Source of the DNA: Lophium mytilinum
Taxonomy: Eukaryota > Ascomycota > Dothideomycetes > Mytilinidiales > Mytilinidiaceae
Direction of reading: 5' to 3'
Length of the DNA stretch: 64,000 bases
Assembly (NCBI GenBank): GCA_010093605.1
Contig: MU004189.1
Span: forward strand, 503,834 to 567,833
Numbering within the stretch: position 1 is the stretch's first letter; each line of letters opens with the position of its first letter. The notes under the pieces were generated by a model, which was not told where the DNA came from, made no database searches, and was given only the letters and a program-made list of their open reading frames with translations. Below are positions 1 to 64,000 of this stretch, in pieces. A program made the position numbers and the translations under genes.

Positions 1-38
1 TCATGGGGAACTGGACTAGTCTGATATCTTGTGAACAG

Positions 39-999
39 GGCTATCTCTCCTTCTGGAACGACAACATATCGTATGCGCTGCGAGGATGTATCGTCATCGA
101 ACTGGCGTTCAGGGGGCGTGTGAGCATGCAAAAGGATTCCTCGCGGCGGCGCTTTCCCCTGGCAGACCGTGTCATTGAGGTCGTCGATGATACTCTGACC
201 GGCGAGGTTTTGCTTGACGAAGCACTCAAGATGATGAAGTCGAGCGAGAAGATGAGCGTCAACTCGTGGATTGATCTTATGAGCGGTAAGAATTGGAGGG
301 ACATCCTGCCCATGTTATACTCTGAACTAATTGTACTTCTTTATAGGCGAGACCTGGAATTTGATGAAGATTGGCTATCAGCTAAAGCAAGTCCGCGAAC
401 GACTCGCTAAGGGTCTCGTGGACAAGGGCATCCTCCGCACCGAGAAGAAGAACTTTCTCTTATTCGACATGGCAACACATCCTGTAGCAGACGGTGGAGC
501 GAAGGACGAGATAAGGCGTAGGGTGCGGAACGTCCTCACAAGTCGGACCGTCGTGCTCCCGGCAAGCCAGTTCCTCCCTGAAGAAATGGAGTTTCGATAC
601 CTGCGAACGATTGCTATGGTCTGCGCGGCGTATGCGGCGAATGTCCTCGAAAACGCTCTCTCAACACTCGGACATGAGGCACGAGAACGAGCCTTTGCCC
701 AGGTTGACGAACTTCTCGCTGAATACTCCCAATGGCCTTTTGGCAAGCGAGCTGGAGGGTCTGCGGGAGTGGGCGCAAACTTGGGCCAGGTCATCACTGA
801 CGAGATCAACGCCGGCAAGGATAAGGAGCTGCAGCTTGAGGTAAGTGGACTTTGCCTACAATGCCGAAATCATATATCTGTGCATGCGGAGCGATGACGA
901 GGCATTGTAGCCCTGATACTTTGAGCTTAGTACTAACATAGTTTACAGGTCGTGGCTGCGTGCTTGAGCGTGTTTACAAGGCTTGACTCTTTGCTCTGA
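39..999 (+). CDS. VPS74: Vps74/GOLPH3-family Golgi PI4P-binding protein, 5' end outside window
   Basis: Visible exons 39-285, 347-840 and 949-999; the acceptor at 38 shows that at least one upstream exon is missing. The product is the GPP34-domain adaptor that binds PI4P on Golgi membranes and retains glycosyltransferases in COPI vesicles (family knowledge). The sequence shows the segment [14 protein letters not shown], whose Trp and Arg belong to the PI4P pocket, then [30 protein letters not shown] and NVLEN, in the order and spacing of yeast Vps74. The reading ends FTRLDSLL then TGA, as in yeast. The joins 285/347 and 840/949 restore the conserved frame, and both introns have GT-AG ends. 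No damage is seen in the visible part. The identity is secure; only the N-terminal exon(s) are unknown. Confidence 0.93.
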
Positions 1000-2561
1000 G
1001 AGTTTGTTAAGACGTTTCAACTAATTCGTCGAGAGTAGTCGCCTTACACGTGTGCCCGATGACCCTTTGTTGTAGCAAAGATCTCTTGGAAGGACGCACG
1101 ATTCCTAGGGATTTCTACAAAGCTATTTGGGAGATCAGGGGCATACACGGGTTACTGGGGTATTGGGCTCGGTATTCGCGGTTCGAAGTTTCGGTTTTGG
1201 CAGAGTGCAGCAGTGCCTTGGGGGTGTTTGTGTACGGCGTCCGCACGGCTTCAAGCACTGTATTAGCACCACTTCTCGTTTTCTCCGTCTTTGTGAGCGG
1301 CTTTCCTCATTTTCCTCGGGCTAGGGATAAAATGGAGAACTGAGCTGCAATTGCTACACCACTCATGTTGTCTTGCTGCTGGATGCGTGTGCTTGTTATT
1401 TTATGTCGCATTGCGGCTGGGTGCATCTGCTTGCTCTCCTTGTCTTCGCTTTGCTACTACTACTTATGCTATGCTCCATATCTTCGCCTTGCTGCTAAGA
1501 CCTACGCTATGCTTCATGTCCTTGCCTTGCTGCTCAGACCTATGCTATACTGTCCATGTTTCTCAGGGTTCGTTGAACAATGTGGCAGTCAACAGCTCTT
1601 TATTATATCCTAAAACCTCCGATACTTCGATACACGCCTACTCCAAGATCATGTACCCTTGCCTAGCACTGCTTGAGGCTTCTGATACGATATCAAAAAA
1701 CTTGGAAACGACGGTTGTGCAGATCTGGTAGCTCTCTGGGCCACTTCAGACGGATTCAAATTGGAACGCTGTTTTTTATCCAGCAAAGCCTGGCTCTTCA
1801 CTCCATATCTGCTGCCGTCATGTCCACCTCATCAGTCGATGCTGACTAATTCGTCACGTGCCGTGAGAGACTCATCCATCTGCAGTGCTCCTCTTCGGCC
1901 TCACTTCAACCCAATAACACGCGGCGCACTGAGCCCTCGTCCCCCCCAGCTGAAACACAGCGCCGCGACTCGCTGGCCCGCCTTGGTCGTTGCCGTCGTC
2001 GCTGCAGGGGCGTCTACTAGAACTAAGCCACGTCAGGTCGGCAAAGGCGGCGGACAAGCGCCTTGCTCCCATCCTCAGTAACACGCACGCTTCCACGAAT
2101 TGGCATTCCGAGCTTACCCTCCGCCGCGCCTAAAACACCCAGGGGAGGACAGAGCAGCCTTCATTCCGGTCCCTCTCCGCCTCTCCGCCCTGTGTGTCCG
2201 CCCGAGTCCTGCGCGCTGCTGCCCCGTGATCGGCAAGTCTTCCCTCAGCGAACCAGGAGCGCCTGGAATTGTCGACGCGCACTCTCATCATCTGGTACGT
2301 GTGTCCCGCCTTGTGCCATCGCACCGTGGCTCCTCCATCAGCCTGCAAGTGATGCGGCGCCGATGGCCCCTGTGAAGCCCGCGGCCCTGCGCTGCGCTGC
2401 TTGTTGTTGTCTGGCAATGGCGACGCGACCGCTCCTTTGCGCCCGAACCTGATGAACTTGACCCTGACACTGACCTCTCCAGACCATTCATGTATCCGCC
2501 CTGTCTCGGCAGACCTTCGCTCAGGGCGCGCCTGTAATCTCGTCCGCTCTCCGCTGCCAGA
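1000..2561. other. Intergenic, VPS74 to SNF5 (head to tail)
   Basis: No convincing gene. Short open frames here have biased low-complexity composition and no recognisable domain. It holds an imperfect 38-bp repeat trio (listed separately) and, from about 1800 on, the C-rich presumed promoter and leader of the SNF5-type gene. Confidence 0.6.
1444..1559. repeat. Three imperfect 38-40 bp tandem repeats
   Basis: Units begin at about 1444, 1482 and 1520. Each has the pattern CTTCGCCTTGCTGCT, then AGACCTA, then GCTATGCT, then CATGT, with scattered substitutions. The unit length (38-40) is not a multiple of three, so a coding repeat is unlikely. Confidence 0.7.
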
Positions 2562-5154
2562 ATGCCCTCTCCCTCCTCTTCCTCGGCCCTCTCAGACTCT
2601 GCGCAAAATGTGTCGTCGCCGGTGGGCGCGTCCGCAAGCCATAATGGCACCAGCGACGGTGCCGTGCAACAGCCACATGGCCCATCCAATAGTGACGCGA
2701 CAGCGGACGGACACGACGTGATACGAGAGGGGAAGGAGAAAGCCAAGGCCGTGATGGCTGCGTCGGGGGTCAACATCGAATCCGACACAGCCCGCCCAGC
2801 ACTTCCATCCCACGGCGATACCTCGCCTGCCACCACTGGCACTGTCAATGGCACAACCTCCCCGAGTCGGAAACGGTCGCGGTCGGGCTCGCGACTCCCA
2901 TCTCAGCCCGCTGCTCAGGAGTCTTCGCAACCAGGGATCCCCGAGTTTCTGTTGAACGACTACATCACACGCGATATGCTCCATGCCGACGCTATGAACG
3001 ACCAGTCCGAGCGGAACAGAATAATCATCGCGGAGAAGCTGCGCGAAGCCGACTACTACAAGGGTCTCCTACAAATACGGTCGCGCGATCCTGGCTCGGT
3101 TTACGGATATGGCTACATGGGATACGGCAACGGCATCACAGAGATGAAGCCATCGCGGCTGGAATACCCGGCATCAAGGAAAAGGCCAGGGAATAGACGA
3201 TCAAAAACTTTACACATTTCTAGGAAAGACGGCGCGACACAAGCCGACCAGCTAGAAGAACTAGTTCCCGTCCGGCTGGATATTGAATTCGACAAAATAA
3301 AACTGAGAGACACTTTTACCTGGAATCTGCATGATCGCGTAACGCCTCCTGAGGTCTTCGCCGAAAACCTCGTCGAGGATTTCCGCCTACCACCAGAAAC
3401 CAGGAGTCTCTTGACGCAGCAGATAAATCGCGAAATGGCAGAGCAGATACAAGACTTCTACCCCCACGTTTTCATCGACGAGGAACCACTCGATCCACAC
3501 CAACCCTACATGGCGTACAAGAATGACGAAATGCGGATTTTGATCAAGCTCAATATTACCATTGGTCAGCATACGCTAATGGATCAATTCGAATGGGAGA
3601 TTAACAACCCACTGAATTCGCCGGAGGAGTTCGCCAGACAAATGGCTCGCGATCTTTCACTATCAGGAGAGTTCACAACAGCAATAGGACACTCGATCCG
3701 GGAGCAGACCCAAATGTTCACGAAGAGTCTCTACATCACCGGACATCCATTTGATGGACGTCCCATTGAAGACGCGGATGTGCGGGAGGGCTTCTTGCCT
3801 TCTCCGCTTCCGTCTGTTTTCCGTCCAATGCAATCCGCCAAAGATTACACGCCCTATCTCTACGAATTGAACGAGGCAGAATTAGAACGGGCGGAGCTGT
3901 CAATCCTGAGAGAGCAGCGGCGACAGAAGAGGTCGGTGAACCGCCGCGGAGGACCTGCATTACCGGACCTAAAGGATCGCCAACGAACAGTGCGCACACT
4001 AGTGGTGTCGTCTGTCATCCCCGGAGCTGCGGAGTCAGTTGAAACCAGCCGTGTCTTCAAGTTGTCCAGATCTGCGTCTGGTCGCCGCGGCCGTACTACT
4101 GGACGAACCGATGGAGGGGATGATTCGGACGAGTCAGATAGTGAGGATTCGGCGCCTGAGTCTCCTGCGCCATCCCAGATTATGGGTGGCACTGCGCGGA
4201 CAAGAGGGATACGAGGAGCAGCAACTGCTGCTCAAGCTGCCATGCGGGCGAACCTGGGCAGATCTGCAACTCCAGAGATTGCGTCTTTGCAACACCACCA
4301 CGAGACCAGAACTTCTGCCCGTCGATTCGGGGCCTACGAAACAAGAGAAGAGAGCGTTGTCGACCCCACTACCCTTATAGTGAAGCTTCGGATTGCTCCC
4401 AAGAAGTTATCACAATGGTTGCAGGGCCAAAAGTCAAAGCAAAGCGGCGAGTACTCGTCGCAGCGAAACCTATCGACGCCTCTAATGGCATCACAGACCG
4501 CAACGCCACAGCGTAGTACTCCCACAGTAACCTCTATGCCACCTCCTCCGTCGCCTGCACTCCCACAACGCTCCACTCCAACCGCAGCTTCGAATGTTGA
4601 AGCTTCTCCTAGCAAGTCTTCAACCCCTACACCATCCGGTGGCAACACCCAATGGCATTACCTCCCTGACGGCCGTACTGATGCACCATACCCCCTGCCG
4701 GCCGGCGCCCCTATGGTGAGTACTCTTGAAAACTCGTTCCACGTCAAAGAAGGGCCGTGCATCCATCAAGGACGTCAGACCTCATTCAGGTATTATATCG
4801 CGCGTGCTGACCTATCTTTTTTAGCCTCCACCTCCAGAATGGTTGAGCAATGCTTTACAAAAGCTGCGTAACGACTACCCAGTCGATGACTTCGAGTCGG
4901 TCATGCGGTACATTATCGTTAATCAGGACAGCGGGTCAGCCTTCAAAACTGACAACCTTCCGCTTGGAGCCCCACTTCCATCCAACGTCAAAGCCCAGTA
5001 TTGCCCAAGGATTCGGTGTAACGATTGCCCTGGAAAGCTATATACCGCGGGTCCAGGAATGACCGTGGAAAACTTCGAGGTTCATCTTCGAAACAAACAG
5101 CACAAACTTGCGATTGAGAAACGGACAGGAAAGCGAAGCGCGTCGCAGGGATAA
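2562..5154 (+). CDS. SNF5: SNF5/SFH1-family chromatin-remodelling subunit
   Basis: Exons 2562-4715 and 4825-5154 give 827 residues. It is the SNF5/INI1-type core subunit of a SWI/SNF-class remodeller, nuclear. After a Ser/Pro-rich N-terminus (1-125) comes a conserved [14 protein letters not shown] segment (about 125). Then come the two SNF5 repeats: one from [20 protein letters not shown] (about 230) and a second from [20 protein letters not shown] (about 325). An Arg-rich and acidic linker follows. The second exon starts PPPPEWL and carries the C-terminal [10 protein letters not shown]...TVENFEVHL...H element, a likely zinc-binding motif. The intron at 4716-4824 (donor GTGAGT) is needed: reading through it ends after about 50 unrelated residues. 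The length fits SNF5 better than the shorter SFH1, but SFH1 cannot be excluded by eye. Confidence 0.9.
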
Positions 5155-5760
5155 GGACTACGCTGGGAATGAGGAGGAGATGCTTAGGAGTTGGTTCATT
5201 GGACGAATATTATGGATAGCTTTTGAAATGGGTTTGGTGCACTGTATACATATCTCACAGCCGGGTCCTTCGACAAGCGAAGGAAGGCACACTAGCTTCA
5301 AAACGGAGTTTTGCGAGCTAGATGCGTTGCTTGAATGCGAGGTTCAATCTCGACCTCAAGAGCTTCTAGCTAGTTACTGGCAGGCGTTGATTTCGAGCCA
5401 GTTGGAATGGAAAGGCTGCTATTTGGGGACCGTGCAATTGGGTCAAGATGTAGACGGCTTGTCAGCCAGCTTCTTCATCAATTGACATTGTTTATAATCC
5501 TGCGAACATCTATTTCTTCTCGCTGTTTTCCCGGCTATTGAACGACCCACATACCCCGCCTTCTACGAGCACCTGTGAGACGTCATGAAGCCACCACATC
5601 GCTGTATACATTCCTGCAGGTGAGTTGGCATCAAAAAGCTTCCAGCAAACAATTTCTTGATCCTACGACTACATCCCAAATTCCAACTTCTCCTCTCTCA
5701 ACCATCGCAAACAGCCCTCTCCAACCCCCATCAATCCAACCCAAACCCCACAAAAAAGAC
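5155..5760. other. Intergenic, SNF5 to EEP gene
   Basis: Terminator of the SNF5-type gene and promoter of the next. An open frame upstream of 5761 continues the EEP reading frame, but its 62 residues are low in complexity and unlike the family. The stretch also contains a plausible splice donor (CAGGTGAGT near 5620), so it is taken as leader. Confidence 0.55.
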
Positions 5761-6675
5761 ATGAAAAGCTCTCCCAACCTCCCCATCCGCGTCCTCACGC
5801 ACAACATCCGCTACGCCACGACCGCCCCCTTCCCCGGCGAAGCCCTCTGGCCCATCCGCCTGCCCCGCCTCCTCGCCGAGCTGCGCTACACCACCCTCTA
5901 CAACCCTGAAGCCTTCATCTGCCTGCAGGAAGTCCTGCACCCCCAGCTCCACGACATCCTAAACCACCTCAACGCCGATGTCAATCCCACCCCTAATCCC
6001 GCCTCCTCGTCATCATCCCCTCAAATCCCATCCTCCCCCCCACAGTCCCAGGAATGGGCCCACATCGGCGTCGCCCGCGACGACGGCCACCACGCCGGCG
6101 AATACGCGCCCATCCTCTACCGCCCGGCCGTGTGGGCGCTGCAGGACTTCCGCACCGTGTGGCTGTCGCCGACGCCGGGGGTGCCGTCGAAGGGGTGGGA
6201 CGCGGCGAGTGTCCGGCTGCTGACGATCGGGGTGTTCAAGCACCGCGCGAGTAAGCGGCGGGTGGTGGCTATGAACACGCATCTGGATGACCAGGGCGCG
6301 GTGTCACGTTTTGAGAGCGCGAAGATGATTGTTGCGGAGATTGTGGCAGAGCAGGAAAAGGGGGAAGGGGAGGTGCCGGTGTTCCTGGCGGGCGATCTGA
6401 ATAGCGAGCCGAGCCAGGAGGCGTATGAGGTGCTGAATGCCGGGGGGAGTCCGGTGAGGGATGCGAAAGGGGAGGTGGGGGGGAGGGGGTATGGGCATGA
6501 GATGACGTTTACGGGGTTTGAGCCAAAGGGGGAGAGGGCGAAGAGGATTGATTTTTTGTTTGTGGGGAGGGGGGTGGCGGTGAGGGGGTTGGCGGTTCTG
6601 GAGAGTCGGTTTGAGGATGGGGTGTTTGTGAGTGATCATCGGGCGGTTGTAGGGGATTTTGTGGTCGAGGGGTAG
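5761..6675 (+). CDS. Endonuclease/exonuclease/phosphatase (EEP) family hydrolase
   Basis: A single exon of 304 residues. The ATG at 5761 is chosen because family homology begins at once (IRVLTHNIRYAT). The EEP metal-dependent phosphoesterase core is complete: HNIR (Asn), CLQEV (Glu), an ILYRP strand, MNTHLDDQG (His), AGDLNSEPS (Asp/Asn), RIDFLFV (Asp) and SDHRAVVGDF (Asp-His). Such proteins cleave phosphodiester or phosphoester bonds in nucleic acids, phosphoinositides or small molecules; the substrate cannot be read here. A Ser/Pro insert (about residues 80-95) interrupts the fold after the first catalytic Glu. Base composition flips inside the gene from C-rich to strongly G-rich. It faces the RCO1-like gene tail to tail across the 160-bp array. 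Confidence 0.88.
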   Translation: MKSSPNLPIRVLTHNIRYATTAPFPGEALWPIRLPRLLAELRYTTLYNPEAFICLQEVLHPQLHDILNHLNADVNPTPNPASSSSSPQIPSSPPQSQEWAHIGVARDDGHHAGEYAPILYRPAVWALQDFRTVWLSPTPGVPSKGWDAASVRLLTIGVFKHRASKRRVVAMNTHLDDQGAVSRFESAKMIVAEIVAEQEKGEGEVPVFLAGDLNSEPSQEAYEVLNAGGSPVRDAKGEVGGRGYGHEMTFTGFEPKGERAKRIDFLFVGRGVAVRGLAVLESRFEDGVFVSDHRAVVGDFVVEG

Positions 6676-6730
6676 GAGGTTGAGGGGGGCCTTGGGATGC
6701 GGAGAGGGTGGTCAAAGAGGCTATAGGATG

Positions 6731-7192
6731 GAGATGGGTATAGTACTACTTGGGCTCTCGTCTTGCGCTTCTGATACCGCTGTGAGGAGAACCCTGGGGG
6801 AGGGATGAGGGGGGGGTTCAAAAGGTGGGCTGGTTTAGGGGGTTGAGAACGTTACATTCCAAGGGTGCTATAAATGTAATGTGCTGGAGGATAATAAGAT
6901 ATTCAAGACCTGCTCAACCGCATGGTATTAGGCGTATGATTTAAGGAGGTGCAGTAAGAGGGAGATGGGAATAGTACTATTTGGGCTCTCGTTTTACGCT
7001 TCTGATACCGCTGTGAGGAGGACCCTGCGCAAGAGATGAGTGGGGGGTTAAAAGGTGGGCTGGTTTAGTGGGTTGAGAATGTTACATTCCAAGGGTGCTA
7101 TTAATGCAATGTTCTGGAGGACAATAAGATATTTTTGAACTGCTCAAACGCATGGTAGTAGGCGTGTGATCTAGGCGGTGCGGTAAGATGAT
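6731..7192. repeat. 231-bp direct duplication at the head of the 160-bp array
   Basis: Copy one starts at 6731 and copy two at 6962, both with GAGATGGG then ATAGTACTA. They match through the GTTACATTCCAAGGGTGCTA anchor (6851 and 7081) and on to GCATGGTA...TAGGCGT. Many differences are C/T or G/A transitions. Each copy equals one 160-bp unit plus about 70 extra bases. Confidence 0.8.
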
Positions 7193-8440
7193 TGCAAAAG
7201 ACGTGTGAGGTAATGACTGTCTGATAGATGAGGTCAAGAACGTTACATCATGATCATTTTGCAAATGGTACCTCCTGGAGGGTTGAGGATGCTTGGAACA
7301 TGGTCAAAATGGTTGTATGATGTGGCTGGTTCTGTTGGTGGTGAGATATGGTGGTCGAAATGGAGAAAACAGACCTGGTGCCGTTTTAGGACGTCAAGCA
7401 CTTAACATACTGTTTTATCTTGGAGCTATAGGTGCTGTAGCCCTCAAGACGTTAAGGACGTGTCCAGTACTAGTAGGGACAGCGGCTGATATAGGTTGTA
7501 GCGTAAAAGTGTGCCAACATTGCGTTTAAAATTCCGTGGTCTGATATCGAACGTCAAGAACGTTACATTAGGCGTCGTCCTCGGCCTATAGGTCCTGGAG
7601 CCCATCAAGACGTCAAGGACGTGTCAAGACCAGTAGGCAGAGCGGCTGATATAGGTTGTAACGCAAAAGTGTACCGCTATTAAGGTTAAAATTCCGTGGC
7701 CTGATATTGGACGTGAGGAACGTTACATTAGGCTTCGTCCTCGAGCTATACGTGCTGGAGCGTAATAAGATGTTTAGTCTGTCTTCAAAAGTAACACGGA
7801 AGGCCGCTGATTTGAGGAGTAACGCAAAACAGCGTTGAAAAAAGAACTGAAAGTTCGAGGCCTGTCTTAGCCTCCCGAAGCCTTTACATCAAGCATAGAC
7901 TTATTTCATCACCTCTAGAGGTTCTCCAAGGTCTTTGGCATGCATTCAGACCGGACCTATCACGCGTGTAATCTCGGAGGTGATGCAAAAGCGTGTTAGA
8001 AAGGACTGAAAAGTGCGTGTGTCCGATTCAGCTTGTTGAAATCTTTACATTCAAGTTTCAACCCTGGTAGTACGTTTAGAGGTTCGTCAAGGTCGTTAGC
8101 ATATATTCAGACTCGATCTACCATGCGTGCAATCTCGGAGGTCATGCAAAAGCGTGCTAGAAAGGATTGAAAAGTGCGTGTGTCCGATTCAGCTCGTTAA
8201 GATGTTTACATCCAAGTTTCAATGCACGTAGTACGTGTAGAGTATCTTCAATGTCTCAAACATGTGTTCAAAGGGAAGACGAAAGACAACTGATCTCATA
8301 TGTAGTGCAAAAGGGCATCTGAAATGAGCCCCAAAATAAACAACTAAATTCAGCTCCTCGAAACCTTAACATGGCAACCGCACCTTCCAACATACATACA
8401 TGATGTCCTTTGAGGCACTAAGCACGTATTCAAACACACG
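6800..8440. repeat. Degenerate 160-161 bp tandem array, about 10 units
   Basis: The anchor CGTTACAT (or CTTAACAT, CTTTACAT, GTTTACAT) recurs at about 6850, 7080, 7241, 7401, 7561, 7721, 7881, 8042, 8203 and 8364. From 7080 on the steps are 160-161 bp every time. Each unit also has a GTGCTGGAG/AATAAGA block, a GCTGATATAGG-like block and a GCAAAAG(C)GTG block. Units differ widely yet hardly vary in length. The period is not a multiple of three and frames are broken, so it is not coding. It fills the convergent gap between the EEP and RCO1-like genes. Confidence 0.85.
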
Positions 8441-8516
8441 GACAAGTTGGTCTACTTTTGATTCTCTATTACTAGTACAGTGCAGTATCATCCAGTTTCT
8501 GCTACTGGAAAACTTC

Positions 8517-8542
8517 GGTGTGAAAAACACCAATTTCACACC
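8517..8542. repeat. Perfect 9-bp inverted repeat
   Basis: GGTGTGAAA at 8517-8525 faces TTTCACACC at 8534-8542 with an 8-nt loop. Inside it, GGTGT/ACACC forms a second, smaller hairpin. It lies about 115 bp past the stop of the RCO1-like gene (which is on -), so it could be a 3' processing hairpin. That role is not shown. Confidence 0.6.
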
Positions 8543-8655
8543 CCAAATCGCCACCTTGGGCGCCATGCCCCCAGAATTGGGCCAATAGTTCATTCAAAAA
8601 GCAGCTAACTATGCTATGTTGAATCCATTCGCTATGCTATACAATAAGGAAAACT

Positions 8656-11600
8656 CTAAGAAGAACCCGCGCCATTCAGCTTGCGCGCGATCAGCTCCTG
8701 CAACTTCACCAGGAGCTCGCGCTCGGAAGCGCCGGCAGCCTGGTTACTAATAAGATCAATCACATCGGAAGGAGCCTCGGCCTAGTTGGAGATTCTGTTA
8801 GTATTGACAACATGCTGAAGACGAGGGCAGACTTACGATCAGATTGGCAACAAGAGACTCGACGTTCTCGCCAGTTAAACCAACATCAGTCTCTTTTTGT
8901 GCGAACTGGGCCAGGTTGATAGCGACTTGCTGCTCTACGATGGGTCGGGAGGAAATGCTGGTTAAGGCACCATTGGCGGTGATGGGGGCTTTTCCCTTGG
9001 CGCGCGCAAGGTTCTTGGAGGCAAGCATCGCCTTGTGGGCCTGCTCGTTCATGCGTCGGCGCTTGACGGAGCCAATGAAGTCGGCGATGATGACTTGTTT
9101 CGGGATTCTCTTGAGGACAGCGTCCTCTGGCCTGGGTTCCTTGTCGTCGTAGACCCAATCTTCTTCATCTTCCGATTCGTCTTCGTTGCTCATAACTTCG
9201 ATGATACCGTTGTTGCGGAGGCCACGTGGCAAGGCAACGTCTTGCGGAATCAACACCTTGGGGCGTCGAATACGGTGTCGCAGGACGATGTCTTCAGAGT
9301 CGAGGTCCGGGCTAGCCGCTCGCTTGCGCTTGAGAGTGCCGTTGTAGGTCGGCGTGCTCATCTCTGCAACACTCTTGAGGTCGTGATCTACGTGGAGCGG
9401 GCATTTCCAGGCGCGGCGGGTCATGCCTGATGCCGGGAACAACATGGGATTCATGGCAGCCGGTGGATCGAGGCAGTCCAAGTGCCACCACTTGTCGCAG
9501 AAATCGCACTTGATGATCTCGCGCTTGCCGGTTGACGACTGTGAGCATCCATGGCACAGGACGGCCTTGGAGTGCTCGATCAACTTGTACGTATCCGGTT
9601 TGGCATAGAAGCCCTTCTCTTTTGCGCTATTGCAGGTCAATGTCATGCTCAAAAAGCGCGTGGGGAAAACTTACAGTGCAATCTCACGTGCCGGCTGTTC
9701 TTCGTAACCACCCTCTGCGTTCGTCTTCACGCCCACAAAGTAATTGCGAACGTCGTCAGGTAATCCGAACCATTTCGAACCAGTTTCGGGAGCGGGTAAA
9801 GCGGACTCGAGCGCAGCTACCCATCGGTTCTTGGTTGGAGCCGATCGTGAGGCCTCTGCTGCGGCCAAAAGTCGTCGGCATTTGTGGCACACGAAATCAT
9901 CTGGTGCTTCTGCGCCTTCGGGAATGGGAGGCTCGGCGCAGGCAAAGTGATACCAATCCTCGCAATGGTCGCAGCCGATGATGAGGCCGCCGAGGCCACA
10001 TGAAGCGCAAACATCTTCGTCATTGACCGAAGCCTGGAAAACAATTAGTGGGACTGACAAACACTTTCGAGTGGGTGGAGATGAAAAGAGTGAGTCTGCA
10101 GGGCTCGTTCGAAGAATCATGATGGACAAAGGGGATGTGGTGGAGGAAGGATGAAAGCGAGGGAAGGACGAAAAACGTGTTGGGGTATTGGCCAAGTGGG
10201 TGCCACTCACATCGCTGTCATCCGCCCCGACCTGCGCACTCGATCCGCCAATCGCACGCGAACTGCTTGCGACAACTGCCTTCGCCTTGACGGGCCTGTA
10301 GTGTATGAAATGCATTAGCGAACTGCTCTGATTATGTTTTCGAGAATTTGGAGGCATAGGCGGGCAACGACGCTGCCAAGCGGGGAAGAAGGGTGGCAAA
10401 AGCCCGACGGTGAGACATAACGCGAAACTTCTGAACGAAAGGAAGGGAGGCTGAATAGAAGGAATGCTTACGAGAACTTGGTCTTTGCAGGGCCATTGTT
10501 GGTCTTGCGGCGCTTGGTCGCGTGTCCAGCGGCCGGAGTCGTAGGTCTCGTAACTGGCCTCGATGCGACAGCCGATCCAGCTCCTCCCGGTGAGGCAGCG
10601 TCTAGGAACGCGAAGTCCGGCGTGCCATGTGCGGGCGAGTTCAGGGTAGAGAAGGCGTGGTCGGCGTACGCGCCATTCTGCTGAGGCGTCGTAGCAATGG
10701 GAGCGGGCTGTGGGCCTTGCGAGTTGCCATTGCGTGACCGGCCGGAGCGTCGGGGAGGTGGTGGAGCTGCTGCTGATGATGATGCGGCTAATGGCTGTAG
10801 AACCTGGTTAAATTCTGTTAATACTCCGTTTGGAAAGTTGAGCGCGTCGTGTTGTGATCGAATAGCAGAAAACTCAGGATTGAAATCAGGGAATGTGCGG
10901 GCCATTTTCGATTTCTTTACCTGAATCTCGCGCTCTGCATCGTCGATACCAGCCTCATCCGCACTGCGCTTTCCGGTCATCGGTGCCGGTGTAGCAGTAG
11001 AGGACTTCGGTTTCTTCCCCTTGGGGTTGTTCTTGAGGATCAGCTTCTGCTTTGGGGCCTTCGGTGGAACGGCCACGTCCTCTTCCTTGACGGAGACGGC
11101 CTCTGGTGGCTCGCTCATGATTATGTCTTCGTTGACATCGCTGAGCTCGGAATCTGTCGCGTCAAGAGTGGCTTTTGCCTGTGCCTTGGGCGCTTTGCCT
11201 TTGCCCTTGGGCGATTTGGGTGTTTTCGGTGCTTTCGGTGCTTTCGCGGCGGGCTGCTTGGTTGCGGCGGGCGGCGGAGCAGCATCCTGCAGTGGAGCAG
11301 CGGCTTTGGCTTGTCTGCGTGTCGAGACCATTTCGGTGGACTTGGTAGTGCCGTTGACGGGGGTGAACTGGGCGGGTGGTGTTGTTGATCGAGGTGACGG
11401 AGCGAAAATGATGTTGTTGTTGTGGCTGGGAGAATGATTGGGAGAGAGGTGAGGAACGTTGGAGAGAGGATTATGTCCAGAGGTCGCTGCCAAATTCAGC
11501 TGCGCTGCTATTGTGTTTATTGAAGGCGTGGTGGAGCCAGCAACTATTGTTGTGATTGTGTCGGCGGGCCGGGCGGATGTCAGTGAAGAATTCCGTGTCT

Positions 11601-12468
11601 TGGCGTGCGAGACTGGAGAGTTTTGCAGAGAAGCCGTCAGCGTCCTCGCCCGCCGTTCCAAAGTCTTTGAGACCTTCTTCGCCTTCTTGATGTAATCGTG
11701 AAAATCAATGTGCTCCTGCGGCGTCGCTCGTTCATTCAGGATGGCATCCAGTAGCCGCGCGTAGGCCTGATTGTGGCAACTCTCGTCATATAAGCGGCGG
11801 ACTGCGTCGCCCACGAAGGGTCGGCCATCGTCCTTGGCTTTCTTCATAGCGGCGTTAACGGCCTTCAGCATGATCTGGTTCTGAGCAGGAGTGCGCGTGG
11901 TGGGCGTGGCCGTGCTGGGAGCAAGGACGGCGTCGCGATGCGGCGTGCTAGCCTTGAAACCGTTCTTCATCGCCGCCTTGCCAGACCGCGATGCGCTTCG
12001 AGCGCCGTTCGGAATGTATTCGTCATCCTCGTCTTCATCTTGCGGTTCTATTGATAGAGGGAGGATCGCGTCCTCCTCGGGCTGCTCCGACTCTGCTCGC
12101 TCAGGCTCTGCGGCCGGCGTCATCTCAGGAGTTGAGAAAGCTTCTTCCGCCGCCGACAGATTCCCGTTCTTGCCTAGCAGGGAGGGCTTCTGCATCTCCT
12201 GAACTCCTCTTAGCTTCGCCTTCAGCTTGGCGGACGGTAGTTGGCCGAGGGGCGCCATGTTTTCGAGGACTCCGTGTCGTGCGAAGCCGTGGTCTTCGAA
12301 GCTGGCGGTGGGGTTTTTTGGCAGGGGCTCGACCCAGTTGTCCAAAGATGCTTGTGCCTTCTCTTTCTTGAATACTAGTCCAGGTGCGGGTGAGGAGTTG
12401 GAATTGCGAAAGGGACTCGAGGTGCGGCTCGATTTCCTGATTGCAGGTGGGCGGATGGAAGAAGGCAT
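8656..12468 (-). CDS. RCO1: RCO1-like double-PHD-finger protein (Rpd3S histone deacetylase subunit)
   Basis: Exons 12468-10472, 10295-10211, 10033-9675, 9626-8837 and 8781-8656 give 1118 residues. Introns are 176, 177, 48 and 56 nt, all GT-AG. Rco1 anchors the Rpd3S deacetylase complex on methylated nucleosomes in transcribed genes (family knowledge). The first 665 residues are Ser/Pro/Ala-rich and low in complexity. PHD1 (about 697-746) has CASCGLGG, CDHCEDWYHFAC and CHKC. PHD2 (about 838-895) has CHGC, CDFCDKWWHLDCLDPP and CPLHVDH; this WHLDCLDPP...W.CP.H form is typical of Rco1. The last exon is a short helical tail (SERELLVKLQELIARKLNG). Alternative: another two-PHD regulator such as Cti6 relatives, less likely because of the PHD2 pattern. 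Confidence 0.85.
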
Positions 12469-13256
12469 GGCGAGGCCTGCGCGCGGCGTTAGCTACTGGT
12501 GCATCTAGTGAGGAGCAGTGGAAGGGGGTTACCACGCGTTTCACCCTCAAAGCAATCGTGTGCGTGTATGTTGCGCGAAGTGTGGTCGCGTCTTGGGGTT
12601 GTGGTATGAACGTAGGAGAAGAGTAGGTTTCGGAGGAGACGAGGGTCCGCGGGAAAAATGCCCCCCCCTAACCTTGGTAGATACTCTGGAACCAGGACAA
12701 ACGACACAGTTACCAGCAAACGCAAATATAAACTAGTGTGCGTCGCGAGTGAGCCTGATCTTTCGAGAATACACCCAATCAAGTGGAAATTGATTCCTGT
12801 CCCGTCTGGTTCATTCAGATTGTAAGCAAACCCCCGCCCATTTCAGGAGGCGATGAATGTCTTTGACTTTTTTCCCGCAGCTAAAAATGACTCTAATGGA
12901 AGGATCGCAAGACGCAAGGCTAGATGTCAGGTAGGCGGCATTGCCACGAAAGCTCACGCAAATATGTATATGACCCCTGAAGGCTGAGCACTCCTCCCAC
13001 CCCACGCTCATATCACGACGTCTAGCACAGCAGATTGAGGTGTAGTCGTCTTGTCATTTGATGGCCTTTTAATGCTAGCTACTAGATATCCATGTTCCTT
13101 GCATGCTGTGCAAGCCTGTGTGAACATAGGATGACCATCCCGAGTCTTTGTCACTTACTCACACCCCTCTTTCATGGACAGAGCAGCCTCGTTCGAGCGG
13201 GTGGGATTGCTGACTTGGTACGAATGACGACCCTCGGCCCGCATATACAGAGCCAT
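12469..13256. other. Intergenic, PA2G4 terminator to RCO1 promoter
   Basis: Upstream region of the RCO1-like gene and 3' region of the PA2G4-like gene. No conserved frame or RNA gene seen. Confidence 0.6.
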
Positions 13257-14874
13257 TTATTCTTCGTCGCTGCTCTCCGCATCCTCCTCCTCCGCATCTG
13301 CAGCCGCCTTCTTCGCGGGCTTCTTCTTCTTCTTCTTGTTCTTGCTCTTTGTGCCAGGCGGCTTTCCAACCGGCAGCTCAAGAATCTTGAGAATATCTTC
13401 GTCTGTGATCTTCTTGTCTGTCTTGTACTGTTCCAGATCGGGGGATGGGGGACCAGAAAGGCGCGTCAGCCCATGCTTCGTCAGTGCTAGAAGAACCAAG
13501 TCAGCCGCTATTCTCTCCGGAGTGACAGATCGAAAAAGCTCTCAATCTAGCTCCGAAGATGACCTTTAATCTTGTTCTCATCTTCTAACGGATAATAGAA
13601 GCGACCACGTTGGATCTCGTAGCGATAATAGTTGCAATTGAGGAATGTGGGATGAACATGAATTGACGCGACGATAAAGGGAGTGTCTTACCAATCGTCG
13701 TGAAGAGGCGAGCAACCGGCTCGTTGTCCTTATCGCCCACGACCTCATACTGGCGGACAACGCCGCCTCGGACGCATTCGACGACTCCGACCTTGGCCGA
13801 CCGCTCGTCCTCAAGCTGCCGTAGACTGAAGGGGAACGTGCCAAACTTCTTAACGATCTCAGAGAGAGTAGCCCGCGAGCTTGGCCGCTTCAAGCCGTAC
13901 GTTGTGGTTGTGCGGCGATGAAGCGTAGGTCTGTTGCTAAGGGTCTTGACCTTGCCAGAACCCAGGCTGACGCCCATCTCGACACCCCATACTTCGCCGA
14001 CCTCGGGTATTCCCTCACCCCTGACACCTTCTCCTGGCGCAAGAATGATCTTCTTCTTGGCCTCAATCTCGTTTCGCTCAAACAACCAGCAAGTTGTGCT
14101 CTCTACGAGGTTGCAGTCAAAGCTCTTGACGACCTTCTCCAGTAGCTGTGTGATCTTAGCTTGAGTTGGGGGCTTCTGGGCTGCGGCCTTCTTCTGCTCT
14201 TCCTCTGTGCCGGTAGGAACCAGTCCCGGGGGGATCATGAGTCTGAGAAGCAGCTCATTGGCATAGTATGTGGCTAGGAGCAGGTCCGCCTGGCGCCCGG
14301 GGAGCTTGTCGTCCTCGTTCTTCTCAGATGGGATAATGATCGAATCGCAAAGAATTGCGCCAAACCCGTCAATCTGAGCCCCAAGTTGGATCTTGATGAC
14401 CTCTCCAGGCTTGAGAACTGTAGCCGCCTCCTCCTCGTCGGTCTTCAGCGGTGTGTACGGCGTGATGTAGGAGCTGGGGGAGACGGTGGTCGGGTGTGCA
14501 ATTCCTTTGGCGATTTTCTTTCCCTTGTAGACCTTTGCAACTTCTTCTTCCAGCAGTTTGTCGCCCTTCTCGCAGACTTCAACAATGTTCGCTCCTTCAA
14601 CGCACCATCCTAGTGGTCGTCAGTGTTGGTCGCGGTGTATGGCTTGCCCACTCTGGGCCTTTGGGAATGGCGAACCTGTCACAGTCTTCAGAACCGTCTG
14701 AGAGATTCCAGCGGCGACCTTGTACTTTGTCAAGGTGTCGGGGTTCGCCAATGAGTAGTCTGAAAATCTAATTAGCAACATGTCTTCCTCCTACAAAGGC
14801 CGGACACTGTTGTGCGGTGACGTAGCGGCAACAGAGGGCCATGTAGGAAGCTCACCAACGGTTTCTTCAGCCAT
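13257..14874 (-). CDS. PA2G4/EBP1 (Cdb4)-like methionine-aminopeptidase-fold protein
   Basis: Exons 14874-14856 (19 nt), 14759-14676, 14609-13692 and 13486-13257 give 416 residues. The order matches human PA2G4: LTKYKVAAGISQTVL, then CEKGDKLLEE, then KKIAKGIAHPTT, then IKIQLGAQIDGFGA, then KSFDC, then YGLKRPSSRATLSEI, then FSLRQLEDERSAKVGVVEC. It ends in a Lys-rich tail (KSKNKKKKKKPAKKA) and an acidic end. The family has the pita-bread peptidase fold but lacks the metal ligands. Members bind ribosomes near the tunnel exit or curved DNA and act in growth control. The second intron uses a weak donor (GTTCGC), but frame and homology support it. The third intron is the longest (205 nt). Confidence 0.9.
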
Positions 14875-16577
14875 GTTTGCGGGGCTGACTCCTCGGTGGT
14901 AAACGAAGGTAAATCAGTGCTAAAGAATGGTCGGAAGGAGAGAAATTGATGTTGTGGGTTGGAAAGGGTGTGGACGTGCTAGTAAAACAGGTGACTGAGG
15001 GGTAATAAGAGTGGTGGGGTAGCCGAACACCTCAGAAAAATTGGGCGAATGAGATTGTGTTTCCAGCGCATCTTACACGACCAGGAAGCATCTAACCGCT
15101 GCTTTGTCCTCTGATGGTAGAGAGCCGTACGCAAGCGGTGTGAAAGCTTAATCACGTGCAAGCGAGAGATATGGAAAGTACATACTTTGTAGTCTTGAAC
15201 CTAATGGACTCTAATAGTCTAGACTTCGATACATCTAAGATCAGAAGTAGACTCTCACGCTAGACAGGAAGAAAGTGGCACATCAAGCATTCTGTGTTGG
15301 GTACACTGGTCTGCCATTGCTTAGAGTGCTTCAACACGACTCCACAATGCCCAAAGCTAAGAGTTTCTATCTAAATTATATTTAAAGAATGCATAAAAGC
15401 ACCACAAGCACCGGTAGACAGGCGTACACAACGCAGACCGCCTGCTGAGTGTGTTAACTCTGTTATGTCCAGCGGGACTCTAATGCTGTGGAAGTCCAAA
15501 TAGTAAACTTTGAGGAGGGATACTTTTGCAGCCAAGCATCCACAGTCTAGTGTTGAATGGTCCTTTACTCAAGCCTCTTTCTCTGTTGCAGTCCTTGAAT
15601 CCCCTATACGATCTTATTTCCCCGGCTCATGCCTTTTCCTTAAGAATAACAGTTGGAGACTTTCCCAGCGAGCTTTCCTACTCTTCTCGTCGTTGAAGTT
15701 ACCCAGCACAATTTAAACTTACACGAAGTTCATTCCACAGCTCGCGATTTTAAAGTTGTTTGAAGAAAGTGGATGGGTTTGATCAAAAGAACGCGTTTAG
15801 TCCAAAGGTAGCGCAAGAGATTATACATAGAATCTTGAATAGGCACGATCCATGCTTTTCAGTCTAACCCGATGGAGCGACGAATGAGTAGAAAATGAGC
15901 AAAGGTTCACCGCGAATAATGATGGATCTAGAGCTGCAAGATAGAATTTGCTTGTATCCTAGGGAGAGATACTACAATAGAGCTGGTTCGGTCTCTAGAA
16001 GTAGATGTGAGAGTGCGTAGTACTCGAATAACACTACGTTGCGGAGAGTTCTGGGACATGAAACACTCAAAACTGTTTCTCTAGAATGACGAAGATACTA
16101 ACGGACTTCTTTAACCCGTCCAATGCCCTCCTCATTCACCTTTGTTTATGTTAGACTTGGGACTCGTGAATGATCGGCCGATGCAAGCTTGTTCCCTGCA
16201 GCCAAATCAGGCCCTAGAGCACACGACAACGAACCTTCCGCGGGCCGTAGGGCAGGACACTTTCCTAATTCCCCATAATACAGCATACTTTAGACTGCCA
16301 GGCGGTATCTGAGCGCCCTTGAATGGTGCTTTTATTCCAAGCTTCGTGATCCAGACCGATTAACACTCATTCTATTAGAAAAAGAGCCTTGGCAACCCAC
16401 AAATCCGTTCCAAGGCTACCTACGTCAGAGCTCGAGACCGAGCTCAACAACAATCCACCCTTCGTCTCCACCCGTCAGTGAGAACCACCTGATGCTATCA
16501 CCACCTCAAAAGCACCATCTATCGTAGATTCTCCTCAACGCAACGATTGGGCCCTTTGCAGCTCCCTATTTCACAGT
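14875..16577. other. Divergent intergenic, PA2G4 to CorA transporter
   Basis: 1.7 kb between two start codons. The open frames in it have no recognisable domain. No repeats, tRNA or transposon seen. It presumably holds both promoters. Confidence 0.55.
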
Positions 16578-19396
16578 ATGGCCTCACACGGCAAAGCCGC
16601 CTCCACAACCAGCCCTCCCCCGACCTCAAACCCAGGTGCTGCCTCATACGCCCAAGCAGCTTCTTCAAGTCATCCAACAGCTCCCGATGCCTCCCAAGAT
16701 TCAGCCGCGGCGACCTCGCAGCAGAAGAAGAGAAAGCACCGCGGGGGCAAGAAGAGGCGCAATCGAAGGCAATCCTTCATAGCCCCTCCGGACGAATTGG
16801 GCCTTGGAACAGACATCGGCTCTCACGATGGGGCAAGAAGCTCCGGTCTAGCTAGCGAGGATGCTACACGCGCGACGTTCTACAGACTCCGGGACAATCG
16901 AAGTAACAATAGTCTTGACAGTGAGGCGTTACTGGACCATCGGTAATACATCGCTCATTTCACATTAATAAATTTGGAAAGAATCCTCATTGACTTGACA
17001 TTGCAGGGACCATGGATTCATCCAACAACGGCGTCAAAGCATCCAAGGCGGCGGCATTGGCTCGTTCTCACAAGGCTCTCCTCACCGACCTTCCCAGCGG
17101 CCACAATCTCAAACTCGCTCAAAACTGTCTCGACAACAAAGACTGACGGAGGAAGAGTCCGAGGACGATAAAGCAAATGACAGGTCGCCATTGATAGGTT
17201 CCAGCCAACGGAATGGCGCAGGTTACGGAGGGCTGAGTGCACCTTCGAGTGCAGGGCGAACGAAGGACAAGTCAACTCGAAGATCTAGCAGGTCTTCAAC
17301 CTCAAGTCGCAGGAGAAGACCTGTTTTTGGATCACAAATCTCGCATCAGAGCTTGGACTACGATGTGAATAATCCTCCATCTGTTCCATCGAGTCCTAAG
17401 CTAGGCCTTGATCATGGATTCGACGATGTCATGCTCACTACAGGCGAGGTCGGGAGATCAAGGTCTCCGGAAGCGTCACGTTCAGCGGGTGCTCCATCGC
17501 GGGACGCTCTGATTAACATTTACGAAGAACCGACGTCTTTTGCCAATTCAGCACCACCTTCCCCGAAAGCGGCACAGGGCGACCTTCTACGACGAATGAC
17601 TCTTCATGCCAGTGAAGATGTATGTTTCCCTCAAGAAGGCATGTCTGAGATGGGCCAAGAAGACTTCATGCATCTTCCCGAATCTGGAGATCCTCGATCA
17701 CGGCGAAGAAGGGCCAGGAGGTGGCCTGAGCTTTCGGTCTTGGAACATTGGAGCCATGAGGAAAAAGAGCAGCGTACTATGGAAGGCATTCGAGCAAGAC
17801 AAGTCAACGAGCCTCTTATGGTTGGAGGCCGCCTTCGCCCTCAAAAGCAAGTCTGGCATCGCGAGGTAGAAGATGCCCCTTATCGGTTTACATACTTCAA
17901 CGAGGAATTTCCAAGCACCATCCATAGTCAGACCATCTCCGAACTTGTCCAAGAAGGGCAGAGTTTCAGGAGTCTCTTTATTCCGGATCCTCCGCTACTG
18001 TCAGATGATAGCTCGGAAGAGGAAAGCGATGACGAAACGACTATTCCAGGTCGCGATAGCGTACGGGGCCGTAATCAGATGTCCTCGAACGGCATCTCCC
18101 GGGCAGGAACGAGAACATCGTCGAAGTTGAGTGAACGTAAAAAGGACTCGTCGGGAGAACAGACTGGTGCAAACTCACCAGCGCCCTCGAATAATCCTAC
18201 ACCACAGAGACCACTACGATACGGGCCGCGGCCAGCCTTTTGGCTGGATGTTTTATCTCCAACCGAAGCTGAGATGAAAGTAATTTCGAAGGCATTCGGC
18301 ATTCATCCCCTCACGACAGAGGATATTCTGATGCAGGAAGCTCGAGAAAAAGTAGAACTGTTCCGCAACTATTACTTTGTAAACTACAGAACCTTTGAGC
18401 AAGACAGCAACAGCGAGGACTACCTAGACCCGGTCAACATGTATGTGGTGGTATTCCGGGAGGGCATCATTACGGTGAGTACATCCAAACCTCTACGGAT
18501 ATGTCATTTCTAACAAACTATCCCAGTTCCATTTTTCCATGACGCCTCACCCAGCCAACGTCCGCCGTCGTATCCGGCAACTCAGCGACTACCTCATCCT
18601 CAGCCCCGACTGGATCTCCTACGCCATCATCGACGACATCACAGACGTCTACGCCCCTCTAATTCAACGCATCGAGGAAGAAGTCGACGACATCGACGAC
18701 GCCATCCTCTGCCTGCATTCCCCCGAGGAAGTCGAGCAAGCCAAGGCCGAAAAAGCGAAACGCGGCTCCCTCTTCTTCTCCGGCGACAGCCGCGGCGACT
18801 ACGAGAAACTTGAAGACGTCGACGAGTTCAAGTCCGCCGACAGCGGCGCTGACATGCTCCGTCGCGTTGGCGAATGCAGGAAGAAAGTCATGAGCCTGTA
18901 CCGCTTGCTCGGCAACAAGGCCGACGTAATCAAAGGGTTTGCGAAGCGGTGTACGGAGCAGTGGGATGTTGCGCCGAGGTCGGAGATTGGGTTGTATTTG
19001 GGAGACATCCAGGATCACATTGTGACTATGACGGGAAATCTGAGTCATTATGAGAAGTATGCTCCTATTTTCTCCAAGTCATACTTAGACGGTATAAAGG
19101 AAACGCTAACATCAATCCGCAGCCTGCTCTCCCGCGCCCACTCCAACTACCTCGCTCAAATCAACATCCGCATGAACGAGCGTCAGGAGAAGACGTCAGA
19201 TATCCTCGGTAAGCTTACCGTGCTGGGTACGATCGTCCTGCCTATGAATATCGTGACGGGTATGTGGGGTATGAACGTGCTCGTCCCTGGACAGGATATC
19301 GACAGCTTGTGGTGGTTCTTTGGTATCACTGCTGGTCTGCTGGTGTTCGGGTTTGGATGCTACTTTATGGCGAAGAGGGTTTATCGGATCGTGTAG
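16578..19396 (+). CDS. CorA-family Mg2+ transporter (MNR2/ALR1 type)
   Basis: Exons 16578-16942, 17007-18474, 18527-19056 and 19123-19396 give 878 residues. CorA-type channels move Mg2+ across the vacuolar (Mnr2) or plasma (Alr1) membrane. The long hydrophilic N-terminus has a basic KKRKHRGGKKRRNRRQSF stretch (about 50-66) and acidic Ser-rich segments. The CorA domain starts near FWLDVLSPTEAEMKVISKAF. It ends with two membrane helices; the first carries the diagnostic GMWGMN motif and the second is rich in F, G and L before FMAKR. The last intron (66 nt, CTAAC branch, GTATGC donor) keeps the frame open if retained. Removing it gives HYENLLSRAHSNYL, which matches the family better, so it is taken as real. 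Confidence 0.93.
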
Positions 19397-19820
19397 ATAC
19401 AGTGGATGGGGTAGACGGCACGTCTACGTTGCGGCGGAGTAGATGAAAGGCGGAAAATGAGAGATTGAGAAGAGATGTCACTTGTAGAACACTTGTCGGT
19501 CCTGAAAAGCAATAAGTAGCGATTTGGGGCCACGGAAGGTTTGTAAATTTGTAATGTGCTTGATATCACGACGAGGTTGTCGGGGGACACTTAGAGCGTG
19601 AATTCACTTCGATTCTAGAATATAGAAACAATACCATAAATATAATCCCGAAGAGCTGGCATTTTGTAGGTTTTTGTGCATCTCTTCATAGTTGTACAGT
19701 GTCCATACATTCAGAGCGTTACATCTCGGCTTCCCTGGTAGGTGTATGCCCATAGATAACACACCACAAGTGGGGTTATATATACTCCACTCGCCCCACG
19801 CTACTTACAATGAACTCGTC
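19397..19820. other. Convergent intergenic, CorA to CIA84
   Basis: 424 bp between two stop codons; AT-rich near 19540-19690. No repeat array here, unlike four other convergent gaps. Confidence 0.6.
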
Positions 19821-22250
19821 TCAGAGATCCACATCCCTATTAAGCTTAAACTGCTTATACCCAAACCCCTCATGCGTAATAAAGCTCCCCAGCGCCTCCA
19901 GCCTCGGCCAGATATCCGGGTAATTATCCTTGATAAACGCCGCTATGCGCTCCTGCACGAAATCATTCCGGGTAGCGTTAAAGAAGGAGCCAAGGCTGTC
20001 ATCACATTAGCAAACATCCATTTAACATCATGATTCCAGAATCAGCGGCCAGGAAGCTTACATGAGCAAATCAGGCGTGAACCCAAACGTCCCCTCGGCA
20101 CTCAAGACGGCCTTCTCTGCCTCATCGTACAGCCCATTCCCGGCTAACGCGCCTACATACGCAGCAAATACTTCCTGGTCGACGTCGACATCCATGCGCC
20201 TCAGACTGGCCCACAGCGGCTTCGCATGCCGGTCGCCGAACGGCATAATTTCGCACGCGCGAAAAGCGACCACGATACTAGCGTACGACGGCCCTTCCTT
20301 GGACTGCGAGATATCGCGCCAGAACTCCATCGCGCGCACCGGGCGGTCAGTTGCCGCGTACGCCGCCATCAGAGACGTGAGGATGCGCGTGTTTGGCTCT
20401 ATCTCTAGGTCTAGCTTCATCTGGTTGTGGATGAGCTCGAGGCTCTCCTCGTCGGCGGCGCGGGCGATGCCGGTGAACATGGCGACGTAGGTATCAGCGT
20501 TCGGGACGACAGCGGGGTCGGTCGAGTGCTTCATGTGGAAGAAGACGTGGCACGCCATGTCGGAGCGCTCGCGGGCGAAGAACTCCTTCATGAGAGGCAT
20601 GCGGGCGTCGCGGGGGGTTTCCTTGAAGATGGAGCGGAAGATCTGGTAGGTGTCCCAGACGGAGGCGAGGTCGTTCTTGCGGTCGAGGCAGAAATTGATG
20701 AAGACGTCGCGGACTTTGATGCGTTCTTCTGAGGAGTAGTGGTTGGAGTGGGTTTGAAGGAGGTCTTTAGTGTCGTCGTATTCTTCGCGTTTGAGGTGGA
20801 GGAGGCAAAGCTCGCATGTGGTTTCTGGTTCGAATCGAGCCTTGCGGTCGCCGAGGTCGTCGGCTACACCCATGATGGAGTCGAAGTCGTATCGACCTGA
20901 TCTACACATCGCTTGAATGAGCTTGTTGACAGCTGGAATTTCCTCGTTGTCAACGGCTTCTTGGCCCTGTAGTCCGAAAAAGGCGGCTCTCGCGCCATCG
21001 ATGTCGTTTACTGACAACCGGTACTCCATCTGCAATATGAAAGTCTTTGCGTTCGGGAATATAGCCCATTTCTCGCCAAGGTGGATATATCTTTCGGCCA
21101 TATAGGGGTCATTTCGTAAAATTGCGTATTCGACTAGTCGGTTGATCGTGTCAATATCTGGGCCTTCATATATCTTCTCGCTTTCATTTCGGCGCTTCAT
21201 GACTTGCATCATACGGCCCACTTCGTCAACACCCTTCCCAGTAGCCGCTGAATATAAGAAAATAACATCCCAAATCTCCTTCTTTGGCGTGACTTGCAGC
21301 AAGGATGCCACTATCTTTTGGCTAAAGCTGGATTCGTTATTCGCAGCACAGCACATAAGCATAGCTGAGTGAGCGGATGGCAGAATATATCCTTCTTCAG
21401 CTATAGGCTCAGAGTACCACGTTTTGGTTTTCGCCAGGTCGTTCCGTGCACTGTAGAACTGAACCGTGCGAGTGTGCAGTATGTTCGTGAAAGGTATGGA
21501 CAGGTTTTTAATAATCGATAGGGTCTCCAGGAATTCCTTCTCGTTGCCATCCCGCTGAAACCCCTCGAGAACCTTGTCCCAATTTTTTATTTGAGCCGAC
21601 TGGCTGCCAGTTGGCGTATGCTCCAACAACATCTTCCGTGCCTCGGCCGTCTGATCATTTTGACTCAGTATTGTAACGTAGGCAAAATCCTCATCAAATT
21701 CTTCTTCTGCACCGTCTTCAGTACCTCGAGTTGCTTTTATTGCTTCATGCAACTCTTTTGCTAATTGCAGCATCGCATGGGCAGGTCTGTCCGGACGACG
21801 CTGTAAAGCCCATAGAGCTCTCCTCAAGCTTTCCGCACTTAGCCAGGGAGCTGTGTCCTTCTCTTGTTGATCTTTCAGATACTCAAAAGCTCTCAAAGCT
21901 AACGTAACCTGCACATCTTCCACAGCTTGTTTCGAGTTTAATTTCGCATCAAAAAACTGGCGGAAGGCAGCCGCGATCTCCTTCGCTGACGGCGGCCGTG
22001 CTGCTATCTGGTCCATTTTTGCCAAATTCATCATCGGTTTCTGCCCTGGGGTATAGTTTGGAGCCTTGGGTTCCCGCGGAGGTGAAAACGAAAAACCGAA
22101 CAGAGTCCGCCTGTGAGATTGGGGAAAGGCCCCGAGGCCATTGCGAGCTGGTATGCATGGTCTTGTAGGCCTGTGAAGACATCCTCGATATGTAATAGGC
22201 TTGTTGGACAGCAGCCTTCGAAAAACTACCCGGGTGAGGTGTGACGGCAT
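19821..22250 (-). CDS. CIA84: CIA84-like mitochondrial complex I assembly protein (PPR-like helical repeats)
   Basis: Exons 22250-20062 and 19995-19821 give 787 residues. The frame is open 10 codons upstream, but only from a TTG; the first ATG is at 22250 and starts MPSHLTRVVFRRLL, a good mitochondrial presequence. The RRTLFGFSF...PREPKAPNYTPG...MDQIAARPPSAKE segment is followed by long alpha-helical pair repeats of PPR type, for example SLMAAYAATDRPVRAMEFW near the C-terminus. In Neurospora CIA84 is bound to an assembly intermediate of the complex I membrane arm. The short second exon (ILGSFFNATRNDFVQERI) completes the domain. The name rests on overall pattern, not one diagnostic motif; another mitochondrial PPR protein is possible. 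Confidence 0.72.
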
Positions 22251-22518
22251 CGCGATTTGCGGGTAAGGAGGAGCTTGCAATTGCGTCTGGTCGCTGTGCT
22301 TATAGGAGACGTGATTAGGCTAATGACAGAGCATAATTCAATCCGAGCAAGAAAATATAATACAAGAAGAGCACTCAAACTTCGACGTGATGGTTGAACT
22401 AACTGTGGCAAGACGTCAAGCTTGAGAACGTCGGCGCGGCAGAAGCCGTGAATGCCAAGCATCTCGACATTTCTCAGGGCCATCGACGACAGCCCTTCAA
22501 CTCCATCCATTCGACACC
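22251..22518. promoter_or_regulatory. 268-bp divergent promoter shared by CIA84-like and bS18m genes
   Basis: The two start codons (22250 on -, 22519 on +) are 268 bp apart and both products appear mitochondrial. Any core promoters must overlap or abut here. No clear TATA box was recognised. Confidence 0.65.
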
Positions 22519-23253
22519 ATGGCGCTATTCAGATCCTCAATTCGACCGGCAACCTCGCTGAGCCGACAATGCACAAGATCACTATCACATACCCGCCGTT
22601 GGCTTGCAGGACCGTCTGAAACTGAGAGCATAGCTGCAGGTATGCTCACCGCAATACTCCCTCCCTCAGTCATCCAGACCTCTAACACTTCACAGAAACC
22701 CTTCGAATAATGAGTGAATCTTCTTCAACCAAGTCGACCAGCTTTTCCCGAGCAAGGTCTACCCGCGCAGCTTTCACCCAAAAGGACGTCCAGGACGCCG
22801 AACTGGCAGCAAAACGCACCGATTACGAGCTGCAGCTCGCGCGGAAATTCAAGCCCGGAGATGTGTATGCCCCGCACGACTTGACGGGACAAGAGATGCA
22901 GAAGTGGAAGAAGTCGCGGAATGCGCCGAAGACAGATGCTATCGATGCGCTGGGGCTGAATCCGATTAACGAGTACAAGGTACGACTTTCCTTTCTGCGG
23001 AACATTCATACACCCACGGGTCTGTAGGGAGAAGATTTGGGCAGGGTTAATTCGATTGCTACAGAATTTCTCTATGATGTCCGAGTTCATGACCGAGATG
23101 GGACGGATAAAGTCTGCACAGGAGACGGGACTGCGGCCGGTGAATCAAAGGAGAATGGCTAAGGCTATAAGGAGGGCAATTGGAGTTGGCTTAATGCCGA
23201 GTGTCCACAAGCATCCAGAGCTGATGATAAAACAACGCAAATCGTACCGGTGA
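22519..23253 (+). CDS. MRPS18: Mitochondrial small-subunit ribosomal protein bS18m
   Basis: Exons 22519-22639, 22696-22979 and 23065-23253 give 197 residues. The C-terminal third is the S18 fold: NEYKNFSMMSEFMTEMGR, then TGLRPVNQRRMAKAIRRAIG, then LMPSVHKHPE. In the ribosome bS18 contacts 16S-type rRNA on the platform next to bS6. The N-terminus (MALFRSSIRPATSLSRQCTR) is a mitochondrial presequence. Removing the first intron (56 nt) joins AAE TLRIMSESSS; removing the second (85 nt) joins NEYK to NFSMM, which is unbroken in relatives. Confidence 0.9.
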
Positions 23254-24263
23254 TTGAATGGAAGCCGGCTGGTCGTATGGATTCGAGTGTAGGAATATTG
23301 GAAAGGCAAGGGAAGAGTGGTGTATTATACTTTTCTGAGATGGCTTGAATTTCCGGCCCATCACAAGAAGCGTTATGTGAAATACTCGAATGCTACAATT
23401 ACACAGGCATGCAAAATCAGAAAGTCTGTCGGTAAGGCTGTTGACATGCTGAACGGTGTTATTTAATCCTCGCTGTCGACATGGCTCCCGTTGGATATGT
23501 GGGGGCAATCTGCAACCTCCGACAATAACAAGTCAAAAACGAGTCCAAATCACACGGACTGGCTCCCATTCATACATCTTACCATTGCCAAAGTACCCCT
23601 ATTTCCACTACCCTATCTGAGGTGTCAAGCAATACACATCGTAAAACGACGGGAAATCTGGCAGTCCTCAATTGCTTATACTTGAATAAGCTAAATTCAG
23701 GGTGTCAAGTAATAATATGCCAAAAACGACGTGAAATCGCACCGACTGGCTCCCGTTCATATATCTCAACACACCGTAATCTCAGCGTTATTCCAAGTTC
23801 AGATTTGAAGGGTGCTGGACTTGACATGGAAGTGACGAGTGAAACTCCAGCTTTAACAGAACGTAAAAAGCTACTCGAGCTACATCAGGGCCTTCATGAA
23901 ATGAGTATGAAACTGATCTAAAGATGCCTGACTAGCTCCCATATGTAAGGAGCCCGAAAAGAATAGACCCGGGAATGCTTCAAAAAGGCCACTGGTTGAT
24001 TCTGCAAAGGGTAGACTTGATGAGCTGATAACGCTCGCATGTTACGTTTACTTATCTAGCAGGTACTGACGGCACCTCAGAACTCTCGGTCAGATTGAGG
24101 CATGGGATGGTTTTGGGGTATAGAGTCTTCGTACTAGGCCTTTGGGGAAGCCTTGCGCTCGAGAGGTGAGCGCGTAATATGGGTATCGTAGTTCCGAATA
24201 GCCTTAACACAAACAGCCGGCAGTAGCAAACACGCTTCAAACTCCGTAGTCTTCTCATATCAG
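23254..24263. repeat. Convergent intergenic with degenerate ~187-bp repeats
   Basis: ACTGGCTCCC followed by (A/G)TTCATA recurs at 23558 and 23745, and as ACTAGCTCCC at 23931 (steps 187 and 186). The upstream blocks CAAAAACGA...AAATC...CA and GTGTCAAG(C/T)AATA also recur. The third copy is much decayed. Flanks (23254-23530 and 23960-24263) show nothing recognisable. No gene is supported in this 1-kb gap between the bS18m and MYST stop codons. Confidence 0.55.
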
Positions 24264-25377
24264 TCACTCGTCGTCTCCTCCGTATTCGTCTTCCTCCATC
24301 TCCACAAACCCCTCTGCATCCACCGGCGGGTTCAGATCAACCTTATTCTCAGCCGCCCATGCCCTAACCTTGGCCTTGTTGATCACGTTTTCGGCTCCAC
24401 CCCGCTTCTTGTGATCCAGCACCTGCATGGCCTGCAACGTCGCGATGATGTCTTCCTGCACGATATACGTCTGATCCCTGATATCCGTGACGGTGAGTGT
24501 CTTCTTCTGCGGCGCGCTGAGCAGTGTGCGAGCGATTGTGTGAGACCAATAGGACTGGTAGCCACGCTTGCCGAGTTCAGAGAGTGCTGCAGTGATTCAA
24601 GGCGTCAATTCACTACTACGTCGGCAAGTGGAGGTGGGAGTTTATACGCACGCTTCTCAGGCCCTCCCAACCTACCCTCGCGCTTGCTGAGCTCGTAGCT
24701 CGCGCCCATTAGGATCTGGCCTAGGCCTTTCTGCTGCCAGGGTGGAAAAACCAAAATACACGCCAGGTTATTGTTGTCCCAGCTCATCTTCTCTTTACTG
24801 AAGAAGCCAACAACCTGTCCATTCATCGAGTTCGAGTGCCCAGGTATGGTCACAGGCACGGGCGGCGTAGGGTCGTGAGCGACGAGGAGGTAGTAGAGGA
24901 AGGTAGTGACGTCGTAGAAGACGGACTTGGTGTCTAGGAAGAGCTTCGCGAAGAGAGACAGGTTCTGGCAATAGAGCTTGTTTTCCTCACCGTCGATTTC
25001 GTGTAAGGAGTAGCCATCTTTGGTGTATATGACAGCTCCGGGGGGTGGGGTATCTTTGAAAGCACATACTTTCTGGGGAGGTCAGCTTAGACCAGGAAAA
25101 GTGAGATACGAGAGGAACTGTGGCATACCAGATGGCCAAGGAACTCATTGATGAGATCTTTTGAGTATTTGAAGCACCATTGGCATACATACAGCCTTTC
25201 TACCTCCCTCCCGACCAGCTCCTCGGGGTAGAAGGACGGGTACCACGGCTTGATGAGCAGCGAGCCGAGCACGGCGTTGTGGACGTTTGGATCCATGGAT
25301 GGTCGCGCCGTCTTGCTCTCTGGCTTGTTGATACCATTGGGGGTCGCGTCATGTTGAATAGGTGTTTCCAGTCCCAT
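24264..25377 (-). CDS. SAS2: MYST-family histone acetyltransferase, SAS2-like
   Basis: Exons 25377-25129, 25072-24652 and 24586-24264 give 330 residues. The MYST domain fills nearly the whole protein: WYPSFYPEELV, a C2HC finger (CQWC...HLKVC), ENKLYCQNLSLFAKLFLD, then GQVVGFFSKEKMSWDNNNLA. The catalytic core follows: CILVFPPWQQKGLGQ (active-site Cys and acetyl-CoA loop) and SYELSKREG, then GGPEKPLSELG (catalytic Glu), then YWSH. There is no chromodomain, so it is not ESA1; SAS2-type enzymes acetylate histone H4 Lys16. Introns are 56 and 65 nt; the second donor is GTGCGT and is required to form GPEKPLSEL. The tail is acidic. Confidence 0.9.
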
Positions 25378-25590
25378 TGCTCCTGCTTTTACATATTGGG
25401 TCGGAGTGAATTGGAGGGGAAGGAACGCCCGGCGCGGTTTCGCGGTGTCATTCGCTGCACGGACGTCGGTGCCAAGGCAGACATCGACGTCGTTTTCTCG
25501 AACCCAACACCTCCAGGGCTGTCTCTAATCTCTTTGCGCAGTTTGAAATTCTGTATTGGTGCGGTACCTAATTCAGCTCCCGTTCAGCTC
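25378..25590. promoter_or_regulatory. 213-bp divergent promoter, SAS2-like and MTF2-like genes
   Basis: The start codons at 25377 (-) and 25591 (+) leave 213 bp for both promoters. The + frame is open through it but without family similarity, so the later ATG is used. Confidence 0.6.
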
Positions 25591-26895
25591 ATGTCTCTGC
25601 CTACGACTACATTTCGAACCCTGTCCTCGCCACGCCTCCAACGACGGCTGATCGCGAAACCTACGACATTTCTCCCGTTTCTTTATCAGACGTCAACGAT
25701 CCAACAATGCCGTACCATCCATGAAGCGCCCAATACTCCCAAGTCTACCAGTAGCCCTTTTTCCTGGCTCAATGAAGGACAAGACGCTGGCGAGGGCCTT
25801 CCTCCAACGATCGAGGAGTTCGCTTTCCACCAGCAGCGCCCAAGTACCATTACGGAGACCGAACGGAAAGCTTTTTTGAAGCTGTATAATAACCTGGGAC
25901 AAAATGTACCGAGCAATACAAACCCGACCCACGATGACGCAGCTACGAGCACAGAAGAATCTGAAAACTCTGAAAAGCCTTTGGAAACTATCTTCCAAAA
26001 TGTTATTCAGAACATGTCAGCCAAGGATAAAATAATCCTCGCTCGAGCACAGCGTGCCAAATCCTTGAGTTTATCAAAAGTTGTGAGATCGACGGCACCG
26101 GGCTTCTATGAACGGATAATTGATCTTAACCAAGATGACGCGAAACGACTCGAAGAGCTCCAGAAGAGTCGGGAAGAGCAGTACACGAGAATCACCGAGA
26201 TGATGTCAGCCACGAAGACCGATACGGAGCTTTGGGATATCTTGGATAGGGAAGTGTTCACTTTGATCCGGAATCTTGGGTTGGATGGGATATCCGCAAA
26301 AAAAAGCAAGAGCAAGAGGAAGCCCAGGACGAAGGGGGAGAAAACTGCAGAAACGAGCTCTGCCTCCACTCCCTTAACAGACCCAGAGTCAAAGGATGTA
26401 CGACCAGATCCTTCTAGTCTTTCCATCATTGGTCCTAACTTTTCCTCTCTCCTCGTCACTGCCGCCCGTCAGCTGTGCCTGGAATTCCCAAACTCCTCCC
26501 TCCCTCTCAATCTCATCCCGACCATCAAATCCCTCGGTCGTGGTGCATATGTACTCGGCGCTAGTACGCTCCTCTACAACGAGCTCATTAGGATGGCTTG
26601 GATAAAACACGCTGACTTGCAGTATGTGGAGGAGCTGATTCAGGATATGGACAACGGGGGTGTAGATTTCGACGAAAACACGCTCGGGATGCTCGACGAG
26701 ATGGATTTAGAGGGCCAGCAGGCGCGACATCAGAAGTATGGACAACTCGTCGCGGCTGTCTGGAGCTTGGACCGCTTCGTAGGCGGATGGGCGAAGCTTG
26801 AGAGGTGGAGGGTCATAATTAAGGAACGATTGCGGTCGGATGCGCTCAGGAATGCGAACTCAGGGAGGCTTGCTCGTTCCATGCCAACATATTAG
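25591..26895 (+). CDS. MTF2-like mitochondrial protein (RNA metabolism)
   Basis: One exon, 434 residues, from the ATG at 25591. The N-terminus (FRTLSSPRLQRRLIAKPTTF) is a presequence rich in Arg and Ser with no acidic residue. The centre has a helical segment with AKDKIILARAQRAKS and ATKTDTELWDILDREVFTLI. The C-terminal half is all-alpha (LPLNLIPTIKSLGRGAYVLG, LYNELIRMAW, WSLDRFVGGWAKLERWR). This resembles the C-terminal domain of yeast Mtf2/Nam1, which supports processing and translation of mitochondrial mRNAs. The assignment is from recollected pattern and moderate; the mitochondrial location is firmer. It shares a divergent promoter with the MYST gene. Confidence 0.68.
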   Translation: MSLPTTTFRTLSSPRLQRRLIAKPTTFLPFLYQTSTIQQCRTIHEAPNTPKSTSSPFSWLNEGQDAGEGLPPTIEEFAFHQQRPSTITETERKAFLKLYNNLGQNVPSNTNPTHDDAATSTEESENSEKPLETIFQNVIQNMSAKDKIILARAQRAKSLSLSKVVRSTAPGFYERIIDLNQDDAKRLEELQKSREEQYTRITEMMSATKTDTELWDILDREVFTLIRNLGLDGISAKKSKSKRKPRTKGEKTAETSSASTPLTDPESKDVRPDPSSLSIIGPNFSSLLVTAARQLCLEFPNSSLPLNLIPTIKSLGRGAYVLGASTLLYNELIRMAWIKHADLQYVEELIQDMDNGGVDFDENTLGMLDEMDLEGQQARHQKYGQLVAAVWSLDRFVGGWAKLERWRVIIKERLRSDALRNANSGRLARSMPTY

Positions 26896-27407
26896 TCTGC
26901 TCGGACTTGGTTGAATCTCAGAGCGTCGTGATGTAGTTTTAAAGTTGTGTAAGTATGTAAATCATGTTTTCCTGAACAATATTTAGAGCCTCTGGAGCCC
27001 GGACTGTAGGTGAACTTGACCGCCAGGACTTCTGCCTAGATATCCCCTGTTTCTGCTCAATATCTCTGTAACAGTGGCTGGGTCTTCTTTATCCTCCTCA
27101 TCGCTTTTTAAGTGCTTTCTTCGAGGTAAAGGCTGATGTTATGCCCACTTTCCAAAGCTCAATTGGATCTGGCGCATACTTGCTCTCTCCTTCTCCACAG
27201 AACATTTCCCGCACTTCCGCTACCTATGATCTCAAGTCCGCATCGGCCTACTCGACGCACCCCCTCTATCTCATTGACATCTTCGGCCGCATCAGTTGTG
27301 TGAAGGGAGGAGGAGCAGTAGAAGGCCGAGGTCGGTATCTTTATTCTCCCGAAAGTAAGACTGAGCGGGGTGTTGGTGTTGTTCCAAACCCTGGCGGCCC
27401 ACCGAGC
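26896..27407. other. 3' flank of the MTF2-like gene
   Basis: Short open frames on both strands have no domain and shadow each other. No gene supported. Confidence 0.5.
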
Positions 27408-28950
27408 GCCCCTTTCTAGCCTCAACCCCCCCGACAGCACCCCTTTTCCCCGAGTCCCTCAGGTAATTGCTTGTCAACCCGTCACCATGGAGGCCCCTTG
27501 GTGTTGTGAATCACCTCCTGTTTTCGGCTTCATGTTGCGTATCCTGGTCGTTGAGTCGTGCGCGAAAGAGTGGTTCTGAACTCGAAAACCCGGACAGCGG
27601 CTCAACACCAACACCGGGCCTTAGTCAGCTCGCCCGCCCGGCGGCCAACTCACGACGTTTCCAGCTTCGAGCACCTTTTCGCGGATAGCTCAACAACCAC
27701 ACCTCCTATCCAGAATCCGACACCGGGACGTGATTCGCACGGCCGAGTAGTATTTTTAAGGATCTTGTGCACAAGGTGAGTTGTCCATTTCATCATGTTA
27801 GAGGGGGGTATACAGGACTCTACACTTTTCTCGTCCTTCCGGCTTGCCAAGAGTTGCCAGAAGAGGAGATTCGCAACTTCATTCTGCCGTCGCCGAGAGC
27901 AAACATTTCCACGGATCTCGAGCCCGCCGCACCTTTTTGGTAGATAGCTCCACAACCACACCTCCTATCTCGAATCCGACACCGGGACGTGACTCGCACG
28001 GTCGAGTAGTATTTTTAAGGATCTTGTGCAGAAGGTAATTTATCCATTTCACTAAGTTAGAGGGGGTTATACAGGACTCCACACCTTTCTCGCCCTTCTG
28101 GCGTGCCAAGAGTTGCCAGAAGAGGAGATTCGCAACTTCGTTCTGCCGTCGCCGAGAGCAGACAATTTCCACGGTTTCGAGCCCGCCGCACCCTTTCAGC
28201 AGATAGCTCCACAACCACACCCCGGATCACAGATTTAACACCAGGAGGTGATTCGCACGGCTTGCTAGTTATTTTGAGAGGCTTTTAAGGGGTCCGTTAC
28301 CTCAACTCATTGACATGGAGGGGGGTGTACAGGACTCCACGCTTTTTGAGCTCTTCGCAGCTGCCAAGAGCTGCCTAAAGAGGTACCTAGGTCGCGATTT
28401 CGTTCTGCCGCTGCCGACAGATAGATTTTCGCGGTTTCAAGCCTCCTACACCCTTTTTTAACGTGTACCTCCTCAACCACGCCTCGCACCATAGACCTAA
28501 CAACATGGTGGCATTTACCTAGCCAAAAAGTATTTTTAAGGGTGTTTCAGAGAAGCGATTGCTCCATTTCGTTGCGTTAGAGGAGGTCCTACAGCGCTCC
28601 ACACCTCTCAAGCCCTCTCCAGCCGCCAAGAGTACCCAAAAACGAAGAAGAACCAGCGGCGGTAATACTAAAGCGCGCGCAAAGAGAATTAGCTCGGAGT
28701 TTTTTCGAGCCTTCGCACGCTTTTCTACGAATAAAGCCGAACAGCAAACGTCTCGCATCACGAATCTTGACACCAGGACGTGTTTTCACCTAGCTGAGAA
28801 GTATATTCGTGGAAGCTGCAATATCCGTGAAAATCGCCAGCTCGTTATGTTAGAGGGGGGGGTGGCGCGATGTTCCACACGTTTCTTGTTCCTCCCAGCT
28901 GCCAGGAGTTCTCACGGAAGGACTTCTATTACTTAGGAGGACACTCTTCG
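27408..28950. repeat. 259-bp tandem array, 4-5 clear units and a decayed leading unit
   Basis: AGCTC(C)ACAACCAC lies at 27687, 27946 and 28205 (exact steps of 259). A related ACCTCCTCAACCAC lies at 28467, and a decayed copy at about 28735. Other shared blocks per unit: CGACACCGGGACGTGA, AGTATTTTTAAGG, TTAGAGGGGG, ATACAGGACTC, TGCCAAGAGTTGCCAGAAG, TTCTGCCGTCGCCGAGAGCA. The first two full units are nearly identical; later ones diverge. 259 is not a multiple of three, so the repeated short peptides seen in different frames are not real proteins. It lies between two convergent genes. Confidence 0.88.
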
Positions 28951-29763
28951 CCCGTATGCGTCTTCTGGACTCTGGAAGCAATTAGTTATATCGGCACCTC
29001 CAGGGGGGGGGTTGCATACGTATAAACATGTGTGTAGTACTTGGGCGCTTTTCCTCTATGTCCCAAGGAAAGGGTGCACGCTTTTACTAAGGCTAGTGTT
29101 TGTTATCTGCACATCTCCTTACAAAAACCATTCACGCTTCCGCGCTCTCATGTACAGAGAGGGGTATCGCGTTCCGCTCCATTTCCCTCTTAAAGGGACA
29201 CATATTTACACGTATATATAGCGATTAAAAAGACCATTCCTATCTAGATCTCGTTGGTTCTACTTGCGTTGAGTTCTTGTGGTCACACGCACATTCGTCA
29301 CGCTCAACAGCACACACACACTCTTAATACAAATTTTTCATATTCGAATACAACCACTCTCGTCCCGCTTTCGCTGCGCTCCGGCACGCCCCTCGCCACT
29401 GGCGAAAAGCGCACATGCAAGTTGCCCCATTCAAATTAACAAAGATCTTCTATGGTTATAAAAAAATGTGCTCAAAAATCCCAAACAAAAGGAGCCGTCC
29501 GTGTCATGGGGGTTAGGTGAGTGATCTGGAATATTTCCAACCGACTGAAGCCCAAAACCAATCCGGATATCGCTAACCAAAACAACAAATCCACACAAAA
29601 AGAAAGGGTTGGTCGTAACCCTGTAAGCATGTACAAAGTAAAGTTTTCTGTTGGTATTTCTCCTCTTCTCAACTCTTCTCTGTCTCGAACTTTTATACAT
29701 TCGCTACGACGAGAGGGTACAGCGCTGGCGGTACATATTAAAAGAAAAGAGAGGCGAGGTTGC
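28951..29763. other. 3' flank of the FLC-family gene
   Basis: AT-rich stretches (29200-29340) and a G run near 29003-29011. No gene recognised. Confidence 0.5.
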
Positions 29764-32088
29764 TTAGTACGGCCGTCCGCCATACGCCCCCGGCGCGCCT
29801 AGGTCGATATCCGGTAGCCGCGGAGCGCGGCCGCCAGGCGGCGAGACGCTACGTCCGTGGCTCTCGCTCCGGGTGTGGCTGATGCTGCGGCCGTGGCTCG
29901 TGCTGCGGCCGCCGAAGCTCGCCGAGTCTGTCAGCAGCGGATTCTGGTCTTCTGTCTGGCCGAACGCGCGGCGGCCGCTGTAGCCAGTGTGTTGCTCGTT
30001 CAGAGGCACCTGTTCGTAGGGGCCGAGCGGATTGGCGCCGACCATGGGGCCGCGGGTGTCGGTGCTCTTGTAGCCGGTGGGCTCCATGAGGAGGGAGTTG
30101 CGAGCGTCGAGTGGGGTGAGGGTGTCGAGGTCGCGGTTGAGTTTTTCTAGGCGGTTGTTAGAGGATGTGGATTTTGGGAGATTGAGAGGGATGGACTTAC
30201 CGGCTTCCTTCCTCTTCCTGCGGTGAGGGTTGTCGCGGCAGCAGGTGATGATGGCGTTGACGGCGATCAAGATAGCGAGGAGTGCGGTCAGGACGGATTG
30301 CATGACCACGAGGACGAGACCAGTGATTGTCTTAGTTGTCTGCGCCACGCCGAGCTCCTCGACGAAGACTAAGATGCAGACTACAGAGAGCACGCGAACG
30401 ACTTGGATAGTAATGTTGATCCAGTTGCCAGACTTCAAAGAGTAGGGGCGGGACCAGAGGAGGACGATGAAGAGCAGAGACTCGATGATCAGCTGGCCTG
30501 CTGTCTGGACGAGTCCGTGGCCATCAGCACCGGCGATGACACAGCCCTTAGCGAACATGTAGATGATGGCTGGTACGAAGATCCACCAGTAGCTCTTCTT
30601 GTAGTTTTCATAGAACAGGCTGTATTTCCTCCAGATGTCCTTGTCGTCGTAAAGCGCGGCGGCGTCTCCCTCAATCTTGCTGAACTTCCGGGCAGTATAC
30701 CAAATCTTCCAAGTGAAGAATCCGAGAATGGCAGTGAAAATTGCTAGGGTAACACCTGCGAGAAGTTTGGCGGCCCAGGAATCGCCATTCGTAAACTGGT
30801 ATACACAGTAAAGCACCCAGACACCGTAGAGAAGGAGGATCAAATTGGTGATGGTTTTTGCGAGGAGCCACCAATAACGCTTCCGGAAGCTCGTAAGGCT
30901 CTTGGGAAATGTTCCGAACAGTGCCCATGTTTCGAGGATGACCTTGAAAAGGAGGATACCGACGGTAATGGCTGCAATGACAATGGCAAAGATTAGAAGA
31001 ACGGTCATGAAGGTGTTAGCTTGAGGAATGGTGAGTTCCTCAACGTAGGCCTGAATTCCGGAAACAGTATGCATGAGCTTGTTGTCTGATGTGCTGTTGC
31101 CGTCTGTGCCATTGACCTGGGTGTTGAGAGAGTCGCGGGCAAAGAGAACGAAACTCTCCAGTCCACGCTTGGTAAGATTCTTGTCGGAAGAAGGGCTAAC
31201 AAGAGTCACATTCTTCAGGTAAGCGACACTGTCTTCGGTCAGGTTACCGCCAGTCGATTTGCGAAAGTTGTCGATGGACGTCTGCATTCCCTCCCAGTAT
31301 ATCAAGCCACCGCTAAAGGCAAAGTTCTTGGTGAAACTCTTGTAGAGGCTGGGATATTGGACAGTCATCATGCCGTTCAGGGCCATGGACTGGAACCATC
31401 CAATGACTTCGCCAAAGGTTGGGCTTGATGTGGCCGCACCGGAATGTCCAGCTCCAAGGGCGGAAACGCCAGACAGGACGAGTGCAGCACCAGCGATACC
31501 GGCAGCAACGTATGATACCGCTGGAACGTTGAAGGATTTTCCGTTGCTCACGGTCGATTGTATACAAGCCAGTGACTTTCCGTCTTCCAGTGATTTCAGT
31601 TGCAGGGTTGCTTGGCCATCCAGGTCGGGAACACTGAAGGCGATAGATGGGATCTGGGAGATGAAGTTATCGGGTATTGTCTGGGACCCTTTTGCGGCGA
31701 AGTCGCCCTCAGGCACTGATCGCGTGTTAGCTGATTGCCACATACATTTACACAGGTGCAAGTGCTTACCTGGACACAATTGCTGAACATAGTTGTCCTT
31801 GTCGCAAGGGTTGAAGTCCTTCTGGTAGACTTGTTTGCCGTATGCCGTCACCACCATGGTTGCTGTGACGTTCTGCACCTTTGCACTGTATGCAGAAATG
31901 TCGAAGTCGATCTTCTTCGTCGCCCGATTGAACTCCATGTCCAGTCTTTTCACTTGGATCTCGGCATCCGACTGGCAGGTGCTGAAGCCATTCGTCTTGA
32001 GGATATCGCCGGCCAGCGCTCCTATGGGGAGGCTGGCGAGTACTAGGAAAGGCGCAAGCATGTTGGAATATGTACTATGAACTCTCAT
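29764..32088 (-). CDS. FLC-family TRP-like membrane protein (flavin carrier type)
   Basis: Exons 32088-31770, 31715-30201 and 30146-29764 give 738 residues. A signal peptide (MLAPFLVLASLPIGALAG; the ATG at 32061 is an alternative start nine codons in) leads into an ML-like lumenal domain with paired Cys (TCQSD, NPCDKD, LCP, LACIQ). A multi-helix TRP-like domain follows: about nine membrane segments from about 215 to 600, for example TFMTVLLIFAIVIAAI and LLFIVLLWSRPYS. The cytosolic tail has DTLTPLDARNSLLM and a Ser/Arg/His-rich repeat (GRSTSHGRSISHTRSESHGR). Yeast Flc1-3 act in FAD transport into the ER, Ca2+ homeostasis and wall integrity. Both introns are 54 nt, so retention keeps the frame; removing them gives QLCPVPEGDF and RKRKEAEKLNRDLD, which fit the family. 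Confidence 0.88.
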   Translation of the reverse strand: MRVHSTYSNMLAPFLVLASLPIGALAGDILKTNGFSTCQSDAEIQVKRLDMEFNRATKKIDFDISAYSAKVQNVTATMVVTAYGKQVYQKDFNPCDKDNYVQQLCPGKHLHLCKCMWQSANTRSVPEGDFAAKGSQTIPDNFISQIPSIAFSVPDLDGQATLQLKSLEDGKSLACIQSTVSNGKSFNVPAVSYVAAGIAGAALVLSGVSALGAGHSGAATSSPTFGEVIGWFQSMALNGMMTVQYPSLYKSFTKNFAFSGGLIYWEGMQTSIDNFRKSTGGNLTEDSVAYLKNVTLVSPSSDKNLTKRGLESFVLFARDSLNTQVNGTDGNSTSDNKLMHTVSGIQAYVEELTIPQANTFMTVLLIFAIVIAAITVGILLFKVILETWALFGTFPKSLTSFRKRYWWLLAKTITNLILLLYGVWVLYCVYQFTNGDSWAAKLLAGVTLAIFTAILGFFTWKIWYTARKFSKIEGDAAALYDDKDIWRKYSLFYENYKKSYWWIFVPAIIYMFAKGCVIAGADGHGLVQTAGQLIIESLLFIVLLWSRPYSLKSGNWINITIQVVRVLSVVCILVFVEELGVAQTTKTITGLVLVVMQSVLTALLAILIAVNAIITCCRDNPHRRKRKEAGKSIPLNLPKSTSSNNRLEKLNRDLDTLTPLDARNSLLMEPTGYKSTDTRGPMVGANPLGPYEQVPLNEQHTGYSGRRAFGQTEDQNPLLTDSASFGGRSTSHGRSISHTRSESHGRSVSPPGGRAPRLPDIDLGAPGAYGGRPY

Positions 32089-34437
32089 GGTGAGATATGA
32101 GTCGCCTAGAGAGGCGAAAGAGTCGTTAAGGGTGCTCCCAGACCGGCGCTGGAACGGCCAAACGCGCTGAATGTGGGCGGCAAATGCAGATCGTGAGGGG
32201 GCCCGTCTGACAGAGTGGGTAGGAAAAGGTCGTAAGTTGAGCACAAAGCAAAGAAGTATTAAAGTAAGACGGTCCGGGCAGGATCAACCTTCCTCGTGCC
32301 GTAGATGAAGAGGTGTAGCAGGGAAGCAAGGATTCTCAAAGCGAGGGAAGAATGGGGGAAAGAGGTGCTGGGACGAACGAGAGGGTGAAACGAGAGAAGG
32401 CGACAAGACGTCAGGTGTTTGGAGAAAGAGTGGTGGTGGGTGTAGTGCGGTTGGAGGTTTTGATGGAGGCTTGCGAAGGGGCAGCCAGCGGTTTCAAGGG
32501 CACGCCACGGGCAGGGCCTTGGACAGGGCCTGGGCGAAGACAGGCGACGCAAGGACGGCGGCGGCGGCGACGGATTTGCTGGGGCCCTAAGGTGGCATAT
32601 GCGGGAACGTTACGCCAGAAACAGCAGTGAGTCGTAATCCGCTGCGGCAGACGAGCGCGGAAAAGCGGGTTCAGATATCGACGGGCACAGGGGAAGAGAG
32701 AGAGCAAAATGCAGTTCTGGAGGAGTCCAGCAAATCCCTTCCTCTTGTATGCATCGACGCTGGAGAGCCCTCGGCGAGCACTCCGCCCCGGCCACCACCG
32801 CTACTGCATACAAAGACATCGGCCTCCTCAGCTGGCGCCCGCGCTGGCAGCTGGACGATACGACCTTCACAGCCTGCGCAGGATGGGCCAAGCAGAGCCT
32901 TTGACGGCCAAGCACGCTGCTGCACGCCCGAGAGGGAGCTGTCAAAGAAACCATGCCCGTTCCATGCACATGCACGCGCGAAGCTGAGCAGCTGGCCGGC
33001 CTCTGCCCGACTTGCTACTGCTATTTTGAACGGTAAGCACATGGGCGCATCGTGAAGGCGGATCTGGCCTCTCTGCTCGTGTATGTAGGTTGATATGTTA
33101 CCCTGAAGCCCGGCGTGCCGCTGACACAGCGTGCGGCGGTTGCATGGCAGGTGGTACCTCCAGCTTGGGCCGCTGTGGTCCAGTGGCTCGTCTTCGGCGT
33201 GGCTGTGTATGTCTATTTATGGCCGCCAGTACCCACAGAATCTTTGCCGGTTCCTGGGGATCTTCCAATAGTGGGAAAACTGCGTCGCTGGAGGCCCTAT
33301 CGATCCTGACCAGTCCGCTCTGGGATAGCACATCTGGATGGGGATGTTAGGAGGTGACGTCTGCATTCCTTTTCGTTCAACAGAGAATCATCGAGGACCT
33401 CGAGACAGATCAGATGGACCCAGACTGTCTCGAAAGCCACTTGAGGAATGGACTGGAATAAACAAACAATGAGTAGACGAACCTGACCACCCAAGACATG
33501 ACAAGCATTTCTGGTGCGGGCCTCTAATGCTAAGACATCAACACCAAGACCGCAAGACAATTAGCCGGCGACACTCAAACGCCGTAACTGGCTGCCTTTG
33601 TTGACTACTTACGGCCTCAGATCTAGACAGAGGTCCGACACAACGTGATCAGCTCGGTCGGTTCCCCAGGATTAGAAGGAACCCACTTCTATATCGGCAA
33701 TCATCAACCTTAACCCAAAATTAAGGGGAGTGGGTGGACGAAGCTTGAAGTGGAAGGAGCGGCGGTGCTTGATGGCGCTTACCTAAGGTCAATCCAGCTT
33801 GTCAGATCCACCCAAGATACCATCTGTATGGTAGAGTACTGCTTGAGGTGCCTTCAAGGGAACTCGAGGGTCCAGATTAGATGTAGGTTCCATCCCGGCA
33901 ATATTCAGCCCAGCTTACAGGCTTTTGACGGGCCAGTTGCCCAGTTGAGCCACTACAGAAGGTATGGTTATGAGAGACAAGGAGAATCTATTTTCTAAAC
34001 CTCAAAATCAAGGGCACCGTGCTCGCATCGTGATAACGTGATGAATATATTTAGAGGTTATTTAGTGAGCAATCGACGACTGCATCATATCTGCTCTTGA
34101 TCAGACGCTCGTAAGTATTTCGTTTGATCTCGCCGAAAGTCACTAGACCACTTCATCGCCAAATGATATGGCTTCCAAACTTTCGAAAGGCTTTCCTATT
34201 TTCGCTTGTAGCAAGGGCTACTTTGAGGCACCTGCCTCGGCATGTCTATCTTGATGCTCTTGCTCAGTGCCAGTCTTCGTTACGGCACACCTTCCCTTTC
34301 CTTTCTCCTGTCATGTTGCTTCCTCTGCCGGTTCGCTTTGACCCCTCAGTGGCATTCCCATCGCTTCTCCCATCCGTCATCCATCACATCACCTCAGCAT
34401 TGTTATCATCAATTCTGATCCTCGACTCAAGACTGCT
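32089..34437. other. Divergent intergenic, FLC to NDR kinase
   Basis: 2.35 kb between two start codons. Frames at 32350-33055 on both strands have GC-rich, biased composition and no domain. A C/T-rich stretch lies just before 34437 (leader of the kinase). No RNA gene or repeat seen. Confidence 0.5.
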
Positions 34438-37048
34438 ATGGGTGCTATGGGACGTTTCGCACGTAGAAAGAGGAAGACCATGGCCAGAATCCGGGCCCTT
34501 CTTCGAGCGAGAGCCTCCGCCAACGCTCCGCCCCAAGGAGGATTGGATGGAGAGTCAGAGCCGCCTGCCACAGCGCCTCAACTTCCGCGACCTAGCCCGC
34601 GTCCCAAGCTGCCGGGCAAACTACATGCTAGCAAGTCAACACCTGGTTTGTCAAGACAGATCAGCCACAAGCTGTCGGCTTTCTTTCAGAGCCCTACTGT
34701 CGTGTACCGTCCGACATCACGTCTACAACCATCAACAGTGGCTTCAGTTGTGGAAGAGGTTCACACCCAATCAAACTCTTCTAGTCTTCTTTTGAGCATT
34801 CAGCCACCCGACCCACCATTGAGCACCCCCGTCGATCAGAACGATCCTTCCCCATCATCCTATCAGTCAAGCGTCAACAGCAGCAATCTCCTGAAAAGCG
34901 TCCAGTCAACAGCACCAACCTCACTATTCTCTTCGGGTGCTCTTAGGTCTGCCGAAACGATATACATCAAAAGCCGCAACCAAGATGGAGACGGAAACGG
35001 GCCTCCAGGGATCCCCGAATACGTCATTGACCAAGTGATACCCCAATCCCGTTGGTGTGCCTTTCCTAGGCAAGACGCACCTCGTGTCGTTCAACCCTCT
35101 ATCCGTACAGTCGAGAACGCTGCTGCCGCCAAAATCTTCCTCGAAAATCACTTTAATGGGCTGTTTAACCAGAGGATAAACCCACGTTCCCTCAGGCGCC
35201 GAAATCTCGAACGAACGCTCTTCAATTTGACTGTTCCAAACGAGGAGAGGAACCAAAAGCGACAAGAATGGTACCGCGGCGAAAGTGAGCACCTTCGCCA
35301 GACACGAGTGCTGAAGTCTAGGACTATGGCGAGAAAGAATATGAAGGGATTACACATCACAGGTTACGAGATCGTCCGGATATTGGGCAAAGGTAGCTTT
35401 GGTGTTGTGAGGCTAGTCCGCGAAAGAGGAGACAGTACCAGCGACCACCAACGTATTGAGACGCTGGACGGTCAAATGGCCCGAGCTATGCCCAATGATA
35501 CGTTGGTCAAAGATTTTACGCGAACCTGCAAACAGGTGTACGCCATGAAAGTCATCAGGAAGTCTGATATGCTTCGAAACAGTCAGGAAGGGCACCTACG
35601 CGCTGAACGAGATTTCCTCGTAGCCTCGGAGAACTCGCGCTGGGTTGTGCCGCTCATTGCCAGCTTCCAGGATAACAATAACCTCTACCTCGTTATGGAG
35701 TACATGGTCGGCGGGGACTTTTTGGGTCTTTTACTTAGAGAAGACGTTTTGGACGAGGGTATTGCACAGTGGTATATTGCCGAGATGATATGTTGCGTAG
35801 AGGAGGCACACCGCATGAATTGGATCCATCGCGATGTCAAGCCTGACAACTTTCTCATAACGGCATCTGGTCACCTAAAAATATCTGATTTCGGACTGGC
35901 GTTCGACGGACATTGGGCGCACAATCAAAGCTACTACAACGAACAACGATACTCTCTCATGCGAGATCTCAATATCAATGTTAGAGGTGATTCTCAGGAT
36001 TGCGAAGAGGAGATGGAAAAGAACAACGCACAGCGGGTGGCAGACATCATCAACGGCAACCCTCTAGACTGCAAAAGATCCACTGGGAAGCCGCAATCAG
36101 AGATCAACGGACCTGTTTTGGATTGGTTGAATCGGACGCAGAGGCGTAGCTTTGCAAAGAGTGTTGTCGGCACTAGCCAGTACATGGCACCTGAAGTCAT
36201 CCGAGGAGAGACGTATGACGGGCGGTGCGATTGGTGGAGCATTGGCATCATTCTCTACGAGGTACGTGTCGACAACGCTTTACATGCTACGATTCTAACA
36301 AGATCCTTCAGTGTCTATACGGCTGCACCCCCTTCTTCTCCGAAAACAGAACCGCAACAAAAGAACGAATTCTCGTAAGCTTCGCACTATTCATCTGAAT
36401 CAACCACTCTAACCCCTTCCCCAGCGCCACAAACAAGTCCTCAAATTCCCCTCCGACTTCCGCTACGCGCGCCCCTCCACCGACCGCGTCCCCCTACGCC
36501 CCGTCTCCCGCTCCGGCATCGATCTCATCTCGCGCCTCCTCGACGAAAAAGAGGTCCGCCTCTCCGCACGCCGCTACCGCGACAACGACTTCGCCATCGC
36601 CCGCCGCACCCTCTCCTCCCGCTACCTACGCAACTCGCACCTCCACTCGCCCGGTCACTTCGTCTTCGCCAACGACGCCGAAGACATCAAGGTCCACCCC
36701 TTCTTCCGCGGCATCGACTGGCAGAATATGCACCGCGCGCAGCCGCCGTTCGTGCCGCGGGTTAAGGCAGATCAACCGATCACGAAGTATTTTGACGACG
36801 AGGCGGACATTATGAGCGAGAGTGATCATTTGGATTCAAGTAGTTATGCGAGTGGGGCGGTGGAGAAGGAGGAGGGAGATGGGAAGATGGGGGGCAAGGG
36901 GAGGCGCAGGCGGAAGGAGAAAAAGAGGCCAAGGGATAAGATACTTAGGGATCCGGAGGTCGGGAGGGCGGTGTTGGAGATTAGGAAGAAGGGCGCGTTT
37001 GTGGGGTATACGTATCGGAGGCCGAGGTTTGCAATGCCGGAGTGTTGA
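34438..37048 (+). CDS. NDR-type AGC Ser/Thr protein kinase, non-COT1/non-DBF2 lineage
   Basis: Exons 34438-36261, 36312-36374 (63 nt) and 36425-37048 give 836 residues. Order: basic Ser/Pro-rich N-terminus (1-215), an NTR-like helix where MOB would bind (about 222-300), then the kinase domain. It shows GKGSFGVV (Gly loop), YAMKVI (Lys), HRDVKPDN, DFGLAF, an NDR-type long insert of about 90 residues, the activation loop AKSVVGTSQYMAPEV with its Ser, and DWWSIGIILYECLYG. The C-terminal hydrophobic motif VGYTYRRPRF holds the Thr that an upstream kinase would phosphorylate. The protein stops seven residues later. NDR kinases with MOB control polarity and septation. The GTSQYMAPE loop differs from the GTPDYIAPE of COT1/CBK1, so this is a distinct paralogue. 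Composition flips from C-rich to G-rich in the last exon. Confidence 0.88.
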
Positions 37049-37919
37049 GATGATGGTTCCTGTGGGAGAGAAGGTGATGGATGAGAGGAGAGGGCTGTCG
37101 GTGATGCTCTTGCTGTCTTTCTTTTGTGTGGAGTGTTATTCTTAGTTTCCAGGCTTGCTTTGGGTCTGTAGTCAAAATCCCTTTGATGTTCGAGCTACTT
37201 GAATGTGGTGCTACGTGGGTTGTCTTTTGACTTACACTCGCTGCTGCTCGGGGCACCTCGACATGGCATGTGTACCCGGACCTGATGTTAAGCTCCTAAG
37301 CCTAAGGTTCAGACGAGTTGGTGAGGTTCTTGATACGAGGCGGATCCCAGGCCCATCTATGCGACTCGCCTCCATTACACCTCGATCCTGACTCCGAGTC
37401 CCATCCCTTGAAAAACTCTCATATTGTACGAAGTCATCCTCAGCCTCATGATCCATCCCCTACAGACGTCTACTACTCATTAAAACTCGCACTCCTGTCA
37501 GCACGCCTTAGCAAATCACCACCTAGATCAGCGTCCAGAGCAAACGAGAGCCACTTATGTTGATCACACCCAGGGCCTCTTAGAGCAGAGGAGAGGTGGG
37601 AGTAGCGCATTCGATAAGTATACCTGACCACTAATCTCATAACGGGAAGTAGACCTTTGGCGAATCGTTCAAGACTCTCTCCTCAAATCAATAGTCCTAA
37701 CCTTCACGTCTCATGTAGAGTTGGAAAAGCGTATGGGGATGGATACCTGTGACAGTGACTGAGGAGTCCGCACAGGTTATCGTAATCGCGTTGTGGAACA
37801 ACAAAGTCGAAGAGTGGAGGGACTCATCTTCACTGAGATGAGAAGAGCTTCGTCTCCACCACGATTAGAAGAAGCTCGTTTATCTCTGATGCGATGAGAT
37901 ATAGACCACCTCCTATGTT
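37049..37919. other. 3' flank of the NDR kinase
   Basis: No gene recognised. Possibly the decayed edge of the array that follows. Confidence 0.5.
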
Positions 37920-40250
37920 ATTTGATACTCGTCATCACCACATCAATTGCTGAAGCCGCACCACCACCACGCCCATGGGACACAAGACACAGTTATGACA
38001 ACCAACCGATCGAGTGGTGTTGTTGTTCCTTTGACCCCCCCTCTCCCACTCCACGTGCGAAGTATTTATATGCGATTTTGAAGACCCCACCTCCTTTTCT
38101 CCCCCCCCATAGCTCCGCGGTCATGCTTTTTTTGCACTCCATCCACCATGAGACTGTAGAGTGTTGCATTCGATCCACCGCCCCATTACGTCGTAATGTT
38201 TTCCATATCTAATCTTCAGCTATCGCATATTGTAGTAGTACCAGTTCTTTTTGACTGACCTCCCCTGCCTCCCCACATTAGGAGCTTGCTTGCGAATTTT
38301 CGATATTCCACTACCATGAGCATCGAATATACTCTGATCGATCCCGCCACGTTCAGTTGGGATCTGGTGGATGTTTGATCCCCATCAGTTGTTAGTGTAA
38401 GATCTTTTGATCCGCCTCCCTTGGCTTTCCAAACGCATCATTTCGCTATTGAGTTTTCGAGACTCCATCAACATGCGCCTTTGGAATGGTCTGTTTGATC
38501 CACCGGCCCATTTTGGCGTGAAGTTTCGCGTTTCTGATCCCCAGACACCACCCATAAGCGATTACCCGAGGAGCTGTTGACCGACCTCCCCTCCACTCCA
38601 CATGCATCACTCCGACTGTCAAGTTTTCGATACTCCACCAGCATACCGCTGTTGACGGGTTTTGTTCGGCCACTGCTCCATTGTCCCGTGATGTAGTGAG
38701 TCTCTGATCCCCAGCCACCACCCATTTTCAGCAGCGCTAAAATTCTTTTGATAGACCTACCCTCCTTCTCCACATATCACATTTCGCTGTCAAGTTTTCG
38801 AGACTTCAACAGCGTGCCGCCGTCGAAGTGCTTTGTCTGATCCACCTCCACATATTGACGTAGTGCTGAAGTTTCGTTTCTGATTCCCAGCCACCACCCA
38901 TCGACTCATGGCAGAGAGCTTTTGACGGACGTCCCCGCCTCTCCACATGTAGGGTATCGAGTTCGTAGTATTCAATCCACCACCCTATTCCTGCTTGACC
39001 ATCTGGTTTCTGATCCCCAACCACCACCACATGAGGGGTTTGCGTCGTGTCTTTCTACCCGCCTCTCCCCCTTCTCCCATGTAGCGGGGGCATTGGGCCT
39101 ATTTCACAAGTCCAGCACCATGTATGGCTTGGTCTCCGATTCTGAACTACTGCCCCATGAGAGAGCCTTTTCTCGATTCTTGATCCCTAGACACAACCCC
39201 TTTAGATGCCATGTCTTACGATGTTTATGACCCGCCCCTCCCCTTCTCCACATGACTTGAAGCATCGGGCGCATTTTGCAAGCCCAGCACCATAGAGGGC
39301 CTGGTCTTCGATTTTGAAGCACCAGTCCATGCCGTTGTTCCTTCCAGGTTCTGAAACCACCACATATTGACGTGTGCTTCGAACTTTTCGATTCACCTCG
39401 TCCCCTTTCTCCTCGTGCATCGAAACATCGGGCGAATTTTACAACCCCAACACCATCAGACCAATGATGATCGTTTTTTAACCACCAGCCCGTAGCAGAC
39501 TGCTGGTGTAGGTTTTTGATGCACAAACACCACACCATGAGATCTCTCATTCGAAGATTTTGATCCTCCCCTCCCCCTTTCACATGGGCTGGACCGTGTG
39601 GTTGTTTTTGTAAGCCCAGCACCATTCGAAGCACTAAATCTGCTCTTTTGAACCACCAGCCCCATGAATAGAGTGTGTCCAAGTTTTGAATACCCAGGCA
39701 CCCACCCCATGGAGTCTGTTTTGGATCTCGTTTTGATCCACCACTCTCCCTTCTCCCATTCTTCATAGTGATCGAGCGGATTTTACAAGCCCAGCACCCA
39801 TCAAAATAATACTGACGCGATGTTTTTGAACCACCAGCCCGTAACAGGCTGATGTGTAGGGTTTTGATCCACAAATACCACCCCATGAGACTCCTCCCGA
39901 AATTCCTGTTCTAATCCACCACCTCCCTCCCCACATTCCTATGTATGTTCGGAAGTTTTTGGGAGCCCACCACCATTGCTCCACGGCTGTTTCAATTCCG
40001 ATCCTCCGCCCCATCGACCATCCCATCTCGCATTTTTGATCGATGCTTTCGATCCCACCCCTCCCCTCCCACATATTGTGTTTTGTGCACCAGTTTTGCA
40101 AGCCCAGCACCATGGGGCTAAGGATGGTGAATTGTCGATCCACCGGCCCATGCCAGTAGGTGATTTGTTTTTTCGATCCCCAAACACCCACCCCATGAGA
40201 TTGTGATAGTGCCGAATTTTTGATCCACACTTCTCTCTCCCCTCCCTTCC
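37920..40250. repeat. Degenerate ~172-bp array built of ~43-bp sub-blocks
   Basis: A block like AGCCCAGCACCAT, or CTCCA(C)CA(G)CAT in the earlier units, recurs at about 38135, 38302, 38461, 38630, 38802, 38973, 39109, 39281, 39443, 39613, 39788, 39964 and 40101. Steps are mostly 160-176, two near 137. Each unit has four sub-blocks, each opening with a T run: TTTTGATCC...CTCCCCTTCTCCCAT; TTTTGCAAGCCCAGCACCAT; TTTTGAACCACCAGCCCAT; TTTTGATCC.CAAACACCACCCCATGAGA. These motifs are kept while the spacers between them are not. The + strand is pyrimidine-rich. A decayed unit may start near 37950. The longest open frame through it (39104-39886, -) encodes Trp/Gly-rich nonsense and is not accepted. Confidence 0.85.
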
Positions 40251-41419
40251 CATGAAAAAAAGAAAAGCAGGAACGAGGGCGGCAGGAGAGATTCTTATAC
40301 CGGACCTACCCCTCTGTTGCCAAGCCGCACGTGAGACATAGGAGAGACGTGGCCGGTAACACGGCATCAGCTACGGTGGTGGAACCACGTGGGAGGTGTG
40401 TGGTACGACAGAAGCGGTGTGCGAGATGACGTAGCGGCACCGGGTAATCAGAGAGCGGGGTGGAGTGGAGTATGATATCTTACGCACGCTGATAACTGAC
40501 GTGGCTCACTTCAACCTTGTGCCTGAAGGGGATTTCAGATAGCCACGACCAATAGACGCACCTACAATTTCCAGTACCGCATCCAAAAGCTATAGTAAAT
40601 GGAAAATTGAGGGGTAGTAAGGAAGGCGAATGTGGGATGATGACAGATTATGAAGTTTGAAGTTATTTGATTTGATATGATGGCGTTGAATATCTACTCG
40701 AAGCAAGTTTCGTACAAGCCCTACGAAGAGTGAGTCGCGTGGCTATTAAGCACAAGAACATCTCTGCTCTCTTCTTCTCCTCCTTCCCCCCCAGCCAATC
40801 TGTCACTGAATGTCCAGAAGTGGCAACTGACTATCGAACAAGACACAAAAGGAAGAAGTATGACCGCCCCGGCTGCCAACGGTCCGCCCCAATAGGAGCA
40901 GAACCCAACAACCAGCGGCAGGAAAAGTATAAACAACGAAGAAGTAAGATGTCGAAAGACTTTTTTGACACAAATGCGTCTAATCCAGCAAGTTATAAAA
41001 AAAAAAATGAATGAAGATGTGCGGCTCTCGCCCCCAAAAAGGCCGGCCGGTAAAAACAGGGTTGTCGAGAAATGGTAAAACCGTGGGTCGTATTTCATCG
41101 TTAAGGTAAGGTGGTTGGTGGGTCCAGTCCAGAATCCCCGCCACGTGGGAAAGCGTAGTATAGGTGCACCAACCCGCCCGCCGTCTCCGCTACCCGCTAA
41201 AGACGACGGATTCCGTGGTTCGCCCCCGCGCCGATAGAATGGTAGTGGGCGGCGTAGTGCAGGTAAATGTAGTTCCGTGGTCGTAACGCGTCCAGCAGGC
41301 CCATTAGCGCTGGAGCCGCAATCGCCCTGCCTCCTTCCTCTGTCGCTCTCTTCCTCTCTCTCGTCGTCCCGCCCCGGGCCTCAGACTCGCTCTTCGCTGA
41401 GGGTGGAGTGGTGGTTCCA
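40251..41419. other. 3' flank of the small conserved gene
   Basis: No gene recognised. Contains CACGTG sites near 40328, 40387 and 41142 and an A11 run near 41000. Confidence 0.5.
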
Positions 41420-41792
41420 TCACCGCACTGCTCTACCTGTGCCCATGCGTGATAGCTCTTTGATGCCGACCATCGGGCTCTTGCTCATCCGCCGACTCGC
41501 GCGGCTCGCGGTCGAGTTGTTGGTCGAGCTCGACTTTGAGCTCGTGGGGCTCGAGGCGTAGATGTACTCGCCGTCGACGTACTGGGCTTCGCTGATGAAG
41601 GTGGTGCGCTTCTCGCGGCGGGTGTAGCGCTGCTCGAGGCGGTAGAGCTCGAGTTCTGTTCGAGATGGGTCAGCGTGAAGATTTTCAGGGAGGCAAGGAA
41701 TGCGTGATCAAGTCGAGGGGGGTGGGTAGTGTGATTCGAGTAATTGAGGAGAGGGGAGGCGTACTGGCTTGTAGCTTCTCGAATAGACCCAT
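41420..41792 (-). CDS. Small conserved fungal protein, unknown function
   Basis: Exons 41792-41765 (28 nt) and 41655-41420 give 87 residues; intron 109 nt, GTACGC-AG. The spliced start reads MGLFEKLQAKLELYRLEQRY, followed by TRREKRTTFISEAQYVDGEY, then a Ser/Thr-rich tail (SSPTSSKSSSTNNS) and KSPMVGIKELSRMG. The first 43 residues look like a conserved, highly charged helix, and I recall similar short proteins across Pezizomycotina; no function is known to me. The gene is absent from a simple open-frame view because exon 1 codes only nine residues. The exact 3' end is less sure: a donor-like GGTAGAG lies nine codons before the stop. Confidence 0.72.
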
Positions 41793-42885
41793 AATGGAGT
41801 TGTGTTAAGTGTCGAGGACGTGATGGAGGGTCAGAGGTCGTCGGGATATGCTGCTGACAGATTGACAGGCGATAAGATTGTTAATCTCGAGAGAGGTGTT
41901 TGCTTTTCCGAGGGGGCAGAACAAATGAATGGTGCAGTCGGGGTCGCAATTGGCGTTTCGTCGGTGAGTCTAGGAAGCTCTTGGCCGCAAATGAGGGTGC
42001 TCGGGGTAGACTGCAGGATAAAGAGCGCAATGGGTGAGAAAGTGTCGAGCAGAAGGCGGGTTGGACGGCTGGCGTGGAGGTCGCGAGGGCGCTCATAGGG
42101 GCCCCGGCGGCGGGCTTCTTAGCGGAATAGCACGCTTCTGGAAGGCCAAAGCTGGTGCCGACAGCCCATCCTGCAGCAAACGAGTCGCCGTTCCGCCAGG
42201 GGTTCATGCAGCAAACACGTCGATGCCGCCACTGGACCGGTCCAGCTCTTGCGCCTTGCATCTTGGGCCTGGCTTGTTCGGCATCTCCTGCCGCGCACTC
42301 TTCATGCCGTGGCCACTGTCACCCTTCACGGCCTCTTGTTCCTGCGCAGTATCGAGCAGTCAGCAGCAGCCGGGCCTGCCACGCCCTGAATCTCGGGCGG
42401 GACCCGAAGCAAGCGTCCCGCAACGTGGACTTGAGCTTAACGAGTCAGGCCCGGCATCCCGGGGGTTGGTTTGGCTAGCTCTTCGAGGCCTGTTCGCCGC
42501 GTGAGTTTGCGCCATCACGAACTCCATGCGAGCCCTGGTCGACGATAGCTACCCACTCTCCACACTGCCGTCGCCCTGGGACCACCTTATCGCCCTGACA
42601 CACGCCTATCACTGCCCACTGCATCGACGGACAGGAGCCGGGGAACCGCCCGCAGGGTGTATGGAACCAACGACGACTTGGTGAACCTCTATTCTCGTAT
42701 GCTAGGTATATGGAAACCCAACCGGGGAACGCCTACAGAGTGCATGGAACCAACGACGACTTCGTGAACCTCTATTTTCGTATGCTAGGTATCTAGGGAA
42801 CCCGAGTCCATCCGCTTGTATGACTATGCATGCCGTGTATCATCGAACACCGCGCAAACGATAGATGCCGCCCTCACGCCGCTTT
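41793..42885. other. Intergenic, TPS2 terminator to small-gene promoter
   Basis: Open frames on both strands are GC-rich shadows without a domain. Contains an 83-bp direct repeat (listed separately). Confidence 0.5.
42640..42801. repeat. 83-84 bp direct repeat, two copies
   Basis: Copies start GGGGAAC at 42640 and 42724. Both contain ATGGAACCAACGACGACTT (42661 and 42744), GTGAACCTCTATT and TCGTATGCTAGGTAT. They are nearly identical over the inner 60 bp, so the duplication is recent. About 85 bp past the TPS2 stop. Confidence 0.88.
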
Positions 42886-45800
42886 TCATAGTCGCGACTC
42901 CGGCACAGTTCCTTCAACTACGGCCACAGCGCCTACATTGCCCGCGTCAGCAGAGCCATTGAGCAGCGAAATGACAGAAATGACATCGGACGGCTCGAGG
43001 AGGTGCCAGCTGGCGAGCGTCTGCTTGGAGCTGGCGCCCACTGTCACCGAGAAGACGTGATCTGTAGGCAGCTTGGAATGCCGTAGCGAGCGGAACATAT
43101 CTGCCCTTGTTAGCATTCCTGATTTGCACAAGAGGACTACATCTCAATGCTCACCTTCGTCCGTGAAGTCGTCACCAAGACAGAGCACAAACTCTGGAGC
43201 CTGTCCGGGCTGGTCGCCATATGACTCAACCAATCTCTTCGCAATCTCGCCCTTGTTGACGAACCGCGGCCGCACTTCGAGGTTGGCCTTGCCCTCCATC
43301 ACTTCAACGTCGAACTTCTTGGCGACCGTGCTGTTGAGGAGCTTCTGGCATTCGCGTGCCTGGTACACTCCATACTCGGGGTCTGCTCGACGATAGTGCC
43401 AAGTGAGCGCAATCTTCTTCCGTTCGATGAAGGATCCTGGCTTGTTAGACAGCGCACATATCAATTAGACAATGGTCATACCTTGAGTCCGCTCCGTGTA
43501 GTGCTGGAAGACACTCATCACCTCCGACTGCCAGCTCATATCTTCTTTCTCCGTAAGATTCGCCCATTCCTCGCTTCTTGGATACCGCATGAAGCTCCCA
43601 TGCTCGGCACTGAAGCCAAGCTCTGAGATATGACCCATCCACTCGTCCAAGAACGCCTGGTCTCGCCCACTAATAATCCACACCGCATTCGCCGGATCCG
43701 AAGCAAGTGTCTTGAGCGTACGAAGCACGCGGTCTGATGGAATTGCCGCCTGCGGGTCTTTGACAATCGGAGTGAGAGTGCCATCGTAGTCGAACATGAA
43801 TACTCGCTTCTTTGCTTGCCGGTATTGGTACAGCAGCTTGGCCCGGTCCAGCGCTGGTGTCGCGAAAGACTGGTCGAATGAAGACAAGTTTGTCATAAGC
43901 CGCTTCAGGAAGTTGTTGGTCCAGTTCTGTACGTTGTTTGTGACAACGTGCTTGTAAAGTTTTTCTTGATGGTCCTTCCGAACGTCCATGGGCATCGTAA
44001 GAGCTTCGTTGATTGCCTCGGCCACTCCACCTAAATCCCAAGGGTTGATATGAATAGCATTCCCCAGGCTGCCAGCCGTGCCCGAAAACTCAGAGAGGAT
44101 CAATGGACCGTTATTTGCTTTTTGGCAGATGACGTATTCCAGACTGGTAGTGTTCATCCCGTCTCTAACACTGGTAATAAGACCCACATCTGCGACTCGG
44201 AGTAGCGCGAAGTACTCCTCCCGCGACAGATATTGGGGGAAGTGCTGAACCGGTGCGAAACTCAGCGAGCCATAAGTACCATTGATCCTGGCCACCAGGT
44301 CTGCGATTTTGTTGACGAATCTGTTGTCCGCATCCTCTTGATCCTCTTGGAGATGGCTAGGGCTTGTGACCTGGATCAACACGACCTTGTCGTGCCACTC
44401 TGGATATCTCTCGAGGAACATCTCAAATGCTTGGAGCTTTTGTGCAACACCTCTGACCGAATCAAGGCGATCCCGCCCCACTATGATCTTCTTTCCCGCA
44501 TAGAGCTCGCGGATCCCTTTGATCTTTTCCTCAATGAGTGGATCTCCAAAGGCCTGTCGCTGAGTAGAAGCCGCCGCGATTCCAATGGGGAAAACGTCTA
44601 CAGCAACATGAGCACCGTATGCATCAACGCCTGCCGACGATGAATCAAACCCGAGAATTCTTGTACAGCATGAAGAAAAGTGACGAGAGTAGCTGTATGA
44701 CTGGAAACCAATCATGTTTGCACCGAGAACACCTTCTAAGATCTCCTTTCTTCGGCTGAGGCAACGGTAGAACTCGCTACTCGGAAATGGTACATGAAGG
44801 AAGAACCCAATGTACACACTGGGAAGGCGCTGGCGGAGGAGACTGGGCAAAAGTAGTAGGTAATAGTCATGAATGACTATGATGTCTCCTGGCTTGTAGA
44901 TTTCCAGGATCCTATCCGCGAAGAGCTTGTTCATGCGGTAGTAGTCTGCCCAATATCGCCGTACAGCTCGGCCATCCGAAGGCTCGTTCTGTTTGTAGTG
45001 GAAAAGCGTGTAGAGCTCATGCTCTGCGTAACGACGCCACTTGGACTGGTCTTTGATGATGGCCACATCTTGGTCTGCGTCAATTCCATCTGTCAGCCAC
45101 ACTGGAACGATTCTGCCTCCATGGTCACGCTCTAGTTGTCGCTCCAAGCGTTTCCGGTCTTCACGGCCGACTCTCAGTCCCTCATACGCTGCGGGCTGTG
45201 GCGGTTTGGAAGAGCCGTCGACGGGAATTGGAGCAGATGCTTTATTCGTTTGCGTAGCGACTGGGGGAGGATTTGTGGATGAAGATGTTGCTGGTCGCGC
45301 TCCTGCACGTTCTTCGATTTCTCCAGTCCACCCTACCATTGTGTGGTTCCATGGCGATGAAGATGAAGCCAGATAGGATAGCGAGTCGAACAACGCCGAG
45401 GTCCCTCGCCTTGCTTTCAGTTCCTATTACCAGTTAGCCCACTCTCGAAACGAGTAGCGGCGTTCGCTGAGCGATCTCAGAAGACTGTTACAACTATGCC
45501 GTCGTTGATGGCAGTCAGATGTTTCCGCCCACACCATTTTTTCTTCAACTTACCCAGTCATGGCCCGGAGAGTATCCAATTTGATATGGCACACAGAAAG
45601 TTGCGGAGATGACCCCTCCACTGAGATTCAAGCCAGGGTGAGCAGCCCTGGGATCTACATCTGCGAGGTCGGGCTTCCCAACTGTATCTCCAATGAGGCT
45701 GAGCCGGCGCAACAGATCCTCTCCACTCCTAGCTCCAGCCGCCGCTTCGGTCGGAGAATCGGGTCTAGGTCCATCTTTGGGGGCGAAATAGGAATTTGCA

Positions 45801-46033
45801 TTCCATCGTGGGCCTGGCGTGGCGTTCTCATCAAAAGGAAGCTGGGTGCTTTCACCGGCTTGGCCTGGTTCGATGTATGCAGAGTGTCCGGCGAGATGAA
45901 CACCAGGAGTGACGGGGACCGATGTTATGGATGGGTGCAGTGCAGGATGGGCATCTTCCTGTTCCTCGTCGACTGCGGAGGATGGACGTGGGGAGGTAGA
46001 CATTGCTACGCTCTCTTTGGTGTCGTTCTGCAT
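42886..46033 (-). CDS. TPS2: Trehalose-6-phosphate phosphatase (TPS2 type)
   Basis: Exons 46033-45554, 45423-43482, 43436-43155 and 43100-42886 give 972 residues. The enzyme removes phosphate from trehalose 6-phosphate in the cytosolic trehalose synthase complex. Residues about 150-690 form a GT20 (synthase-like) domain, starting GVISATFCVPYQIGY. Its sugar-binding positions are altered: HDYYLL for HDYHLL, RLDSVRG for RLDYxKG. This fits the known inactive synthase half of Tps2. The HAD phosphatase follows (about 700-950): FDYDGTLTP (nucleophile Asp), ISGRD, and GDDFTDEDMF across the last splice. Introns are 130, 45, 54 nt. The N-terminal 140 residues are Ser/Pro-rich and likely regulatory. It is divergent from the poly(A) polymerase gene. 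Confidence 0.94.
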
Positions 46034-47048
46034 TTTGAGCCGTCAGTCAGGTGGAGCCAAGGGTGAAAAACACAACAAGAATGACACGGAGAAAATAGCA
46101 TAGGAAATCAGCTAGCCAGGTCATCAGGTCATTGCGTTGTGCACGCTCACCTGGCAATCACTGCGTGAAGCACCAGGTGGCTGGCTCTCTCCACGCAACG
46201 ACCACGGCTCAGATCGCGGCAGTGACGTGCTGCTATGGGGAACAGAAGCTCACCTTCTTGAAGAGTATATATCACATGTAAAAGGGTATGTCTCGAGTCG
46301 TACCTGGCAGCTGGGAGTTGAGGGCAATGCGGGATTGCGGGCAGTTGACGCCGAGCTATGGCATGTTCGGGGGAGAGGAACAATGGCAGATAGGCAAAGA
46401 GCTAGGAATTGGTGCCAGCGCGTCCAATGTCGTTGCAAGATGTACTGGAGGCTCTAGTCAAGATATACTATCGGGTCAGGAGAAAGCAGAGGTGCAGGTG
46501 GGAAGCTTGCTGCATCTAATGATTACTACGAATCGAGGTTTGAAGGCCTGGCCGCCCCGCCTGCGTCATTTCGCGGCAATGCCATTTTGTTTCCTGTGCC
46601 TGGGTTTGCCCAACCACATGACACCGATTTATTCCGCGTGATAACAACGAGCAGATAGATATTTTATTCACCATCTAGGGATCTACTCCGCTATCGGGCG
46701 GGTTGATGTGGAGATGGCTTGGCCGGGTGTTTGCACTCCAGCATCTCCAAACGTCTTCATGATTCAATTGACTGCTAGAAGGCGCCTAGGAATTGGAAAG
46801 GTTGGATCGATTTGGCAATCTGGCAATAGATGCTGTTACAGTCAAAGCTATAAGACCTGGTTATTACAAATTGCTACTTACCAGATCTCTCTGACGAGCA
46901 CGGTGGAGAGCTGTAGAGAAAAGAATATGACGCTAGGCCAGAACGAGGCCAATCGTACCGTAAATTAAATCTCCAGAATCTCGCGAGGACTTCGAGCTTT
47001 CGCGCTCAGTTGTCCAGCATTATTCACACTCCGTGCTCCGCGCCGCCA
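46034..47048. other. Divergent intergenic, TPS2 to poly(A) polymerase
   Basis: 1 kb with both promoters. No AGGGG stress elements recognised by eye. No gene supported. Confidence 0.5.
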
Positions 47049-49546
47049 ATGCATAGAGCTCGCCACACAGCGGTTTGCACTGCCCAGAATGCCTTCAAGC
47101 CTTCAATTGTCCTCTGGCAGCAGTTCGTTGCTGCTGGAACCCCTAACCAGCTTCAGCGTTTCTCCTCCACCATAGCTACACACGACCCCGAACAGCCTCT
47201 ACCTCAACCGCCATCGCACGAAACATCCGAAGAGCCTTCCTCGCCAGTCATCTCCGACCAAGCCGATCAGTCTCCAGCAGAGTTGCCGCCGAAGAAACAC
47301 GCCTATCCTCGAGAGAGCATTGCTGCTGCCAACGAGCGCCAAATCGACGACATAGACCCTCATGACCTGTCCGCCACGCTTGAAGCGCATCGCGCCTCGA
47401 ATCGGGCATCCCTTCTCCGCGGTGTCCAGAGCAGTCAGCGTGGAACGTATTTCAAACAAACCAAAGTACGGTCGCCGCTGAGTTTGGTTGTCAATGTTGA
47501 GAAAGAGCCTGGAGAAATGCCTCTGATACGGCACGTGGTACCGGAAAAGCCTAGGATCCCCACCGTCGTAAGCCTTCAAGGCATTGCACTTAAGAGACAA
47601 TACCCTAGACCGCCTGTGACTGAAGACGATCCCATTACCTTTCCTCGCCAAACAGTTTTTCGAGCGGCGGCGGCGCCAATGTCCAGGCAGGTCAAGAAAC
47701 CTAAGAAAGCTGTCACCGAGTCCCAAAACGATCAAAATCTCGACGATGGGCCCCCAATCGATCTGATGCTAAGACAAGACGGGTCCAAGGCGAAACTGAA
47801 GGAGCTCAAGAGTAAATCCAGGAAGGAGTCGACGCCGAAGAAATGGCCAACCATAGCAACCTTCAAACAAGGCCAACAGCTTCTGGAATATAAAGGGGAA
47901 AATGTTGTACCACTTACTGACCTGGTTGTCCCTGAGAACGAACTTCCTTGGACTGTCAAGGAGGGGTTACAGTCGATGACGGGGGCTGAGAGGTCAGCTA
48001 TACCCACGGAAACCTTGTGGAAGCCACGCTAACTTCCTGAATTAGACTTTCGGAGGAAATATCAAGGTTTAATTCGTACATGATGCCAACACCGAACGAG
48101 CACATCGCGCGGCAAGCCGTGATTAAGGAGCTTTCTGATCTAGTCAAGCAGACTTTTCCCAAGCATACAGTGAGCGTGTTTGGATCCGAGTGGAACGGGT
48201 TGGCATTAGCCACATCAGACATCGACCTTCGACTCTCAGTGCCTACATTGGTCGGCTCAAAACTAGAAAAAGCACCACGTTACGTTATACGGAAAACCCT
48301 GCTGAAGGACCTTACTGAATTTCACTTGGTCATGCAGAAAGCGGGCATGTACATGCTCTGCTCAATTAGGCATGCCCGTTATCCCCTCATCACCGTACAA
48401 CACATCAAGTCGCGGCTAGATCTTCAAGTGGTGGGATCAAACGACACTTCAGTATCCCGGGCGTACATCCTCAAATACCTAGCAGAGTATCCCGGCCTGA
48501 AGGAACTCGTTGCTGTTCTGAAGGTGCTATTCGACATTCGAGGCCTCTCCGACGTTTTCAGGGGCGGCCTGGGCTCCTACAGCGTCTTCATGATGGCTGT
48601 TGCCAGCATCAAATTAAATCCAGAGATCCCCATCCCCGATCTCGGGCAGCGCCTCCTCTCGTTCTTAAATTTCTGGGCCAAGTTCGATACGTACTCCCTC
48701 GGAGTCTCTATCGAGCCAGCCGAGGTATTCCCTAAGAGGTCCAAAACTTTCATCACCGTTAAGCAGAAGAAGAACCTGGATGAGGTAAATATGACCACTT
48801 TCGCGTTCTAGTCACGATTGATTGACATCCTCTAGAAGGGTCTATATAGAGAGAAAATGGGCCAGATCGACCCCGCCCAACCATATCTCCTGTGCTTGCA
48901 AGACCCCGCCGATGCCACAAACGACGTCGGCAAGAAGGGCTTCGCCATCAAGCACATCCAAGCCACGTTCGCGCACTTGGAGAAAGAGCTCAGGCAATCT
49001 ATGCAGGAGAACACCAGACCGTCGCTACTGGCTCCTCTTGTGGGTCCTGCCTACATCCTGAACAGAGAACGACGTGCTGTCATGGAGGAGTACGGAGCGT
49101 CGGTCGGCCCACTACCGGAGCTGGCAGTTGAGGAGACGCAGCAGGCGCCACCGGCGGAGATGACGATCGAGGAGTTTAGGGAAGAGTTCCCGCTTCCCAA
49201 CAGCCCTCCTGTGCAACTTTCTCTGGACGAGGTGGTCGGGATTGTGAGGGAGTTCAAGGATGAGCCGGAGGAAGTTGGAGTAGCTTCTCAGGATGCGACA
49301 GAGGAGATTGTGCAAGAGGGTCAAGATGTGGTAGAAGTGATCGAGAAAGAGGCTTCAGACGCGGCGGAGCAGGTCGAGCCAGGTGCTCAGGATGCGAATG
49401 AGCTGATTGCGGAAAAAAACCAGGAAGTGGTAGAGCAGGAAGCTGAGAGTGCTTCCGAAGTGATCGAGCAAGCTGAAGAGATCACACCGAAAGAGGAAGA
49501 TGTAGGAGAGAAACAGGGCGAAGCTTCTCAGGACAAGACGGCATAG
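47049..49546 (+). CDS. Non-canonical poly(A) polymerase (Cid1/Trf4-type nucleotidyltransferase)
   Basis: Exons 47049-47992, 48046-48784 and 48836-49546 give 797 residues. The frame opens 13 codons earlier but from TTG; ATG 47049 is used. The N-terminus (HRARHTAVCTAQNAFKP...LQRFSSTIATHD) looks like a mitochondrial presequence. After a basic linker the transferase core is VSVFGSEWNGLALATSDIDL (GS...DxD, two metal Asp) with RLDLQVV as the third Asp. The PAP-associated helices follow (YLAEYPGLKELVAVLKVLF, GGLGSYSVFMMAVASI). The last third is an acidic Gln/Glu/Val-rich tail of imperfect repeats (QDATEEIVQEGQDVVEVIEK). It may add A or U tails to mitochondrial or nuclear RNAs; the compartment is inference. 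Intron 1 has a weak donor (GTCAGC) but a good CTAAC branch. Confidence 0.85.
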
Positions 49547-50398
49547 TCATCCACGGACGAGAGTCTATCTACGCTCACCCGATAACGGCAGAGGACGGTT
49601 TCGGATATACTCTGTATCATGGCAAGCGGCAGCAGCGTTGTTATATTTGGGGACGAGTGTACAGATAAAATTCCAGGGAATGTATTTGTATGTGTTGTTG
49701 ATGTTGGCGCTGTTCTCTGGGACTTCTTCTGACTCGTTCGTGTACACCTCGGCTGGAGGTCTGCTAACATTCTAAAGCTCTTTGTCAATCGCTTTCCGCG
49801 TCACAGACCCTGGGGCGTTCGTAGACGGGCAATACGAAGTCTTCATCGGAACCTCGCCTGAGGCAACATCGATAGGGCTGAGCTGGGTGACGCGACCTCT
49901 CCTGGCAAAGAAAAACATCACAAACATTCGAAACCATAAAGACTGAAGAATCTAGTCATATAGTCACTCACGAATATCACAAGAACACGCTTCTGATACC
50001 ATGATAAGCTAATCTAAATGCAGATTTCATCCTTAGCACTCCCGTGTAGTAGGAAAAACCCGGATATGCATCGTGGAAAGCCGCAGAAACCCGGTAAGGA
50101 AAGAGCCATCTTCCGGTTGTAGACTTTCGGGTCTACAGCGAAAGAAGGGGGGGTAATAACAGTGGGAAGGCCGTGATAGATGTGTGTGGGGGGAGAGTCG
50201 TGGGGAGTCGGGATAAGGAAACACCAAGCCGATTAACGCTGAGCCCATCTCCATGCCACTTGAACGCAATCAGAAAACAAGCCTCGTCCACCCCCGCCGC
50301 AGAGTTTTGCCCCATGTAGTAATTTAGCTGGATGGGGTCCGTCAAAGTCGTTTTTGTAGAGCCCGACTGTTATCATGCTGTGGATTCGCTTTGTAGGG
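49547..50398. other. Convergent intergenic, poly(A) polymerase to UBC4
   Basis: 852 bp between two stop codons, no gene, no array seen. Confidence 0.55.
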
Positions 50399-51249
<851 letters not shown>

Positions 51250-52223
51250 TTTGCGAGTGTGTTTTCGGGGGTGTGGATCGGGAAAGAGGGAGTGGTTTTG
51301 CAAGAGGAAGTCTGCTGTGACGGAGAACTGAAGTGGGCTGCGTCTATCAGGTTAGCGCCATGAAAGCAGGCGGGGCGTATCGCTGGCAGGCCAGCACTAA
51401 TAACATACCTGGTCAGCGTCGGGCGGTGTTGGACTGATGTTGTGGGTGAAAGGCCGCGAAGGAAGTCGGGAGTGAGGGAAGAAGGGTTTCGAGGCAGCCG
51501 GCGACGTTTTATGGGTTGGTTGGCCCCAGGCTGAGACCCGGTGCACTTCTTCAGCAGAATTCACCGCTCACGCGTGGCAAACGATAGAACCCCGTCGTTC
51601 TCGCAACCACCTTCTACCATCGACGACGTCTGCCAGTAATACCACCAATATATTGCATATCAACCCTCCGCGTTGACAAAGCAACGAGATGTACCTATTG
51701 AGCTCCTTCACCAACTGCGTCTCGATTAGGGTTCGGGGCGGAAGGGGCCGTCTGCAAGCAGCAAGCTGTGCACTCCCCGCGAGGTGTGCTCTGAAACGTA
51801 GGACAGCAGCCTCCACGTCTCGCTCGATACAGCCGGTAGTCCTGCATTTGAGGCCTAGCATTGCTAGTTATTTGGAGGCTGAGGGTGCTTGGCGTGCATG
51901 AGTATGCTTCTATCACATATGTAGGCTTGAGTGCTGCACCGTCTGGGTCCTCAATCACGAAAGTGCTCACCCATACAGTACTTCACATTGCATAAACATC
52001 CAGAAGGTTCTTAGCGTTTCTATCTAATGTACGAAAGGTGCTCCTGCTTTTGTCGTATGTCTATGTCATCGCACGGAGTTATCTCCTGTGGTTGATTAAT
52101 TGCATACGACTACCCCATACTTTCCGGCACAGTTTTTGCGTGCCAAGAAGCGTGCATCTACAAACCCTCGATATATTTACAGCTATTGTTTCTTGTCAAG
52201 ATATCCATCGATCGATGCATGCA
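51250..52223. other. Intergenic, GCDH terminator to UBC4 promoter
   Basis: No gene supported. The UBC4 leader and promoter lie at 51250-51600. Confidence 0.5.
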
Positions 52224-53657
52224 CTAGCAGAAGGCTTGAATGCCAGTGATGGCTCTTCCGAGAATGAGAGCTGCGTGACTAGGTCAGTAGTGGCCAACAT
52301 CATGCAGCCTGCCCGAGACTTACCGTGAATGTCGCTCTGTCCCTCGTACGTCTGGGTCACAAACAGATTCGCAACGTGTCGGCCTATTCCGTACTCGTCA
52401 CTGACAGCATTGCCGCCGAATACCTCTTGCAGTCTGCATGAAAGTTAGCGCATGAGCGTGCAGCCTGTCGTGACAACTCACATTCTCGCGTTGACCAACG
52501 CCCTATCACAGTTCTGTCGCTTGATCATCGAGATCATTTCCGGGGCCGCTTTGCCTTCGTCCTTGAGTCTGCCAACTTGGGTCGCTGCAAGTATACCGTA
52601 TGCAGCATCAGTAGTGGCGTCTGCAAGTTTCTTCTGCACAAGCTGGTACTTTGCGATTGGATTGCCCTTGAACTGTTTGCGATTCAGAGCATAGTCTCTT
52701 GTCCTTGAGATGCTGTCTTCAAGCGCGCCCATCGTTCCCCATGCAATTCCGTATCTCGCGTTGTTCAGGCAGCTGAATGGACCCCTCAGGCCCTCAACCT
52801 CAGGGAACATGTTCTCTTCCGGAACAGGACACTCATCTAGTTGGATCATGCCAGTTATGGATGCCCTCAGACCATTCTTGTTCTTTATTGGTGGCGTCTC
52901 CAGAGTGCCTGGTGGACACTGACTCCTCTCGATCACGAAGCCGCGGATCTTCCCGGTACTCTCGAGCTTGGCCCACACAAGGAACAGATCGGAGATGGGA
53001 GAGTTGGTGATCCATGTTTTGGCTCCAGAAAGTGAGTAGTATCCCTTCTTGGACGGGTGTGGCTTTGCGACTGTCTCCATCGATCCAGGATCCGATCCGT
53101 GATTTGGTTCTGTCAACCCGAAGCAGCCTAGCATTTTCCCCTTTGCCATCTCGGGCAAGTATTTGTCCTTCAGTTCCTGGGTGCCATGCTCCTCGATTCC
53201 GCCCATTACCAGGGAGCTCTGTACCGAGTATCCGGATCGGTAACCCGAGTCCACTCTCTCCACAGCTCGTGTGATCAAACCAGAAGCCACACTGCTCACG
53301 CCGGCGCATCCGTATCCCTGTATTGTTGCACCAAGAAGTCCGAGCTCTCCCATTTCCTCGAGGATCTTTCGATCGAAGTCTTCATTTCGGTATGCGTCTG
53401 CAATATTGTTAGCTGAGTGCTTCAGGACCTGAGGCTGGGGTCATGATACCTAGAAGCCTGGGCAGCATGCGTTCCTGACAATACGCTTCGGCAGTCTCCG
53501 CAATTGCCAGCTCATCTTCCGTAAACAGGTTGTTCGCCCCAAGGGGATCTTTCCAGTCAAACGCTGCTGGAGTATGAGCATATCGCCTTCCAACGACTGC
53601 AGAACCAGTAGGTCTAGTCAATTGGCGGACAGCCTGCCTGCAGACTGGCTTGAACAT
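52224..53657 (-). CDS. Glutaryl-CoA dehydrogenase, mitochondrial
   Basis: Exons 53657-53450, 53397-52482, 52433-52324 and 52270-52224 (47 nt) give 426 residues. The enzyme oxidises and decarboxylates glutaryl-CoA to crotonyl-CoA in lysine/tryptophan breakdown, passing electrons to ETF. The N-terminus ([16 protein letters not shown]) is a presequence. Acyl-CoA dehydrogenase marks: [31 protein letters not shown] (FAD/substrate), [30 protein letters not shown] and [12 protein letters not shown]. The last exon join forms [19 protein letters not shown], with the catalytic Glu in TYEG. Introns are 48-53 nt. The HALILGR ending and the start [10 protein letters not shown] favour GCDH over other ACADs. 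Confidence 0.93.
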
Positions 53658-54208
53658 ATTGGCGAACAGATAGCAGCAGTGTATAGAGTAAAGAGAGTAA
53701 GAAAATGTTAATTGCGCGTCATTGAATCATGGCAGTTGGTGAAAGAATATGTACCCCACGATCGACAATGGCCGACGGAAGGGCCGCGATTGAGCTGGGA
53801 CCGCGGTCCGATGCCCATTGGCCTTTCTGGCCCGAACTTCGCCGCCAAAGGCCGCTGTGGGAGCAAGATTTGCATAGTCTACATTTTGGGGGCCGCGGTT
53901 GATAGAACAAGGGTGCTAGCAGCTAGGCTCTTTGTTGCTCAGGCAAATATTGAGAGTTGCGACTTGAATGTGTGATGTTGAAGATATGCCAAGAGATATA
54001 GGGCTGCGACCCCGGTGGCATCACGTCGAACGCGGAAATGACGCTAGTGAGGCGCTCTTTCCCGATCTTCAACTCCAACCCTGGGATACTTCTGCCTGGG
54101 TGACAATTCGCCCACCACGACGCCTGATCTGCTTTCTTAGTTCTTCTTGCATCAAGTGCAGCAACATCTCCTCTTCTACATTCACATTTCTCTGGTAAAT
54201 TCCTCAAG
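53658..54208. other. Divergent intergenic, GCDH and FEN1
   Basis: 551 bp, both promoters. No gene. Confidence 0.6.
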
Positions 54209-55555
54209 ATGGGTATCAAGTCACTCTTCCAGGTCATCAGCGAAAACGCCCCCGATGCTGTCAAAACCGGGGAGATCAAGAACCAATTCGGCCGCAAGGT
54301 CGCGATAGTGAGCTCTTCAAATGTCTACGATGCATAGTCTCAACATACTAATCAATCCAGGACGCGTATGTACACACTTTGTGTCTCTCACTACCTGCGA
54401 CTAAAACTCCACCAGATCCATGAGCATCTACAGCTTCCTCATCGCAGTCCGCTCCGATGGCCAACAGCTCATGAACGAGACCGGCGAAACCACCTCTCAC
54501 TTGATGGGCATGTTCTACCGCACTCTGCGCATGGTCGACAACGGTATCAAGCCACTCTACGTCTTCGACGGCGCCCCACCCAAGCTCAAGTCCGGCGAGC
54601 TCGCGAAGCGATTCCAGCGCAAGTCTGAGGCACAAGCATCACATGAGGAGGCTAAGGAGACCGGTACAGCCGAGGACGTGGAGAAGTTCTCGCGGCGCAC
54701 CGTGAGGGTGACGAGAGAGCACAACGCAGAGTGCCAGAAACTGTTGAAGCTGATGGGCATACCTTACATTGTGGCGCCGACCGAGGCAGAAGCCCAGTGC
54801 GCGACGCTTGCGAGGGGTGGGAAGGTATATGCAGCCGCTTCGGAAGATATGGACACACTCACGTTCGATTCGCCAGTGCTGCTGCGACATCTTACATTCA
54901 GCGAGCAGCGGAAGGAACCGATTCTTGAGATCCACCTTGACAAGGTGTTGGAAGGACTAGAGATGGACAGGACACAGGTATGATACTTCGGGTGTGAACT
55001 GTATTCAATCTCAGTATGCTAATATTCCGTCATTCGCAGTTCATCGATCTCTGCATCCTCCTTGGTTGCGATTATCTCGACCCCATCAAAGGCATTGGCC
55101 CAACCACCGCTCTCAAGCTCATCCGCGAACACAAGAACCTCGAGGGTGTTGTCGCCGCTATCGGAAAGTCGACAAAGTACACCATCCCCGAAGACTGGCC
55201 TTATGCCGACGCTCGCCTCCTCTTCCTTGAACCCGATGTCCGCCCCGCTGACGACCCTGAATGCGACTTCAAATGGGAGGCGCCCGACCTTCCGGGCCTG
55301 ATCAAGTTCCTTGTCGAGGAAAAAGGCTTCAGTGAAGATAGGGTGAAGAACGGTGCCGCAAAACTGACGAAGAACCTCAAAACCGCACAACAGAGCCGAC
55401 TCGAGGGGTTCTTCAGGCCAGTTGCGAAGACTGAAGAGCAACAAGCGAGCCTGAAGCGCAAAAATGAGGCGAAGATTGAAGAGAAGAAAAAGAAGCAGAA
55501 GCAAGCGGCCAAGGAGAAGAAGGCCACGAAGGCGAAGCCTAGGCAAGTTGCTTAG
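54209..55555 (+). CDS. FEN1: Flap endonuclease FEN1 (Rad27 family)
   Basis: Exons 54209-54307, 54361-54365 (5 nt), 54416-54977 and 55040-55555 give 393 residues. FEN1 cuts 5' flaps in Okazaki-fragment maturation and long-patch base-excision repair. Exon 1 codes 33 residues ending GRKVAI. The 5-nt exon GACGC gives Asp34 and part of Ala35. Exon 3 opens [15 protein letters not shown]. Catalytic acids are all present: Asp34, [22 protein letters not shown] and GCDYLD. The helix-hairpin-helix is [11 protein letters not shown], the PCNA box QSRLEGFF, and the tail is Lys-rich. Joining exon 1 straight to exon 3 would break the frame and drop Asp34, so the microexon is required. It is flanked by a 53-nt intron (CTAAT branch) and a 50-nt intron (donor GTATGT). 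Confidence 0.95.
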
Positions 55556-56443
55556 ACTGGAACAGGGATCCCCTCAGTGGTGTAGAGTGGACTACTGTAG
55601 ATGTTTCTGCGATGCTAGTGGATGACTTCATGGGTTTGCGGGCTGTCCAGGAAGGCGTTTCTGAAGCTTTCGGTTGCCGGCTAGCGATTTTCAATTCAAT
55701 TTTCGATTTCGGCGTTCATCAGGTATGGCATCATGCTATGGGGGCTTCTGGTCAGGCTCTGATGCAGATGAGTACGACGGGCTTGCCACATGCCAGGCGA
55801 TTTCTCCTTCGCCAGGGAAAAGCGAAGTGCGACAAGTATCTTATCCCACAGAATTTGATATTTAGTATGCGAAATACACATGAAACTTACTCTACCTCTA
55901 CCGTGCTCTTCCTTTTTGCATGTATGAACTGACTGCTCACGCTCGGCATGCACATGATTTGAGCTCTTGGGCATTGTCATCAACATATTGGTCTTCTCGA
56001 CCTCCAGGAACTTCAGTGCCTCCAAACACAGCCTGAACTACAACCTGACCAGAGTAACGTTTATTAAGAGTCATTATGACGCATTGAGCACTTCACGCAG
56101 CTTTCGTCATTAAGTTGTGAACGGAGCTTTTGGAGACTAGCGTTGGTCTATTAGGCTTAGGTCATAAATTTGGAGGCTATCTCAAGGAACCTCCGTCCAT
56201 CACCGCCTAACCAAAGCTCACCATCGACGCTCATTCATATATAGGCTAGAGCTAGTTCCAGAAACCGGTGAGCGATGTTTGGCCTAATCATGCTCTTAAC
56301 CTTCCGTATCAAGTACAAGGGATCCCATGTTGTAGTTTCAGCCCCCAAGGCTTGACCCCTTTTTCTCTGCACAGCACAGCCTTGTTCTCCTCCACGTATA
56401 TAGCTGTGGCTTCTGCGCAACACGTTCACCAGAGGTACTCTCT
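55556..56443. other. Intergenic, FEN1 to HET-domain gene
   Basis: No gene supported; short frames without a domain. Confidence 0.5.
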
Positions 56444-59400
56444 ATGGATCATTTACGTGGTGCTCGTCTCAGTGAGCCTCTGGTTAAGGTGCCCTATGTG
56501 CGCAAGTCCGGTTCTGATCTTTCGTCCATTTACAATTCAGATACATTTCTCAACTTTCCTCTTCACCATCTCAAATCGTTACGATCCAATCATCCTGAAA
56601 TCAGCAAAGACGATGCTCTTCTCTCACTGATACAATCCTGGCTCATTTTCGGCACGTTGATAGAGTTCTTTCGAGGGAAAGTGGTGCCCAAAGAGTTCCG
56701 AAAAATCTTAGAAGATGGCAGCGAGGTACTTACCACAAAACAGCTCCGTAAGATGATGGCGTGTTGGCCAGAGTACCAATACGGTTCCGACGACATTTCG
56801 AAAGAGGAGGTCCATAAAACGGCTGTCGAGACCAGTGGACAGCTCCTCGCCCGTTCTTTGTTTGCTTGCGAGCGATTCGGGAAAGTCAAGTCAAATGACG
56901 ACCGGCTACATCGCGTCCTCTTTTCAGTCAAAGTTCTGATATGTACCCTTACTCTCTTGGCGCGCAGCTATTCTCCAGAGTCGAATATGGCGCTGGACGC
57001 AGTTTTGACTAGGGCCCGTTTCAAGCACTCCCCCGACGGCTCACCGGAATCTACTTTCTTACTATGGGACTCTATGATTGAGAACCGGTGGTGGTATGTA
57101 GCCTAAAATATGACCCCAGCTCGACCACAAGCGCTTATCCAACCTTGTCAAGCCCGCATCAGATCCACTACATGCTCCAGACCCAGCCGGCAACTAGCGT
57201 CTGCCATATGGCTCATACAAAACGGCCGGAGTGGCACGGAGAGCATCATTCATGCGATAAACACGAATATTGCGTTGCACATCAGATCGATTGGGAAACT
57301 TTCGAGCCCACGCATGATCACAGCGCTTCATCGCACGGCCCTGGATGTTGTCTTGCACCAAAAAATGAAGAAGTAGCCCTTCTCGAAAAGCAAATGATGG
57401 CCTTACTCGACAAGGGCAAGATTCCGTTAGTATCTTGTGTGAGGAATCCGAACAACAGTCTACGACTAGACGTCATTGAAGCTAGGCAAGGTGTAGACTA
57501 CACTGCAATCACTCATGTAGGTTGTTATGCTCCGTTTGCCCCCTTTAGCTATCAAGCCTGACTAGCGAGTACTAGGTCTGGGCCGATGGACTTGGAAGCG
57601 CCAAAAGCAATCAATTGCCCGCATGTCGACTCCAGAAAGTGCTTGCAGCTATACGCCTCGTCGAGAAAAAGGACATAGAAAATGCGAAGTATTTCAAGGG
57701 GTTTCGTCGCCGCAAATTCGCAAAGAAAAGACAGCGTACCATATTCTGGATGGACATCTTCTGTGTCCCAAAAGGGTCGAAGAGCGAAAGGCATCGGATA
57801 CTTGAGCAGAGAGCCATCTCGCTCATGACAGCAACATACGTAGGAGCCAAATACGTCCTGGTTCTAGACTCCGAGTTGCAAAGTATACCGTGTAAAGACA
57901 CCGACAGACGTACCTTTGGCTTTCATCTCATGAGCTGCCGGTGGATGGGGCGTTGTTGGACTCTTCAAGAAGGTGCCCTAGCTTCTCCGTCAAGTTTGTG
58001 GTATGACTTTAGCGACGGCGTACTGCCTCACAACAAAATCGAGTCTTTCGGCTCTCCAACCGCTGCAGTAGACTGCCGTGGACCAGTCAAATGGCATAAG
58101 TGGTGGGTGCCGTTAAAGCTCCCGTTTGTAGGAAACTTCACGTTCCGTTTATCTCAAACTATTTCGATACAGGAGTATCGATTTATTACAGTATGGAACA
58201 GCTTCTTGGGTCGGTCAACTACGAAACCCAAGGACGTTCATGTTGTTCTAGCAAAGTACGTATAGCGAGGACAATGGTTGGAAGCTTATGTTTAACCATT
58301 GTATCAGCCTGCTCGGATTCAGCGCTCTCGAAATATCAGAATTATCGTCAAAGGTGCAGTCACCCGAAGAAAACGAGGAATTAGTCGATCGCCGAGGAAG
58401 ATCCGAAAGGATGAAAGCAATGCTTCTCGCACAAGATCGGCTTCCACTCGAGCTCTTTAGTATTTCTCAAGCCGAGCCATCTACTCAGCCTCGCCATCTT
58501 TCATGGATCCCAGATGCGCCAACCGGACGACAGATCACAGGCCTCGACACAAGGATGGTAAATATTGACGGTGAAGTCCTAAAAGTTGATTCTCACTGCG
58601 GTCCTTACGGCTTCTTTGTGACAATACCGTCTAGCCCACAATTGCGAACATTTTGTATCAATGTAGCAGCCACACCCGAAGAACCGCACATATGCATCAC
58701 CCTAGATATGCCCCAGCACAACACTTCGGGAGACTTTTACCTTCATCTTAATTTGCACAAGGAAGCTCATTCTCTCATTCAAGACACTTACGGTACCGGA
58801 GCATGTTTTGCAGTCCTCAGACGGCAGGGTCACGAAGTAGAAGTACGATTCGAGTCAGCCTTGCGATTCTGCCACTGCTGGGAGACCCACCTAGAGAATG
58901 GCTCGTCCGACATTTTTCTTCCCGTAGAATCAGAGACAGCGCATCATAGGATATCGATAAGCCTTCGTAAGTCGCCGTCCCTTCGAGTAGTGATTCCTCC
59001 TCCTGATGTTCCCAGACCCTCTATCCGTGTACAAACCATCAACGCAGCGCCCAGCGGATCTCTTCGACTTCTTCCCCAAACGCCGTCTTTCACTTAGAGT
59101 GATTCTCCCTACCACTGTACTATTGTGGTTTGCTGGTGCCGGAATATGCATCGCAGGTCACATCCAATTCGGATCCAGCTTCTTCGCCGTCACCTGGGCT
59201 ATCATTCTTTACTTCCCGTTCTTGGCCATGACCTGCATCATGTACCTGACAAGATCTAGCTGGCTCATGAGCTACACAACCGGCGACGTGCCCTGGTACG
59301 TCAAAGTGGCTTCGTCTCGCTGGGCGCCGTCGTTCTACAATGTGCGCATCTGGTCGAGATGGACTTGGATACGTTGCCAGCCGGGCGTTCTCTGGATTAG

Positions 59401-59647
59401 GAGATTGAAACCTGGACGCAGCGTTTTCAAATTCAGCAAGAAGGCTTCAGGGTCTACTACGGAGTTGATAAGTAAGGATCGCCAAGATTGTTTGGAAGAT
59501 GAAGATGCGACTTGTGTCAATGCGCCAGACTATGATGCTTTCAAGGACATGGAGAATATAGCATACAAGATGCTAGACGAGGAATACGCGCGGGTTCTCT
59601 GTGCTATGGACAGGCAGATGTGGTGGGCGGACAAACATACTGGATAA
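56444..59647 (+). CDS. HET-domain (heterokaryon incompatibility) protein with C-terminal membrane segments
   Basis: Exons 56444-57093, 57153-57516, 57576-58255, 58308-58966 and 59055-59647 give 981 residues. HET-domain proteins trigger programmed death on non-self contact; most are of unknown specificity. The N-terminal 215 residues are helical. A Cys/His-rich stretch follows (WCPHQIHYML, HSCDKHEYC, HGPGCC). The HET core spans about 335-480: YTAITHVWADGLG, then FWMDIFCVP, then RAISLMTATYVGAKYVLVLD, then RWMGRCWTLQEG. A conserved LLGFSALEISEL and MKAMLLAQDRLPLEL region follows. Near 800-850 two hydrophobic segments (LPTTVLLWFAGAGICIAG and a second from FFAVTWAIILYFPF) suggest membrane anchoring. 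Introns 1-3 (59, 59, 52 nt) restore family motifs; the last join (88 nt) is chosen by phase and is less certain. Confidence 0.85.
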
Positions 59648-60415
59648 TTCCTCACTCTCGGAACGCTAAGAGTTCAGATCAAAAAGAGTAAGTCTTCGCA
59701 CATTTGAAAGTGTCGAGCACAGAGGAAAAGGTGAACGCATATTGTAAAACTTTAGCGAGCGTCTAAGCGAGAATGCTACCAAGTAAGCATCACGTGAGAC
59801 CTCGAATCCAGCGTCTTAGCGTTTTATCCTCCGAGGACTACGATCTCATTTCCTCTGAGGGAAAACAGTCCTCCTAGTGCGAAAGAGCATGTTCCAGTGA
59901 CGGAACATTGGAACAGACTAACTACGTCAATAACAAAGTTCCTCACTTCAAGATTCTATTTTCCGCCCCCGTTAAGCGCTGACTTCGGAAACACGCACTG
60001 CATCATTGCGCGCCAACAGGGACCCCAGCGCTTCCCCGTCAGTGGTGCGGGCAAGCGTGCGATCAACATATCCAGCTCTTTCCAGCCTCCGGATCCAATG
60101 GAATTCTCCCTTTCCTGCATTTCTGGCGGCGGTGCCTATGCCCGCGCTCGACAACCACTCTGATCTTTTTCTGTCTTCCCGCTTGCTTTGTGTTTGCGGT
60201 TCTGCGGTTTTGAAACCAGAGCGTGCGGCGCGGATTGCGGCGTAGCAAGAGCTGGGAGGGATGATAAGAGAATTGGCTCCTGCTCGTGTGATGGCTCGGG
60301 GACTATTTTGCAAGGAATTGCCTGGAGCCGCACGTGTTTCGGAACCCGAACCCGAAGTTGGAGCTGGATTTCTATTCCCCGAGGATCATTTGAATTGTGG
60401 AGACGCTGGTCGTAC
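59648..60415. other. Intergenic, HET gene to DUF3176 gene
   Basis: The downstream frame is open further upstream only from TTG at 60188 and without family likeness. No other gene. Confidence 0.5.
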
Positions 60416-62476
60416 ATGTCTAGGTTATCGAGGTCGTCGTATGGGGATGGACGGGAAGAAGAGCACGTCAGAGGAAGGGAAGAAGGGCATGTTGGGGCGA
60501 GGCCGTGGAGCATTGGGTCGGAGCTACTAGGCCACTATCAGGAACATTGTTTGGAGGTGCCAGAGAACCAGGAATCTCGTCGTCAGCTTCATCATTCTCA
60601 TGTCTCGGAGGTCTCGGGGGTCTCTCGGACTAGTGCTTTCATCGAGATCCACAACGCTACCCAGGTGTCGGACAAGGAAGAGGCGGATTCAACTTTGGAG
60701 GGAGGACCGCCGAGGCTGATTAGGGCGAAGACCACAGTTCTCAACCGGGTACTGATGGATTGGTGGTGGTGGGAACTCTTCAGCTGGCTGGTTGCCTTCT
60801 TCGCCACTGCTGCAATAGTCGTCGTATTGTTGCTACGCAGCGAACAGCCTTTGCCGCATTGGCCTCTCGGACTTACCATCAACGCCTATATTGCGATTCT
60901 CGCGGCTTTGGCGAAAGCTGCCTTGATTCTTCCGGTGTCAGAGGCGATCGGTCAGCTCAAGTGGGTTTGGTTCAAGAATGAGTCGAAGTTGATGGACTTT
61001 TTCACTTTTGATAGTGCTAGCAGAGGTCCATGGGGCTCTTTGATGCTCATTTGGACCACGAAATGCAGGTATGTATCTGTATCATTTCCAAATGATCCTC
61101 ACTCTCGTACAAACTACTGACTAATTATTGGTCTTAGACACCTAGCAACATTAGGAGCAGTCATCACTATCCTCGCCCTAGCTTTCGAAACAATGTTTCA
61201 GCAGATTGTTGCTTATCCAGAGAGACCTGTCATCGTTGGAGAATCCACGGTCGCCATTGCTAGAAGCTTCCATGTCGACCCGGCTTGGCTGGCGGGGAAT
61301 GACAGCGCACTAACGTTGGCCAATGATCCACAAACAAGCCTGTTCATCAGCACTGCTATTTATGCCAACACTAAAGACACCTTTACTCCACCTCCGTCAA
61401 ACTGCCCCTCCGGTAACTGCTCCTGGCCAACCTATTCTTCTCTTGCAGTGTGCAACCAGTGCAAGGAGGTCACCAATTTGCTCTATTACCAATGTCGGAA
61501 TTTCACCAATGTAAACTTCCTTGTTTATGACACACAGTCGACTCCGAAGGCGTGTGGTTGGTTACTAAACAATACCCTAATGGTCGGGAAAGACGACAAT
61601 GGTTTCGCCGAGGATCATTCTTACCACTATCTGGCAATGAAAGCAGTTGACTCGCATTGGAACTCTACTCTCTTCCAGGACGTTGCATACCCGCTTCTAG
61701 ACCTATACGTAGCGTATATCCCTGGAGGAGCGAAGGCGGCCAAACGAAACGACACTCCAGTGATGCTGGAGTGTCTCATGACTTGGTGTGTCCAATCCTA
61801 TCAAAGCATACACGAGGGTGGTGTTTTGAACGAAACGCTCGTCAGCACATATCTAGATCCGACAACAACGAAGCCCTCAGAGGCAGAATTACAGGCTGGG
61901 AAGCAGCCTGTCAGCATCTCCCCGCCAGGCGCGAACGGCACATTTACCGTCTCGAATTCGACAACCGAAGCGATTAGGCAACAGCTTGCATTCGGCGGCG
62001 ATGGAGGGCTGTCGCCGGTCGATTTTGAAGATGTTGAAGGGAACTTCAGGACTGTCATGAATGGTATATACGAGTTCATTTTCCAGCCTCCCTACGACAT
62101 CGTCCCTGGTATGGACAACATCGCTGCCGCTATTACGAATAGCATACGGAGGAAAAGCGACGGGACAGAATTAGCAAAGGGCAGTGCTTGGGCTCCTCAG
62201 ACGTTTGTTCGAATCAGATGGATATGGATCTTGCTTCCCGCCCTTCTGCTTATTTTCAGCTTTGTTTTCTTGGTAGGGACGATCGTGAAGAGCACGAGAC
62301 AAAATGTTGCTGTATGGAAGACATCCGCCTTGGCGACCCTCCTTCACGGGTTATCTGGAGATGCACGTCACATGCTGGACCCAGAAACGCCGGCCAGCGA
62401 AGTTGAGGCGACTGCTCAGAGGGTCTTAGTAGTTTTGTCTTCTGAGAAGGACACTTCCAAGCTGGTTTTGGTCTAA
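60416..62476 (+). CDS. DUF3176-family membrane protein
   Basis: Exons 60416-61068 and 61138-62476 give 663 residues. Start at the first in-frame ATG. After a variable N-terminus, the core has WWWWELFSWLVAFFATAAIV (helix 1), a second helix with NAYIAILAALAKAALILPVS, and AIGQLKWVWF, then DFFTFDSASRGPWGSLMLIW. Across the splice (CR to HLATLGAVITILALAFETMF) comes helix 3, followed by a long ectodomain with many N-glycosylation sites (NCS, NFT, NNT, NST, NET, NGT) and CPSGNCSWPTYSSLAVCNQC. A last helix (IWILLPALLLIFSFVFLVG) precedes KSTRQNVAVWKTSALATLLHG. This layout is DUF3176, common in moulds with no known function. The 69-nt intron has a CTGAC/CTAAT branch. Confidence 0.88.
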
Positions 62477-63637
62477 GGCCTGTGGAGAGATTGTCGATTT
62501 GCAGAGAGATTCATAGAAAGCGCCGTCCCTTTAAGTAAATTAAACACCTAACGCAGTATTTATAAATTGACGACTAGTTGAGTTTGAGGAAACACAAGTG
62601 CTAAACGTGATTGCTGATAGTACATAGCGTCATGAAGCCGCTTGTGGCAACACTTACTGAGTATACCGCTTACACTTGACCAGTGCCAACTTGCTATTGA
62701 GCAGGACGCATATCGTATTTGCCGACCGAATGAATCGGCTAAAGCTACATGATGGACTCATGGGGTTTATGCGAGCCTAGTCAAAAGACAGAATAAGATA
62801 TGTTCGCTTTTGGAACTATCTCAGCCAGGTCGATGTAATGCGGACGCGGGGGCTATAAGGTTGGATATGAGGCTTCTTAATGGCGAACGCTCGAGGTTTA
62901 CGAGGTACTCGGTCTACAACCCACCTTGTGAGGTTAAGCAGTATACCATACGGAGGCGTCCCGAGGTCCTGTTAGATATGGAAGGTAGTGAAAGGGAGGT
63001 GTCACGTCGCTTGGAGCGACAATTCCACTTCGGCTTTTCATCCTAGTTGAGGATAGCTGGAGGTGTCTTGGTGACGACCCTTGACCTTCACATTCTACGA
63101 GTGGCCAGTGACCATGTCGGCTCGCGAAGGCGAACGGAGGTGTCTGCAGGCGGAGACGGAAGCTCCTACAAGGCATTGTTCATGCACTTAGCCGAGACTA
63201 ACTAGGGTAGGACTAGTGTCGATGGGGCTCTGAGCTTGATGAGACATCGGGACCCCTTGAACGTTTCGCATCCACCTTCACACTTCACGATTGCACTAGA
63301 GGTGGAGAGTGTCTCAGATGTCGCATCATACCTGATGTCCCATGGCCCGGTAAAAAGAATAGTTTTACATTCATCTTTCATCAACTATGGCGCCTAAATT
63401 GAAAACAGCCAACTCCCACGCAATATTGAACCAGGAGAAAGGCCTTGCTCCGTGATGTGCGAAGGGTCGCGCTGGACGGAGATATGATCTATGTGACATG
63501 ATGTAGTCCAGAAAGGTTCGAAGAAAGAAGCATTACATCTCAGTGCCTACCACCTCCACCAATCCTCTTCAGCTCGTGATTCATCCTCTCCGGGCACAAC
63601 GCCGGTCCTAGACATCTTCTAGATGGTGAAGTAGTCT
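62477..63637. other. Convergent intergenic at right end
   Basis: 1.16 kb between two stop codons. No repeat array or gene seen. Confidence 0.5.
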
Positions 63638-64000
63638 CTACGCAATAAACTCGCGCGCTGTGAACTTCCTGGGTCGGCCAAAACGGCCGCCTTTGCCTTG
63701 ACCAAAGCGCTGGCCACCTTTGCCGGCTTGTCCCTTCCCACCAGCGGCGTTGCCGCCAGCAGCGGCCGAGGTCGTAGCGGCTGCCGCACTAGTAGCAGCT
63801 ACCGCACTGGATGCGGCTACGTTTCCTCCTGCATTTCCAGTATTGCCCGTATTTCCAGTATTGCCATTTTGTCCTTTTCCAGTATTGCCGCCCTTGCCGG
63901 CCGTAACTGTAAATCTCACACAGTCGTCCTGAGCACCACGTTGAGCCACGGGCATTAGCACAGGTTGATGATTGCTGGCCGAGGTCATAGAGCAGACACG
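63638..64000 (-). CDS. 3' end of a Gly/Asn/Ala-rich protein gene, cut by the window edge
   Basis: The - frame is open from the window end to the TAG at 63638. An ATG at 63988 may be internal. Readable sequence: NHQPVLMPVAQRGAQDDCVRF, then a Gly/Asn/Thr repeat (NGNTGNTGNTGN), Ala/Ser runs (SAVAATSAAAATTSAAAGG), then basic Gly-rich GKGGQRFGQGKGGRFGRPRK. Such low-complexity C-termini occur in secreted or RNA-binding fungal proteins. I do not recognise the family and cannot exclude a chance frame in repetitive DNA, since the opposite strand is open too. Confidence 0.4.
   Translation of the reverse strand, partial: RVCSMTSASNHQPVLMPVAQRGAQDDCVRFTVTAGKGGNTGKGQNGNTGNTGNTGNAGGNVAASSAVAATSAAAATTSAAAGGNAAGGKGQAGKGGQRFGQGKGGRFGRPRKFTAREFIA

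Follow-up and report, generated by a model that had tools for sequence, protein, structure and literature searches.

The repeats found in four of the seven convergent gene gaps of the window (the whole 64,000-nt stretch of Lophium mytilinum DNA analysed here) are probably a mixture of two kinds, satellite-like repeats and one promoter-driven transcription unit with a modular body. The 160/230-, 187- and 259-bp arrays would be short satellite-like tandem repeats, the latter two belonging to dispersed families, and may persist where no promoter is broken, i.e., in gene-end gaps. The fourth, the 172-bp array, most likely represents a promoter-driven transcription unit, probably non-coding and of an undescribed family; it would be the body of an additional Pol II unit between two convergent genes. 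A putative E-box/TATA promoter would read leftwards into this array to give a G-rich RNA of ATGG...GATCAAAA modules, in which a near-constant gap (peak 19-20 nt) holds apparently unconstrained sequence; the conserved spacing may mark binding sites, in DNA or RNA, for a single protein or complex that spans CAAAA and ATGG.

Diverged direct repeats were detected in the four gaps by self-BLAST and by gap scoring (Table 1), each score lying above those of shuffled gaps (≤37), which bears out the original prediction of arrays in four convergent gaps. Genes were called with a home-made HMM gene finder, which recovered the same set of seven convergent gaps, repeats being present in four of them. Two short duplications noted earlier outside the arrays are likewise present (84 bp at 42638-42803, in a tandem gap, and 38 bp at 1436-1562). 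Units are arranged head-to-tail in the 160/230-, 187- and 259-bp arrays, as judged by self-BLAST. The periods first assigned to the arrays stand in part: the 160-bp array does contain 161-bp units but is compound, with 230-bp units coming first; the 187-bp offset was recovered but joins merely two diverged copies; and ∼172 bp holds as a higher-order period, whereas the basic build is a run of shorter modules. The description of these periods as nucleosome-scale is loose, those found in the genome being 84, 97, 107-108, 131, 161, 172, 187, 230, 236, 250, and 259 bp.

Table 1. Repeats, flanking genes and putative promoter in the four array-containing convergent gaps (names and lengths in quotation marks are those of the original prediction).
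Feature	Position	Strand	Details
Gap 1, flanking stops (HMM finder)	6675/8656		Repeat score 314
Gap 1 left, endonuclease/exonuclease/phosphatase gene	5761..6675	+	
Two 230/231-bp units	6724..7188	+	87% identical; 49 bp past stop codon of exo/endonuclease-phosphatase gene
Self-BLAST pair	6724-7188		231 bp, 87%
∼6 units, 160-161-bp spacing	7391..8420	+	∼69-84% identical; last interval 174 when measured on second box of unit
Self-BLAST pair	7426-7761		160 bp, 84%
Self-BLAST pair	7916-8255		161 bp, 84%
Gap 1 right, PHD fingers gene, "RCO1-like"	8656..10357	-	Reaches 12468 in one of two finder runs
Gap 2, flanking stops (HMM finder)	23027/24264		Repeat score 57
Gap 2 left, "bS18m"	22519..23027	+	22710-23027 without Pfam match
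Two diverged copies 187 bp apart	23515..23812	+	Dispersed repeat
Self-BLAST pair	23524-23766		187 bp apart; 56 bp only, 80%, E 1e-6
Gap 2 right, MOZ/SAS acetyltransferase	24264..25296	-	
Gap 3, flanking stops (HMM finder)	26895/29764		Repeat score 497
Gap 3 left, Mtf2 family	25351..26895	+	
259-bp units	27671..28950	+	
Self-BLAST matches	27671-28641		258 and 517 bp, 78% and 68%
Gap 3 right, TRP channel with ML-like domain, "FLC"	29764..32061	-	
Gap 4, flanking stops (HMM finder)	37048/41197		Repeat score 112
Gap 4 left, protein kinase	34480..37048	+	
172-bp array, modular	37919..40240	-	Putative transcription-unit body
Self-BLAST matches	38428-39890		162-173 and 341-344 bp, 70-79%
Putative promoter reading into array	40294..40333	-	CACGTG 40328-40333; GGTATAA (TTATACC 40295-40301 on +)
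Gap 4 right, 149-aa prediction, three exons, "87 aa"	41197..41792	-	

The four arrays appear to constitute four separate repeat families with no detectable kinship. No self-BLAST row connects any two of the array regions, and nhmmer profiles of three families and of a further family, the C1-block family, gave no significant match between window arrays (the 172-bp array serving as target only, without a profile of its own), in agreement with the earlier view that the families are unrelated. A common origin was rejected, the best cross match, between the 160-bp family and the opposite strand of the C1-block family, scoring 11.7 bits where 20 shuffled sets reached up to 14.3. The accompanying claim that position rather than sequence is conserved is not supported, since the 187- and 259-bp families are dispersed (84 and 15 rows genome-wide, respectively, self included, the 259-bp unit recurring chiefly through its first ∼186 bp) and the 172-bp family can be recognized by its motifs throughout the genome. 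The 160/230-bp family has few relatives (five rows, self included). The 172-bp family is recognizable by motifs only, because 1491 bp of the array used as a genome query matches itself alone.

What identifies the 172-bp family, namely its motifs, their spacing, their coupling in orientation and their genome-wide recurrence, is observed directly. Read on the minus strand, the array is a series of G-rich ATGG...GATCAAAA modules, with 48 PWM module matches, all on one strand, of which the intervals are 37-53 bp in 38 of 45 cases and 77-107 bp in the remainder, within a ∼172-bp higher order. The distance from CAAAA to the next ATGG is typically 18-22 nt in this array, with a peak at 19-20 nt. Among pairs ≤60 nt apart at three loci, 24/40 fall at 17-22 nt, against a mean of 1.8 and a maximum of 8 in 300 shuffles, a null that does not preserve repeat history; this class accounts for 24/166 pairs in the remaining sample. 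The definition of the module came from the window, and the module was then found at three loci chosen by a module pattern, so that part of the likeness is by choice. At a further locus (C1:650 kb), which lies outside the three-locus count and whose sequence was known before the gap was measured, five of seven pairs are separated by exactly 19 nt, one by 20 and one by 1, other distances from 0 to 44 being empty. The spacers themselves are mutually unrelated (mean identity 0.27 in 40 units picked by a regular expression that fixed the gap at 18-21 nt), and the degenerate half-units differ in length, with 13-58 nt from ATGG to the end of CAAAA. Single CAAAA-N18..20-ATGG pairs in which no promoter was seen occur at eight places (three convergent, three divergent, one tandem, and one genic).

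The window promoter has the form CACGTG-N26-GGTATAA, 32 bp start to start, and the order and phase of its motifs fit a Pol II E-box/TATA promoter. The pattern CACGTG-N22..52-GGTATAA-N62..92-GATCAA was found genome-wide in 16 rows representing 15 loci, compared with 1 and 0 for reversed controls and 0 rows when the module was inverted, and GGTATAA-N62..92-GGATCAAAA gave eight rows (seven with an E-box too) compared with 0 and 0. The promoter itself is not special, its CACGTG and TATA being common elements of fungal promoters; CACGTG-N22..52-GGTATAA alone has 103 matches genome-wide (controls 11+14). By rough arithmetic with even base use, ∼0.8 GATCAA would be expected in the 31 positions after these 103 promoters, and 16 rows were observed. 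Start-to-start distances from E-box to TATA are 31-34 in 47, 40-45 in 24, and 51-54 in 12 of the 100 matches listed out of 103, five of these being second E-boxes of a TATA already counted; the clusters lie roughly one helical turn apart. On the sequence, some of the ∼15 loci are arranged in tandem or facing inward. Convergent position recurs in this family: all three loci of this build in the 314 kb sampled lie between convergent genes, as does L038, which has GGTATAA, no CACGTG nearby and few modules. Among relaxed E-box/TATA matches, 2/8 lie in tandem gaps.

Several other identities were considered. A protein-coding reading of the arrays was rejected, frames being no longer than chance: the longest sense frames gave p=0.07 at the window, 0.19 at L036, and 0.94 at L037 against shuffles, in a test that leaves very short peptides possible, and those of the 160/230- and 259-bp arrays fell within the shuffle range. 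No Rfam family matched at gathering score; two matches below it both lie left of the 172-bp array. tRNAs were likewise rejected, and RNA folding is weak (z -0.7 to -2.7 versus 30 base shuffles). RIP was rejected as the cause of divergence in nine arrays (GC 0.44-0.52, TpA/ApT 0.46-1.09, (CpA+TpG)/(ApC+GpT) 0.97-1.40), compared with 0.27, 1.60, and 0.22, respectively, in an AT-rich island in L019; unit transition/transversion ratios, mostly 0.7-2.3 and up to 3.0, also count against it. When 26 spacers (15-25 nt) were compared with the 314 kb minus the array as CRISPR-type targets, no 13-nt match was found. For the 172-bp array we infer transcription, the polymerase, a lack of coding and selection.

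All four arrays may alternatively be neutral, slippage and unequal exchange having expanded repeats in promoter-free gaps that tolerate them, a reading we consider possible but doubtful. It bears on whether repeats are tied to convergent gaps, which was examined in 314 kb of the 43-Mb genome (116 gaps, 110 tested for repeats; gaps <150 bp and predicted genes <100 aa were left out, as was a 261-aa prediction at 39104-39886 inside the array, retained solely for the gap labels of the CAAAA-ATGG pair places). Inside the window, where the pattern was noticed, 4/7 convergent versus 1/13 other gaps have repeats (p=0.03). Outside it, at a score >50, the counts are 2/26 convergent, 0/24 divergent, and 3/40 tandem gaps, and the convergent excess is not significant there (2/26 versus 3/64, p=0.45; at >37, 2/26 versus 5/64, p=0.66), so that a general rule of convergent enrichment is not borne out. 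Of the divergent gaps in the whole sample, 0/29 score >50 and 1/29 >37, in keeping with the satellite-like reading of the first three arrays. Convergent gaps account for about one third of the intergenic length here. The presence of repeats in tandem gaps, the heterogeneous periods, and copies on gene 5′ sides, both of the 259-bp family (next to an RpiB gene for L026/L029 and to a predicted gene for L027, upstream in each case) and of a family absent from the window (L040), are consistent with neutrality. Unit comparisons, from which pairs <60% identical or of unlike length were left out, give 0.05-0.38 gaps per substitution under a soft gap penalty, and a strict length constraint is for this reason not established. 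Against neutrality, the C1-block family and the 161-bp array show 0.02-0.03 indels per substitution under a hard penalty with length-matched pairs, a matching that favours few indels, and 26/30 box intervals in the former are 107-109 or 160-162 bp despite unit differences of ∼19-40%. (A ∼54-bp sub-period behind the 107/161-bp spacings was rejected, no signal appearing at 53-54 in those arrays; for the 187-bp family, spacing analysis took in the loci with >1 match among the 84 rows.) Neutrality also leaves unexplained the promoter-module coupling and the 19-nt gap of unrelated content.

It is unlikely that the arrays are repeats internal to non-autonomous mobile elements, of a Helentron-like or another class, surviving in convergent gaps. 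Dispersal of copies over many contigs and both strands, the similar starts and ends of 259-bp family homology in many rows (∼27672, ∼27861) and an inverted pair at C19:1132116/1132386 would suit such elements, but a non-systematic look revealed neither termini nor target-site duplications nor flanking homology, and the self-only match of the 172-bp array points the other way. Roles in phasing nucleosomes, stopping read-through or loading cohesin at convergent 3′ ends, as originally proposed, are unsupported and quite improbable: the 160-162-bp register shared by two families of no detectable kinship, the convergent position of 4/4 window arrays and the 12/15 assignable sides of related copies outside the window that face a 3′ end (several of the genes being predicted only) are in their favour, but no single nucleosome repeat accounts for periods of 97, 107-108, 131, 187, and 259 bp, and the convergent excess is, as described above, not significant outside the window.

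Compact fungal genomes are usually assumed to lack promoters in their convergent gaps; motif-defined transcription units within such gaps would amount to a gene class missed by annotation, and the formation of convergent or double-stranded RNA at gene ends could then be tested directly. A 19-nt gap of nearly fixed length but unrelated content is a tight constraint and would suggest specific machinery for binding or processing. A bolder version, which we regard as a long shot, is an unrecognized non-coding gene family in convergent gaps, often as inward-facing pairs, in whose RNA (or DNA) conserved G-rich half-units would alternate with unique ∼19-nt spacers; these would serve as interchangeable guides or a small-RNA source, or else the rigid gap would be the footprint of a dedicated binding protein. 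In literature searches for the motifs and for such arrays in fungi, no title or abstract opening among the matches listed described a family of this kind.

Beetle TCAST1 and Drosophila 1.688 reportedly form short arrays of satellite-like type that are dispersed through euchromatin. The Cg_HINE repeats of oyster are described likewise (PMC7492417). The arrays studied here resemble all three in being short, tandem, of many families and scattered among genes, but their host is a fungus with a compact genome, no carrier element was found, and one family is promoter-coupled. At Neurospora disiRNA loci, convergent transcription triggers DNA methylation (PMC3764098), and inward-facing promoters here could similarly give non-coding convergent output in gene-rich regions; in contrast, the term 'tandem repeat' is absent from the main text of that paper. 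In promoters of filamentous fungi, CACGTG is most frequent near -70 and TATA near -45 relative to the start site (PMC4046813). The two motifs and their order are the same here, whereas the promoters examined lie within convergent gaps and lead into GATCAAAA modules and not into a recognizable gene. In CRISPR-type arrays, repeats alternate with spacers that are nearly constant in length and unrelated in sequence. The combination of conserved half-units with near-constant spacers of unrelated sequence is shared with the 172-bp array by analogy only, the half-units here being degenerate and of varying length (13-58 nt).

All four repeat regions of the original prediction are real, the self-similarity score of each lying above that of every shuffled gap, and one of them, the 172-bp array, leads to a family that is defined by its motifs. 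Genome-wide counts refer to 43.2 Mb in 24 contigs, and sampled counts to two samples, one of 200 kb from contig C1 and one of 114 kb from C9 that includes the window, C9:503834-567833 (314 kb in all); gene labels are predictions of a hidden-Markov gene finder built for this analysis. The gene families of the window (Mtf2, MOZ/SAS, TRP channel with an ML-like domain, SNF5), short predicted introns (median 56 bp) and a RIP-like AT-rich island suggest a filamentous ascomycete type. The island looks like a RIP-mutated transposon.

Within the window, repeats occupy four of the seven convergent gaps and one of 13 other gaps (Fisher p=0.03). The 187-bp case is weak alone, with two copies similar over 56 bp, but its sequence is nevertheless part of a dispersed family. 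Convergent position had been proposed as a general rule, which finds no support in the small sample beyond the window, where gaps scoring >50 comprise 2/26 convergent, 0/24 divergent and 3/40 tandem (convergent versus rest p=0.45) and those scoring >37 comprise 2/26, 1/24 and 4/40 (p=0.66). The accompanying reading of the arrays in terms of nucleosome phasing, termination and cohesin is likewise unsupported. Scarcity of repeats in divergent gaps (both samples: 0/29 scoring >50, 1/29 scoring >37) is suggestive only.

Between the window families, nhmmer profiles gave no match exceeding the shuffled range. The 259-bp family has 15 genome matches, itself included, with recurrence falling mostly in the initial ∼186 bp of the unit (placements of its copies, none being assignable for L024, are tabulated). 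The 187-bp family has 84 matches, many in tandem ∼107 bp apart, and the 160/230-bp family five genome-wide, with a copy on C17 that is apparently a recent duplication. A further family (the C1-block family), which is absent from the window, has the core GTCTGAAGTCCTC...GATGTCAA and 25 DNA matches, one array occupying a convergent gap in the sampled C1 block; GTCTGAAGTCCTC has 35 exact genome matches versus 3 for the reversed control. Of 30 intervals between its boxes in the three arrays examined (18 boxes in L039 alone), 26 measure 107–109 or 160–162 bp. Between length-matched units, indels per substitution amount to ∼0.02 in this family and 0.03 in the 161-bp array under a hard gap penalty, and to 0.05–0.21 and 0.32 under a soft one.

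Coordinates of features in the window (no prefix) and in other stretches of the genome
Feature	Location	Remarks
160/230-bp array	6724-7188 (230/231-bp units); 7391-8420 (160–161-bp units)	
187-bp array	23515-23812	
259-bp array	27671-28950	
172-bp array	37919-40240	minus strand
260-aa open frame inside 172-bp array	39104-39886	minus strand
Gap between divergent MOZ/SAS and Mtf2 genes	25297-25350	predicted start codons 54 bp apart
160-bp array copy	C17:843111-843391	98% identical to 8110-8390 (281 bp)
187-bp region relative	C9:1608505-1608816	matches 23632-23942, 80% over 312 bp; longest in match list
259-bp family copy	L023	downstream of triosephosphate isomerase gene
259-bp family copy	L028	between convergent genes, right-hand one a subtilase
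259-bp family copy	L026/L029 (single locus)	upstream of RpiB gene
259-bp family copy	L027	upstream of predicted gene
C1-block family arrays	L006:2200-3850; L039:480-3501; L040	
First C1 convergent gap	149812-153690 of block	
Second C1 convergent gap	190066-191670 of block	
AT-rich island	L019:3100-6700 (C1:673100-676700)	in predicted convergent gap; GC 0.27; (CpA+TpG)/(ApC+GpT) 0.22
Tandem CACGTG-GGTATAA runs	C19:1025179-1026525 (four); C15:472768-474105 (three)	spacing 352-654 bp

The 172-bp array is a series of modules, for which an array-trained matrix gives 48 sites on one strand only. As a similarity query against the genome, 1491 bp of it matched only itself. The 15-mer TTTTGATCCACCACC, with no match in the window, has three in the genome (reversed control 0), one each in L036 and L037, which carry long arrays of these modules (14 versus 1 and 11 versus 2 sites on the two strands; threshold 8), and in L038, which has few. 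The open frame within the array is coding according to the gene finder; its length falls inside the range obtained by shuffling the G-rich strand (p=0.07).

Read in the sense direction (minus), the modules are preceded by an E-box (CACGTG) and then GGTATAA, start-to-start 32 bp in the window, 32 bp in L036 and 45 bp in L037; L038 has GGTATAA with no CACGTG nearby. GGTATAA occurs at 0.083 per kb in the samples (both strands summed). Of 119 predicted genes, 3 have it or TATAAA[AG] in the 300 bp upstream, and likewise 3 in the 300 bp downstream. Genome-wide, GGTATAA-N62..92-GGATCAAAA has eight matches (controls 0 and 0), and CACGTG-N22..52-GGTATAA-N62..92-GATCAA has 16, representing 15 loci (controls 1 and 0), with none when the module is inverted. 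The E-box/TATA pair alone has 103 matches (controls 11 and 14); among the 100 listed, its distances fall in clusters about one helical turn apart, and of neighbors separated by no more than 2.5 kb, seven pairs face inward, one faces apart and seven are in tandem. Relaxed matches in the 314 kb number eight (0 to 4 in ten shuffles), six in three convergent gaps, two in tandem gaps and none in divergent gaps.

At the three module-rich loci (sense reading), CAAAA is followed by ATGG within 60 nt in 40 cases; in 24 of these the two are 17–22 nt apart (11 at 19 and seven at 20), compared with a mean of 1.8 and a maximum of 8 in 300 shuffles and with 24/166 in the remainder of the sample. The spacers are unrelated to one another, same-length pairs among 40 units chosen by regular expression averaging 0.27 identity. 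The first C1 gap, which lies outside the 40-case count but whose sequence was inspected before measuring, holds five pairs at exactly 19 nt, one at 20 and one at 1, with none at other distances up to 44 on either strand, together with four E-box/TATA matches, two per strand, facing inward. The second combines a minus-strand E-box/TATA match with plus-strand CAAAA-ATGG pairs spaced 19 and 18 nt; visual inspection adds a CACGTG on the plus strand and then CATAAAA, outside the accepted pattern. Against this, eight further CAAAA-N18..20-ATGG pairs occur elsewhere (three convergent, three divergent, one tandem, one genic). A near-rigid gap of free sequence suggests that a single machine may contact both CAAAA and ATGG.

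The three loci in the 314 kb with both putative promoter and modules all lie in convergent gaps, for which the chance probability is ∼0.04, since such gaps account for roughly a third of the intergenic sequence sampled; with the discovery case removed, 2/2 has a probability of ∼0.11. L038 is also in a convergent gap, flanked by TPP enzyme and guanylate kinase genes, and L036 (histone-fold gene) and L037 each have a single assignable side, a 3′ end.

The simplest reading of these motifs is that a putative promoter of a type ordinary in fungi (PMC4046813) drives a probably non-coding RNA from the 172-bp array. The modules may be maintained by selection, because motifs and spacing alone survive between loci. 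No description of this family was found in the literature searched, represented mostly by listings. Inward-facing putative promoters would yield overlapping transcripts, a likeness to disiRNA loci (PMC3764098).
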